Shown here piece after piece: positions 1 through 46,578 of a DNA stretch of 46,578 bases. A program made the position numbers and the translations under genes. Source of the stretch: an uncultured Gemmiger sp. (lineage in GTDB: Bacteria; Bacillota; Clostridia; Oscillospirales; Ruminococcaceae). The notes under the pieces were generated by a model. It saw nothing but the letters and a program-made list of their open reading frames with translations, was not told the origin of the DNA and did no database searches. Numbering within the stretch: the first letter of the stretch is position 1; each line of letters starts with the position of its first letter. The stretch lies in contig CALXIA010000013.1 in assembly GCA_944388245.1 (NCBI GenBank), forward strand, positions 1 through 46,578, written 5' to 3'.

Positions 1-424
1 AGACGCAGGGGATGCCCGCCCGCATCAGGCAGTTGGCGTTGTCCTGGGAGCCGTGGATGCCCTGGTTGATGGTCAGTTCCCACTCGCCAAAGTTTTCCCC
101 CACCGTCTCGTTGGGCTGCACCAGCGCCAGGGCCAGCGGCAGATGGTTGTGCTGCATCGCCCGCACCAGGTACTGGCCCTGGGAATAGCTCAGCAGCAGG
201 ATCAGGATGCCGTCCAGGCCCTCGGCGTTGTAGCGGGCGGTGAGGGCTTCGATCTCGGTCCGGTTGCCCGCCGGGCCGGGAAAGGTGAATTCCGCCGTGT
301 CGGCCAGCGATTCCAGCACCTGGCGGACATATTGGGTCTGGTGTTCGATAAAGCCCGGGAACAGGGGCTCATAGCCCTCCAGCATCAGGGCCAGAACGCC
401 CAAACGAGGTTTTGGTTGGGTCAT
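1..424 (-). CDS. L-fucose/L-arabinose isomerase-family protein (N-terminal fragment)
   Basis: This is the first 141 or so residues of a protein that continues past the left window edge. It starts at an ATG at 424, preceded by AAAGGAGAG, 18 bases after the stop of the FGGY kinase, so it is the fourth gene of the minus-strand operon. The visible part has an alternating alpha/beta pattern with the segment LTINQGIHGSQDNANCLMR, which resembles the NQ-IHG-QD segment of fucose/arabinose isomerase-like proteins. Family members interconvert aldoses and ketoses in the cytoplasm with a divalent metal. With a sugar kinase and an aldolase next door, the likely job is the first isomerisation of an imported monosaccharide. 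The substrate cannot be read from the fragment, and the metal-binding C-terminal half is outside the window. Confidence 0.7.
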   Translation of the reverse strand, partial: MTQPKPRLGVLALMLEGYEPLFPGFIEHQTQYVRQVLESLADTAEFTFPGPAGNRTEIEALTARYNAEGLDGILILLLSYSQGQYLVRAMQHNHLPLALALVQPNETVGENFGEWELTINQGIHGSQDNANCLMRAGIPCV

Positions 425-442
425 ATCGCTCTCTCCTTTCCT

Positions 443-1924
443 TCAATACAGCGGGCGTACCGCCGTGTACAGTTGGTGGGCCTGTTCCCGCGCCCGGGCG
501 TAGGCCCCGGCAACGGACGGGTCGGGGACGTACCGGGCGGCGGGCGGCGCGGCGGGCAGAAAATCGGGGGCCATCATTCCGCAGCCCCGGCCCGCCAGGA
601 TCGCCGCCCCCTGGGCGGTGGCCTCCCGGCAGGCGGGCACCGTCAATGTGCGGCCGCACGCGTCCGCCTTGATCTGCTGCCACAGGCCGCTGGCCGCCCC
701 GCCGCCCAGGGACCGCAGTTCCCGGCAGGGGCAGCCCAGCGCCGCCAGCATCTCCAGAAAATCCGCCAGCGCGAAGGCGGTGGATTCCAGCACCGCCCGG
801 GCAAAGTGGGCCCGGGTGTGGGCCAGGGTGGCCCCGAAAAACACCGCCCGCGCCTGGGGGCAGGAATCCGGGTCCACGCAGCCGGACAGATAGGGCAGGA
901 ACACCAGCCCCTCGCAGCCCGGCGGCACGGCGGCGGCCATCCGGTCCAGCGCGGCGTATCCCGCGCCGCCGGCGGGCAGATCCGGGCAGAACTGGTCCCG
1001 GAACCAGCGCAGGGCCATGCCGGCGGTGTTGCCGATGGGCAGGTATACAAACTGCCCTTTTACCGCGTGCCGGTAAAGGGTGACCGGGTGCCCGGCGGGA
1101 AACCGCAGGGTTTGGGTGACGGCGGCGGCCACCAGCGCGGTGCCGGTGGTCTCGGTGACCACCCCGTTGCCGCTGCCCGCGGCCAGGGCGGCGGCGGTCT
1201 GGTCCATGGCGCCGGTAAAGACCGGCGTACCGGCTTTCAGCCCCAGCTGCCGGGCCGCCTCCCCGAGGAGCGGTCCCGCCAGGCTGCCGCACTCCCGCAG
1301 CTCGGGCAGCTTGTCCGCCGGGATCTCCGCGGCGGCCAGCCCCTCGGCCCAGTAGCCGTCGGTATCCAGCCGGAACCAGCCGGTGGAGGTCTGAAGGGAG
1401 GGCTCGGTGACCATCTGCCCGGTGAGCCGGAAGAGTAGGTAATCCTCCAGCAGCAACACCTTATGGGTGCGGGCGAACAGGTCCGGTTCCTCCTCCGCCA
1501 GCCAGCGCAGCTTGGCCAGGGGCAGCGCCCCCTCGATGCCGGGCAGGCCGGTGGTATGGTAGAAGTCGGTCTCGTCCAGCCGGGCCCGCAGGGCTTCCGC
1601 CTGGGCCCCGGCCCGGCCGTCCAGCCAGACCAGGAAGGGGCGCAGCGGCTGCCCGGCGGCGTCCACCGGCACCAGGGTCTCCCCCTGGGTGGTCAGGCCC
1701 ACCGCCTCCACCCGGGCGTTTGGCACCTGGGCCAGCACCCGGGCCATCCCCTGGCAGATCGCCTGCCAGTACCGGTCCGGATCGGCCTCCACCCGGTCGC
1801 CCCGGGCGTCCAGCGCGTACTCCTGCACACTGACCGCCAGCAGATCCGCCGTTTCGGAGAACAGACAAACCTTTACCGCGGTGGTGCCGGCGTCCAGCGC
1901 CGCGATGCAGCGCCGCCCGCTCAT
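443..1924 (-). CDS. FGGY-family carbohydrate kinase (xylulokinase-like)
   Basis: A 493-residue cytoplasmic sugar kinase that should transfer the gamma-phosphate of ATP to a ketose or polyol. The N-terminal phosphate-binding motif is LDAGTTAVK at residues 10-18. GAMDQTAA around residue 241 carries the likely catalytic aspartate, and the C-terminal adenosine motif is GGGAASGLW at 407-415, followed by ATAQGAAILA. Length and order fit the FGGY family. The start ATG overlaps the stop of the upstream aldolase by four bases (1921-1924), which suggests translational coupling. Isomerase, kinase and aldolase in one operon match a linear route from aldose to ketose to ketose phosphate to two C3 or C2/C3 fragments. 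Substrate is not predictable; xylulokinase is the closest general resemblance but xylulose is not implied. Confidence 0.9.
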   Translation of the reverse strand: MSGRRCIAALDAGTTAVKVCLFSETADLLAVSVQEYALDARGDRVEADPDRYWQAICQGMARVLAQVPNARVEAVGLTTQGETLVPVDAAGQPLRPFLVWLDGRAGAQAEALRARLDETDFYHTTGLPGIEGALPLAKLRWLAEEEPDLFARTHKVLLLEDYLLFRLTGQMVTEPSLQTSTGWFRLDTDGYWAEGLAAAEIPADKLPELRECGSLAGPLLGEAARQLGLKAGTPVFTGAMDQTAAALAAGSGNGVVTETTGTALVAAAVTQTLRFPAGHPVTLYRHAVKGQFVYLPIGNTAGMALRWFRDQFCPDLPAGGAGYAALDRMAAAVPPGCEGLVFLPYLSGCVDPDSCPQARAVFFGATLAHTRAHFARAVLESTAFALADFLEMLAALGCPCRELRSLGGGAASGLWQQIKADACGRTLTVPACREATAQGAAILAGRGCGMMAPDFLPAAPPAARYVPDPSVAGAYARAREQAHQLYTAVRPLY

Positions 1925-2760
1925 GCCTTTCCGTCGCTGCCAAAGACCCGGATGTGGTGCATGGTCTCCCGCTTGACGGCCTCGGTGATATAGGGCATCA
2001 GTTCAAAGGCGCCGGTCTGTTCGGTGTAGTGTTCCCGGGCCGCCCGGGCGGCGGCCAGGTTGTTGTGGGTGAAGATGTTGATCTTGGAGATGCCCCCCGC
2101 CACGCAGGCGCGGAAGTCCTCGTCCGACAGGCCGCTGCCCCCGTGCAGCACCAGCGGCAGGGTGCAGGCGGCGGCGATCCGCCGCAGGCAGTCCAGATCC
2201 AGCCGGGGGGTCGTCTTGTACACCCCGTGGGCGGTGCCGATGGCCACCGCCAGCGCGTCGCAGTCGCTGCCGACGGCAAAGGTCACCGCGTCCTCGGGCC
2301 GGGTGTAGACGGTTTTGGCAATGGCCTCTTCCGCCGAACCGTTGGAGCCCACATGCCCGATCTCCGCTTCCAGCGAGCAGCCCGCCGCGTGGGCCTTGGC
2401 GGCCATCTCCCGGGTGCGGCGCAGGTTTTCCTCAAAGGGCAGCATGCTGCAATCGTACATGACCGAGGTGAAGCCCAGCCGGATGGCCTCCTCCACCAGT
2501 TCCGGCGTGAACCCGTGGTCAAAGTGCAGCGCCACCGGCACCCGGGCCCGGGCGGCCATGCCCCGCATCATGTCGGCGTATTCCGCCAGGGTGGCCCCGG
2601 GCAAAAGGCTCTCCGCCGGGCCGATGATCACCGGGGAGTCCAGTTCCTCCGCGGCGGCCAGGATGCCCTTGGTCATCTCCAGGGTCACGCAGTTGAACAG
2701 GCCCACCGCGTAGTGTCTGCGCCGGGTATCGGTCAGGATGGTTTCCAGATTTACCAGCAT
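1921..2760 (-). CDS. Class II fructose-bisphosphate/tagatose-bisphosphate aldolase-family protein
   Basis: A 279-residue zinc-dependent aldolase of the FbaA/GatY/IolJ superfamily. Residues expected for the active site are present: ALHFDHG with the catalytic Asp81 and zinc ligand His82, EAEIGHVG with Glu133, GTAHG with His178 and LHGGSG with His206. The KINIFT segment near residue 226 matches the phosphate-binding end of the barrel. Start ATG is preceded by AAGGAGGAG. The gene lies between the oxidoreductase and the FGGY kinase and overlaps the kinase by four bases. Classical members cleave a ketose 1,6-bisphosphate, whereas an FGGY kinase makes a monophosphate, so an IolJ-like activity on a monophosphate is one possibility. 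That is inference; the fold and metal site are clear. Confidence 0.9.
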   Translation of the reverse strand: MLVNLETILTDTRRRHYAVGLFNCVTLEMTKGILAAAEELDSPVIIGPAESLLPGATLAEYADMMRGMAARARVPVALHFDHGFTPELVEEAIRLGFTSVMYDCSMLPFEENLRRTREMAAKAHAAGCSLEAEIGHVGSNGSAEEAIAKTVYTRPEDAVTFAVGSDCDALAVAIGTAHGVYKTTPRLDLDCLRRIAAACTLPLVLHGGSGLSDEDFRACVAGGISKINIFTHNNLAAARAAREHYTEQTGAFELMPYITEAVKRETMHHIRVFGSDGKA

Positions 2761-2783
2761 GAGGCTCTCTCCTCCTTCTTATT

Positions 2784-3926
2784 TTAATAGTCCACCGGGA
2801 TGAACCGGCCCAGCCGGGCGGACTCCCGGGCGGCCAGGCAGCTGGCCGCGCTCACAAGGCCGGCGCGCAGATCCGACTGGGCGGGCGCCCCGTTCAGCAC
2901 CCGCAGAAAATCCAGCGCCAGCTGTTCGTCCCCGCCGAAATGCATCCCGGCCGGGAAATTGAACTTGTGGGTGACGGTTTGGGGCGAGAGATACCGGTCC
3001 TCCCGGATCTCGGCGGTATAGAAATCAAATTCCACGCTGCCCTGTGTGCCGATGATCCGGCAGCCCCGCCGGCCGGCCCCCTTCTTCACCACAAAGTTCT
3101 GGTTGTAGCTGATCAGGGCCCCGCTGCCGGTGGTGAAGATGGCGCAGGCGCCGTCCTCGTTGCCGGTGTCCCGGGCAAAGCAGCAGGCGTCCCCCTGCAC
3201 GTCCTCCTTCAGGATGCGGCCCACCACATAGCTGCTCTCGGGGCAGCTGCGGTACTCCGGGCAGTCGGGGCAATGCAGCCCGGCGGGCTTGTCGCCGGTA
3301 AAGTGCAGCTTGGCGGTTTTGGCGCAGACCGTTTCGGGCCGCTCCCCGATCAGAAAATGGATGTAGTCGATGTCATGGGTGGCCTTTTGCAGGAACAACC
3401 CGCCGGTCTCGGTCGGGTCCCGGTACCAGCTGTGGTAGTAGACGCTGCCGTAGGGCACGTTGTTGATCGCCTGCACCATGGTGATCCGGCCCAGCACGCC
3501 GCTGTCCACGATCCGCTTCATCTCCAGGGTGATGGAGGACAGCCGCAGCGGAAAGCTGACCACTACCCGGTGTTCCTTGCCCGCGGCCGCCGCCCGCAGG
3601 GTCTCGTACTGTTCCCGGCTGATGCAGACCGGTTTTTCCAGAAACAGCGGGATGTCCCGCGCCAGCACCTGGCAGGCCAGCGGGGTGTGCAGCGAACAGC
3701 GGGTGCCGATGAACACCCCGTCCGGCTCCTCCTTTGCCAGCAGCTGGTCCGCGTCGGCGTAATAGCGGGTACCGGCAAAATACGGGTCGTCCTTGTTCTC
3801 CTGGCGGATCTGCTCCCACCGGGGATCGGCCACCGCCGAAACCGCGATGTCCGCCTCCAGCGCCCGGAAGGCTTTCATCATGGTGAAAGAGCGCAGACCG
3901 TAGCCGATAAATGCGATCGTTTTCAT
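2784..3926 (-). CDS. Gfo/Idh/MocA-family oxidoreductase with a cysteine-rich insert
   Basis: A 380-residue NAD(P)-dependent oxidoreductase and the first gene of the minus-strand operon, with AAGGAGGG before its ATG. The N-terminal Rossmann part starts AFIGYGLRS, the family signature EKPVCIS is at residues 97-103, and the active-site helix KATHDIDYIHFL is at 181-192. Between the catalytic helix and the C-terminal sheet there is an insert with Cys219, Cys222 and Cys228 (CPDCPEYRSC), then a Cys248-Cys249 pair, which could hold a metal or an Fe-S cluster. Such enzymes oxidise or reduce sugars, inositols or their acids. In this context it may oxidise the imported sugar or assist a redox-dependent glycosidase. 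The substrate is unknown. Confidence 0.88.
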   Translation of the reverse strand: MKTIAFIGYGLRSFTMMKAFRALEADIAVSAVADPRWEQIRQENKDDPYFAGTRYYADADQLLAKEEPDGVFIGTRCSLHTPLACQVLARDIPLFLEKPVCISREQYETLRAAAAGKEHRVVVSFPLRLSSITLEMKRIVDSGVLGRITMVQAINNVPYGSVYYHSWYRDPTETGGLFLQKATHDIDYIHFLIGERPETVCAKTAKLHFTGDKPAGLHCPDCPEYRSCPESSYVVGRILKEDVQGDACCFARDTGNEDGACAIFTTGSGALISYNQNFVVKKGAGRRGCRIIGTQGSVEFDFYTAEIREDRYLSPQTVTHKFNFPAGMHFGGDEQLALDFLRVLNGAPAQSDLRAGLVSAASCLAARESARLGRFIPVDY

Positions 3927-4279
3927 TGTTACCCTCCTTGTGCAGGCCGCACAGCCTGATTTTGGCTTTGCAAAGCCCTTTGGATAAATCTGTTTATTTA
4001 TAAGAAGCCATCGCTTCTATTTTATAACTTAATAATATTAGCATTATTTACTTTGTTTTCTTGTGCGTTTTTACTAAAGAACAACCGTGCTTTTTGAACG
4101 TCTGGTTGCTTGACAGCCCTTGACAATGCTGCTATAGTTTAAGTGGAATTAGATGCTCTGCAACGTTATTGTGCCACGCGAAGCACTAAAAGTCAATAGC
4201 GCAAAAGCCACGGAAGTAAGAAAAAATTAGATAATATTTTACTAATAATTCGCTTCAATAAGCGATGGAGGTGACCGAG
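3927..4279. promoter_or_regulatory. Divergent regulatory region between the catabolic operon and the first importer operon
   Basis: This AT-rich stretch lies in otherwise GC-rich DNA and holds no gene. It contains the perfect palindrome GGCTTTGCAAAGCC at 3964-3977 in the leader of the minus-strand operon, the inverted repeat AGAAGC-CATC-GCTTCT at 4003-4018, and CGCTT-caat-AAGCG at 4251-4264. The plus-strand promoter is listed separately. For the minus strand only TATAAA-like sequences near 3990-4030 are visible, without a matching -35 box, so that promoter may depend on an activator. The palindromes are candidate operators, not proven ones. Confidence 0.6.
4068..4138 (+). promoter_or_regulatory. 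Promoter with upstream conserved module, first importer operon
   Basis: A -35 box TTGACA at 4110-4115 and a -10 box TATAGT at 4133-4138 are separated by 17 bases. Upstream lie TTTTTACTAAAG at 4068-4079 and GCTTTTTGAAC at 4089-4099. The same two blocks occur at exactly the same distances (42 and 21 bases) before the -35 of the second importer operon near 13.3 kb. A further TTTTACTAA lies at 4237-4245, close to the ribosome binding site. The blocks probably bind a shared activator. The 23-base offset of their T-runs resembles the direct-repeat sites of AraC-type proteins, but the regulator is unknown. Confidence 0.75.
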
Positions 4280-5251
4280 ATGGCAAGCCCATCAACCATA
4301 GCGCGATCGCCAGCCAGTAAAACGGCATGGCAGCGCTTTGTCGCATACATGCGCAAGTACTGGTTCATTTATCTGCTTGTGCTGCCCGGGCTGATCTGCA
4401 TGATCGTGTTCAACTACGGCACCATGTACGGGATCCAGCTGGCGTTCAAGGACTATTCGCCCCGGGCGGGCGTATGGGGCAGCCCCTGGGCCGGCTTTTC
4501 CCACTTCCGGGATATGATCGAGGATCCCAACTTTATCCGGGCGCTGAAAAACACCGTGATCATCAACGTGTACAAGCTGGCGTTCGGATTCACCTTCAAC
4601 GTGCTGCTGGCGCTGCTCATCAACGAGATGAAGATCCGCAAGGTCAAAAGCGTGGTGCAGACCTGCGTATACCTGCCCTATTTTCTGTCCTGGGTCATCT
4701 TCGCGGGTCTGGTTCAGGTATTTCTGGAATACCCCAGCGCGGCGGATATGGGCGGTGTGGTGAACCAGGTCATTGTTTCGCTGGGCGGGACCCCCATCGA
4801 CTTTTTGAAGAGTCCGGGGTTGTTCCGCGGCATCCTGACCGTATCCAATATTATAAAGACCGCCGGTTACTCCGCGATCGTGTACTTCGCGGCGATCGCC
4901 GGCATCGATCCCACCCTGTATGAATCCGCCGCCATCGACGGGGCCAACCGCAAGGATATGATGATCCATATCACGCTGCCCCGCATCCTGCCCAGTGTGG
5001 CGGTCATGCTGATTCTGGAACTGGCCGGCCTGTTCATCTCCAACTTCGACCAGGTCTACAACCTGTACAGCAACTATGTGCTCTCCACCGGCGACGTGCT
5101 CTCCACCTACATCTACCGCATCAGCCTGGGAGGCGGCACCGAGTTTGAGCTTTCCACCGCCATGAACCTGGTCATGAACCTGCTGGGCCTGGTGGTGGTG
5201 CTGCTGGCCAACAAGATCATCGAACGCCTTGACGTGCAGGGCATCTTCTAA
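4280..5251 (+). CDS. ABC sugar transporter permease, LplB type (CUT1)
   Basis: An inner-membrane permease of about 323 residues with six predicted membrane segments. The first starts near residue 30 (YWFIYLLVLPGLICMIVF). The cytoplasmic coupling loop is seen as AAAIDGANRKDMMIHITLP, the EAA motif that docks with the ATPase. An in-frame ATG at 4265 exists, but GGAGGTGA at 4267-4274 sits five bases before the ATG at 4280, which decides the start. It pairs with the YtcP-type permease 12 bases downstream and the lipoprotein at 6250. LplB/YtcP/LplA-type systems import di- and oligosaccharides, often acidic plant or host glycans. No ATPase gene is nearby, so a shared MsmK/MsmX-type ATPase is presumably encoded elsewhere. 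Confidence 0.92.
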   Translation: MASPSTIARSPASKTAWQRFVAYMRKYWFIYLLVLPGLICMIVFNYGTMYGIQLAFKDYSPRAGVWGSPWAGFSHFRDMIEDPNFIRALKNTVIINVYKLAFGFTFNVLLALLINEMKIRKVKSVVQTCVYLPYFLSWVIFAGLVQVFLEYPSAADMGGVVNQVIVSLGGTPIDFLKSPGLFRGILTVSNIIKTAGYSAIVYFAAIAGIDPTLYESAAIDGANRKDMMIHITLPRILPSVAVMLILELAGLFISNFDQVYNLYSNYVLSTGDVLSTYIYRISLGGGTEFELSTAMNLVMNLLGLVVVLLANKIIERLDVQGIF

Positions 5252-5263
5252 GGGGGCGAGAGT

Positions 5264-6193
5264 ATGAAACCATCCTCCTCAAACGGCACACCCTATCGCC
5301 GTTCCATGCTGTCCCGTTTCGGATTCAACTTCTACGATATTTTCGTGTATGTATTCTGCATCCTCTTCGCCCTGCTGTGCGTGTACCCCATGTGGTACGT
5401 GCTGGTGGCCTCCATCACCCCCTACGAAGAGTACGTCAAGGGCGGGCTGATGCTGTGGCCCCGGGGCGGGATCGATCTGCAATACTACATCGCCATCTTC
5501 AGCACCCGCAGCTTTATCAACAGTCTGTGGATCTCGGTCAGCAAGACGGTGCTGGCCACCGGGCTCTCGGTGCTGGTGACCTCCACCATGGCCTACGCGG
5601 TGAGCAAGACCCAGGTGCGCGGCATGAAGGTGATCAACGCGCTGGTGGTGTTCAACCTGTTCTTCTCCGGCGGCCTGATCCCCCAGTACATCCTGTACCA
5701 GGATCTGCATCTGCTGCGCAGCTACTGGGTCATGGTGATCCCCGGCGCGCTGAACATCACCTACTTCATCATCATGCGCAACTACTTCACCTACTCCATC
5801 CCCAAGGACCTGGAGGAGGCCGCCAAACTGGACGGCTGCACCGACGTAGGGGTGTTCTTCCGGGTGGTCATGCCCATCTCCCGCTCGATGATCGCGGCGG
5901 TGACCCTGTTCATCGCGGTGATCAACTGGAACGACTACTACAACTACATGATGTTCATCGGCAACAAGACCAACCTGCAGCCCTTCGCCTGGGTGCTGCG
6001 CCGGATGCTGGTGGACCAGTCCATGATGAACACGGTGCGCAACGGCGCGGCAGGGATGGGCCTTGAACTGCCCCCGCCGATGGCCCTGCGGATGGCTACC
6101 ATCATCTGCGCGATGCTGCCGATCATGTGCGTGTACCCCTTCCTGCAAAAGCACTTTACCAGCGGCATCACCCTGGGCGCGGTAAAGGAATAA
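5264..6193 (+). CDS. ABC sugar transporter permease, YtcP type (CUT1)
   Basis: The 309-residue second permease of the first importer. It has an N-terminal cytoplasmic tail, a first membrane helix near residues 25-45 (FVYVFCILFALLCVYPMW), six membrane segments overall, and the EAA loop EEAAKLDGCTDVGVFFRVVMP. The C-terminus is of the type TLGAVKE, typical for YtcP-like proteins. AGGGGG precedes the ATG. It forms a heterodimer with the LplB-type permease upstream. It is clearly paralogous to the protein at 14501, sharing long blocks such as VFCIL-FALLCVYPMWYV and PPPMALRMATIICAMLP. Import of an oligosaccharide is the expected role; the substrate is unknown. Confidence 0.92.
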   Translation: MKPSSSNGTPYRRSMLSRFGFNFYDIFVYVFCILFALLCVYPMWYVLVASITPYEEYVKGGLMLWPRGGIDLQYYIAIFSTRSFINSLWISVSKTVLATGLSVLVTSTMAYAVSKTQVRGMKVINALVVFNLFFSGGLIPQYILYQDLHLLRSYWVMVIPGALNITYFIIMRNYFTYSIPKDLEEAAKLDGCTDVGVFFRVVMPISRSMIAAVTLFIAVINWNDYYNYMMFIGNKTNLQPFAWVLRRMLVDQSMMNTVRNGAAGMGLELPPPMALRMATIICAMLPIMCVYPFLQKHFTSGITLGAVKE

Positions 6194-6249
6194 ACGGTGC
6201 TTCAAGCCAGCAAAGGCTTTTGAACTTATAACCAAAAGGAGGAAACACG

Positions 6250-7992
6250 ATGAAACCCAGATCCAAGCGAATTGCAGCCACACTTCTTTGTTTGGTCATG
6301 CTGCTGTCCGTCCTGAGCGCCTGCGGCAGCACCTCTTCGGCGCCGCCGGCATCCCAGTCCGGCTCCGCGAGCACAGGCGGAGCACCGCTGACCAACGCCG
6401 ACCGGGAGACCGTTAACATCCGGTTCGCCCAGTTCGGCAACAACACCGACGATGTGACCGGCATGGAGAACGATCCCATCAAAAAGGCGATCGAAGAAGC
6501 CGTGAACATCACCCTGGAGTACGACACCGGCACCGAGGGCTTTGACGACCGGATGCAGAACGAGCTCTTCACCGGTGGCGCGGCCGATCTGTTCCCCACC
6601 TGGGGCGAGAGCGAAAAGCTGGCGGACTGGGTCAATGAAGACCTGGTGACCAACCTGTCCGAGATCGTCAACGCGGATCCCGAGCGCTATCCCACCCTGT
6701 ACAAGATCATGAACAGCGACGAGTACAAGATGTACAACGAACTGTACACCGGCGACCCGGATACCGCCTACGCGATCTACGGCATCTCCGCCTTTGCCGA
6801 GCCCACCTTCTCCGGCGTTCCGGCCTACAACACCGCCATTCTGGAGGAAGTGAACGGCGGCAAGGTTCCCGCCACCGTGGAGGAGTTCGTGGAGTTCACC
6901 AAGGCCTGCGCGGACGCCGGCTATGTGGGCTGGTGGCCCCGCAACGACAAGCTGACCAACTGGAAAGCCATTGACGCCACCCTGGCGGAGCCGCAGGGCA
7001 CCACCATCATGCCTCCGAAGGCCGACCTGTGGGACGGCTTTATGCTGAGCGGTGAGTTAGGGACCGATTCGGAATACTGGACCCTGGCCACCACCAGCGA
7101 CGCCAGCAAGGAGGTCGTCAAGCAGCTGCGCGACATGTACGCGGCCGGCGGCCTGGACAGCGGCATCGGCGTCAAGAGCGACTTTGACGACGCCTACGCC
7201 GCCTTCGGCGCCGGGCAGCTTGCCAGCGCGGACTTCGGCTTCGGCTATCCGGCCCAGTACAAGGACTTCTTCAACAACCCCTGGGCCGCCACCAACCCGG
7301 ACGCCAAGCCGGAAGATCTGACCCTGGGCACCGCGCTGACCTCTGACGGCAACTACGGCAAGACCTACACCACCGGCACCTGGGTGGGCAGCCACTACTT
7401 CATCCCCACCACCTGCGAGTATCCCGACCGGGTCCTGGATCTGGTGGAGTTCATCGCCAGCACCGAAGGGCAGGATCTGCTGCACAACACCCAGAACTAC
7501 GTCTACCGGGAAGACCAGGGCGCCGATTTCTGGCAGACCGCTACCGCCCCCTACGGCTACGGCGACGGCCGCTGCAAGTACGTCTGGTTCAGCTACATGT
7601 TCAGCGGCACCGAGTACCAGGTCAACTTCGCTGACAACGACTGGTGGACCGCCGTTTCCAACCCCATCGACCACAGCGCCCACTGGGCCAGCGAGCAGGA
7701 CGCCGCTCTGATGGAATACGCCCGCGATGTGGTCTCGGCTTTCCGCGACGACTGCGTTGTGGTTCTGCCCGCCTACTACAACCTGGTTTCCCTGCCCTCC
7801 GAGGCCAACGACATCCGCACCAAGCTGGTGGACGTGACCAACGAGTACCTGAGCCAGATGATCGGCGGTCAGATGGACATTGACACCGGCTGGGCCGATT
7901 ATGTGGCCGCCTACGAGCGCGAAGGCGCGGCGGAACTGGAGCAGATGGTCAACGAGGCCATTGCCACCGCCCGCACCACCTACGGCAGCTGA
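6250..7992 (+). CDS. Extracellular solute-binding lipoprotein of the first CUT1 importer (LplA type)
   Basis: A 580-residue binding protein. A signal peptide of hydrophobic residues 8-22 ends in the lipobox LSAC, with Cys25 as the lipid-anchored residue, followed by a Ser/Ala/Gly-rich linker to about residue 50. The mature part starts ETVNIRFAQFGNNTDD and has the two-lobe pattern of family-1 binding proteins. It is long, as LplA/YtcQ members usually are. AAAAGGAGG lies before the ATG. It captures the oligosaccharide outside the cell and delivers it to the two permeases just upstream. A strong hairpin follows the gene at 8017-8047 and probably lets the binding protein be made in excess. It is a close paralogue of the lipoprotein at 15511. 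Confidence 0.92.
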   Translation: MKPRSKRIAATLLCLVMLLSVLSACGSTSSAPPASQSGSASTGGAPLTNADRETVNIRFAQFGNNTDDVTGMENDPIKKAIEEAVNITLEYDTGTEGFDDRMQNELFTGGAADLFPTWGESEKLADWVNEDLVTNLSEIVNADPERYPTLYKIMNSDEYKMYNELYTGDPDTAYAIYGISAFAEPTFSGVPAYNTAILEEVNGGKVPATVEEFVEFTKACADAGYVGWWPRNDKLTNWKAIDATLAEPQGTTIMPPKADLWDGFMLSGELGTDSEYWTLATTSDASKEVVKQLRDMYAAGGLDSGIGVKSDFDDAYAAFGAGQLASADFGFGYPAQYKDFFNNPWAATNPDAKPEDLTLGTALTSDGNYGKTYTTGTWVGSHYFIPTTCEYPDRVLDLVEFIASTEGQDLLHNTQNYVYREDQGADFWQTATAPYGYGDGRCKYVWFSYMFSGTEYQVNFADNDWWTAVSNPIDHSAHWASEQDAALMEYARDVVSAFRDDCVVVLPAYYNLVSLPSEANDIRTKLVDVTNEYLSQMIGGQMDIDTGWADYVAAYEREGAAELEQMVNEAIATARTTYGS

Positions 7993-8016
7993 TCCCACGT
8001 TTTCCCCAACGAATCA

Positions 8017-8047
8017 GGGACCCGGAACGCGGCGCGTTCCGGGTCCC
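8017..8047 (+). terminator. Hairpin after the first binding-protein gene
   Basis: A perfect 14-base stem (8017-8030 with 8034-8047) with loop GGC lies 25 bases after the stop of the lipoprotein gene. The following sequence TTGAACG has no T-run, so it is more likely an mRNA-stabilising or partial terminator that separates high binding-protein expression from the enzymes downstream. Confidence 0.7.
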
Positions 8048-8098
8048 TTGAACGAAACCAACTTTTCCAACACCTGTAAACCAAGGAGGTAACCCGCA

Positions 8099-9328
8099 AT
8101 GGCACCGAATAAACTCAGCGATCCGTCCGGCCGCGGCCGCGTAGAAGGCTACAAGGTCATTTTCCCCCAGATGCAGCACCCGTACACCGAGGCGGAGATC
8201 CAGGCGGTCGTGAACGTGATGCGCAACGCCGAGGGACAGACCCAGGGCAAATATCTGGAAAAATTTGAAAAGGATTTTGCCGAATTCGTGGGCGCCAAGT
8301 ACGCCTTCGGCGTGAACAACTGCACCAACGCCCTGAAGCTGGCCGCCATCTTCTGCCACATCCATCCCGGCGACGAGGTCATCGTGCCCGCCTACACCTA
8401 CTGCGCCTCCGCCATCCCCTTTGGCGATCTGGGCGCCCAGATCGTATGGGCTGACATCAACCCCGACACCTGGACCATCAACCCGGACGATTTTGAGCGC
8501 AAGATCACCCCCAAGACCAAAGCGGTGGTGGCGGTACATCTGCTGGGCATCCCCTGCGACATCAAGCGGATCGTGGCCATCGCCCGCCGGCACGGCGTCA
8601 AGGTGGTGGAGGACTGCGCCCAGGCGATGGACTGCCGTGTGGACGGCCAGCATGTGGGCACCTTTGGCGATTTCGGCTGCTTCAGCTTCCACGCCGCCAA
8701 GACCATGACCACCCTGGGCGAGGGCGGCATGTTCGTGTGCAGCGACGACCAGGTGGCCCACAACGTGCCCGGCATCCGCCACAACGGCCTGTGCGCCTTT
8801 GCCGGCGAGCGGGAACGCTACTGGGTGCCCGCCATGAGCAATGTGGACGAGTTTCTGGAGGACCGCTGGCCCCAGAACTTCTGCATCGGGGAAGCCCAGT
8901 GCGCGCTGGGCTCCGAACAGCTCAAGAGCGTCATCGCCAACAACGAGATCCTGATCGAGCAGGACCGCCGGATCCGGGAGTGGCTCAAGGATGTGCCGGA
9001 GATCACCTTCCCCAAGATCGTGGAGGGCGGCCGGTACGTGGTACATCAGTACATCATGCACTACGACGGCAGCAAATACGGCAAGACCCGGGACGATCTG
9101 CTGGATCTGCTGACCAAGAAATACGGCGTGCGCGCCATTGTGCAGTATTATCCCCTGTATCGCTATCCCCTGTTCCAGAAAAAGGGCTGCGGCGCCTACG
9201 ACTGCCCGGTGCTGGACGCCTGGTGGGACAACAGCTTCTCCTTCCCCTGGTGGTGCGGCATTGACGACGAGAGCATGCGCATCATGTGCGAGGGCCTGAT
9301 CCACGCTGTGGAGGATCTGCGCGGCTGA
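8099..9328 (+). CDS. DegT/DnrJ/EryC1/StrS-family PLP-dependent aminotransferase
   Basis: A 409-residue fold-type I PLP enzyme. VVEDCAQA holds Asp172, which pairs with the pyridine nitrogen. GCFSFHAAKTMTTLGEGG holds Lys201, the Schiff-base lysine, at the expected distance. AAGGAGG lies before the ATG. Family members usually move an amino group from glutamate to a keto sugar, mostly on nucleotide sugars during biosynthesis, and a few act on free keto-cyclitols or run in the deaminating direction. Here the gene lies in a catabolic importer operon, directly after the binding protein and before a NAL-type lyase. Deamination of an imported amino sugar is therefore a plausible but unproven role. There is no sign of truncation. 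Confidence 0.88.
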   Translation: MAPNKLSDPSGRGRVEGYKVIFPQMQHPYTEAEIQAVVNVMRNAEGQTQGKYLEKFEKDFAEFVGAKYAFGVNNCTNALKLAAIFCHIHPGDEVIVPAYTYCASAIPFGDLGAQIVWADINPDTWTINPDDFERKITPKTKAVVAVHLLGIPCDIKRIVAIARRHGVKVVEDCAQAMDCRVDGQHVGTFGDFGCFSFHAAKTMTTLGEGGMFVCSDDQVAHNVPGIRHNGLCAFAGERERYWVPAMSNVDEFLEDRWPQNFCIGEAQCALGSEQLKSVIANNEILIEQDRRIREWLKDVPEITFPKIVEGGRYVVHQYIMHYDGSKYGKTRDDLLDLLTKKYGVRAIVQYYPLYRYPLFQKKGCGAYDCPVLDAWWDNSFSFPWWCGIDDESMRIMCEGLIHAVEDLRG

Positions 9329-9366
9329 TCCCCGCGGCGGCCCTGTTCCGGTTTCCACTGACTCGG

Positions 9367-9424
9367 GCCCCCGGCCGTGCGGAGAACGAATACCGTATCT
9401 TCGCCGCCGGGGGCTGCTTTTTTA
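9367..9424 (+). terminator. Rho-independent terminator after the aminotransferase gene
   Basis: The stem GCCCCCGGC (9367-9375) pairs with GCCGGGGGC (9406-9414) around a 30-base loop, followed by TGC and seven T. It probably reduces read-through into the lyase gene at 9459. A weak TATGTT near 9433 could be a -10 box for that gene but has no good -35 partner. Confidence 0.75.
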
Positions 9425-9458
9425 CCGCAAAGTATGTTAGGATAAAGAGGGAATCTTC

Positions 9459-10361
9459 ATGTTTGACAAAACACGTTTTCAAGGCCCGGTAGCGCCGGTG
9501 GTATGCCCCTGCACCGAAACCGACGAGATGGACTGGGCGGCGCTGGAAAAGAACTTCGCCCGCCTGGCCGCCTCGCCGGTGGCCGGCCTCTACATCAACG
9601 GCGGCACCGGGGACGCCGCCAACCTGACCGATCAGGAGCGGGCCGACGTGGCCGCGTATATGGTGCCGCGGCTGAAGCGCCAGGGCAAGCTGGCCATCGT
9701 CCATGTGGGCCAGACCACCCAGCGCGGCGCCCAGCGGCTGGCCTGCCAGGCGGCGGAACTGGGCGCGGACGCGGTGGCCAGCATTCCCCCGAAAAAAGAC
9801 TGGCCCCAGATCGCGGACTATTACCGCGCCATCGCGGCGGCCGGCCTGCCGGTGATCGTCTACTACATCCCCGGCGTGACCGGGATGACGGCCGGCCTGC
9901 CCCAGCTGCGCACCCTGCTGGAGATCCCGGGGGTGGCGGGGATCAAAATGAGCGACTGGAACGTTTTTCTGCTGCACAGCGTGTGCGCCGAGTACCCGGA
10001 CAAGGTGGTTTACTCCGGGTTTGACGAGATGCTGGTGCCGGGCCTTTTGTATGGGGCCGACGGCTGCATCGGCACCTGGATGAACCTGCTGCCCGACCTT
10101 TACGCGAAGGTCTACGCCCGGGTCCGGGCCGGCGAGCTGGCTTCGGTGCTGCCGGTCATGAACGCGTTCAACGATTTTCTGGCTATGGGCTGGAAATACG
10201 GCATCCTGGACGCCTTTGAGGAGTTGATGCGGGCCAAAGGCTATGCCGATCGCTGTTTCCGCCGTCCCTCCTCCTGGAATCCCGGCAAGCTGCCGGAACC
10301 GGTGCTGCAGGAGATGCTGCGCCGTCTGGAGCGTCTGGAAGAGGACGCCGCCCGCCTGTAA
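9459..10361 (+). CDS. Dihydrodipicolinate synthase/N-acetylneuraminate lyase-family protein
   Basis: A 300-residue class I aldolase barrel. GGTGDAANLT at about residues 48-57 matches the carboxylate-binding G-TGE segment of the family. VYYIPG around residues 134-139 carries the proton-relay tyrosine, and GIKMSDW has Lys163, which forms the Schiff base with pyruvate or a keto acid. Glu of the usual GTGE is Asp here. AGAGGGAA precedes the ATG. In a locus with two sialidase-fold proteins and a SASA esterase, cleavage of a 2-keto-3-deoxy acid such as a sialic acid or KDG-like sugar acid is likely. Family proteins also include dihydrodipicolinate synthases, but the context argues against lysine synthesis. 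Confidence 0.88.
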   Translation: MFDKTRFQGPVAPVVCPCTETDEMDWAALEKNFARLAASPVAGLYINGGTGDAANLTDQERADVAAYMVPRLKRQGKLAIVHVGQTTQRGAQRLACQAAELGADAVASIPPKKDWPQIADYYRAIAAAGLPVIVYYIPGVTGMTAGLPQLRTLLEIPGVAGIKMSDWNVFLLHSVCAEYPDKVVYSGFDEMLVPGLLYGADGCIGTWMNLLPDLYAKVYARVRAGELASVLPVMNAFNDFLAMGWKYGILDAFEELMRAKGYADRCFRRPSSWNPGKLPEPVLQEMLRRLERLEEDAARL

Positions 10362-10397
10362 CCCCCGACCGCATCCACGGAAAAAGGAGAAACTGCC

Positions 10398-11312
10398 ATG
10401 CAATATTCGCTGATTCCCGCAACAGACCTCCGCGTCAGCCGCATCTGCCTGGGCACCATGACCTTCGGCAGCCCGGTGGCGGAGCCGGACGCGATCCGCC
10501 TGATCCACTACGCGCTGGAGGAGCGCGGCATCAATTTTATCGACACCGCCAACATGTACGAGGGCTACAACCGGGTGGCCGGCAGCGCGGGCGGCGTGGC
10601 GGAGGAGATCATCGGCAAAGCCCTTGCCGGCCGGCGCGACCGGTATGTGGTGGCCACCAAGGTGGGCATGAAGGTGGGCGAAGCCCCCGAGGACGAGAAC
10701 ACCAGCCCGCTGGCGATCCGCACCCAGCTGCGCCGCAGCCTGCGCCGGCTGCAAACCGACTATGTGGACATCTACTACCTGCACCGCTTTGACCCGAACA
10801 CCGAGCCCCAGGCCATTGCCCGGGCCATCGGGGAAGAGCTGCACGCCGGCACCATCCGCGCCTGGGGGGTCAGCAACTACACCGCCGCCCAGCTAAAGGC
10901 CCTGCTGGCCGCCGCCCGCGCCGAGAACATCCCCGCGCCCGCCCTGTGCCAGCCGGCGCTGAGCCTGCTGAACCGGGGCGCGCTGGAGGACCTGCTGCCC
11001 CTGTGCGAGAAAAACGGCATCGGCGTGGTGCCCTACCAGGTGCTGCAGGGCGGGGTGCTGACCGGCAAATACAAGCGGGGCCAGGCCGCTCCCCAGGGCA
11101 GCCGCCTGGCGGAAAAGCCCGAATGGCTGAAGCCCTTCACCGACGAGGTATACGAAGTGCTGGAACAGTGCGAACAGGCCGCGCAGGCCGCCGGCATCTC
11201 CATGACCCAGTACGCGCTGCGGTGGGCGCTGGAGCAGCCCGCCGTCGTCAGCGCGCTGATCGGGGTCAAGCGCACCGACCAGATCGACGAGGCCGCCCTG
11301 GCCGCCCGGTGA
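10398..11312 (+). CDS. Aldo/keto reductase
   Basis: A 304-residue NADPH-type reductase barrel. The catalytic tetrad is visible as Asp49 and Tyr54 (FIDTANMY), Lys88 (VATKVG) and His129 (YYLHRFD). WGVSNYTAAQL follows at the usual place, and the cofactor-binding end is ALIGVKRTDQID. AAAAAGGAGAA lies before the ATG. The protein stops shortly after this motif (AALAAR), about 10-25 residues earlier than most relatives, which may just be a short C-terminus. It follows the lyase by 36 bases and precedes the Asp-box protein, so it probably reduces or oxidises an aldehyde or keto sugar produced in the same route. Confidence 0.9.
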   Translation: MQYSLIPATDLRVSRICLGTMTFGSPVAEPDAIRLIHYALEERGINFIDTANMYEGYNRVAGSAGGVAEEIIGKALAGRRDRYVVATKVGMKVGEAPEDENTSPLAIRTQLRRSLRRLQTDYVDIYYLHRFDPNTEPQAIARAIGEELHAGTIRAWGVSNYTAAQLKALLAAARAENIPAPALCQPALSLLNRGALEDLLPLCEKNGIGVVPYQVLQGGVLTGKYKRGQAAPQGSRLAEKPEWLKPFTDEVYEVLEQCEQAAQAAGISMTQYALRWALEQPAVVSALIGVKRTDQIDEAALAAR

Positions 11313-11342
11313 TCTCTGCCGCGAACAGGAGAGGTGTTTTGT

Positions 11343-13148
11343 ATGACCCGCGCGTTTTCCCGCGCCGTCCCGCTGGGCGGTGCCTGTGAAGAACATATCG
11401 TCTACCAGCCCCGGGTGCGGCCCGGTTTTGTGGCCTGGGCCACCGCCTTCTCCTACGGCGACGGCAGCGTGGGGGTCTCCTTCGACGAGGTGACCGCCGA
11501 GGACAACCCGGATTTTTCACCGGCCACGCTGGAATACGCCGAGGCGGCGGGGGTGCCGGTCTCCTACGGCACGGTGGAGACCGGCAGCGCCCGGCAGACC
11601 TCCCGCCGGGTCTATCTGCGCACCCGGGACGGCCGCACCTTTACCGAGACCGGCCGCTGCCCCCGAGCGGAGGGTTCCCTCTGCGCGGCCGGATTCCCGG
11701 ACGGGCGGATCCTGGGCTTTGACGTGCCCCGCCGCAACGAGAGCGGCACCGGCTGGTGCGATTTCATCCGGGTGCGGGAAAGCCTGGACGGCGGCTCCAC
11801 CTGGCGGGACGTCTGCCGCCTGCTGGAGGGCTGCGCGCCTTACCTGTGGCGGGTGCGGCGGCTGAAAAGCGGCGAGATCCTTCTGCTGGCCTCCCTCTAC
11901 GGCACGCCCTGGGGGCCGGGCCGCCCGCGCGCCACCCGGAACACCATGCTGCCCGGCGAGACCTACGAGAGCAAGATCCAGACCTTCTTTCTCACCAGCC
12001 GGGACGGGCGGCGGTATTCCGGCCCCCACTACGTTCTGCCGGGCATCGGCGCCCACGAGTTCGACGTGGCGGAACTGCCCGACGGGCAGCTGCTGTTCAT
12101 CGCCGGGGACGTGCAGGGCACCCCGGTGGGCCGCCAGCTGCTGCGCCGGGACGGGGAGGGCTGGATCAACGGCACCCTGTTTCCCATCCGGGACGGCGCG
12201 CCCCCCGATCCCCGGGCCGATCCCCAGGGCGGGTTCGTGCCCGAGACCATCGTGTGGGACGAGGCGGAACGCTGCCTGATCGGTTACCGCCGCAACCGCT
12301 GCTTTTCCATCTCCAACGACCTGGGGGAAAACTGGACCCCGCTGGAACCGCCCGTTCCCCTGTCGCCGCTGTATCAGCCCATGCTGATCGCCCTGGCGGA
12401 CGGCGCGCTGGCGCTGTTCGGCCACATCGGCGGGGACGTATCCTTCGGGCAGACCGACACCCACATCGCCGTGCAGCGCATCCGCCCCCAGGCGGCGGCA
12501 CAGCTGCCCCGCCCCACGGAACTTTCGCTGGAGCGCTGCCTCCATGCCGACGGCAGCCGGTACGAGAACCGGTTCCGCGCCCGGCTGACCAGCGGCGGAA
12601 CCCCGCTGGCCGGGCAGAGGGTGGTGTTCCGCTTTACCCGCTTCTGGAATGAGGACGGCAGCGTGAACAAACAGCCGCTGGACCAGGCTCCTTTCCAGAA
12701 AGAAGCCGTCACCGACAGCGAGGGCTTCGCCACCGCGTCCGCCCACTGGTTCGACGGTGTGGGGGACATTCATCTGGCGTATAACCTGGACGTGGTATGC
12801 CCCGGCGGCGAACATCTGCGCGGCTGCGCCGGGCCGTCCATGACGGTGCTGGCGCTGACCCCGGTGCGCGGCTGCCCGTTCCCCTACGACGCGTACTTCG
12901 CGGGCGGCACCCTCTACCTTTCGCCGGATTTCCAGCGGGATTTTCCCCAGGCGGCCGATCTGCTGGCCGCCTGCGCCGGCGCGGATGAAGTGCCGGTGGA
13001 CCGCCTGCCCCCGCGGGCGGCGGAGCGCCTGGCCGCCTGCGGCGTGACCTGCCAGGAAAACGGGCGCACCGTCTGGATTTCCAGCGTACACGCCCCCCGC
13101 CGGCTGGACCGGGTTTGCCCCATGGCCGCCGGCGACTGGTACCGCTGA
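11343..13148 (+). CDS. Asp-box (BNR) sialidase-fold protein, cytoplasmic
   Basis: A protein of about 601 residues. AGGAGAGG at 11327-11334 lies eight bases before the ATG at 11343; a GTG at 11334 is inside that site and is less likely. At least two Asp-boxes are visible, SLDGGSTW at residues 147-154 and SNDLGENW near 325, plus degenerate copies such as TRDGRTF, so a six-bladed propeller is expected. A beta-rich C-terminal part of about 200 residues follows. There is no signal peptide. The segment where true sialidases carry the RIP arginine reads YQPRV here, so sialidase activity is uncertain. It is the last gene before a hairpin and a new promoter, and probably acts on the imported glycan. 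Confidence 0.8.
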   Translation: MTRAFSRAVPLGGACEEHIVYQPRVRPGFVAWATAFSYGDGSVGVSFDEVTAEDNPDFSPATLEYAEAAGVPVSYGTVETGSARQTSRRVYLRTRDGRTFTETGRCPRAEGSLCAAGFPDGRILGFDVPRRNESGTGWCDFIRVRESLDGGSTWRDVCRLLEGCAPYLWRVRRLKSGEILLLASLYGTPWGPGRPRATRNTMLPGETYESKIQTFFLTSRDGRRYSGPHYVLPGIGAHEFDVAELPDGQLLFIAGDVQGTPVGRQLLRRDGEGWINGTLFPIRDGAPPDPRADPQGGFVPETIVWDEAERCLIGYRRNRCFSISNDLGENWTPLEPPVPLSPLYQPMLIALADGALALFGHIGGDVSFGQTDTHIAVQRIRPQAAAQLPRPTELSLERCLHADGSRYENRFRARLTSGGTPLAGQRVVFRFTRFWNEDGSVNKQPLDQAPFQKEAVTDSEGFATASAHWFDGVGDIHLAYNLDVVCPGGEHLRGCAGPSMTVLALTPVRGCPFPYDAYFAGGTLYLSPDFQRDFPQAADLLAACAGADEVPVDRLPPRAAERLAACGVTCQENGRTVWISSVHAPRRLDRVCPMAAGDWYR

Positions 13149-13194
13149 TCTTTTCTCGTTGCGGCGTTCCGCATACCTTGTCTCAGAACTATTG

Positions 13195-13234
13195 CAAACG
13201 TCCGGCACAGGCTTTGGCCCGTGCCGGACGTTTG
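13195..13234 (+). terminator. Terminator-like hairpin after the Asp-box gene
   Basis: A perfect 14-base stem, 13195-13208 with 13221-13234, with a 12-base loop, followed by CGTTTATTT. The T-run is short, but position and stem strength fit the end of the 4.3-13.1 kb operon. Confidence 0.75.
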
Positions 13235-13286
13235 CGTTTATTTCACCAGATAATATTTTGTATTTATTAGCAATTTCCATTGTGTA

Positions 13287-13357
13287 TTTTTACTAAAGCA
13301 AGCGCCCGCTTTTTGAACATACGATTGCTTGACACCAGACCAAATTGCTGTTATATT
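13287..13357 (+). promoter_or_regulatory. Promoter with upstream conserved module, second importer operon
   Basis: TTGACA at 13329-13334 and TATATT at 13352-13357 are separated by 17 bases. TTTTTACTAAAG at 13287-13298 and GCTTTTTGAAC at 13308-13318 repeat the blocks before the first importer with identical spacing, and TTGC directly before the -35 is also shared. The flanking sequence is otherwise diverged, which points to selection for a regulator site. Confidence 0.78.
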
Positions 13358-13492
13358 GTAGACATACTCTAGATTATCAGGATTATTTTGCTGTGACAGG
13401 ATGCAAAACGCCAGTCAAGCGCGGCAGCTTTTTAGCAACAAACCTCAAATAATATTAGTAAACATTCATTCAGGAAACGGAGGCGACTCAAC

Positions 13493-14485
13493 ATGGCGAA
13501 AACGGCTGCTGTTGGCCCGGCCCAGCCCAAACTGCCCCTGCGCGCACGGGTGCGCACCCTGCCGCAGCGTGCTCTGCTGGCGCTGCGCAAATACTGGTTC
13601 ATTTATCTGCTGGCGCTGCCGGGCATCATCTTTCTGCTGCTGTTCAGCTACGGCCCTATGTACGGCATCCTGCTGGCCTTCAAAGACTTCAAGATCAATA
13701 AAGGCGTATGGGGCAGCCCTTGGGTCGGACTCCTGCACTATCGGGATCTTTTCTCCGATCCCGCCTTTATCCAGGCTTTCAAAAACACCGTCATTATCAA
13801 CATCTACCACTTGGTTTTCGGGTTTTCGTTCAACGTCTTCTTGGCGCTGATGATCAATGAGCTGCAGTTCCGCCGGGCCAAAAGCGTGATCCAGACCTGT
13901 GTGTATCTGCCCTACTTTCTCTCTTGGGTTATCTTTGCCGGCCTGGTCCAGGTGTTCCTGCAGGCGCCGGTACCCGGCGACGTGGGCGGCGTAGTCAACC
14001 AGATCATCGTGGCATTGGGCGGCGAATCCATAGACTTTATGAAACGGCCGGAACTATTCCGCGGAATCCTGGTGATCACAAATATAGTAAAAACTGCCGG
14101 GTACTCCACCATTATCTACCTGGCTGCCATCGCCGGGGTGGACCCCACCCTCTACGAGGCGGCCGCCATCGACGGCGGCAACCGCAAGGACATGCTGCTG
14201 CACATCACCTTCCCCCGAATCCTGCCCAGTGTGGCGGTGATGTTCCTTTTGCAGGTATCCCAGCTGTTCCTTTCCAACTTCGATCAGGTCTACAACCTGT
14301 ACAACACCTTTGTTTATTCCACCGGTGACGTGCTCTCCACCTATATCTACCGCATCAGCCTGGGAGGCGGCGCGGAATTTGAACTGTCTACCGCGGCCAA
14401 TCTGCTGCTGAATGTGCTGGGACTGCTTGCCCTGGTATTTTCCAACAAGTTCGTCAAGAAACTGGATGTTATGGGCATCTTTTAA
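13493..14485 (+). CDS. ABC sugar transporter permease, LplB type (CUT1), second copy
   Basis: A 330-residue six-helix permease. The first membrane segment is near residue 35 (YWFIYLLALPGIIFLLLF), and the EAA loop EAAAIDGGNRKDMLLHITFP is near residue 225. GGAGG lies eight bases before the ATG. It is paralogous to the protein at 4280: long stretches such as VIQTCVYLPYFLSWVIFAGL are nearly identical in both. The DNA uses visibly more A/T-ending codons than the first copy, so the two sets have not been homogenised recently. It works with the permease at 14501 and the lipoprotein at 15511; again there is no ATPase gene. Confidence 0.92.
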   Translation: MAKTAAVGPAQPKLPLRARVRTLPQRALLALRKYWFIYLLALPGIIFLLLFSYGPMYGILLAFKDFKINKGVWGSPWVGLLHYRDLFSDPAFIQAFKNTVIINIYHLVFGFSFNVFLALMINELQFRRAKSVIQTCVYLPYFLSWVIFAGLVQVFLQAPVPGDVGGVVNQIIVALGGESIDFMKRPELFRGILVITNIVKTAGYSTIIYLAAIAGVDPTLYEAAAIDGGNRKDMLLHITFPRILPSVAVMFLLQVSQLFLSNFDQVYNLYNTFVYSTGDVLSTYIYRISLGGGAEFELSTAANLLLNVLGLLALVFSNKFVKKLDVMGIF

Positions 14486-14500
14486 GAGGAGGGAGAGAAA

Positions 14501-15433
14501 ATGGCGGTTTCCGGCGTACAAAAGCCCCGCGTGCCGCGCAAGAGCCTGCGCCAGCGGTTCGGCTTCAATTTCTACGATGTGTTTGTCGTACTGTTCTGTG
14601 TGGCGTTCGCAGTCATTTGTTTCTACCCCATGTGGTATGTGTTTATCGCGTCGATCACCCCCTATGAGGAATTTGTCAAAGGCGGGCTGATGCTGTGGCC
14701 CTCCGGCGGGGTAGACTTGCAGTATTACAAAACCATCTTCAGCAACTCGTCTTTCACAACAAGCCTTTGGATCTCCGCCAGCAAAACGGTGATCGGCACA
14801 CTACTGAGTCTTCTGATCACATCCACCATGGCCTACGCGGTCAGCAAGGTGCATGTACCAGGCATGAAACTCATTAATGTGCTGGCGGTATTCACCATGT
14901 TCTTCACTGGCGGTCTGATCCCCACCTACATTCTTTATATGGATCTGAATTTGATCCGCACCTACTGGGTCATGGTGCTTCCTTATGGCTTCAGCATTAC
15001 CTATTTCATCATCATGCGCAATTATTTCTCCTACTCCGTGCCCAAAGATCTGGAGGACGCGGCCCGAATTGATGGCTGCAACGAGGTAGGGGTATTCTTC
15101 CGGGTGCTTCTTCCCCTGTCCAAGCCCATGCTGGCGGCGGTGGGGCTATTCTTGGCGGTAGGCTTCTGGAACGACTACTACAGCTACATGATGTATATTG
15201 CCAATAAATCCGAATTGCAGCCCTTCGCTTGGGTATTGCGCCGGGTACTGACCGACTCGGCCATGATGGCACAGGTTCGTCAGGGCGCCGCCGACTTCAG
15301 CGCCCAGCTGCCCCCGCCTATGGCCCTGCGAATGGCCACGATTATATGCGCTATGCTCCCCATCATGTGTGTATATCCTTTCCTGCAAAAGCACTTCGCC
15401 AAGGGCATCCTGATCGGCGCGGTCAAGGAATGA
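14501..15433 (+). CDS. ABC sugar transporter permease, YtcP type (CUT1), second copy
   Basis: A 310-residue permease with six predicted membrane helices. The EAA loop is EDAARIDGCNEVGVFFRVLLP, and the tail ends in GAVKE as in the first copy. GAGGAGGGAG lies before the ATG, 15 bases after the stop of the partner permease. It should form the translocation pore together with the protein at 13493. The hairpin at 15455-15476 separates it from the binding-protein gene, so the lipoprotein message can be processed separately. Confidence 0.92.
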   Translation: MAVSGVQKPRVPRKSLRQRFGFNFYDVFVVLFCVAFAVICFYPMWYVFIASITPYEEFVKGGLMLWPSGGVDLQYYKTIFSNSSFTTSLWISASKTVIGTLLSLLITSTMAYAVSKVHVPGMKLINVLAVFTMFFTGGLIPTYILYMDLNLIRTYWVMVLPYGFSITYFIIMRNYFSYSVPKDLEDAARIDGCNEVGVFFRVLLPLSKPMLAAVGLFLAVGFWNDYYSYMMYIANKSELQPFAWVLRRVLTDSAMMAQVRQGAADFSAQLPPPMALRMATIICAMLPIMCVYPFLQKHFAKGILIGAVKE

Positions 15434-15454
15434 TCGTTTCTTTATCAGCGGCTT

Positions 15455-15476
15455 AAAACTCGCCCGCGCGGGTTTT
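15455..15476 (+). other. Hairpin between permease and binding-protein genes
   Basis: AAAACTCGC (15455-15463) pairs with GCGGGTTTT (15468-15476), with one wobble pair and loop CCGC. No T-run follows. It may mark an RNA processing or 5' stabilising element in front of the binding-protein message. A weaker, bulged hairpin lies at the same place in the first operon (6201-6224). Confidence 0.5.
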
Positions 15477-15510
15477 GCGAACACATCTTGCAATAAAAGG
15501 AGGAAACAAA

Positions 15511-17283
15511 ATGAACAAGCGAGTGAAACAGCTTCTGGCCCTGGCAATGGGGCTAGCCTTGCTTCTGAGTGCGCTGGCTGGCTGCGGCAGCAGTTCTTCG
15601 TCCACTCCGGCAGCAAGCAGCGGCAGTGGCAGCAGCGGCGCACCTGCCACCAACGCAGACCGGGAAACGGTGAACATCCGTTTCTCCCAGTATGCCAACA
15701 GCACCGATGACGCAGAAGGCATGGCCAACGACCCGATCAAAAAAGCGATTGAAGAAGCAGTAAACATCACCCTGGAATACGACACCGGCATCGAGGGATA
15801 CGATGACCGCCTGGCTACCGAAGTAGCGGTGGGCGCTGCTCCTGATTTGTTCCCTACCTGGGGTTCTGCCGCAACCCTGAAAAAATACGCGGAGGAAGAG
15901 GCGGTATACAACATCGCAGAGATCATTAACGCTGAACCGGACCGCTATCCCATTCTGTACAAGATCATCAACAGCGACGAGTACAAGATGTACAACAAGA
16001 TGTACACCGGCGACGAGAACGCCGCCTATGCCATCTACTCCTTCTCCGCCCGCGCCTATCCCGCTTTCAGCGGCGTGCCTGCCTACAACACTGCCATTCT
16101 GGAGGAAGTGAACGGCGGCAAGGTCCCCGCGACCGTGGACGAGTTCGTGCAATTCACCCAGAACGCTGTGGATGCAGGCTACTCCGGCTGGTGGCCCTAC
16201 AACAACAAGCTGACCAACTGGGCGGAAATCGACGGCACCATTGCCATCCCCAACGGTACCTCTCTGCGCACACCTGCCACCTATGACTGGCTGTGGACCG
16301 GCTTCATGCCCGACGATGAGGCTGCCATCGGCACCGCCGACGAACACTGGTCTCTGATGACCGTTTCCGACGAGAGCAAGGAAGCGGTGCGCACCCTGGC
16401 CGAGATGTACGCCAACAACCAGATCCACAATGGTGTGGGCACCCTGGTGGACGAGGATGACGGCTACGCCGCCTTTAACAATGGCACTCTGGCCTCGTAC
16501 GGCTATGGTTATGGTTACTACACCCAGTTCAAGAAACTGTACGATTCCTGGATGAACGCCCACCCCGACGACGGCTCCCTGGCCGACCTGACTTTGGGCA
16601 CCGCTCTGCAGGGCGACGCCGGTTGGCTGAAAGTATACGACGTGCCTGTATACGTAGGCGCCCACTACTTCATCCCCACCAGCTGCGAATACCCCGACCG
16701 GGTGCTGGATCTGGTGGAATATCTGGCCAGCAATGAGGGCCAGCAGTTGTTGTTCCGCGGCATTGAAGGGCTGACCTATACCATGGATGGCGAGAATGTG
16801 GTGTACGACATTAACGAATTTGTCAACATCAACAAATCCTATGGCTATCCCAACCCCGACCGCTGCCGTTATATGTGGTTCTCCTACCTGTTCTGCGCCA
16901 GTGAAATGATGCTGGATCTGGAGAACAACGACTGGTGGACCGCCGTGACCACCCCCTACGACAATACTCTGGACTGGGCCGAGGGCGAAACAAAGGAAGC
17001 CTACCAGTACGCGCTGGACACCGTTGCTTCCTTCGTGGACAACGTTTATGTGGAACTGCCCTCCTACTACGGCCTGGCCGTGCTGGACGCCGAATGGGCT
17101 GATACCCAAACCGCTCTGTTTGAGATCACCAATCGGTATCTGGCTCAGCTGATGGGCGGACAGCTGGATATCGATGCCGGCTGGGAACAGTATCGTGCTG
17201 AATTCAACGCCGCCGGCGGGCCTGAACTGGAGCAAGCGGTCAATGACGCGATCGCCTATGCCCGTGAGACCTACGGCACCTGA
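15511..17283 (+). CDS. Extracellular solute-binding lipoprotein of the second CUT1 importer (LplA type)
   Basis: A 590-residue lipoprotein. The ATG at 15511 follows AAAAGGAGG directly; an upstream in-frame ATG at 15475 would add 12 residues without a ribosome site. The signal peptide ends in LAGC with Cys25 as the anchor, and a Ser/Gly linker follows. The mature start ETVNIRFSQYANSTDD is closely similar to the first copy, and the similarity runs through NDPIKKAIEEAVNITLEY and many later blocks. It delivers an oligosaccharide to the 13493/14501 permeases. Differences between the two binding proteins in the middle and C-terminal parts suggest related but different ligands. Confidence 0.92.
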   Translation: MNKRVKQLLALAMGLALLLSALAGCGSSSSSTPAASSGSGSSGAPATNADRETVNIRFSQYANSTDDAEGMANDPIKKAIEEAVNITLEYDTGIEGYDDRLATEVAVGAAPDLFPTWGSAATLKKYAEEEAVYNIAEIINAEPDRYPILYKIINSDEYKMYNKMYTGDENAAYAIYSFSARAYPAFSGVPAYNTAILEEVNGGKVPATVDEFVQFTQNAVDAGYSGWWPYNNKLTNWAEIDGTIAIPNGTSLRTPATYDWLWTGFMPDDEAAIGTADEHWSLMTVSDESKEAVRTLAEMYANNQIHNGVGTLVDEDDGYAAFNNGTLASYGYGYGYYTQFKKLYDSWMNAHPDDGSLADLTLGTALQGDAGWLKVYDVPVYVGAHYFIPTSCEYPDRVLDLVEYLASNEGQQLLFRGIEGLTYTMDGENVVYDINEFVNINKSYGYPNPDRCRYMWFSYLFCASEMMLDLENNDWWTAVTTPYDNTLDWAEGETKEAYQYALDTVASFVDNVYVELPSYYGLAVLDAEWADTQTALFEITNRYLAQLMGGQLDIDAGWEQYRAEFNAAGGPELEQAVNDAIAYARETYGT

Positions 17284-17302
17284 CACCTGACTGTGTACCC
17301 GA

Positions 17303-17350
17303 GCCGTCCTCCGAAGTGAACGACCCTGTCCGACCGCTTCGGGGGACGGC
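17303..17350 (+). terminator. Hairpin after the second binding-protein gene
   Basis: A 14-base stem, 17303-17316 with 17337-17350, contains one G-T pair and a 20-base loop, then CTTTGG. It lies 20 bases after the stop, as in the first operon, and probably limits expression of the downstream enzymes. Confidence 0.65.
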
Positions 17351-17393
17351 CTTTGGCGTCTGCGGACACTTTCCGCAGCGGAAAGGATAACCC

Positions 17394-18344
17394 ATGGAAC
17401 GCATCGAACTGCTTCGCGGCGACTGGCCTTCCTACAAGGCCAATCTGCACTGTCACACCACCTGCTCGGACGGTCGGCTGACCCCGCAGCAGGTCAAAGA
17501 CCACTACAAGGCTCACGGTTACAGCGTTATCGCCTTTACCGATCACAACGTGCTGGTGGATCACAGCGATCTGAACGACCCGGATTTTCTGGCGCTGACC
17601 GGCATCGAGGTAGACACCGACAGCTTTGTGTACGGCAGAAAATATGAGTTCAACCAGACCTGTCATCTGTGTGCCATCGCCCGGGACCCGGCGGCCGCTG
17701 TGCCTGTATACCGGGCCGAATCGTATACTCCCGAGGCCATCGCCGCCAAGGTGGAGGAGTTTCACCAAAACGGTTACATCGTCAACTACAACCATCCCGC
17801 CTGGTCCTGTGAGAGCGGTGAGGAGTTTCTTCACTATGGGAACTACGACGGCATGGAGATCTACAACTACAGCGCCGAGGTAGCCACCAACAACGGATGC
17901 AGCCAGAACGAGTACGCCCTGGCGCTGCGGCTGCTGCGGCGGCCCATCCGCTGTATCGCCGCCGACGATAACCACGAGGGCCGCAACTGCGAAGACGATT
18001 CCTGCGGCGGCTGGGTGGTGTTCAAGGCCCCGGAGTTAAGCTACCGGACCATCATCGAATCCTATGACAGGATGCAGTTCTACGCCAGCACCGGCCCCGA
18101 AATCCACCAGTGCTGCATTGAGGATGGGGTGCTCAAGCTGGACTGCTCGCCGGTACGGCGCATCCACATCATGGCGCAGGGGATCAATCCGATGCTCTGC
18201 GAATACTCCGACGCCTGCCAGCTGACCCACGCTGAGTTGCGGCTGGATTCCATCCGGCCGGACACCCGGTATCTGTGGGTACAGATCACCGACGGCGCGG
18301 GACGAAAAGCCTGGATGAACCCCTGGTTCCTGCCCGGCAAATGA
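17394..18344 (+). CDS. PHP-domain phosphoesterase-like protein
   Basis: A 316-residue protein with the PHP metal-site motifs: LHCHTTCSDG at residues 18-27, FTDHN near 50, a conserved Glu in GIEVDTD near 75, NYNHPAWS near 131 and a late DDNHEG. These His/Asp/Glu residues bind two or three metal ions in phosphoesterases such as histidinol phosphatase and nucleotide phosphatases. A C-terminal stretch of about 80 residues (RIHIMAQG to NPWFLPG) looks like a beta-rich add-on seen in PHP proteins linked to sugar use. GAAAGGA precedes the ATG. It follows the second binding protein and precedes an MFS carrier, so a sugar phosphate or a phosphodiester in the glycan is a likely substrate; this is inference. 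Confidence 0.83.
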   Translation: MERIELLRGDWPSYKANLHCHTTCSDGRLTPQQVKDHYKAHGYSVIAFTDHNVLVDHSDLNDPDFLALTGIEVDTDSFVYGRKYEFNQTCHLCAIARDPAAAVPVYRAESYTPEAIAAKVEEFHQNGYIVNYNHPAWSCESGEEFLHYGNYDGMEIYNYSAEVATNNGCSQNEYALALRLLRRPIRCIAADDNHEGRNCEDDSCGGWVVFKAPELSYRTIIESYDRMQFYASTGPEIHQCCIEDGVLKLDCSPVRRIHIMAQGINPMLCEYSDACQLTHAELRLDSIRPDTRYLWVQITDGAGRKAWMNPWFLPGK

Positions 18345-18360
18345 CCGTTTTCCTCCTTTT

Positions 18361-18395
18361 CGCCCCGCCGCCGTTTTGTGCATCGCGGCGGGGCG
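18361..18395 (+). terminator. GC-rich hairpin between PHP and MFS genes
   Basis: CGCCCCGCCGC (18361-18371) pairs perfectly with GCGGCGGGGCG (18385-18395) around a 13-base loop. No T-run follows, so attenuation or message stabilisation is as likely as termination. Confidence 0.55.
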
Positions 18396-18422
18396 ATCCT
18401 ATCGGAAGGTGGGAGTCCTCTG

Positions 18423-19655
18423 ATGAAAAAGCTGTACACCCCTGCCAGCATCTACCTGTTTTTTGGCATCTGCTGGTTATCCTATTTCTCCACCTATTTG
18501 GGGCGGCTGAACTTCACTGCCAGCATCGCGGAGATGCAGGCGGCGGACGGGCTGTCCAAAACCGCTTTGGGACAGGTAGCCAGCGCCTTTTTCATTGCCT
18601 ACGGCGCCGGCCAGCTGTGCAGCGGTTTTCTGGCCGATCGCCTGCCGCCTCATCTACTGGTGGGCGGTGGGCTGCTGGGTTCGGCAGCACTCAACGCGGG
18701 CATGGCCCTGAGCCACGGGACCGGTGCCATGACGGTGCTCTGGGGTCTAAACGGACTGATACAGTCACTGGCCTGGGCGCCGCTGGTACGCACTGTAGTG
18801 GACCTGACCAGCGAAACGCACTGCGCCCGTATCTGCCTGCATCTGGCCACCACCACTCCCGCCGGCACCCTGGCCGCCTATGGCATAAGCGCTGCGTGTA
18901 TCGCACTGGGCAGCTGGCGATACAGCTTCTGGTTTGGCGCGGTATTCATGGCGGCGGCGGGGGTGACCTGGCTGCTCATCGTGGGGTCGCTGCGCCGCGT
19001 TGCCCGTCAGAACGGCCTGCCGGACACGGCATCTCCTCCGCCCGGCCAGGCCGTGTCGCATCCGCTGCGGGCCGTTTTGCCCGCTTTAGCCCCCGTTGCC
19101 GCGGCGGTGTTCCTGCACGGTCTGCTCAAAGACGGTATCCTCACCTGGACCCCTTCGTATTTACAGGAGAATTTCGGTTTTCCAGCGGCGATATCGGTAG
19201 CTCTTACCCTGATCGTGCCGGTGGTAAACCTGTCCGGGGTGTATCTGGCGGGGGCCGTTCAGACAAAATGGCTGCGCAACGAGGCCTCCACCGCGCTGAT
19301 TTTCTTTGCGCTGTGCGGGGCTGGGGCGGGGCTGTGGTGGCTGGCCGGTCGGTTCAGTCTGCCGGTGACCCTGGCCATGCTGCTGGTATCCACCACCTGC
19401 ATGACCAGCGTGAGTACCATGCTGCTGAGCCTGCTGCCGCTGCGCTACCGGTCACTGGGGCTCACCGCCACACTGACCGGTCTGCTCAACGCCGCCACCT
19501 ATCTGGGCAGCGCGGTCTCAGGCGCCGGGTTTGGCGCTCTCAGTGAAGCGGGCGGTTGGGGCGCGGTACTGGCGGTTTGGTGCGTGCTCTCTCTGGCGGG
19601 AGCCGGGGCTTGTGCCGCCAGCAAACTTTCTCTCCGGCGCACGATACTGCCCTGA
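18423..19655 (+). CDS. MFS transporter (organophosphate:phosphate antiporter-like)
   Basis: A carrier of about 410 residues with 12 predicted membrane helices in two halves, separated by a polar loop near residues 190-215. The ATG at 18423 follows AAGGTGGGAG; an upstream in-frame ATG at 18378 lies inside the preceding hairpin and is unlikely. The first helix pair WLSYFSTYLGRLNFTASIAEM and the loop GFLADRLPP resemble the GlpT/UhpT group, which exchanges sugar phosphates for phosphate, but no substrate residue was checked. It is the last gene before a new leader at 19.68 kb. Next to a PHP phosphoesterase, uptake of a phosphorylated sugar, or export of a product, is possible. Confidence 0.85.
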   Translation: MKKLYTPASIYLFFGICWLSYFSTYLGRLNFTASIAEMQAADGLSKTALGQVASAFFIAYGAGQLCSGFLADRLPPHLLVGGGLLGSAALNAGMALSHGTGAMTVLWGLNGLIQSLAWAPLVRTVVDLTSETHCARICLHLATTTPAGTLAAYGISAACIALGSWRYSFWFGAVFMAAAGVTWLLIVGSLRRVARQNGLPDTASPPPGQAVSHPLRAVLPALAPVAAAVFLHGLLKDGILTWTPSYLQENFGFPAAISVALTLIVPVVNLSGVYLAGAVQTKWLRNEASTALIFFALCGAGAGLWWLAGRFSLPVTLAMLLVSTTCMTSVSTMLLSLLPLRYRSLGLTATLTGLLNAATYLGSAVSGAGFGALSEAGGWGAVLAVWCVLSLAGAGACAASKLSLRRTILP

Positions 19656-19710
19656 CGATCCGCAACCCCTGGCGGCGTCGGCCGCTGTGTGATACTATAT
19701 ATTATTAGAG

Positions 19711-19740
19711 TATCGGGGTTCTTTTCCCCGATAAAGGAGG
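19711..19740 (+). promoter_or_regulatory. Leader hairpin overlapping the ribosome binding site of the acetylesterase operon
   Basis: TATCGGGG (19711-19718) pairs perfectly with CCCCGATA (19726-19733), and the stem ends inside AAAGGAGG (19733-19740). The preceding AT-rich GATACTATATATTATTAG could hold a -10 box, but no convincing -35 is seen. The hairpin could hinder or tune ribosome access. Confidence 0.5.
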
Positions 19741-19747
19741 GTCGATC

Positions 19748-21181
19748 ATGAACTATGGCGTTACCATCACCGGGGGCGCGGTCCCCTGGCAGATCTTTCA
19801 GCAGAATCAGGAGGGCTTTGCCTCCATCCGGCTGCGGGGGGACTATCACCTGATCCACCTGTCCCAGGAGCTACCGCTGGAATTTTCCCCGGTGGCGCCG
19901 GCCCGGGCCACCGTCAAGGCCCGCGTCGCCCGGGAGGACACCGGCGAATCGGTGATCCCCTGGACCGAGTGCCGCATCCCGGCGCCGGGAACCTGGGAGA
20001 TCACCTTTGACCGGGTGCCCGCCGGCGGGCTGTACCGGATCGAGACCACCATGGACTACGAGGGCTGGGACGGGCTGTCCTGCACCCGGGGGGACATGAT
20101 CCACCACATCGGCGTGGGGGATGTGTTCGTGATCGCCGGGCAGAGCAACGCGGCGGGCCGGGCCAAAAATCCGGTGGACGACCCGCCGGAACTGGGCATT
20201 CACCTGCTGCGGCCCAGCGGCCGGTGGGATCTGGCCGTGCACCCGCTGGGCGAGACCACCGGCGCGGTGCATGTGGGCCATTACGAAAACCACAATCCGG
20301 GCCACAGCCCCTGGCTGCACTTTGCCAAACGGCTGCGCCGGGAACTGGGCTACCCCATCGGGCTGGTGCCCTGCGCCTACGGCGGCGCGCCGCTGCGCTG
20401 GTGGAACCAGGAGGAAAACGGCGCGCTGACCGCCAACATGCTGGCCATGCTGGCCGACTACGACCTGCACCCGAAGGCGGTGCTCTGGTACCAGGGCGAG
20501 GCGGAGGGCTACGAAAACAGCGCCGGGACCTATCTGGAACGGTTCACCGCCACGGTGGCCCAGATCCGCCGGGCGCTGGGCCAGCCGGATCTGCCCTTTC
20601 TGACCGTGCAGCTGAACCGCTGCGTGGAGGGCCCCACCGAGGCGCTGGACCGCCAGTGGGGCATGGTGCGGCAGGCCCAGCGGCAGGCCATGTACACCAT
20701 CCCCCAGGTGACGGTGGTGCCCGCCGCCGACCTGGCCCTGTACGACTTCATCCACAACTCCGCCGAGAGCAACCTGGTGGTGGGCGAACGGTGCGCCCGG
20801 GCGGCTCTGGCCGTCTGCTACGGCCGGGAGATCGACTGGATGGCCCCCGAGCCGGACCAGGTGCGGCAGACCGGGCCGGCGACCATCGCGGTGCGGTTTT
20901 CCCGCATCCGCAACTGGCTCAACTGCTTCGGCATGCCCGCCGATCTGCTGCCCTTTGACGCGGAGGATGACCAGGGGCTGGTGCATCCCTGCGCCTACAC
21001 CGAGGGCACCGACACCCTGACCCTGACCTTCCCCCGGCCGCTCACCGGCACGGTGCGGCTGCACGGGGGCTGGCGGATGAACCCGGGGCTGACCGTGCCC
21101 TGCGACTGTATGCGGATGCCCATGCTCAGCTTCTATGGTGAGCCGGTGCTGCCCGCCGACCAACAGGAGGAAACGCCGTGA
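19748..21181 (+). CDS. Sialate O-acetylesterase-family (SASA) esterase, cytoplasmic
   Basis: A 477-residue SGNH-type hydrolase. VGDVFVIAGQSNAAGR carries the nucleophile Ser133, a second family block WYQGEAE is at 247-253, and Asp333/His336 (YDFIHN) complete the triad. An N-terminal beta domain of about 115 residues precedes the catalytic part, and a short beta domain follows it. There is no signal peptide. Family members remove acetyl groups from sialic acid or plant polysaccharides. The strong AAAGGAGG is part of the hairpin described for 19711. It is the first of six tightly packed genes (to 26316) and overlaps the next by four bases. An O-acetylated oligosaccharide as imported substrate is the simplest reading. 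Confidence 0.87.
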   Translation: MNYGVTITGGAVPWQIFQQNQEGFASIRLRGDYHLIHLSQELPLEFSPVAPARATVKARVAREDTGESVIPWTECRIPAPGTWEITFDRVPAGGLYRIETTMDYEGWDGLSCTRGDMIHHIGVGDVFVIAGQSNAAGRAKNPVDDPPELGIHLLRPSGRWDLAVHPLGETTGAVHVGHYENHNPGHSPWLHFAKRLRRELGYPIGLVPCAYGGAPLRWWNQEENGALTANMLAMLADYDLHPKAVLWYQGEAEGYENSAGTYLERFTATVAQIRRALGQPDLPFLTVQLNRCVEGPTEALDRQWGMVRQAQRQAMYTIPQVTVVPAADLALYDFIHNSAESNLVVGERCARAALAVCYGREIDWMAPEPDQVRQTGPATIAVRFSRIRNWLNCFGMPADLLPFDAEDDQGLVHPCAYTEGTDTLTLTFPRPLTGTVRLHGGWRMNPGLTVPCDCMRMPMLSFYGEPVLPADQQEETP

Positions 21182-23232
21182 AGGATCCCTTTGCCTATAT
21201 TTTCCGTTTCTGCTGCGACCCGGGCTTCAACGACCAGGCGGAACTGGCCGCGCTGGACCGGTTTGTGGACAAAGCCCTTGTGGACGATGTGGCGGTGTTC
21301 GCCAATGTGGAGGAACTGAACACCGGCCACATGGGCCGGGAGGAGCAGGACCTGTACCTGGCCCTGATGACCCGGGTGCGGGATCTGCTGGCCGGGCGCG
21401 GGATCAGCTTTTCGGTGAACCAGTGGCACAGCGTCATGCACGCCGACCTGGGCAAGCGGCTGGGCGAGGAACAGCCCTTCCGCCCGATGGTGGACGCCCA
21501 CGGCCGGGCGGCAAGCCTCTGTGTCTGCCCGCTGTGCGCCGAATGGCAGCGCTACATTGCCCGGCTGTACGCCCGGTACGCCATGCTGGATCCCTCCATC
21601 GTCTGGGTGGAGGACGATTTCCGGCTGCACAACCATGAACCGCTGGACTGGGGCGGCTGCTTCTGCGAGGAGCACATGAAACTGTACAGCCAGCGGGCGG
21701 GCAAACCCCTCACCCGGGAGGAGTTCGTGGCCGGGGTATTGCAGCCCGGCGAGCCCCATCCCTACCGGAAGATCTGGCTGGACGTGAGCCGCGAGACCAT
21801 GCTCAGCGCGGCCCGGGCCATTGGCCGGGCGGTGCGGGCGGTGTCCCCCCGGGTACAGGTGGGGCTGATGAGCTCCACCCCCCACGCCCACGCCGCCGAG
21901 GGCCGGGACTGGTACGCCTTGCTGCGGGAGCTGGCCCAGGGGCTGGCGCCGGTGGACCGCATCCACCTGCCCGGCTATCAGGAGACCGCCCCCGGCCAGT
22001 ACATGCAGGGATTCAATATGGTCTCGATGCTCAACCGGGCGCTGCTGCCCCCGGAGACCCGGGTCTACCCGGAACTGGAGAACTACCCCTTCTCCCGCTA
22101 TTCCAAATCCCGCCGGTTCACCCGGTTCCAGCTGCTCAGCGCCCTGGCGCTGGCGCCGGACGGCATCACCATCGACCTGTACGATCTGAACGGCAACGGC
22201 ATCGTCTGGGAGGAGGGCTACCAGACCACCCTGCGCGCCACAAAGCCCTATCTGAACGCCCTCACCGAAGGCGGGCTGCTGCGGGGCAAGCGGCTGGGGG
22301 TGCAGGTGCTCTGCTGCCCGGACTCCGCCTATACCCTGCACACCGATGCCGGGGTCTCGATGGAGGAACTCTATCCCAAGGAGGGGTTCTGGGGCGGGCT
22401 GCTGCCCGCCATGGGCATTCCCTGCGTCTACTGCACCGATCCCGCCGCCCTGCGCGGCCAGGTGGTGGCCGCCGCCGGCCAGGTGCTGCGCAACTGGTCC
22501 GACGAGGTGCTGGAAGGGCTGTTCCGGGACAACTTCCTGCTGCTGACCGGCGACGCCGCTCAGGTCCTCTGCGAGCGGGGGCTGGGGCGGCTGGCCGGGC
22601 TGGAATCGGTGCACTGGATGCGCCAGAACCAGGGGGAATACGCCTTTGAACAGGTGACCAACGGCAAGGAATACGCCGGCCGGCCCCGGGCCCGGGCCTC
22701 GGCGGTGATCTCCTGCAGCGACGCGGTGGCGGTGACCTATCGCCCGGACGCGGAACTGTTTGAATACACCGCCCTGTACGATTCCTTCCGCCAGCGCGCC
22801 GCCGCCGGCCAGGTGGTGGTGAACGGGCGGGCGCTGGTGTATCCCTTTGGCAATTTTGAATCGCCGGTGCAGATCCCGCCCATGCTGCTGAATACGGTGC
22901 GGGCGGAGATTTTGCAGGATGTGCTGCGTGCCGCCGGGCTGGAGCTGCCGATGGTGGAAAACAGCCCCTATCTGGAGCCCTACTGCTTTGCGGACGAGGC
23001 CGGCGGCACGGCTTTGTATCTGGTCAACGCCGCCACCGATCCGGTGGACTGCGTGCGGCTGGCCGGGCTGCCCGCCGGGCCGCTGACGGTCTGGCGCTCG
23101 GAAAAAGGCGGCGAGGCGGAACGGGTGTTTGTCCGGCACACCAAGACCGGCGCGGCGGTGGACCTGCCGCTGAACAGCATGGAGACGATGCTGCTGTACT
23201 GGCGGCACGGGGAAGGAGAGGATCCGGAATGA
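21178..23232 (+). CDS. Unclassified TIM-barrel glycoside-hydrolase-like protein
   Basis: A 684-residue cytoplasmic protein that I cannot place in a named family. The GTG start overlaps the esterase stop, with AGGAGG seven bases before it. Residues 1-330 have the alternating pattern of a barrel. CVCPLC at 115-120 and CFCEEH at 161-166 could form a metal site as in GH42 beta-galactosidases. WVEDDFRLHNH at 143-153 and YPELENYPFSRYSKSRR at 297-313 offer the acidic residues Glu145 and Glu299/Glu301. Residues 350-560 look like a second, Rossmann-like domain of the kind that follows GH42 barrels, and the last 80 residues look like a beta sandwich. It sits between an acetylesterase and an Asp-box protein, so a glycosidase role is likely but unproven. 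Confidence 0.7.
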   Translation: MKDPFAYIFRFCCDPGFNDQAELAALDRFVDKALVDDVAVFANVEELNTGHMGREEQDLYLALMTRVRDLLAGRGISFSVNQWHSVMHADLGKRLGEEQPFRPMVDAHGRAASLCVCPLCAEWQRYIARLYARYAMLDPSIVWVEDDFRLHNHEPLDWGGCFCEEHMKLYSQRAGKPLTREEFVAGVLQPGEPHPYRKIWLDVSRETMLSAARAIGRAVRAVSPRVQVGLMSSTPHAHAAEGRDWYALLRELAQGLAPVDRIHLPGYQETAPGQYMQGFNMVSMLNRALLPPETRVYPELENYPFSRYSKSRRFTRFQLLSALALAPDGITIDLYDLNGNGIVWEEGYQTTLRATKPYLNALTEGGLLRGKRLGVQVLCCPDSAYTLHTDAGVSMEELYPKEGFWGGLLPAMGIPCVYCTDPAALRGQVVAAAGQVLRNWSDEVLEGLFRDNFLLLTGDAAQVLCERGLGRLAGLESVHWMRQNQGEYAFEQVTNGKEYAGRPRARASAVISCSDAVAVTYRPDAELFEYTALYDSFRQRAAAGQVVVNGRALVYPFGNFESPVQIPPMLLNTVRAEILQDVLRAAGLELPMVENSPYLEPYCFADEAGGTALYLVNAATDPVDCVRLAGLPAGPLTVWRSEKGGEAERVFVRHTKTGAAVDLPLNSMETMLLYWRHGEGEDPE

Positions 23233-24272
23233 AAGCGAAGATCATCGACCGCAAATGGGTGGTGGAGTGGTTTGACGAGCGGCAGTGCTACCACATGCCC
23301 AGCCTGACTTTGGCGGACAACGGCAACCTGCTGGCGGTGTGGAACGGCGGGTTCCTGCAATGGAACGGGGACCCGATGGGCCGGGACGCCAAGGACTGGG
23401 TCTCGGTGCTAAAGCCGGGCGCGAAGGCCTGGTCCAACCCGGACGCGGTGGGCTGCGACATCCGCTACTGCTGCCACGACCCGGTGTTTCTCAAGAACCG
23501 CAAGGGGGAGATCATCCTGCTGTTCGCCAAGTTTCTGGACACCGAGGTGAACTTCACCACCTGGTGCAACGGGCGGGACGAGCTGTGGATGCGCAAGACA
23601 AAGGACGGCGGCCGCACCTGGGAGCCCGCCGTGCCCGCCGGCATCCAGAGCGGCCACGCCTCCAACGACAGCGTGCTGCTGGCGGACGGCACCATCGTGT
23701 TTGCCTCCACCTCCAGCGAGCTGCCGGACAAGTATTTCGGCGCGGTGCGGATCTACCTGTCCCACGACGACGGCGAGACCTGGGAAAAAGGCCCGCTGCT
23801 CTGGGCGGAGGACGGCAACCTGATCCGGGAGCCGGCCCTCTGCCTGCGGCCGGACGGCACCATCCGGATGTTCACCCGCACCTGCCCGGGCAACACCGGC
23901 TGGGGCGACGGGGTCAAATCGCTGGTGTCCTACACCGCCGAGAGCCGGGACGGAGGCCGCACCTGGACCAAACCGGTGCCCACCGGCATCCGGAACAACG
24001 AATCCAAGATCGACGTGATCAGCTGGGACAAGGACACCATCCTGATGGCCTACAACGACACCCCGGTGGCCGACTGGCACGAGCGCAGCCCCCTGACCCT
24101 GGCCTATTCCAAGGACGAGGGCATGACCTGGACCAACCTGATCGAACTGGCCAGCGCGCCGGGCAACAAATGCCAGCCCGCCATCTGCAAGGACCGGGAG
24201 GGCCGGCTGAACGTGATCTACATGCACCGTCACACCGCCATCGAGCATCTGGTGGTGGAGATCGAAGACTGA
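23229..24272 (+). CDS. Asp-box (BNR) sialidase-fold protein, second copy
   Basis: A 347-residue protein, close to the length of a single six-bladed propeller. Four Asp-boxes are visible: TKDGGRTW (124-131), SHDDGETW (178-185), SRDGGRTW (239-246) and SKDEGMTW (294-301). No signal peptide is present. True sialidases begin with an arginine in an FRIP-like motif before the first strand; here the same place reads CYHMPSLTLADNG, with His22 instead. The catalytic Glu/Tyr pair was not assigned. The protein is therefore probably a hydrolase or lyase on another acidic sugar, or a degenerate relative. The start overlaps the previous stop by four bases, and the ThrE-type gene follows after 12 bases. Confidence 0.82.
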   Translation: MKAKIIDRKWVVEWFDERQCYHMPSLTLADNGNLLAVWNGGFLQWNGDPMGRDAKDWVSVLKPGAKAWSNPDAVGCDIRYCCHDPVFLKNRKGEIILLFAKFLDTEVNFTTWCNGRDELWMRKTKDGGRTWEPAVPAGIQSGHASNDSVLLADGTIVFASTSSELPDKYFGAVRIYLSHDDGETWEKGPLLWAEDGNLIREPALCLRPDGTIRMFTRTCPGNTGWGDGVKSLVSYTAESRDGGRTWTKPVPTGIRNNESKIDVISWDKDTILMAYNDTPVADWHERSPLTLAYSKDEGMTWTNLIELASAPGNKCQPAICKDREGRLNVIYMHRHTAIEHLVVEIED

Positions 24273-24284
24273 GGAGGCCCGGTT

Positions 24285-25058
24285 TTGGAAGAGCGCAGAG
24301 AGCAAGAGCAGCTTCTCGCCAACATTCTGGACATGGGGGTGCTGCTGCTCACCGCCGGGGCGGAGGTGATGCGGGTGGAGGACACCATCGCCCGGCTGTG
24401 CGCGGTGTACGGGTTCGAGCGCTCGGACGTGTTCGTGATCACCTCCAGCATCGTGCTCACCGCCCGCACCCCGGCGGGGGACGTGCTCACCCAGACCCGC
24501 CGCATCCGGGAACGGGACACCGACCTGGGCCGGGTGGAGCAGGTCAACGCCCTCTCCCGGCGGCTCTGCGCCCGGCCCCTGCCCCGGCGGGAACTGGCAC
24601 GGGCCATCCGGCAGATCGAACAGGCCCCGGGCTGTTCGCCCCGGGTGCGGCTGGGGGCCGACGTGGGCATCTCGGCGGTGTTCGCCCTGTTTTTTGGCGG
24701 TTCGGTCTTTGACGCGGTCGCCGCCGCGGGGGCGGGGGTGGTGCTTTTCGCCGCCGACCGGCTGGGACGACAGCTGCGGCTGAACGGCATTTTGCAGGCC
24801 TTTCTCAGCAGCGTGCTGGCGGCGCTGACGGTGCTGCTGGTGCGGGCCGTCGGCCTGCCCTGCACCCCGGACCGGGCGGTAATCGGCAACATCATGCTGC
24901 TGATCCCGGGCCTGGCCCTGACCACCTCGCTGCGGGACATGATCCGGGGCGACACCATCTCCGGGTTGCTGGGCTTCAGCGAGGCCATCGTCAAGGCGCT
25001 GGCCGTGGCCGCGGGCTTCGCGGCGGTACTCTACGGGCTGGGAGGGCTGCCGGGATGA
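24285..25058 (+). CDS. Threonine/serine exporter family protein, N-terminal ThrE-type half
   Basis: A 257-residue membrane protein of the ThrE family. A cytoplasmic start carries the family motif LLLTAGAEVMRVEDTIAR near residues 15-32, then VFVITSSIVLT, and four to five hydrophobic helices follow from about residue 120. It uses TTG as start codon; GAGGAGG at 24271-24277 lies seven bases before it, and no better start exists. In many Firmicutes ThrE is split into this longer half and a short four-helix half, as here. The reported function is export of threonine, serine or similar small molecules. Its place in a glycan operon is unusual and may be chance or reflect a different substrate. Confidence 0.87.
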   Translation: MEERREQEQLLANILDMGVLLLTAGAEVMRVEDTIARLCAVYGFERSDVFVITSSIVLTARTPAGDVLTQTRRIRERDTDLGRVEQVNALSRRLCARPLPRRELARAIRQIEQAPGCSPRVRLGADVGISAVFALFFGGSVFDAVAAAGAGVVLFAADRLGRQLRLNGILQAFLSSVLAALTVLLVRAVGLPCTPDRAVIGNIMLLIPGLALTTSLRDMIRGDTISGLLGFSEAIVKALAVAAGFAAVLYGLGGLPG

Positions 25059-25528
25059 ACCTTGTATTTCAGACACTGTTGGGGGCTGCGGGCTCGGTGG
25101 GCTTCGCGCTGCTGTTCAACATCCGGGGCGTCAAGCTGGCCTGGATCGGGGCCGGCGGCGCGCTGGGCTGGGTGGTCTACAGCCTGACCTCGCCCCGGGG
25201 CGGGGTGTTCGCCGCCATGCTGGCCGCCACCGCCGCGGTCGCCCTGTGCAGCGAGGTGCTGGCCCGCCGGCTGAAAGCGCCGGTGATCCTGCTGCTGGTG
25301 CCCATGCTGATCCCGCTGATCCCCGGCCGGGACCTGTACGCCATGATGAGCGCGCTGGTGCGGGGCGAACAGGCCGTTCTGGCCCAGCGGGCCCAGCTGC
25401 TGGCGCTGCAGGCCGGGGCGATCGCGCTGGGGGTGATCTGCCTGTCCTCGGCGGTAAATATTGTCCAGGGGCTGTGCCGCGGCGCGGCCCGGGACGGAAA
25501 GAAGGATACAACATCATGGAAAAGCTGA
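25055..25528 (+). CDS. Threonine/serine exporter family protein, short C-terminal half
   Basis: A 157-residue integral membrane protein with four hydrophobic helices (LVFQTLLGAAGSVGFALLF, AMLAATAAVALCSEVLARR, VILLLVPMLIPLIPG and a last one ending near residue 145). The motif VPMLIPLIPGRDLYAMM is typical of the ThrE_2 half. The ATG overlaps the stop of the preceding half by four bases, so the two chains are probably made in equal amounts and act as one carrier. Its end overlaps the start of the MBL-fold gene by 13 bases. Confidence 0.88.
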   Translation: MNLVFQTLLGAAGSVGFALLFNIRGVKLAWIGAGGALGWVVYSLTSPRGGVFAAMLAATAAVALCSEVLARRLKAPVILLLVPMLIPLIPGRDLYAMMSALVRGEQAVLAQRAQLLALQAGAIALGVICLSSAVNIVQGLCRGAARDGKKDTTSWKS

Positions 25529-26316
25529 TCGTTCTGGGCACCGGCAACGCGCTGGCCACCCATTGTTACAACACCTGTTTTGCCCTGCAGTGCGGCGCGG
25601 ACTACATTCTGGTGGACGCGGGCGGCGGCAACGGCATCCTGGTGCAGCTGGAAAAGGCGGGCATCGACCCGGCGGCCATTCGCCACCTGATCGTGACCCA
25701 CGAGCACTGCGACCACCTGCTGGGGGTGGTGTGGATGGTGCGCAAGATCGGCACCCTCATGCTGAACGGCGGTTACCAGGGCGAACTGCACCTGTGGTGC
25801 CACGCCGGGCTGATCGAAACCATCCGCACCCTCTGCCGTCTGACCCTGCAAAAGAAATTCAGCGACCTGCTGGGCGGCCGGATCGCCCTGCATCCGGTGA
25901 CCGACGGCGAGACCGCCGATCTGCTGGGCCAGGAATTCACCTTTTTCGATATCCACTCCACCAAGGCGCCCCAGTACGGGTTCACCGCCCGGTGGGCGGG
26001 CAAAAAGCTCACCTGCCTGGGGGACGAGCCCTACAACCCCTTGTGCGAGCGGTATGTGACCGGCAGCGACTGGCTGCTCAGCGAGGCGTTCTGCCTGTAC
26101 GAGGACCGGGACCGGTTCAAGCCCTACGAAAAGCACCACAGCACGGTGAAGGACACCTGCGAACTGGCCCAGCGGCTGGAGGTTCCCCATCTGGTGCTCT
26201 GGCACACCGAGGACAAGAGCTACGACCGGCGCAAGGAACTGTACACCGCCGAGGGGGCCCGGTACTACACCGGCGATCTGCATGTGCCCTATGACCTGGA
26301 GGTCATTGCCCTGTAA
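25516..26316 (+). CDS. MBL-fold metallo-hydrolase (RNase Z-like)
   Basis: A 266-residue metallo-beta-lactamase-fold protein. VTHEHCDHLLG gives His62, His64, Asp66 and His67, the two-zinc core; further ligands are likely in FDIHST, CLGDEP and LWHTED. The ATG at 25516 lies inside the end of the ThrE_2 gene, and the weak site GAAAGAAGGA before it fits coupled translation. Relatives with the opening VLGTGNA include tRNase Z and phosphodiesterases such as PhnP. The lack of the long exosite arm argues against a genuine tRNase Z, so a small-molecule ester or phosphodiester hydrolase is the safer reading. It is the last gene before a strong hairpin. Confidence 0.83.
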   Translation: MEKLIVLGTGNALATHCYNTCFALQCGADYILVDAGGGNGILVQLEKAGIDPAAIRHLIVTHEHCDHLLGVVWMVRKIGTLMLNGGYQGELHLWCHAGLIETIRTLCRLTLQKKFSDLLGGRIALHPVTDGETADLLGQEFTFFDIHSTKAPQYGFTARWAGKKLTCLGDEPYNPLCERYVTGSDWLLSEAFCLYEDRDRFKPYEKHHSTVKDTCELAQRLEVPHLVLWHTEDKSYDRRKELYTAEGARYYTGDLHVPYDLEVIAL

Positions 26317-26322
26317 CCCAAC

Positions 26323-26361
26323 CGAACGCCCCGGAACGGAAAAACCGTTCCGGGGCGTTCG
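26323..26361 (+). terminator. Long perfect hairpin at the end of the acetylesterase operon
   Basis: A 17-base perfect stem (26323-26339 with 26345-26361) with a loop of five A. The downstream strand lacks a T-run, so termination may be incomplete, but a new promoter follows. Confidence 0.75.
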
Positions 26362-26372
26362 CCGTCAGGGGC

Positions 26373-26401
26373 TTGGAGCGCGGCCGATTCCATAGTATAC
26401 T
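26373..26401 (+). promoter_or_regulatory. Probable promoter of the GH2 gene
   Basis: TTGGAG at 26373-26378 and TATACT at 26396-26401 are separated by 17 bases. The -10 is strong and the -35 matches only its first three positions. It lies 28 bases before the ATG, so the leader is very short. Confidence 0.6.
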
Positions 26402-26429
26402 GGTAGCATAGAGAACAGGAGGGACGGCC

Positions 26430-28169
26430 ATGTTTTACGATCTCTACACCCCCGAGGGCGAGGCCCTGACCGGCGTTCCCTGGCCGGACTATCCCCGGCC
26501 CCGGCTGCGGCGGGACAGCTTTTTCAACCTGAACGGCCTGTGGGAGTTCACCGCCCGGCCCGGGAGCGATCTGCCCGAACGCTACGACCGGACCATCCAG
26601 GTGCCCTTCTGCCCGGAGAGCCTGCTGTCCGGGATACATACCCATTTTCCGGAGGGGTGGTATCTGTTCTACCGGCGGCGGTTCACCCTGCCGGAGGGGT
26701 TTATCCGCAGCCGGGTGCTGCTGCAGATCGGCGCGGCGGACCAGGTGCTGGACGCCTGGCTGAACGGCGTTTACCTGGGCAGCCACACCGGCGGCTACGA
26801 GCACATCACCTTTGCGATCACCGGCGCGCTGGACGCGGAGAACGAACTGGTGCTGCGGGTGCGGGACGATCTGCGGGACAACCGGCTGCCCTACGGCAAA
26901 CAGACCCTGAAGCGGGGCGGCATGTGGTACACGCCGGTGTCCGGCGTATGGCAGACCGTCTGGCTGGAGAGCGTGCCCGACCGGTACATCCGGCAGCTGG
27001 ATGTGCGCGCCGATACCGTTCGGGCGGTGCTGGATACCGGCGACGCGGCGCTGACCGGCACGGTGACGGTCCAAACCCCGGACGGCGTGCTGACCGTGCC
27101 GCTGGAGCGGGGCCGGGCCCAGATCGCGCCGCCCTCGCCCCGGCTCTGGAGCCCGGAGGACCCCTATCTGTACGCCTGCACGATCCAGGCCGGCGAGGAC
27201 CGGGTGGAGAGCTATTTCGCCCTGCGAACGGTGGAGATCCGGCAGGTGGGCGGGTATGCCCGGCTCTGCCTGAACGGAGAGCCCTACTTCTTCCACGGGG
27301 TGCTGGACCAGGGCTACTACAGCGACGGGCTGTTCACCCCCGCCAGCCCCGCCTGCTACGAACGGGACATCCGCGCCATGCAGGCGCTGGGCTTCAACAC
27401 CCTGCGCAAACACATCAAGGTGGAGCCGGACATCTTCTACACCCTCTGCGACCGGCTGGGGATGGTGGTATTCCAGGACATGGTGAACAACGGGGACTAC
27501 CGCTATCTGCGGGACACGGTACTGCCCACCGCCGGCTGGCAGCGCCGGCGCAGCGATGGGCGGATGCACCGGGATCCGGCCGCCCGGGCGGCGTTTCTGG
27601 CCGGGATGGAGGCCACGGTGGCCCAGCTGAAGCCCTACCCCTGCATCCTGTACTGGACCATCTTCAACGAGGGCTGGGGGCAGTTTGAAGCGGGCAACGC
27701 CTGCCGGCGGCTGCGGGAACTGGACGACAGCCGGATCATCGACAGCACCTCCGGCTGGTTCCGGGGCGGCGAGACCGATGTGGACAGCCGCCACATCTAC
27801 TTTGGCCCCTGGAAACTGGACGCGGGGGAAAAGCCGCTGGTGCTCTCCGAGTTTGGCGGCTGCTGCCTGCCGGTGGAGGGGCACATGTTCCACCCGGACA
27901 AAGCCTACGGCTACAGTTCCTGCAAGACCCGGGAGGAGTTTGCCCGGGCCATTCAGACGCTGTACGAGCGGCGGGTGCTGCCGGTGGTGGCCAAGGGCCT
28001 GTGCGCCGCCATCTACACCCAGCTGTCCGACGTGGAGGATGAGATCAACGGCCTGGTGACCTACGACCGCCGGGCCGTCAAGCTGGACCAGGCGCCCATG
28101 CGGGAACTGGCGGCCCGTCTGCGGGCGGCGCTGGGCGGCAAGGAGCCCTTTCCTTGCATAAAGCGCTAA
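26430..28169 (+). CDS. Glycoside hydrolase family 2 enzyme
   Basis: A 579-residue cytoplasmic GH2 protein. An N-terminal jelly-roll domain (LNGLWEFTARPG to VWLESVP, about residues 29-190) carries the sugar-binding motif YRRRFTLP. An immunoglobulin-like domain of about 100 residues follows, then the barrel. Glu414 in YWTIFNEGWGQF is the expected acid/base, and Glu474 in LSEFGG the expected nucleophile. AGGAGGG lies before the ATG. Length is near that of beta-glucuronidases and short beta-galactosidases, and there is no signal peptide. It stands alone between its own promoter and that of the next gene. Beta-galactosidase, beta-glucuronidase or beta-mannosidase activity cannot be told apart by eye. 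Confidence 0.9.
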   Translation: MFYDLYTPEGEALTGVPWPDYPRPRLRRDSFFNLNGLWEFTARPGSDLPERYDRTIQVPFCPESLLSGIHTHFPEGWYLFYRRRFTLPEGFIRSRVLLQIGAADQVLDAWLNGVYLGSHTGGYEHITFAITGALDAENELVLRVRDDLRDNRLPYGKQTLKRGGMWYTPVSGVWQTVWLESVPDRYIRQLDVRADTVRAVLDTGDAALTGTVTVQTPDGVLTVPLERGRAQIAPPSPRLWSPEDPYLYACTIQAGEDRVESYFALRTVEIRQVGGYARLCLNGEPYFFHGVLDQGYYSDGLFTPASPACYERDIRAMQALGFNTLRKHIKVEPDIFYTLCDRLGMVVFQDMVNNGDYRYLRDTVLPTAGWQRRRSDGRMHRDPAARAAFLAGMEATVAQLKPYPCILYWTIFNEGWGQFEAGNACRRLRELDDSRIIDSTSGWFRGGETDVDSRHIYFGPWKLDAGEKPLVLSEFGGCCLPVEGHMFHPDKAYGYSSCKTREEFARAIQTLYERRVLPVVAKGLCAAIYTQLSDVEDEINGLVTYDRRAVKLDQAPMRELAARLRAALGGKEPFPCIKR

Positions 28170-28182
28170 AATCTGGTATAAC
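28154..28182 (+). promoter_or_regulatory. Promoter of the GltD-like gene
   Basis: TTGCAT at 28154-28159 and an extended -10, TGG-TATAAC at 28174-28182, have a 17-base spacer. The -35 lies inside the last codons of the GH2 gene. The leader to the ATG at 28234 is about 45 bases. Confidence 0.7.
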
Positions 28183-28233
28183 TGTTACTACGGGCGATGG
28201 GCCAACATCTGCATCGAGAAGGGAGCGCGTTGC

Positions 28234-29451
28234 ATGGCCATCCGTGTTGTCAACGAGGCCCGGCGGTGTCTCAACTGCAAGGTGCCGCAATGCCGCAAGG
28301 GCTGCCCCATCAACACCCCCATTCCGGACATGATCCGGATGTTTCTGGAGCATCGCACCGAAGAGGCGGGCCAGATGCTGTTTGAGAACAACCCCCTGAG
28401 CGTGATCTGCTCGCTGGTCTGCGACCACGAAAAGCAGTGCGAGGGGCACTGCGTCCTGGGCCGCAAGGGCGCGCCGGTGCACATCTCCAGCATCGAGAAC
28501 TACATCTCCGACGCCCATCTGGACCGGCTGCAGCTGGAGCGGGAGCCTGCCCGGGGCAAACGGGTGGCGATCATCGGCTCCGGCCCGGCGGGCATCACCA
28601 TCGCGGTGCTGCTGGCCCAGAAGGGCTATGACGTGACCCTGTTCGAGAGCCGGGACAAGATCGGCGGGGTGCTGCGGTACGGCATCCCGGAATTCCGGCT
28701 GCCCAAGAGCATCCTGGACCGGTATCAGGCCCAACTGGTAAAACTGGGCATCAAGATCCGGCCCAACACGGTGATCGGCGGGGCGCTGACGGTGGACGAT
28801 CTGGAGCGGGACGGCTACAAGGCCATCTTCATCGGCACCGGCGTGTGGCGGCCCAAAAAGCTGGGCATTCCCGGGGAGAGCCTGGGCCATGTGCATTTTG
28901 CCATCGACTATCTGGTGAACCCGGACGTGTACGATCTGGGCCAGGATCTGGTGGTGATCGGGGCGGGCAACTCGGCCATGGACGTGGCCCGCACCGCCGT
29001 GCGCAAAGGGGTGCGGCACGTACATATCTTCTGCCGGCGCAACCAGGCCGCCGCCAGCAGCCGGGAGGTGGACTACGCGGTGGCCGACGGGGTGGAGATC
29101 CACTACGGCGCGCGCCCGGTGGAGATCACCGACGAAGGGGTGGTCTACCGGCAGGCCAGCTTCAACGAGGAGAACGAGGTCACCGATCTGAGCGACCCCA
29201 AGTTCTTCCCCGCCAGCAGCGTGGTGATCGCGGTGAGCCAGGGTCCCAAGGACAAGATCGTGAACACCACCAGTGGTCTGGCGGTCACCGACCGGGGCCT
29301 GTTGTCGGTGGACGAGGAGGGCCGCACCAGCCGCCCGGGCATCTTCGGCAGCGGCGACGTGGTGAGCGGCGCCCGCACCGTGGTGGAAGCGGTGCGCCAT
29401 TCCAAGGATGTGGCCCGCGCCATGGACGAATATCTGCAAACGGTGGAATGA
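28234..29451 (+). CDS. GltD-like NAD(P)-dependent flavoprotein oxidoreductase
   Basis: A 405-residue relative of the small subunit of glutamate synthase. Eight cysteines in the first 75 residues (12, 15, 20, 24, 59, 63, 69, 73) fit two [4Fe-4S] clusters. The FAD site IIGSGPAGITIA starts at about residue 113 and the NAD(P) site VIGAGNSAMD at about 241. GAGAAGGGAG precedes the ATG. Such proteins pass electrons from NAD(P)H to a partner. No large glutamate synthase subunit lies beside it, so it may work alone or with a distant partner, as in sulfide dehydrogenase/NfnB-like systems. It has its own promoter and terminator and is not obviously part of the glycan locus. Confidence 0.87.
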   Translation: MAIRVVNEARRCLNCKVPQCRKGCPINTPIPDMIRMFLEHRTEEAGQMLFENNPLSVICSLVCDHEKQCEGHCVLGRKGAPVHISSIENYISDAHLDRLQLEREPARGKRVAIIGSGPAGITIAVLLAQKGYDVTLFESRDKIGGVLRYGIPEFRLPKSILDRYQAQLVKLGIKIRPNTVIGGALTVDDLERDGYKAIFIGTGVWRPKKLGIPGESLGHVHFAIDYLVNPDVYDLGQDLVVIGAGNSAMDVARTAVRKGVRHVHIFCRRNQAAASSREVDYAVADGVEIHYGARPVEITDEGVVYRQASFNEENEVTDLSDPKFFPASSVVIAVSQGPKDKIVNTTSGLAVTDRGLLSVDEEGRTSRPGIFGSGDVVSGARTVVEAVRHSKDVARAMDEYLQTVE

Positions 29452-29467
29452 CCCTTCGCAAATGAGC

Positions 29468-29504
29468 AACAGCCCCGCACGGCAAAGCCGTGCGGGGCTG
29501 TTTT
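29468..29504 (+). terminator. Rho-independent terminator after the GltD-like gene
   Basis: A 16-base perfect stem, 29468-29483 with 29487-29502, has loop AAA and ends in TTTT. It lies 16 bases after the stop and 12 bases before the end of the converging gene, and may serve both. Confidence 0.85.
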
Positions 29505-29515
29505 CGTCGGTTTTC

Positions 29516-30151
29516 TTATTGCCAGGCGGCGGTGAGCACATGCTCGCCGGTCATGGTGACCGGGGTATCCGCTGTGATGGTCTGGCCGCTGTAGACCCAT
29601 CCGGCGAAGACCGCGCCCTCCTTTTCGGGCACAGGCAGTTCTCCGTAGGGCTGGCCGTAGGTCACGGTGATCGGATCGACGGCCGCCGCGCCGTTCACCG
29701 TGCCGCCGTTCAGATCAAACTTGACCGGGAAGGAGGCGGCCTCCCACACCGCGTAGAGGGTCATATCCCCCTGCACGGTGGCGTCGGCAAAGCTCCAAAG
29801 GTGGATCTCCGGCTCGGGGGTGGTGCTCCAGCCGGCCAGGGTGTAGCCGGGGCGCAACGGCGTTTCGGGTTCCGCGATCCTCTCGCCGTGCTGCACCTTC
29901 TGGGTCTCCACCGTCAAATCGTCCACACCGGTGTTGAAGTTGATGGCAAAGCCGCTGTGGGTAGCGCCCCACAAGGTCAGCACCAGCGCCGCCAGGATCA
30001 TCACGCCGATGCAGGCGTCCAGCACCCGGATGGGCACATCCTTGCTGCCGTAGATCCCACGGCCAAACCAGCGTTTTTTTACCATGGGGTTCTCCCCCGC
30101 CGGCGTTTCGGCGGCGGGGGCCCCGGTTTTTTCTTTTGGTTCGTTCGTCAT
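29516..30151 (-). CDS. Membrane-anchored protein with two InlB-type (Listeria-Bacteroides) repeats
   Basis: A 211-residue protein. The first 40 residues are polar and cytoplasmic by charge (KKRWFGRG), one membrane helix spans about 43-62 (LDACIGVMILAALVLTLWG), and two beta repeats follow at about 68-136 and 138-211. Each repeat has the pattern of a GY-L-GW core ending in LYAVW or LTAAW, as in InlB B-repeats of bacterial surface proteins. There is no sortase or lipid signal. The ATG shares one base with the mglC stop (TAATG), so it is coupled to the galactose-type permease. The role is unknown; an extracytoplasmic accessory or binding part of the importer is one idea. Confidence 0.8.
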   Translation of the reverse strand: MTNEPKEKTGAPAAETPAGENPMVKKRWFGRGIYGSKDVPIRVLDACIGVMILAALVLTLWGATHSGFAINFNTGVDDLTVETQKVQHGERIAEPETPLRPGYTLAGWSTTPEPEIHLWSFADATVQGDMTLYAVWEAASFPVKFDLNGGTVNGAAAVDPITVTYGQPYGELPVPEKEGAVFAGWVYSGQTITADTPVTMTGEHVLTAAWQ

Positions 30152-31236
30152 TATTTCTTCACAAGGTATTTGCGCATATCGATGGAGCAGGCGATCAGGA
30201 TGATCAGGCCCTTGATGATGTACTGGGTATTGCCGCTGATGGACAGCATGTTCAGCGCCACAAAGATGATACGCAGCAGGAACACGCCCAGCACGATACC
30301 GCTGATCTTGCCGGTGCCGCCTACGAAGGACACGCCGCCGATAACGCAGGCCGCGATGGCGTCGCTCTCGTAGTTCAGGCCGGTGCCGGCGTTGTTGGAG
30401 GAGATACGGGCGGACTCAATGAAGCCCTCGATGCCGTACATGCAGCCGGCCAGCGTATGTACCAGCACGGTGGTCTTGAAGACGTTCACGCCGGACACGT
30501 TGGCCGCTTCCGGGTTGGAGCCCACGGCGAACATGTTCTTGCCGAAGGTGGTCTTGTTCCAGATGAACCACATGATGCCCACCAGGATGACGGCGTAGAG
30601 CACATACCAGGGCACGGCCACCGTCTGGCCGTTGCCGGCGGGGATGCTGAACATGGTGCCGGTGACGAAGTTCTTGAACTTGTCGCTCAAACCGGACAGG
30701 GGCTGGCCGTTGTTGCCGTTGAGCATGTAGAACTCCAGCACCAGGCCGTAGACGATCAGCTGGGTGGCCAGGGTCACGATAAAGGGATGCAGGCTGAACT
30801 TGGCCACGAAGAAGCCGTTGACCAGGCCCACCAGGCCGCCCACCAGGATCACCGCCAGGATGACCAGGGGGATGGGCACTTCAGGCAGGGTGTCGAACAT
30901 CTTGTTGGCCCAGTCCGAAGCCTGGAGCATGGCGGCCGAGATGGCGGCGGTCAGGCCCACCACGCGGCCGGCGGACAGGTCGGTACCGGTCAGCACGATA
31001 CAGCCGCCGATGCCCAGCGCGATGGGCAGCGAGGACGCCGCCAGGCTGACGATGTTCACCAGCGAGCTGATCTTCAGGAAATTCGCGTTTTGGGTGGCGG
31101 TATAGATCACAAACAGGATCAGCAGAATGTAGATGGCGTTGTTCAGCAAAGTATCAATGACCTTGCTGCGTTTATCCTTGGCATCCATCGCTTTGAATTC
31201 CGCCATGCCCTGTTTCATATTGGCAATCGCACTCAT
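30151..31236 (-). CDS. mglC: Galactose/methyl galactoside-type ABC transporter permease
   Basis: A 361-residue CUT2 permease with eight to ten hydrophobic helices. The family segment GIGGCIVLTGTDLSAGRVVGL is near residue 75, and GLVNGFFVAKFSLHPFIVTLAT, the usual helix-loop with the coupling region, is near 155-175. The N-terminus carries about 30 extra charged residues compared with E. coli MglC. It forms the membrane pore for the ATPase encoded 15 bases upstream and the binding protein before that. The order mglB-mglA-mglC is the usual one. Galactose or a related monosaccharide is the expected substrate. Confidence 0.92.
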   Translation of the reverse strand: MSAIANMKQGMAEFKAMDAKDKRSKVIDTLLNNAIYILLILFVIYTATQNANFLKISSLVNIVSLAASSLPIALGIGGCIVLTGTDLSAGRVVGLTAAISAAMLQASDWANKMFDTLPEVPIPLVILAVILVGGLVGLVNGFFVAKFSLHPFIVTLATQLIVYGLVLEFYMLNGNNGQPLSGLSDKFKNFVTGTMFSIPAGNGQTVAVPWYVLYAVILVGIMWFIWNKTTFGKNMFAVGSNPEAANVSGVNVFKTTVLVHTLAGCMYGIEGFIESARISSNNAGTGLNYESDAIAACVIGGVSFVGGTGKISGIVLGVFLLRIIFVALNMLSISGNTQYIIKGLIILIACSIDMRKYLVKK

Positions 31237-31251
31237 GGATGGTTCCTCCTC

Positions 31252-32751
31252 TTATACATATTTCGCGGCCAGGGTCATGATCTCTTCCTGGGTGGTATTG
31301 CGCGCGTCCACCTCGCCGGCCAGGCGTCCGCCCGACATGACCAGGATCCGGTCGCACACGCCCAGCAGTTCGGGCATTTCGGAGGAGACCATCAGGATGG
31401 TCTTGCCCCGGTTGGCCAGATCCAGGATCAACTGGTAGATCTCATACTTGGCGCCCACGTCGATACCGCGGGTGGGCTCATCCAGCAGCAGCACCTCCGG
31501 ATCGGTGAGCAGCCACCGGCCCAGAATGACCTTCTGCTGGTTGCCGCCAGACAGGCTGCGGATCTTGGTTTCCTGGGTGGGGGTCTTGGTGTGCATCGCT
31601 TCGATGGACCAGGCCGTATCCTTCTTCATGCTCTTGGAATCCAGCATGATGCCGAACCGCAGATGCTTGCGCAGGCTGGAGATGACGGTGTTTTCCCGGA
31701 TGTTCAAAATGCCGAAGATACCGGTGGCCCGGCGCTCCTCGGTGAGCAGCGCGAAGCCGTTGCGGATGCTCTGGCGGGCGTTCTTGTTGGTGCACACCTT
31801 GCCGTTCAGCTTGATGGTGCCGGATTTCCGGGTGGCCACGCCGAAGATGTTCTCCAGCGTTTCGGTACGTCCGGAGCCGTCCAGACCGGCCAGACCCAGC
31901 ACTTCGCCCCGGCGGGCGGTAAAGGACACATCCTTCAGCAGGGAATACTGGGCGGTCAGGTGTTCCACCTCCAGGAAGGTCTCGCCGGGCTTGTTGTTCT
32001 TGGGCGGGAACTGGTTGCCCAGTTCGCGGCCCACCATGAGCTTGATGATGGTGGGCATATCCAGCTCTTTCGCCGGGCGGGTGGCCACCCAGGTGCCGTC
32101 CCGCATGACGGTGATATCGTCGCTGATGCGCAGGATCTCGGCCATCTTGTGGCTGATGTAGATGATGCCCACGCCCTTGTCCCGCAGCGTGTTGATGATG
32201 CGGAACAGATGTTCCACCTCCTGCTCGGTCAGCGAGGAAGTGGGCTCGTCAAACACGATGACCTTGGAGTTGTAGGACACCGCCTTGGCGATCTCCACCA
32301 TCTGCCGCTGGGAGACCGGCAGGGTGCTCATGATCCGGCGCGGATCCACGTTGATCTCCAGCTCCTTGAAGATCCGCATGGTCTCCTGGTACATCTTGCG
32401 CTCGTTGACCATCACACCGCCCACCAGCGGATACCGGCCCAGCCACAGGTTGTCCATAACGCTGCGCTTGAGGGCCTGGTTCAACTCCTGGTGCACCATG
32501 GCCACGCCGTGTTCCAGCGCCTCTTTACTGGATTTGAAGTTGACCTCCCGGCCCTCCAGTTCGATCTTGCCTTCGTCTTTGGAATAGATGCCGAACAGGC
32601 ATTTCATCAGGGTGGACTTGCCCGCGCCGTTTTCCCCCATCAGGGCATGGACGGTGCCCTTGCGGACGGTCAGCGAAACGCGGTCCAGAGCCTTGACGCC
32701 GGGGAAGGATTTGGAGATATCGCTCATTTGAAGCAAAACCTCTTCACCCAT
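31252..32751 (-). CDS. mglA: Galactose/methyl galactoside-type ABC transporter ATP-binding protein
   Basis: A 499-residue double ABC ATPase of the CUT2 class. The N-terminal domain has the Walker A motif [10 protein letters not shown] near residue 40 and Walker [12 protein letters not shown]. The second domain carries the signature LSGGNQQK and Walker [15 protein letters not shown], with the degenerate first motif usual for this class ([14 protein letters not shown]). The ATG at 32751 follows AAGGAGGGG; an open frame continues 17 codons further upstream but has no ribosome site. The hairpin at 32778-32813 lies between it and mglB. Confidence 0.93.
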
Positions 32752-32777
32752 GCATACCCCTCCTTTTTCTGTAAAAT

Positions 32778-32813
32778 AAGGGCGGCTGCTGCGCTCAAGC
32801 AACAGCCGCCCTT
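32778..32813 (-). terminator. Attenuator hairpin between mglB and mglA
   Basis: Read on the minus strand, a 13-base stem (32811-32799 with 32792-32780, one wobble pair) is followed by TTATTTTA. It should reduce mglA/mglC transcription relative to the binding protein. Confidence 0.75.
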
Positions 32814-32842
32814 TGATGGTTTGCGTGCGGAACTATAAAATT

Positions 32843-34000
32843 TTATTCGCCGGTGTACTCCTGGTAGGGGATGAAGATCTTGTTGTCCAGGCCGTTGGCG
32901 GTGTCCTTGGTGTAGCTGTCGGTGCCGGCCAGCAGGTCGGAGCCGGAAGCCACGTTGGAAGCCAGCAGGGCGATGCAGCCGGCCATACCGTCAGCATCCT
33001 GCTTGATGGTACCGGTCATGTTGCCGGCAGCGATCAGGGCCTTGGCGGAGTCGGTGGCGTCCACGCCGAACACGGGGATGGTGGTGGTGCCTTCGCCGTT
33101 GTTGTAGCCGGCGGCCTGCAGGGCGGCGATGCAGCCCTCAGCCATGTTGTCGTTGTTGCAGATGATCAGCTCGATCATGTTGCCGTTGGCTTCGCTGTAC
33201 TGGCTCAGGTTGGTCTGCATGTACTCCTGGGCAGCCTGCGCGCTCCAGGCGCCGTTCATATCCAGCTGATACTTGTTGGTGTTGGCGGAGTCGAAGTACT
33301 CCAGAGCGGGCTTGCCGGCCTCGGTCAGGACCGCGTCGCAGTCCTCCACGCCGTACTGGGTGCGGTAGATAGCCTCCACGTTGGAAGCGTCGCCCATGAA
33401 CATGGCGTACTGGATGGTGCCGTCGCCGTTCAGGTCAACCGCGTCGTAGTTGGCCAGCAGGTAGTTGCCGATCATCTTGCCCTGCATGTGGCCGGCCTCG
33501 GCGGGGTCGGTGCCCACGAAGGCGATGTTGTCGTAAGCGCCCAGAACAGCGCCCTCATTGCCGTCCTCTTCCACCGCGCGGTTGAAGAAGATCACCGGCA
33601 CGCCGGCGGCCTTGGCCTTGTCCGCGATCGCGGTGGCGGTGTCGGAAGAACCGGAGGTGACCATGTTGACGATCAGCAGATTGTAGCCGGAAGACAGGGC
33701 GGTGTCGATCTGCTCGTTCTGGGTGGTCTGGTTGTTGTTGCCGTCATAGTCGGTGTACTCGATGCCGGCAGCCTCCAGCTGAGCGTCCAGAGCGGTACGC
33801 ACGCTGGAAATGTAGGTATCCGAGAAGCTGTAGTAGAAGACCGCCGCTTTGGTGGCAGAGCCGCTGGCCGCCGGGGTGGACGCGCCGCCGGTGGAAGAAC
33901 CGCCGGTAGCAGCCGAGGACGGAGCGGTAGAATTGGAACCGCAGGCGACCAGGCTGAATACCATCAGGGCCGCCAGCACAAGTGCAAGAACCTTTTTCAT
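32843..34000 (-). CDS. mglB: Galactose-type sugar-binding lipoprotein
   Basis: A 385-residue binding protein. The lipobox LVAC with Cys20 is followed by a Ser/Thr/Ala/Gly linker, and the mature domain starts AAVFYYSFSDTYISSVR. The calcium-loop sequence DLNGDGTIQYAMFMGD and the hinge IICNNDNMAEG closely match E. coli MglB. Trp in MNGAWSAQAA is at the place of the ring-stacking tryptophan. These features point to galactose or glucose as ligand. AGGAGAG lies before the ATG. It is the first gene of mglBA-C and is transcribed from a -10 box TATAAC at 34071-34066. The next gene upstream on the same strand is a second sugar-binding protein tied to a two-component system. Confidence 0.93.
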   Translation of the reverse strand: MKKVLALVLAALMVFSLVACGSNSTAPSSAATGGSSTGGASTPAASGSATKAAVFYYSFSDTYISSVRTALDAQLEAAGIEYTDYDGNNNQTTQNEQIDTALSSGYNLLIVNMVTSGSSDTATAIADKAKAAGVPVIFFNRAVEEDGNEGAVLGAYDNIAFVGTDPAEAGHMQGKMIGNYLLANYDAVDLNGDGTIQYAMFMGDASNVEAIYRTQYGVEDCDAVLTEAGKPALEYFDSANTNKYQLDMNGAWSAQAAQEYMQTNLSQYSEANGNMIELIICNNDNMAEGCIAALQAAGYNNGEGTTTIPVFGVDATDSAKALIAAGNMTGTIKQDADGMAGCIALLASNVASGSDLLAGTDSYTKDTANGLDNKIFIPYQEYTGE

Positions 34001-34186
34001 AATTGCTCTCCTTTTTTTGCTGTCATTCTCTTGTGCGGGGTAAACCCACTCTACCCCGCCTGACAGTTATAATGGTAAAGGAAAATTCTCTCTAAAACAA
34101 GGGGAAATTTCACTGAAAGAAGGGCAAATACTTATTCGGATTCAACAATATATCCTATAACATGTTATTGTTTTTGTGCACACCGC
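34001..34186 (-). promoter_or_regulatory. mgl promoter and operator region
   Basis: On the minus strand a -10 box TATAAC lies at 34071-34066, with no clear -35 at 17 bases, as expected for an activated promoter. Upstream are the palindromes TTTCACTGAAA (34108-34118) and ATAACATGTTAT (34157-34168). The predicted transcript starts near 34059 and begins with a perfect hairpin, GCGGGGTA/TACCCCGC (34035-34042 with 34052-34059). The neighbouring YesN-type protein is the obvious candidate regulator. Confidence 0.6.
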
Positions 34187-35161
34187 TCAATTTGAGCGCT
34201 GTTCGAAGGCAAACAACGCCTTCTGGCTGTCCATGGTGAACATATTGTCCCGGTCCACGATGCGGGTGGCGGTGTCCCGCACGTCCTCCGGGGTGCCCCC
34301 CTGGCCGGTGAGCAGCTGGTAGGCGCTTTCCACCCCCAGATAGCCCATCGCGTAGGGGTTCTGGACGATCAGCGCGTCCACCGCCCCCTCCTGCAATCCG
34401 TCGATGGTGGCCACGTTGGAGTCGAATCCCACCAGAAACACCGTGTCGGACAGCCCCATCTGCCGCACCGCCTCGGCGGCGCCCACGCTGGTGGGCTCGT
34501 TGAAGGCCAGCAGCACGTTGATCTCCGGGTGCTGCTGCAGCAGGGCAGTGGTGTCGGCCTGGGCGTGCTGGGCCTCGGCCAGGGTGTTGATCACCTGCAC
34601 TACCTGGACCCGGCCGCTCTCGGCAAACCGCTCCACCGCGCCCTGTTCCCGGCCCTGGCCGTTGGCGCTGGACACATCGTAGTTGACGATCCCCACCCGC
34701 AGTTCGCCCTCCACCCGGTCCAGAGCGGCCTCGGCGGCCATCCGGCCGGCGGCGTGGTTGTCGGTGCCGATGTAGGCGCTCACCGCGTCGGAATCCACGT
34801 TGCTGTCGATGGCCACCACCTTGACCCCCGCGGCGGCCGCCGCGTCGATGGTGGACGCGTTGTTGGTAAAGTCGATGGCCGAGAACACCAGCGCCTCGGC
34901 CCCGTCGGTCACCGCCTGCTCCACCATGGCGTTCTGGGCCACGTAGTCCTCCTCGGTCTCGGGGCCGGTGACGGTCAGTTTCAGGTTGTACTCGGCGGCG
35001 GCGGCCCGGGCCCCGGCAAACACCGACAGCCAGAACTCGGTCTGGGTGGATTTGGCCACCAGTGCCACCGAGTGCTGCACCGAGACCGCCGGCGTGCTGC
35101 CGCAGCCGGCCAGCAGCGCCGCCGCCAGCAGCGCCGCCAGCGCCCCTTTACTTCGTTTCAT
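34187..35161 (-). CDS. Periplasmic-binding-protein-like sugar sensor lipoprotein
   Basis: A 324-residue lipoprotein of the RbsB/XylF-like class. The signal peptide ends in LAGC with Cys20, and the binding domain starts SVALVAKSTQTEFWLSV. Typical hinge segments are VVAIDSNVD, IGTDNHAAGR and LLAFNEPTSVGAAEAV. The ATG at 35161 follows AGGAGGGCGA and overlaps the end of the kinase gene by 14 bases. A binding protein co-transcribed behind a YesM-type kinase and a YesN-type regulator resembles the XylFII-LytS-YesN arrangement of clostridia, in which the binding protein senses sugar for the kinase. It therefore probably signals rather than feeds a transporter. The ligand is not known. Confidence 0.87.
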   Translation of the reverse strand: MKRSKGALAALLAAALLAGCGSTPAVSVQHSVALVAKSTQTEFWLSVFAGARAAAAEYNLKLTVTGPETEEDYVAQNAMVEQAVTDGAEALVFSAIDFTNNASTIDAAAAAGVKVVAIDSNVDSDAVSAYIGTDNHAAGRMAAEAALDRVEGELRVGIVNYDVSSANGQGREQGAVERFAESGRVQVVQVINTLAEAQHAQADTTALLQQHPEINVLLAFNEPTSVGAAEAVRQMGLSDTVFLVGFDSNVATIDGLQEGAVDALIVQNPYAMGYLGVESAYQLLTGQGGTPEDVRDTATRIVDRDNMFTMDSQKALFAFEQRSN

Positions 35162-36869
35162 ACTCGCCCTCCTGTACCCGGGGCATCCGGATCTCCACAC
35201 AGGTGCCCACGTCCAGTTCGCTGGTGATGCGCACCCCGTACCGCTTGCCGAAATAGATCTTGAGCCGGTCGTCCACGTTGCGGATCCCGATGCCGGTGCG
35301 GTCAGCGGGGCCCCGGTGCAGGATCGCGTCGATCTGTTCCTCGCTCATGCCCACCCCGTTGTCCCGCACCCGGAACAGGATATCCTCCCCCTCCGGGCGC
35401 ACCTGCACCTGGATGTGGCCCTCGTCCACCAGCAGGTCCAGTCCGTGGTTGATGGCGTTTTCGATGATCGGCTGCAGGGTGATCTTGTTGCACAGATAGT
35501 CCAGGCAGCCCGGGTCCACGTCAAAGGTATAGGTAAACTGATTTTTGTACCGGTATTTCTGGATCTGCAGATAGCTTTCGGCGTGCTCGATCTCCCGGCG
35601 GATGGGGATGAGTTCGTGGCCTTTGCTGATGCTGATGCGGAACAGTCGGGCCAGCGCGTGCACCATCCGCACCGCGTCGTCGTTGCGGCCCTGCTCGCAC
35701 ATCCAGGCGATGGAATCCAGCGTATTGTAGAGAAAATGCGGGTTGATCTGGGCCTGCAGCGCCTTCAGTTCGGTCTTGCGCAGGTTGATCTCTTCCTCCC
35801 GCACCGTGTTCATCAGCTGCTGAATGCGCAGCACCATGTGCCCGAAGGAATCCGACAGCTCCTGCACCTCCCGGGTGCCGCCCACCGGCCGGTAGGCAAA
35901 GTGGTCCGCGTCGGTCTCAAAGCTCTCCATGGCGTCGGCCAGGCCCCGCAGCGGGCGGCCCAGCAGATGGGACAGCAGCCAGCTGGTGAGCAGCGCCGCC
36001 GCCAGCACCACCACCGCCAGCAGACCGGACAGCCGGATCATCTCGGCCACGTTCCGGTTGACCAGTTCGTCCACATAGCTGACCCCCACCACCCGCCAGC
36101 CGCTGTCCCCCACGCTGGTCAGGCTGTAGATCACGGTGTCATCGGCGTGGCTGCCGTCCGCCAGGGCGGACAGGGCGGCGGTATCCTCGCTCTTGAGCCC
36201 GGCGTAGAGAAGCTGCTGCTGGGGATGGTAGACAATGTTGCCGTTTTCGTCCATCAGAAAGCAGTAGCCCCGCTGGCCGATGCCCACGTTGTTGATGTAG
36301 CTGGAAATGCTGGCAAAACTCAGATCCAGCGACACCCAGGCGGTCTCGCCGCCGGCGGGCAGCGGGGCGGTCATGGTGACCACCCAGGGGTAGTACCCCT
36401 CAAACAGGCTCTCCACGTGGGGCGCGGTCAGATAGGCGCCCGCCGCGGCGCGGGCCTGTTCCAGGTCAAAGGACAGATTCTGCCAGATGTTCGCCCGGGG
36501 CTCCCGGTCCAGGGCCCAGCAGTCCAGCAGCGTGCCGTCGGCGGCATAGCCGGTCACGGCCACCACGTCGGGCCGGAACCTGAGAAAGGCGTTGAGCAGC
36601 CGGTCCCGGGCGTCGGGCTCCTCGGTCATCGACTGCTCCACCAGCCGCATGGCCTGTTCCATATCGCTCAGGTAGTTGTCCACCGTGTTGGACACCTGGG
36701 ACACCGCCTGGGCGCTGCTGGTCTGGGCGCTCTGCACCATGGCGCGGCGGTACCGGTCCAGAAACAGCACGATGCAGCAGAACAGGATCACCGACACCAC
36801 CCCCACCACCATGGTCACCAGGATGGTGGTGATCCGCAGGCCGGTGGAGGAAACCCGCTTGGTTTTCAC
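35148..36869 (-). CDS. YesM/LytS-type sensor histidine kinase
   Basis: A 573-residue membrane kinase with a GTG start that overlaps the regulator stop by four bases. Membrane helices lie near residues 15-37 and 280-303, enclosing an extracytoplasmic sensor of about 240 residues with a double Cache-like pattern (GYAADGTLLD, GYCFLMDENGNIVYHP). A HAMP linker and a coiled coil to about 370 follow, then the His_kinase motif QINPHFLYNTLDS with the phospho-acceptor His378. The ATPase domain has LQPIIENAINHG and GIGIRNVDDRL. It should phosphorylate the YesN-type protein encoded just upstream, with the binding protein downstream as likely input. Confidence 0.92.
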   Translation of the reverse strand: MKTKRVSSTGLRITTILVTMVVGVVSVILFCCIVLFLDRYRRAMVQSAQTSSAQAVSQVSNTVDNYLSDMEQAMRLVEQSMTEEPDARDRLLNAFLRFRPDVVAVTGYAADGTLLDCWALDREPRANIWQNLSFDLEQARAAAGAYLTAPHVESLFEGYYPWVVTMTAPLPAGGETAWVSLDLSFASISSYINNVGIGQRGYCFLMDENGNIVYHPQQQLLYAGLKSEDTAALSALADGSHADDTVIYSLTSVGDSGWRVVGVSYVDELVNRNVAEMIRLSGLLAVVVLAAALLTSWLLSHLLGRPLRGLADAMESFETDADHFAYRPVGGTREVQELSDSFGHMVLRIQQLMNTVREEEINLRKTELKALQAQINPHFLYNTLDSIAWMCEQGRNDDAVRMVHALARLFRISISKGHELIPIRREIEHAESYLQIQKYRYKNQFTYTFDVDPGCLDYLCNKITLQPIIENAINHGLDLLVDEGHIQVQVRPEGEDILFRVRDNGVGMSEEQIDAILHRGPADRTGIGIRNVDDRLKIYFGKRYGVRITSELDVGTCVEIRMPRVQEGEYETK

Positions 36870-38158
36870 TGGGCCGCCTCCGTTCTCTCGGCCTCCAGCC
36901 GGCGGCGCAGCGCCACCGGCGACTCACCGCCGTATTTTTTGAAGCAATAGCTGAAATAGTGCTGGTCGGTGTAGCCGCAGCGGGCGGCCACCTGCTGGAT
37001 CTTCAGCGGCGAGGTGGTCAGCAGCTGGCGGGCGGCGTCCATCCGGGTGCGGATCAGGATGTTGATAAAGGTCTCGCCGGCGTATTTCTTGATGCAGGCG
37101 CTCAGGTGGTTCGGGCTCACGGCCAGCATCCCGCTCAGGGATACCAGCGACAGGTCCGGATCGCTGTAGTGCTGCTCGATGGCTTCCAGCGCCCGCTTGC
37201 ACAGCGCCTCGCCCCCCTTGACCGCCGGGGCCAGGTCTCCGATGAACTGGGCGGGGCTCTCGGTGCCGCCCTGGCGCAGCGCCTCCATGGCCTGCCGGTA
37301 GGCGTCGTGCAGTTCGGTCAGGCTCTCCACGATGCGGCTCACACCGATGCGGCAGCGCAGCCCCAGCACCCGGACCGCCACCTGGGGGATCTCGTCCGCC
37401 AGAATGTGGGTATACTCCTCAAAATCCGACGGGTTGCCCATCAGCACGGTGGTCACCTTGCCGCCGGTGTAGAAGCTGATCCCCCGCAGATACTTGCCGG
37501 CCAGCCGGTCCACCGTGGCCACAAAGGAGGGCTCGGTGCGGTTGATCCCCTCCTCGTCCAGCAGCGAGGCCACCATCACGGTGAAGTGGGGGTCGTCCTC
37601 CCGGTCCCGCAGGATCCCCGCCTTTTGGGCGGATACCCGGGCGTGTTCCGTGTCCAGGTCGGCGTACTCGTCCAGCACCAGCGGCATCAGCACCGCCGTG
37701 CGGGCGTCCTGCCCAGGGGAGGCGGGCTGGGCGCTCTGCCGGAACAGGGCGAACTGGGCGTCGATCTTCTGGCGGATCACCCGCAGTTCCTTGGCCAGCC
37801 CCTCCATGGTCAGGGGTTTGAGCATATAGCTGATGATGTTGTACTGGATCGCCTGTTTGGCGTACTCAAAATCGTCGTATCCGCTCAAAAAGGCAATGTT
37901 CATGGCGGGGCGGATCTCCCGCACCTGCCGCGCCAGTTCGATGCCCGAGATAAAGGGCATCCGGATATCGGTGAGCAGCAGATCGGGTTCCCGCTTTTCC
38001 ACCAGCTGCAGCGCGTCCAGCCCGTTGCTGGCGCTGCCCACCAGCCGGAACCCCAGTTCCTGCCAGGGGATCATGCGGCAGACCGCCTCCCGCAGTTCGT
38101 CCTCGTCGTCGGCCACCACAACGGTGTAGAGTGTTTTGGGTACCATCCGGGGATCCAT
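36866..38158 (-). CDS. YesN/AraC-type response regulator
   Basis: A regulator of about 430 residues. The receiver domain starts VVVADDEDEL, the phospho-acceptor is Asp64 in LLLTDIRMP, and Lys lies in YMLKPL. A middle region of about 170 residues has no recognised motif. The C-terminal AraC domain has two helix-turn-helix units (LSLVSLSGMLAVSPNHLSAC and IQQVAARCGYTDQHYFSYCF). Two starts are possible, ATG at 38158 and at 38146; AAAGG lies close to the first and 12 bases from the second, so the choice is uncertain. It is first in the operon behind the promoter at 38224-38252 and probably activates mgl. Confidence 0.9.
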   Translation of the reverse strand: MDPRMVPKTLYTVVVADDEDELREAVCRMIPWQELGFRLVGSASNGLDALQLVEKREPDLLLTDIRMPFISGIELARQVREIRPAMNIAFLSGYDDFEYAKQAIQYNIISYMLKPLTMEGLAKELRVIRQKIDAQFALFRQSAQPASPGQDARTAVLMPLVLDEYADLDTEHARVSAQKAGILRDREDDPHFTVMVASLLDEEGINRTEPSFVATVDRLAGKYLRGISFYTGGKVTTVLMGNPSDFEEYTHILADEIPQVAVRVLGLRCRIGVSRIVESLTELHDAYRQAMEALRQGGTESPAQFIGDLAPAVKGGEALCKRALEAIEQHYSDPDLSLVSLSGMLAVSPNHLSACIKKYAGETFINILIRTRMDAARQLLTTSPLKIQQVAARCGYTDQHYFSYCFKKYGGESPVALRRRLEAERTEAAQ

Positions 38159-38223
38159 CCTTTCTTGGTTCAGGATCACGCGGCGCCGGGTATCCGGAAC
38201 ATTCCGCGAAGCTTTCTGAAGTA

Positions 38224-38252
38224 AGAGTAAAACATTTCGGAACAATTGTCAA
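38224..38252 (-). promoter_or_regulatory. Promoter of the YesN-YesM-sensor operon
   Basis: On the minus strand, TTGACA (38252-38247) and TACTCT (38229-38224) have a 17-base spacer. The -35 is perfect. The transcript should begin near 38217, about 60 bases before the start codon. Confidence 0.75.
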
Positions 38253-38297
38253 TTTCTGGCCGCTTCCGCCGCCATTTCCACCAAATGCACACAAGAC

Positions 38298-38330
38298 TTT
38301 CAGCTTCTTTTCAGCTTTTGCCGGTACAAT
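38298..38330 (+). promoter_or_regulatory. Direct repeats and -10 box before the OmpR-type regulator
   Basis: TTTCAGCTT occurs at 38298-38306 and 38309-38317, an 11-base period, which is how OmpR/PhoB-type regulators usually bind. TACAAT at 38325-38330 is a good -10 box, and the repeats cover the place of the -35. Autoregulation by the adjacent regulator is likely. Confidence 0.7.
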
Positions 38331-38355
38331 ACCGTTAGAAGTGAGGTGTGCGGGG

Positions 38356-39030
38356 ATGCGGATCCTGATCGTGGAGGATGAAGCGCGGCTGGCCCGGTCG
38401 CTGAAAACGCTGCTGGAGCGCAAGGGCTTTGCGGTGGAACTGGCCTTTAACGGGGCGGCGGGGGCGGAGTACGCCGACACCGGCATCTACGACCTGCTGA
38501 TCCTGGACGTGATGATGCCCGGGCTGAACGGGTACGAGCTGGCCCGGCATCTGCGCCGCAAACACAGCGCGGTGCCGATCTTGATGCTGACCGCCCGCTC
38601 CGACCTGGCGGACCGGATCGAAGGGCTCAACGCCGGGGCGGACTACTACCTGACCAAGCCCTTTGAGATCGGGGAACTGCTGGCCTGTGTGCGGGCGCTG
38701 CTGCGCCGGCAGGGCGGTCAGGTGGACCAGCTGCGGTTCGGCAACACGGTGCTGGACCTGGACGCGGCCACCCTCTGCTGCCAGGACAAGAGCCTGCGGC
38801 TCTCCGCCCGGGAATTTGACGTGATGCGGCTGCTGATGCAGGCGGGGGGCGGCAACATCGCCAAGGAGGTCATCCTGACCCGGGTATGGGGGTTTGACTC
38901 CACCGCGGTGGAGAACAGCGTGGAGGTGTATGTGGGCTTTCTGCGCAAGAAGCTGGCCAGCCTGGGTTCCAACGTGACCATCGCGGCGGTGCGCCGGGTG
39001 GGGTATCATCTGGAGGTGACCGGGGCATGA
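38356..39030 (+). CDS. OmpR/PhoB-type response regulator
   Basis: A 224-residue regulator. The receiver domain begins MRILIVEDE, with Asp51 in LLILDVMMPG as phospho-acceptor and Lys101 in YLTKPFE. The C-terminal winged helix runs from about residue 125 (FGNTVLDLDAATLCC) to the end, with ENSVEVYVGFLRKKL in the recognition region. The start follows GAGGTGTGCGGGG. The gene overlaps the kinase-like gene by four bases. The frame remains open far upstream, but the homology and ribosome site place the start at 38356. The direct repeats before the gene suggest autoregulation. Its kinase partner is defective as written (next entry). Confidence 0.93.
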   Translation: MRILIVEDEARLARSLKTLLERKGFAVELAFNGAAGAEYADTGIYDLLILDVMMPGLNGYELARHLRRKHSAVPILMLTARSDLADRIEGLNAGADYYLTKPFEIGELLACVRALLRRQGGQVDQLRFGNTVLDLDAATLCCQDKSLRLSAREFDVMRLLMQAGGGNIAKEVILTRVWGFDSTAVENSVEVYVGFLRKKLASLGSNVTIAAVRRVGYHLEVTGA

Positions 39031-39782
39031 TCCGGCGGCTGAAGATCAAATTTGTCTGCATCACCATGAGCATCGTGACGGTGATCCTGCTCTGCGTGCT
39101 GGCGGCGGTGCTGGGGCTGACCCGGGCCAGCCTGCAGCGGGAAAGCCTGCGCACCATGTGGCAGATCGCCCTGAACCCGGCCCAGCCCCAGGCGCCGGAT
39201 GAGGAGTTCAACGGGATGCGGCTGCCCTATTTTGTGCTGGAGGTGGACCGGGACGGCCGGGTGCAACAGGCGGGCGGCGGCTACTACGATCTGTCCGACA
39301 CCGAATTTTTGCAAAACGCGGTGGACCAGGCGCTTCTGCCCTTTGAGCCGGTCTACTACGAAAAAGGGCTGGGGCTGGATGTGAACCTGTGTCCCGGCGT
39401 GCGGGTGTGGGGCAACGCGGAGCAGCTGCGCCGGGTGGCCGCCATCCTGCTGGACAACGGCCAGAAGTACGCCGCGCCCGCCAGTGTGGTGCATGTGAGC
39501 CTGTGCCGGGAGGGGCGGCAGGCGGTGCTGTCGGTGACCAGCCGGGGAGACACCATCCCCCCGGAGGAGCTGCCCAAACTTTTCAAGCGGTTCTACCGGG
39601 CCGACCCGGACCACCGCCACGGGGACGGCTGCGGGCTGGGTCTGGCCATCGCCCAGCAGATCGTGACCGCCCACCGTGGCCGCATCCGGGCCGCCAGCGA
39701 TCAGGGGATCAACACCTTTTCGGTGATCCTGCGCACCGTGCCCGCCCGCCCGCGTTTCGCGGCGCGGCTGCCCGGCCAATGA
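39027..39782 (+). CDS. Truncated sensor histidine kinase lacking HAMP, H-box and second membrane helix
   Basis: A 251-residue protein where about 400-430 would be usual. Residues 10-31 form the first membrane helix and 32-102 the start of a sensor domain (YFVLEVDRDGRV, DLSDTEFLQNAVDQAL). At about residue 103-105 (base 39333) the sequence passes directly into LPFEPVYYEKGLGLDV, which is the linker before the ATPase domain. The ATPase domain itself is intact, with the N-box LLDNGQKY at 142-149, KLFKRFYRAD and GCGLGLAIA. The rest of the sensor, the second helix, HAMP and the histidine-bearing dimerisation domain are missing without loss of frame. The ATPase part would then lie outside the membrane, so the protein is probably inactive, or the assembly lost a piece here. 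Confidence 0.8.
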   Translation: MIRRLKIKFVCITMSIVTVILLCVLAAVLGLTRASLQRESLRTMWQIALNPAQPQAPDEEFNGMRLPYFVLEVDRDGRVQQAGGGYYDLSDTEFLQNAVDQALLPFEPVYYEKGLGLDVNLCPGVRVWGNAEQLRRVAAILLDNGQKYAAPASVVHVSLCREGRQAVLSVTSRGDTIPPEELPKLFKRFYRADPDHRHGDGCGLGLAIAQQIVTAHRGRIRAASDQGINTFSVILRTVPARPRFAARLPGQ

Positions 39783-39786
39783 CAAA

Positions 39787-39823
39787 AAACGGGGCGCGCT
39801 GCCTGCGGCAGCGCGCCCCGTTT
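39787..39823. terminator. Bidirectional terminator between the kinase-like gene and pnp
   Basis: A 14-base GC stem (39790-39803 with 39807-39820, loop TGC) is extended by AAA/TTT. On the minus strand it ends in six T and closes the pnp transcript. On the plus strand the T-run is shorter. It lies between two converging genes. Confidence 0.88.
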
Positions 39824-39849
39824 GGTAGTTCCGGTATTCAGCGGAGCGA

Positions 39850-41988
39850 TCAGTCCTTCTTCTGCTTCTTGCGGGCCTCGATGGCGGCCAGAGCGTCCTT
39901 GCGGCTCAGGTCGATGCCCCGCTGGCCGATGTCGGTGACCATGACGATCAGCTCGTCGCCCACCGCGACCACGTCCTCCACACGCTCCACACGCTTGGTG
40001 TCCAGCTTGGAGATGTGGCACAGGCCCTCCTTGCCGGGGGCGATCTCCACAAAGGCGCCGAAGTTCATCAGACGGGTCACGCGGCCCTTGTAGATGGCCC
40101 CGATCTCCGGATCCTCCACGATGGTCTTGATGGTGTGGATGGCCCGGTTGGCGTCGTCGATGTCCACGGCGGAGACGAACACATGGCCGTCCTCCTCCAC
40201 GTCGATCTTGCAGTTGCAGTTGGCGCAGATCTCCTGGATGACCTTGCCGCCCTTGCCGATCACGTCCTTGATCTTGTCCACGGGGATGACCATGGACAGC
40301 ATCTTGGGCGCGTACTTGGACAGCTGCTCACGGGGGGCCGGGATGACCGGCAGCATGATCTCGTCCAGGATGAACAGACGGCCCTTGCGGCACTTCTCGA
40401 AGGCCTCCTCGATGATGTCGTAGGTCAGGCCGTCGATCTTGATGTCCATCTGGATGGCGGTGATGCCCTTGTGGGTGCCGCCCACCTTGAAGTCCATATC
40501 GCCGTGGAAGTCCTCCACACCTTGGATGTCCAGCATGGTCATCCAGCGGTCGCCCTCGGTGATCAGGCCGCAGCTGATGCCGGCCACGGGGGCCTTGATG
40601 GGCACGCCCGCGTCCATCAGCGCCAGGGTGCTGCCGCAGATGGAGGCCTGGCTGGTGGAACCGTTGGAGGACAGCACCTCGCTGACCAGCCGGATGGTGT
40701 AGGGGAACTCCTCCTGAGAGGGGATCATGGGCAGCAGCGCGCGCTCGGCCAGGGCGCCGTGGCCGATCTCACGACGGCCGGGGCTGCGGGGCGCGCGGGC
40801 TTCGCCCACCGAGTAGGGCGGGAAGTTGTAGTGATGGATATACCGCTTGTAGGGCTCGGTGCCCAGATCGTCCATCAGCTGGCTGTCCTTGGTGTTGCCC
40901 AGGGTGCAGACGGTGAGCACCTGGGTCTGGCCGCGGGTGAACATGCCGCTGCCGTGCACCCGGGGCAGCAGGCCCACCTCGGCGGCCAGGGGCCGGATCT
41001 CGTTGATGCCGCGGCCGTCCACACGCTTGCCCTCGTCCAGCAGCCAGCGGCGCACCACGAACTTCTGCATCTTGTACATGATCAGCTCGATGGTGGCGGC
41101 GTCCAGATCGGGGTACTCCTCCTCCAGACGGGCGCGGATGGGGCTCAGTCGGGCGTCCCGCACGTTCTTGTCGTCGGTGTCCATGGCGGCCTTGAAGTCG
41201 TCCAGGTACTTGTCCTTGACGGCATGGTACAGGTTCATGTCCAGATCGGCGCTCTGGAACTCCACCTTGGGCTTGCCGATCTCGGCCACGATGCCGTTGA
41301 TGAAGGCGATGACCTTCTTGATCTCGGTGTGGGCCATCTTGATGGCGTTGAGCATGGTGGTCTCGTCCACCTCGTTGGCGCCGGCCTCGATCATGACGAT
41401 CTTCTGCTCGGTGGCGGCCACCGTCAGCTGCAGATCGCTCTTTTCCCGCTGCTCCAGGGTGGGGTTGACCACCAGTTCGCCGTCCACCAGGCCCATGAAG
41501 ACGCCGCCGATGGGGCCCTTCCAGGGGATCTCACTGATGGACAGGGCGATGGAGGTGCCGATCATGCCGGTGATCTCGGGGCTGCAGTCCTGGTCCACGC
41601 TCATGACGGTCATGGTGACGCAGACGTCGTTGCGCATCTCCTTGGGGAAGAGCGGCCGGATGGGGCGGTCCACCACCCGGCTGGTCAGGATGGCCTTTTC
41701 GCCGGGGCGGCCCTCCCGGCGCAGGAAGCTGCCGGGGATGCGGCCCACCGCGTAGAGCTTTTCCTCAAACTCCACGCTCAGCGGGAAGAAGTCGATGCCC
41801 TCCCGGGGCTTCTCGCTCATGGTCACGTTGCAGAGCACCACGGTCTCACCGTAGCGCACCAGGCAGCTGCCGTTGGACAAACCGCACATCTTGCCGGTCT
41901 CCACCACCAGCGGACGGCCGGCCAGTTCCATCGTAAAGGTCTTGTAGCGGGGGAAGGTTTCATGCCGGGACGCGAATTCCAATGCCAT
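39850..41988 (-). CDS. pnp: Polyribonucleotide nucleotidyltransferase
   Basis: A 712-residue PNPase, which degrades RNA 3' to 5' with phosphate in the cytoplasm. It has two RNase PH-like halves (from MELAGRPLVVETG and from IRPLAAEVGLLPRVHGSG with SNGSTSQASICG), a KH domain (VDKIKDVIGKGGKVIQEI) and an S1 domain (GRVTRLMNFGAFVEIAPGKEG) ending in a lysine-rich tail. The ATG at 41988 follows AGGAGGTAGAACAA; the open frame extends further upstream without a ribosome site. The first 16 residues before the usual MELAGRP start are a modest extension. It follows rpsO, as in most bacteria, but a terminator lies between them. Confidence 0.96.
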   Translation of the reverse strand: MALEFASRHETFPRYKTFTMELAGRPLVVETGKMCGLSNGSCLVRYGETVVLCNVTMSEKPREGIDFFPLSVEFEEKLYAVGRIPGSFLRREGRPGEKAILTSRVVDRPIRPLFPKEMRNDVCVTMTVMSVDQDCSPEITGMIGTSIALSISEIPWKGPIGGVFMGLVDGELVVNPTLEQREKSDLQLTVAATEQKIVMIEAGANEVDETTMLNAIKMAHTEIKKVIAFINGIVAEIGKPKVEFQSADLDMNLYHAVKDKYLDDFKAAMDTDDKNVRDARLSPIRARLEEEYPDLDAATIELIMYKMQKFVVRRWLLDEGKRVDGRGINEIRPLAAEVGLLPRVHGSGMFTRGQTQVLTVCTLGNTKDSQLMDDLGTEPYKRYIHHYNFPPYSVGEARAPRSPGRREIGHGALAERALLPMIPSQEEFPYTIRLVSEVLSSNGSTSQASICGSTLALMDAGVPIKAPVAGISCGLITEGDRWMTMLDIQGVEDFHGDMDFKVGGTHKGITAIQMDIKIDGLTYDIIEEAFEKCRKGRLFILDEIMLPVIPAPREQLSKYAPKMLSMVIPVDKIKDVIGKGGKVIQEICANCNCKIDVEEDGHVFVSAVDIDDANRAIHTIKTIVEDPEIGAIYKGRVTRLMNFGAFVEIAPGKEGLCHISKLDTKRVERVEDVVAVGDELIVMVTDIGQRGIDLSRKDALAAIEARKKQKKD

Positions 41989-42157
41989 TTGTTCTACCTC
42001 CTGCATAGCGGACGGCGGCGCGGGGCGGCCGCCCGGGATTTTGGCGCCCGCAGCGGGCCGGCGCGGCTTTAGCAATAAATCCGACCGTCTTTGGCAGTGG
42101 CAAAAACGGCCCGATTCACTGCTAAAACACACGCGGGCAGACCCTTTGCGGGCTGTG
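41989..42157 (-). promoter_or_regulatory. pnp leader region
   Basis: There is no gene here. TTTAGCA at 42068-42074 and TGCTAAA at 42120-42126 are inverted and 45 bases apart, which could close a long leader hairpin like those by which pnp is autoregulated in other bacteria. No convincing -35/-10 pair was found, although the rpsO terminator implies that pnp needs a start site here. Confidence 0.35.
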
Positions 42158-42201
42158 AAAAAAACAGAGAGGCAGGCGGCCCGGGACGGCCCGCCTGCCT
42201 C
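42158..42201 (-). terminator. rpsO terminator
   Basis: On the minus strand GAGGCAGGCGG pairs with CCGCCTGCCTC (42201-42191 with 42179-42169), followed by TCTG and seven T. It begins 10 bases after the rpsO stop codon. Confidence 0.88.
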
Positions 42202-42211
42202 AAGGCGACGA

Positions 42212-42469
42212 TTACTTGCGCAGACCCAGCTTGGCGATCAGGGCACGGTAGCGCTCGATGTCCTTCTTCTGCAGGTAGGCCAGCAGATTGCGGCGGCGGC
42301 CGACCATCTTCAGCAGGCCGCGGCGGCTGTGGTGGTCATGGGGGTTGGCCTGCAGATGCTCGTTCAGGTGATTGATACGGGCGGTCAGCAGAGCGACCTG
42401 GACCTCCGGAGAGCCGGTGTCGTTCTCATGCACGCAGGAGGACTCGATAATGTTCTTCTTGGTTTCCAT
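42212..42469 (-). CDS. rpsO: 30S ribosomal protein S15
   Basis: The 85-residue small-subunit protein S15, which binds the 16S rRNA central domain. The conserved core is [24 protein letters not shown] (residues about 17-40) followed by [22 protein letters not shown], ending in [10 protein letters not shown]. The ATG at 42469 follows GAGGTAACAACG. An open frame continues 12 codons upstream but has no homology. It has its own promoter 105 bases upstream and its own terminator, so it can be expressed apart from ribF and pnp. The leader may carry an S15 autoregulatory fold. Confidence 0.96.
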
Positions 42470-42601
42470 CGTTGTTACCTCGCTTTTTCTATTTGCCGGC
42501 GGCACAGCGGGGGGAACGAGGGTTCCCTGATGCAGGGCATACTCCCCTTGCCGAGCCGCGGTATCGTTATGTAGTATACCATACCGCCTGCGAGATTACA
42601 A
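42470..42601 (-). promoter_or_regulatory. rpsO promoter and leader
   Basis: On the minus strand, TTGTAA (42601-42596) and an extended -10, TGG-TATACT (42578-42573), have a 17-base spacer. The leader of about 95 bases contains short inverted repeats such as CCCTG...CAGGG. S15 genes of Gram-positive bacteria often carry S15-binding leaders; whether this is one cannot be decided by eye. Confidence 0.7.
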
Positions 42602-42618
42602 GCGGTTTTCCCGGATTT

Positions 42619-43587
42619 TCACACACCTGTGCCGGGCTGCGCCGCGGCGTATCCCGCCCCGCCGGGGGCGAAATAGGCGGTGGCTTTGGCGGCGGCGTCC
42701 TGCACGCAGGCCCGCAGCTCATCCACCGAGGCAAACTTGCGGCTGGGGGCCAGATATTCATAGAATTCCAGCACCGGCTGCGCGCCGTACAGGTTGCCGG
42801 CAAAGCCCGGGATAAAGGTCTCGCAGGTGGGGTTTTTGCCGGTCAGGTTCACGGTGGGCCGGGTGCCCAGGCCGGTGGCGCCGGGATACCACACGCCGTC
42901 CACCTGCACCCGGGTGATATAGATGCCGTACCGGGGCTGGATGAAGCCCTCGGGAAAGACCTGGTTGATGGTGGGAAAGCCCAGCGTGTGGCCCAGCCCC
43001 TGGCCGTGCTTCACCGGAAAGTCGATCCGGTACGGCCGGCCCAGCATGGCGTTGGCGGCGGCCACGTCGCCGGCCTCCAGCGCGGCCCGGATGCGGGTGG
43101 AACTGACGTTCTGCCCCTGCCAGAGGGCCATCGTCACCTGCACCACCCGGATGCCCCGCGCCGCGCAGAGGGTGCGCAGGGTGTCCACGTTGCCGGCGGC
43201 CTTCTTGCCGAAGGTGAAGTTATCGCCGCAGAACACCGCCTTCGCGCGGAAGGCGCCGACCAGGATCTGGTCCACGAACTCCTCCGGGGACTGGTCCCGC
43301 ACCGCCTCAAAGGGGGGCTCCAGATAGACCTGAACGCCTAGCTGTTCCATGACCCGGCGCTTGTCGCCCTCGGTCTCCAGCCGGCCGCCCTTGAGCCGGT
43401 GGGACAGCGGCAGTCGGAAGGTGAACACCCCGGCGGCCAGGCCCTCGGCCCGGGCACACTCCACCGCGGCCCGAATGACCGACTGGTGCCCGATATGAAT
43501 CCCATCAAAAAATCCCAGGGCTACCGCGCTTCCCTGCGCGCAGCCCAGGTCCTGCCATGTATCGCAGATCTGCAAGGAACGGTTCAT
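42619..43587 (-). CDS. ribF: Bifunctional riboflavin kinase/FAD synthetase
   Basis: A 322-residue enzyme that makes FMN from riboflavin and then FAD. The N-terminal nucleotidyltransferase domain has GFFDGIHIGH (residues 25-34) and VSSTRIR near 162. The C-terminal riboflavin kinase domain has LGFPTIN and later TCETFIPGF, in place of the usual E-h-L-F pattern. The last 15 residues (GGAGYAAAQPGTGV) are a short extra tail. It overlaps truB by four bases. The order truB-ribF-rpsO is the common Firmicutes arrangement. Confidence 0.95.
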   Translation of the reverse strand: MNRSLQICDTWQDLGCAQGSAVALGFFDGIHIGHQSVIRAAVECARAEGLAAGVFTFRLPLSHRLKGGRLETEGDKRRVMEQLGVQVYLEPPFEAVRDQSPEEFVDQILVGAFRAKAVFCGDNFTFGKKAAGNVDTLRTLCAARGIRVVQVTMALWQGQNVSSTRIRAALEAGDVAAANAMLGRPYRIDFPVKHGQGLGHTLGFPTINQVFPEGFIQPRYGIYITRVQVDGVWYPGATGLGTRPTVNLTGKNPTCETFIPGFAGNLYGAQPVLEFYEYLAPSRKFASVDELRACVQDAAAKATAYFAPGGAGYAAAQPGTGV

Positions 43588-44468
43588 CCCCTCTCAATAA
43601 ACAGTTTTTCCGCCCGGAGCGCGCCGTCCGCGTCCACCCGGCCCACTCCGAGGAAGGCTTCGTCCGGCCCGTATACCCGGTAGCGCCCGGTCTCGCGACC
43701 GCAGCGCCAGGTGGGCGCGCCGTTGGCCAGGCGGGCAACCGTTGCCGCATCGGCGGTGAGGGCGGGCAGAGAAGCGAACACCGTGTCCAGCCCGATCAGC
43801 AGGCCGGGCAGATCCTCCCCCGCTGCCAGGATCGCCTCCAGCGTGTGGCTGTCGGCCAGGGTGTAGGCCCCGGCCCGGGTGCGGCGCAGCGCGGCCATGG
43901 TGGCCACGGTGCCCAGCGCCGCGCCGATCTCCTCCAGCAGCACCCGCACATAGGTGCCCTTGCCGCAGAAGACGCGCAGCCGGTACTCGTTCTCGCCGCA
44001 CCGGCCCAGATAGGCCAGCTCATGGATGACCACCGGCCGGGGGGTGCGCGCCACCTCTTTGCCCTGGCGGGCGGCCTTGTAGAGGGGCACGCCCCCCACC
44101 TTGACCGCCGAGTACATGGGCGGCAGCTGCATCTGCGGCCCCACAAAACGGGGCAGCACAGCCTGCAATTCTGTCTCCCCCGCCGTGACGGGGGCGGTCT
44201 CCACCACCGTGCCGGTCACATCGCCGGTATCGGTGCGCACGCCCAGGCGGATGACCGCCTCGTATTCCTTGTTGTGGTCGGTCTGCAGGTCCACCGCCTT
44301 GCGGGCGGGGCCCACAAAGACCGGCAGCACCCCGGTGGCCATCGGGTCCAGGGTGCCGGAATGGCCCAGCTTGCGGGTGTGGAGCACCCCGCGCAGCTTG
44401 GCCAGCACGTCGAAGCTGGTCCAGCCGGCGGGTTTATCCACCACCAGCACCCCGTTCAGCGAACCCAT
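43584..44468 (-). CDS. truB: tRNA pseudouridine(55) synthase
   Basis: A 294-residue enzyme that converts U55 of tRNAs to pseudouridine. The catalytic motif HSGTLDPMATG holds Asp41, and the opening GVLVVDKPAGWTSFDVL is typical. PPMYSAVKVGGVPLYKAARQG follows, and a PUA-like end is short (GRYRVYGPDEAFLGVGRV). The start overlaps the end of nrnA by 13 bases, and the stop overlaps ribF by four, so the three are translated in close coupling. Confidence 0.96.
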   Translation of the reverse strand: MGSLNGVLVVDKPAGWTSFDVLAKLRGVLHTRKLGHSGTLDPMATGVLPVFVGPARKAVDLQTDHNKEYEAVIRLGVRTDTGDVTGTVVETAPVTAGETELQAVLPRFVGPQMQLPPMYSAVKVGGVPLYKAARQGKEVARTPRPVVIHELAYLGRCGENEYRLRVFCGKGTYVRVLLEEIGAALGTVATMAALRRTRAGAYTLADSHTLEAILAAGEDLPGLLIGLDTVFASLPALTADAATVARLANGAPTWRCGRETGRYRVYGPDEAFLGVGRVDADGALRAEKLFIERG

Positions 44469-45451
44469 TCGTCCCCCTGTTCGGCGGCGGCTATGCGGCG
44501 GAATTCCTTCTCCACCTCATCCAGCACCGCCTGCTTGGCGTTTTCCAGGTTGCCCTCCAGCTCGCAGCCGGCGGCCTGGTTGTGGCCGCCGCCGCCCAGG
44601 CGGCGGGCGATGGCGCAGGCGTCCACCCCTTTTACGGTGCGCACGCTGATCTTGCAGCTGCCGGTGGGCTGCTGGCGCATGGTAACGCCCACCTGCACCC
44701 CCTCGATCATGCGGGGCAGGCTAGTGAGGCCCTCCAGTTCGCCGGGGGTGACCCCGCTGCCGGCGATCTGCTCCTTGGTCAGGCAGATCACGGCGCAGCG
44801 GCCGTCAAAGAAATATTCCAGCCCGGCCAGCGCCATCCGCTCGATCTCCATGAGCGCCCGGGACTTGTTTTCAAACAGCAGCGGGTTGAGCTCCTCCACG
44901 CGGGCGCCCAGTTCCATGAGCCGGGCGGCGGTGCGGTGGGTGCGGGCGGTGGTGTTGGCGAACTTGAAGCAGCCGGTATCGGTGGACAGCCCGGTATACA
45001 GGCAATCCGCGATCAGCGGGGTGATCTCGGCCCCCAGCAGCGGGATCAGGTCGGCCATGATCTCGGAGGTGGCGGCGGCCGATTCGTCCAGCAGGGTCTC
45101 CCCCGCGTAGCCGGCGTTGGAGCCGTGATGATCGATGCACAGATCCACCCGCTCGCTCCAGGGCCGGGCCCCGTCCCCGAACAGCTGGATGCTGGCCACA
45201 TCGATGGCCGCCACGCAGCCGGGGGTGAACTGGTCCGGCGTGTAGAGCGGGATCTGCATATAGCTGTACATGGCCGGGATGGGATCGGCGCAGAACACCG
45301 CCGCCTGCTTGCCCAGCCCGCGCAGCGCGTGGCAGAGGGCCGCGGCGCTGCCGGTTGTATCCCCGTCGGGATTTTTATGGCACAGAAGCAGGATGTCCTC
45401 CGCGTTCAGAAGGCGGCTGACCATCTCTTCCGGCTGTAAACGATCCGTCAT
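44456..45451 (-). CDS. nrnA: DHH-family bifunctional oligoribonuclease/PAP phosphatase
   Basis: A 331-residue phosphoesterase that degrades short RNAs and removes the 3' phosphate of pAp. Metal ligands are visible in LLCHKNPDGDTTGS (His25, Asp29, Asp31), AIDVAS (Asp84) and CIDHHGSN (Asp107-His108-His109). The DHHA1 domain ends in RRLGGGGHNQAAGCEL. It lies between rbfA and truB, its usual place in Firmicutes. GAAAGGAGGG precedes the ATG. Confidence 0.94.
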   Translation of the reverse strand: MTDRLQPEEMVSRLLNAEDILLLCHKNPDGDTTGSAAALCHALRGLGKQAAVFCADPIPAMYSYMQIPLYTPDQFTPGCVAAIDVASIQLFGDGARPWSERVDLCIDHHGSNAGYAGETLLDESAAATSEIMADLIPLLGAEITPLIADCLYTGLSTDTGCFKFANTTARTHRTAARLMELGARVEELNPLLFENKSRALMEIERMALAGLEYFFDGRCAVICLTKEQIAGSGVTPGELEGLTSLPRMIEGVQVGVTMRQQPTGSCKISVRTVKGVDACAIARRLGGGGHNQAAGCELEGNLENAKQAVLDEVEKEFRRIAAAEQGDEWVR

Positions 45452-45469
45452 GGATACCCTCCTTTCGGC

Positions 45470-45841
45470 TTACTCGCCCTGGGCCGGGTCATCCTTTTCC
45501 AGGCCGGCCAGCAGCTCGTTGATGTGAGCCGCGTAGGCGGCGCCGTTGTCGGCGCAGAAAACAAAGCGCGGAGCTTTGCGGATGTGCATGCGGCGGGAGA
45601 CCTCGGTGCGCACATGGCCGCTGGCCTTGTTCAGCGCCTTGACCGCCTCGGCGGTGGCCTGATCGGTGGCCCCCATCACGCTGATGTGCACCCGGGCCTG
45701 GTCCAGATCCGGGGTCACATCCAGCCGGGTGACGGTGAGCAGGCCCGCGCCGGTAAGCCGCGGGTCCTTCATCTGGCCGATGATGCCGATGACCTCCCGC
45801 TTCATATCCTGGGCCAGACGGCCCTGGTTTTTACTGGGCAT
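45470..45841 (-). CDS. rbfA: 30S ribosome-binding factor A
   Basis: The 123-residue assembly factor for the small ribosomal subunit, with a single KH-like domain. Recognisable parts are RLAQDMKREVIGIIGQMKDPRL, LLTVTRLDVTPDLDQARVHISV and VRTEVSRRMHIRKAPRFVFCADN. It starts 14 bases after the infB stop with GAGAGGAGGG before the ATG, and nrnA follows after 18 bases. Confidence 0.95.
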   Translation of the reverse strand: MPSKNQGRLAQDMKREVIGIIGQMKDPRLTGAGLLTVTRLDVTPDLDQARVHISVMGATDQATAEAVKALNKASGHVRTEVSRRMHIRKAPRFVFCADNGAAYAAHINELLAGLEKDDPAQGE

Positions 45842-45855
45842 GGTACGCCCTCCTC

Positions 45856-46578
45856 TCAGTCACGATACTCCTCGAGGATGTAGGCCTCGAAGATATCGCC
45901 CTCCTTGATATCGGAGAATTTCTCCAGCGTGACGCCGCACTCGTAGCCCTGGGCCACTTCCTTCACATCGTCCTTGAAGCGGCGCAGGGAGGCGATCTCG
46001 TCCTCGGTGATCACGATGCCGTCCCGGACCACCCGGATCTTGCTGGTGCGGGTGATCTTGCCCTCCAGCACGTAGCTGCCGGCCACCAGGCCCACGCTGC
46101 TGATCTTGTAGACCTGACGCACCTCCAGACGGCCCTGCTCCACCTCGCGGATCTTGGGGGCCAGCATGCCCTTCATGGCGTCGGTCACGTCGTTGATGGC
46201 GTCGTAGATGACACGGTACATCCGCATCTCCACCTCGGCCTGGGCGGCCTCGTCCTTGGCCACGGGGTCGGGCCGGACGTTGAAGCCGATGATGATCGCG
46301 CCGGAGGCGTTGGCCAGCATCACGTCCGACTTGTTGATGGCGCCCACGCCGGTGTGGATGACCTTGACCCGCACCTCGTCGTTGCTGATCTTCTCCAAGC
46401 TCTGCTTGACCGCCTCGGCGCTGCCCTGCACGTCGGCCTTGACGATGATGTCCAGTTCCTTGCGCTCACCCTCCGCGATCTGGCTGAACAGATTGTCCAG
46501 GGTGACCTTCTGGTAGGTGCTGAACTGGCGCTCCTTGGCCTCGGCGGCGCGCTGGTCGGCCAGCTCGCGGGCCAGCTT
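45856..46578 (-). CDS. infB: Translation initiation factor IF-2 (C-terminal 240 residues)
   Basis: The last 240 residues of IF-2; the GTPase domain and N-terminus lie beyond the right window edge. Visible are the end of domain II/III ([38 protein letters not shown]) and the C-terminal domain that binds initiator tRNA ([62 protein letters not shown]). The frame is open to the edge without a stop, as expected. It is the first visible gene of the conserved infB-rbfA-nrnA-truB-ribF run. Confidence 0.96.

Follow-up and report, generated by a model that had tools for sequence, protein, structure and literature searches.

Which sugar do the enzymes encoded at this locus of an uncultured Gemmiger sp. 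take apart, and do the genes belong together? A sequence-only reading of the window (the whole stretch of DNA that was analysed, 46,578 nucleotides) had proposed a cytoplasmic glycan-processing locus at 4280–28169 with an undefined acidic or acetylated substrate. This proposal was followed up by family scans, fold comparison, residue alignment and comparison with related loci.

Gene content and borders of the locus

Family scans confirmed the gene content given in that reading, including the identity of the GH2 enzyme (26430–28169). The borders had been drawn wrongly: the locus runs leftward beyond the contig start, and GH2 lies outside it. In none of the 24 related loci does the examined stretch carry GH2 (14 of the 24 stretches extend at least 4.3 kb past the gene for the 684-aa protein), and no operator is found at GH2, which was rejected as a member; a weak 26% GH2 match in locus L091 fell below the 90-bit line. 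The aldo/keto reductase gene, the split ThrE genes, a metallo-β-lactamase-fold gene and a divergent operon (2–3926) had been overlooked, as had the genes for processing of the sugar, a half of the locus that suggests an amine-bearing substrate. ThrE1 is present in 5 of the 24 related loci. No tRNA was found in the window, and no Rfam match reached the gathering score. The features are as follows.

2–424, minus: AraA-type sugar isomerase, N-terminal 140 aa, cut off by the contig start
443–1924, minus: FGGY-family sugar kinase, xylulokinase-like, under the equivalog cut-off; conserved in the cluster
1921–2760, minus: class II aldolase of a distinct subfamily (family scan and motif SKINIFTHNNL)
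2784–3926, minus: Gfo/Idh/MocA dehydrogenase 1 (family scan; conserved)
4110–4138, plus: promoter-like site TTGACA-17-TATAGT, TG before −10 (consensus match only)
4235–4249, no strand: operator-like palindrome in the divergent promoter region (palindrome search)
4265–5251, plus: importer A permease 1 (family scan; alternative start 4349)
5264–6193, plus: importer A permease 2 (family scan)
6250–7992, plus: importer A binding lipoprotein (lipobox; without its own Pfam match)
8099–9328, plus: DegT-family aminotransferase (PF01041, 286.5 bits; nearest models PseC and WecE)
9459–10361, plus: N-acetylneuraminate-lyase (NAL)-like class I aldolase (family scan; catalytic-residue alignment)
10398–11312, plus: aldo/keto reductase (AKR; family scan)
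11343–13148, plus: 601-aa protein, sialidase-like (BNR) part (profile match; the 604-aa reading frame starts at 11334)
13329–13357, plus: promoter-like site TTGACA-17-TATATT, TG before −10 (consensus match only)
13451–13465, no strand: second operator-like palindrome (palindrome search)
13493–14485, plus: importer B permease 1 (family scan)
14501–15433, plus: importer B permease 2 (family scan)
15475–17283, plus: importer B binding lipoprotein (likely start 15511; DUF3502, 21.6 of 24.4 bits)
17394–18344, plus: PHP/CehA-like metallohydrolase (family models, all under cut-off)
18378–19655, plus: MFS carrier, PgtP/GlpT-like (family scan; likely start 18423)
19748–21181, plus: SASA-family acetylesterase (family scan; no signal peptide seen)
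21178–23232, plus: 684-aa predicted glycosidase, GH42/GH151-like fold (fold comparison; no named family)
23229–24272, plus: 347-aa sialidase-fold protein, BNR_2 (profile, Foldseek, residue alignment)
24285–25058 and 25055–25528, plus: split ThrE-type exporter (family scan; loosely attached)

The two oligosaccharide importers named in the earlier reading correspond to two ABC permease pairs (4265–6193 and 13493–15433), each followed by a binding lipoprotein; the two binding proteins are 54% identical, and both carry a lipobox. By a hydropathy count, which is not a signal-peptide predictor, no hydrophobic N-terminal stretch was seen in SASA, the 684-aa protein, both BNR proteins or GH2, in agreement with the proposal that the hydrolases lack signal peptides, and import before cleavage is supported. 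The PHP protein scored just below the Pfam cut-off (26.2 against 26.4 bits).

The divergent dehydrogenase–aldolase–kinase–isomerase operon is conserved together with the locus. Its isomerase, for which a C-terminal part was found at one end of contig C10, scored far below the cut-off of the AraA model (130.6 of 622), and the orthologue in genome G020 (L035) matched the Pfam families Arabinose_Iso_C and AraA_central. One end of another contig in the same genome carries genes for a class III aminotransferase, dehydrogenase 2, a PfkB kinase, an HpaI aldolase and a LacI regulator. The class III aminotransferase matched PF00202 at 54 bits (cut-off, 30.5), and its PLP lysine is kept in 15 of 15 sequences; the PLP lysine of DegT is also present, aligned with perosamine synthase. 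An argument for a 6-deoxy ketose, drawn from the lack of the 6-phosphate-binding arginine in the aldolase, was dropped because the four aldolases of the same genomes that score above the FBA cut-off also lack this arginine, which is present in five other aldolase paralogues.

Conservation and shared regulatory sequences

The gene order recurs in many genera, and the arrangement is therefore beyond chance. Among named genomes, the triad of acetylesterase, 684-aa protein and sialidase-fold protein is nearly fixed: the end of the SASA gene adjoins the 684-aa gene in 22 of the 23 loci whose upstream sequence is long enough, and the 347-aa gene comes after the 684-aa gene in 18 of 19 scorable loci. 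Locus L097 has the 684-aa gene without the SASA or 347-aa gene. In 17 of the 18 loci that have 8 kb or more of upstream DNA, the DegT, NAL-like and AKR genes either co-occur (nine loci) or are all absent (eight loci), L086 having AKR alone, at the locus edge; the NAL-like gene is missing from the examined stretch in 9 of the 18. Since five of these loci have neither the DegT set nor the PHP–MFS pair, both are regarded as accessories.

In this genome and three relatives, the genes for the kinase, aldolase and dehydrogenase 1 are oriented divergently to those of the importer. Locus L088 lacks the importer; its triad directly follows the regulator, dehydrogenase 2, class III aminotransferase, isomerase, kinase, aldolase and dehydrogenase 1. 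Among the cluster loci, those of G000, G202, G031, G020 and L088 alone showed the class III aminotransferase, many other stretches ending earlier. In the stretch of L093, PfkB, HpaI and dehydrogenase 1 are present, and the isomerase, kinase, class II aldolase and class III aminotransferase are all absent; L095 has no aldolase between the kinase and dehydrogenase 1, and L098 has the kinase, with the aldolase and dehydrogenase 1 absent before the importer. Paenibacillus mendelii (L105) retains DegT, AKR, NAL, SASA and the 684-aa gene in a stretch without the isomerase, FGGY kinase and class II aldolase. In L076, an alanine dehydrogenase gene lies inside a related class III aminotransferase operon, which fits amine removal.

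The palindrome ATTATTASTAATAAT precedes both importer operons and the PfkB operon. Of the nine named cluster loci with dehydrogenase 1, eight contain it, and it is absent from L080. Its double occurrence in the window has a chance probability of 0.07, for an odd palindrome first discovered in these very regions by a mismatch search; no even LacI palindrome with a CG centre was shared. The promoter-like sites upstream of importer operons A and B are near-identical, and the exact strong promoter is absent from L069. These shared elements are favourable signs of the co-regulation by which the sequence-only reading had wished to be judged, and, as far as sequence can tell, the gene set is probably jointly regulated. 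That unrelated sugar genes merely adjoin by chance in this genome is extremely improbable: GH2 at the right end is not conserved with the locus and several accessory parts vary, but the core synteny counts contradict such an explanation, the core order being kept in many genera, as does the promoter and palindrome layout common to both operons.

Hydrolases, lyase and the nature of the substrate

The 684-aa protein, previously described as an unclassified hydrolase, indeed has no Pfam or NCBIfam match; no Pfam match was found in any of the 12 family members scanned, and searches against PDB sequences gave unrelated matches only (E up to 1), even with a 12-sequence profile. Over its whole length, the fold matched 6tvk (TM 0.65/0.67) and 4uni_B (TM 0.63), at 12–14% identity and rmsd above 6. 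The overall fold resembles those of the GH151 α-L-fucosidase ALfuk2 (6tvk) and of GH42 β-galactosidases/α-L-arabinopyranosidase (4uni, 5xb7), whereas comparison with Pfam, NCBIfam and PDB sequences does not place the protein in GH151 or GH42. The domain order described for ALfuk2 (barrel, Rossmann-like, C-terminal; PMC10154630) is matched by the 684-aa protein. Candidates for a catalytic carboxylate pair are D146, D147, E241 and E299, which do not vary among 66 sequences (65 from the 80 loci, and that of the window).

The acetylated half of the proposed substrate description was supported. SASA scored 143.6 bits against a cut-off of 24.8, and Ser133, Asp333 and His336, which we take to be its catalytic residues, are conserved in all 11 aligned sequences (that of the window and 10 of the 27 found). 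The argument for an acidic substrate draws on the sialidase folds and the NAL-like lyase. Of the two sialidase-fold proteins proposed, one was confirmed by BNR_2 in 23229–24272, and the other is supported by matches of the 604-aa family profile to PDB sialidases. The 347-aa protein matched 8t26 by profile (E 6e-8; six-bladed BNR fold), and its model (pLDDT 81) matched 8gn6 by Foldseek (E 3.9e-15; TM 0.69 by query length). All 19 sequences keep the glutamate and second arginine of sialidases; in all of them, the first arginine (FRIP motif) is replaced by H with the FRIP-bearing G020 protein as reference, the nucleophilic tyrosine is replaced by Q in a sequence alignment to one reference, and the acid/base aspartate position falls in a gap of the sequence alignment. 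The 604-aa protein (11334–13148) has no Pfam match; its family profile found 7lbu as the best PDB sialidase (E 7e-5). Residue alignment of this protein with a sialidase was unreliable, with gaps at most catalytic positions. Comparison of the two BNR families by hhalign gave a probability of 91.5, yet over only 75 columns. Against the two equivalog cut-offs of 281 and 382 bits, the lyase reached 158.5 and 138.4 bits, with NAL as the best model; Lys163 and Tyr135 are kept in 12 of 12 sequences, as is Asp189-Glu190, aligned with the GYDE of an N-acetylneuraminate lyase of known structure. The acidic half of the description is a weak case, because neither the tyrosine nor the first arginine of sialidases is present in the 347-aa protein, and half of the 18 loci show no NAL-like gene in the examined stretch.

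The same evidence bears on the use of O-acetylated Neu5Ac, in which the BNR proteins would act as sialidases, SASA as a sialate O-acetylesterase and the lyase would yield ManNAc. The presence of SASA, the best lyase model and the sialidase folds and profiles agree with this pathway, but the altered residues of the 347-aa protein, lyase scores far below both cut-offs and the nine of 18 loci without a NAL-like gene do not. Moreover, NanE was not found in three of the four cluster genomes (G000, G202 and G031; G000 is 75% complete, and two of the three are 91 and 99% complete), and the single NanE of G020 lies about 19 kb beyond the cluster. This very unlikely pathway was set aside on the NanE searches and active-site residues, and the substrate is probably not sialic acid. 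The earlier statement that NanE, NanK and NagA/B-type genes are missing held for NanE throughout the genome (75% complete) and for NanK, NagA and NagB-type genes in the scanned cluster; one NagB-type gene lies on another contig.

That no standard nan operon is present was likewise supported. The nan operon of the Ruminococcus gnavus type serves the use of sialic acid or 2,7-anhydro-Neu5Ac. An ABC importer, NAL-type lyase, SASA, sialidase fold and Gfo/Idh enzyme are common to both, whereas the present locus adds transaminases, an isomerase, an FGGY kinase, a class II aldolase and the unnamed glycosidase-fold protein, and differs in its NanE distribution and sialidase residues.

A possible catabolic route

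Taken together, a small acetylated sugar chain seems to be imported and dismantled inside the cell by unfamiliar enzymes. We give about even odds to one catabolic regulon under a LacI-type repressor, acting on an acetylated amine-bearing oligosaccharide through transaminases, isomerase, kinase and aldolase. Two paralogous CUT1-type importers would bring in closely related acetylated oligosaccharides, from which SASA would take off the acetyl groups in the cytoplasm. Release of the sugars would fall to the 684-aa TIM-barrel glycosidase and to the sialidase-fold proteins, of which at least one may be unable to use ordinary sialidase chemistry. The amine would be removed by PLP transaminases (class III, and DegT where present) instead of NagB-type deamination, and the resulting keto groups reduced by the Gfo/Idh and AKR enzymes. 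The product would then pass through the AraA-like isomerase, FGGY kinase and class II aldolase to DHAP and a short aldehyde; in loci with DegT, NAL and AKR, the NAL-like lyase would add a pyruvate-yielding cleavage. The gene content, its conservation, the operator-like site in common, the folds and the catalytic residues kept or lost are observations; we infer the regulation, the transaminase direction, the step order and the sugar identity. Against this regulon, the nearest DegT models are biosynthetic, and transaminases run in the biosynthetic direction too. The isomerase–kinase–aldolase route is also not uniform in relatives, and the L093, L095 and L098 variants lower the odds.

Our guess for the substrate is a deoxy-amino or nonulosonate-like bacterial sugar. 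A nonulosonate of the legionaminic or pseudaminic type, cleaved by the lyase to pyruvate and a diamino-trideoxyhexose from which DegT and the class III enzyme remove the amines, is unlikely. PseC, WecE and LegC are C4 sugar aminotransferases, and DegT is nearest to the first two and matches LegC at a lower score; the conserved Asp189-Glu190 of the lyase and the match of two amines to two transaminases also favour it. However, this likeness is at the family level only, the 347-aa protein lacks the first sialidase arginine, and DegT and NAL are missing in half of the 18 loci. Quite unlikely, too, is a plant or LPS keto-deoxy acid (Kdo, Dha), split into pyruvate and D-arabinose. D-Arabinose or fucose breakdown uses an isomerase, FGGY kinase and aldolase, and sialidase-fold enzymes acting on Kdo/Dha-type acids are known, so that on paper the lyase, isomerase, kinase and aldolase fit such a route; it leaves two transaminases without a role, however, and the G202 cluster keeps the isomerase, kinase and aldolase without a NAL-like gene.

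Returning to the regulon for an amine-bearing oligosaccharide, its L-fucose/L-arabinose-like part shares an AraA-like isomerase, FGGY kinase and aldolase with those pathways, but differs in its transaminases, an isomerase far from AraA and an FBA-like aldolase with its own motif. NagA/NagB amino-sugar breakdown proceeds by deacetylation and then amine loss, an order that the locus would share, with transaminases in place of NagA or NagB-type genes in the cluster. It is doubtful, though conceivable, that the whole constitutes a new way of catabolising an acetylated deoxy-amino sugar from the surface glycans of bacteria, with transaminases replacing NagB, the isomerase/FGGY kinase/aldolase branch, a new GH family of GH42/GH151-like fold and a sialidase-fold enzyme of new chemistry. 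No published pathway of such kind was among the matches listed, subscription journals and preprints being outside the scope.

If true, the regulon would widen the known range of sugars eaten by gut Clostridia, probably by a rare amino sugar unfit for NagA/NagB. The 684-aa glycosidase-fold family, with no sequence relative of known structure, and the strongly conserved sialidase-fold enzyme with partly replaced catalytic residues would then be worth characterising. In gut genomes, the residues behind a 'sialidase' label should be inspected before use of sialic acid is concluded from it. For experiments, one could turn to Anaeromassilibacillus sp. An200, a named isolate record with the cluster, or to a related strain of Paenibacillus.

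Extent and organization of the cluster

The source genome is a 75% complete assembly of 1.97 Mb in 64 contigs, and the window is the whole of its 46,578-base contig C13. Family scans confirmed nearly all of the genes named in the sequence-only reading, which had placed a glycan-processing locus at 4280..28169. The gene order on this part of the contig falls into two operons:

Importer A operon, + strand: permease, permease, binding protein A, DegT aminotransferase, NAL-like lyase, aldo/keto reductase (AKR), 604-aa sialidase-like protein
Importer B operon, + strand: permease, permease, binding protein B, PHP phosphoesterase, MFS carrier, SASA acetylesterase, 684-aa predicted glycosidase, 347-aa sialidase-fold protein, ThrE halves, metallo-beta-lactamase-fold protein

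The 604-aa gene and the importer B operon are separated by a 344-base gap, and four-base overlaps join the SASA gene to the 684-aa gene and the 684-aa gene to the 347-aa gene. Judged by sequence, importers A and B are paralogues, with identities of 67% for permease 1, 71% for permease 2 and 54% for the binding protein.

The left boundary was set too short: in the relative genomes G202, G031 and G020, the cluster runs further left. In these genomes, a divergent operon encodes Gfo/Idh dehydrogenase 1, class II aldolase, FGGY kinase, AraA-like isomerase, class III aminotransferase and Gfo/Idh dehydrogenase 2, and beyond it lie genes for a PfkB kinase, HpaI aldolase, D-2-hydroxyacid dehydrogenase and LacI-type regulator. 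The window begins within the AraA-like isomerase gene, and what remains of the left part was located on contig C10 of the source genome, at its end; from the arrangement in the relatives, we infer that C10 adjoins C13.

Two further regions of the window were read from their ORFs:

29516-38158, - strand: another importer set for sugar, made up of two permeases, an ATPase and two lipoproteins, with a histidine kinase and a response regulator after it (all judged from the first ORF residues); outside the cluster
39850-46578, - strand: ORFs resembling PNPase, rpsO, ribF, truB, DHH phosphoesterase, rbfA and infB, in our reading the usual translation operon

Constant core and predicted hydrolases

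Scanning of the named genomes with the 684-aa family gave 118 relatives, and 80 loci were retained from these; two of the loci, L080 and L082, represent the G202 and G031 genomes again. One carrier of the cluster, L081, is Anaeromassilibacillus sp. An200. Synteny was counted in the 24 loci with at least 50% identity. In 22 of the 23 loci that extend far enough upstream, the end of the SASA gene adjoins the 684-aa gene, and in 18/19 the 347-aa gene follows the latter, locus L097 being the sole exception to both. Among the 18 loci with at least 8 kb upstream, the DegT, NAL and AKR genes occur together in nine and are all absent from eight, the remaining one (L086) having AKR alone, at the locus edge; PHP and MFS are present in four, and neither set in five. 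Because of these counts, we regard the SASA/684-aa/347-aa triad as the constant core, and the DegT and PHP-MFS sets as accessories. As in the window, the arrangement in L086 is double: importer B is preceded there by AKR and the 604-aa gene.

The left operon varies in content. It is complete in L088, directly ahead of the triad without an importer, while L095 has no aldolase between the kinase and dehydrogenase 1, and L098 has neither aldolase nor dehydrogenase 1 between the kinase and importer. The L093 stretch retains PfkB, HpaI and dehydrogenase 1, with the isomerase, kinase, aldolase and class III aminotransferase absent. In Paenibacillus mendelii (L105), DegT (60% identity), AKR (63%), NAL (45%), SASA (43%), the 684-aa gene (39%) and a LacI regulator (39%) are found, and in place of the isomerase route there are ORFs that we read as SDR, IlvD-type dehydratase and a further class III aminotransferase, three names given by reading and not by family match. 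By eye, the 684-aa family also lies near SDR- and/or IlvD-like ORFs in L144, L151 and L152 (Streptomyces, Paenibacillus), which suggests oxidative sugar pathways there.

The 684-aa proteins of the window and of G202, probably an uncultured Gemmiger sp., share 91% identity. No Pfam match was obtained for any of the 12 family members scanned (the window protein plus 11 of 17 further matches), the window protein had no NCBIfam match, and a PDB sequence search returned unrelated matches only. An AlphaFold2 model was built from 66 sequences, with a pLDDT of 96; these came from the window and from 65 of the 80 loci, after removal of sequences that were cut or had an odd length. In Foldseek, GH42 enzymes ranked top by E-value (4uni_B, 1.7e-20, TM 0.63), and the GH151 alpha-L-fucosidase 6tvk had the highest TM among the 50 matches listed (0.65/0.67), at 12% identity. 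For ALfuk2, the enzyme of 6tvk, a review gives catalytic (1-336), Rossmann (341-558) and C-terminal (560-660) domains, with D154, located after beta4, as the nucleophile and E235 as the acid/base (PMC10154630). In the window protein, D146 and D147 follow the fourth barrel strand and, together with E241 and E299, are invariant. The natural guess would be a glycosidase whose target is a sugar of alpha-L-fuco, alpha-L-arabino or beta-galacto-like type. By eye, in the region L104:5776-13156, a 41%-identical relative lies among arabinose-operon-like ORFs, taken for araD, araB and an isomerase of arabinose type, and is adjoined by a PHP-like ORF; importer B loci likewise have PHP.

The 347-aa protein is sialidase-like by fold and profile (model pLDDT 81, below 50 at residues 40-51). 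Its family is strongly conserved, with a mean column identity of 85% (19 sequences), and across the same loci its identity to the window is 69-97%, compared with 53-91% for the 684-aa protein. In a sequence alignment with one reference, a FRIP-bearing G020 protein, the first arginine is replaced by H (H22) and the tyrosine by Q (Q316) in 19/19, the glutamate and second arginine are retained, and a gap stands where the aspartate would be. By profile, the 604-aa family also resembles sialidases; its catalytic positions gave no reliable alignment.

Shared palindrome ahead of the operons

The operator-like palindrome ATTATTASTAATAAT, with up to three mismatches, has exactly two matches in the window (chance mean, 0.07). 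Both sites stand directly ahead of an importer operon:

4235-4249: palindrome ahead of the importer A operon
13451-13465: palindrome ahead of the importer B operon

The best two promoter-like sites of the scanned stretch, each with 11/12 consensus matches and TG before the -10 element, lie 93-96 bases ahead of the two palindromes. Further copies of the palindrome, with overlapping shifted matches, stand between the LacI and PfkB genes of C10, G020 and G202. Comparison of these regions is what first revealed the motif. Among 25 loci scanned, a site lies within 450 bases of the dehydrogenase 1 start in eight of the nine that hold this gene; L080 had none in this interval, though its genome was used in the discovery. 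Sites near a cluster gene were detected in 11/25 loci, with one more site elsewhere in L093, L094 and L150, and sites only elsewhere in L097 and L105. The other 12 have none, and in 10 of these the stretch starts no earlier than the first importer gene. The importer promoter regions of L094, L096, L098 and L150 carry two palindromes approximately 180-220 bases apart, a spacing that would suit repression by DNA looping.

The GH2 enzyme, previously counted as a locus member, does not belong to it: no palindrome precedes its gene, and GH2 is found in 0/24 loci, 14 of which reach at least 4.3 kb downstream. In G202, GH2 lies approximately 10.5 kb beyond the 347-aa gene, with other genes between.

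Proposed amine removal and pathway

The class III aminotransferase is distant from all named models (52.8 of 494 bits with the best), but its PLP lysine is kept in 15/15 sequences. Some match was found in 261 of 391 genomes of the class, nearly all being weak general aminotransferases (E 7e-14 or worse). In addition to the source genome, nine genomes carry 10 copies with 51-58% identity, one of them with an internal stop codon. Around these copies, relatives of the isomerase (24-26%) and FGGY kinase (22-30%) are each found in seven, and dehydrogenase 2 (50-55%) in four. One such region, L076, includes genes for alanine dehydrogenase and for an esterase of the AXE1 family. These surroundings fit, but do not prove, amine removal with pyruvate as acceptor. 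Of the four cluster genomes, three gave no NanE match; all four carry NagB-type genes, outside the cluster.

Most likely, two related acetylated oligosaccharides would be imported and deacetylated before their glycosidic bonds are cut; transamination and reduction would then replace NagB, and the isomerase, kinase and aldolase would act last, although the direction, step order and sugar are inferred. The NagA/NagB route may be unused because the substrate is, at a guess, a rare deoxy-amino sugar. Among the open-licence papers listed, none describes such a pathway.

Loci L070-L079, from further families within this class, have a module of class III aminotransferase, AraA-like isomerase, FGGY kinase and amidohydrolase but lack the cluster hydrolases. 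The split ThrE-type amino-acid exporter (window 24285-25528) is attached to the operon in 5/24 loci, and might carry out the amino acid made by transamination.
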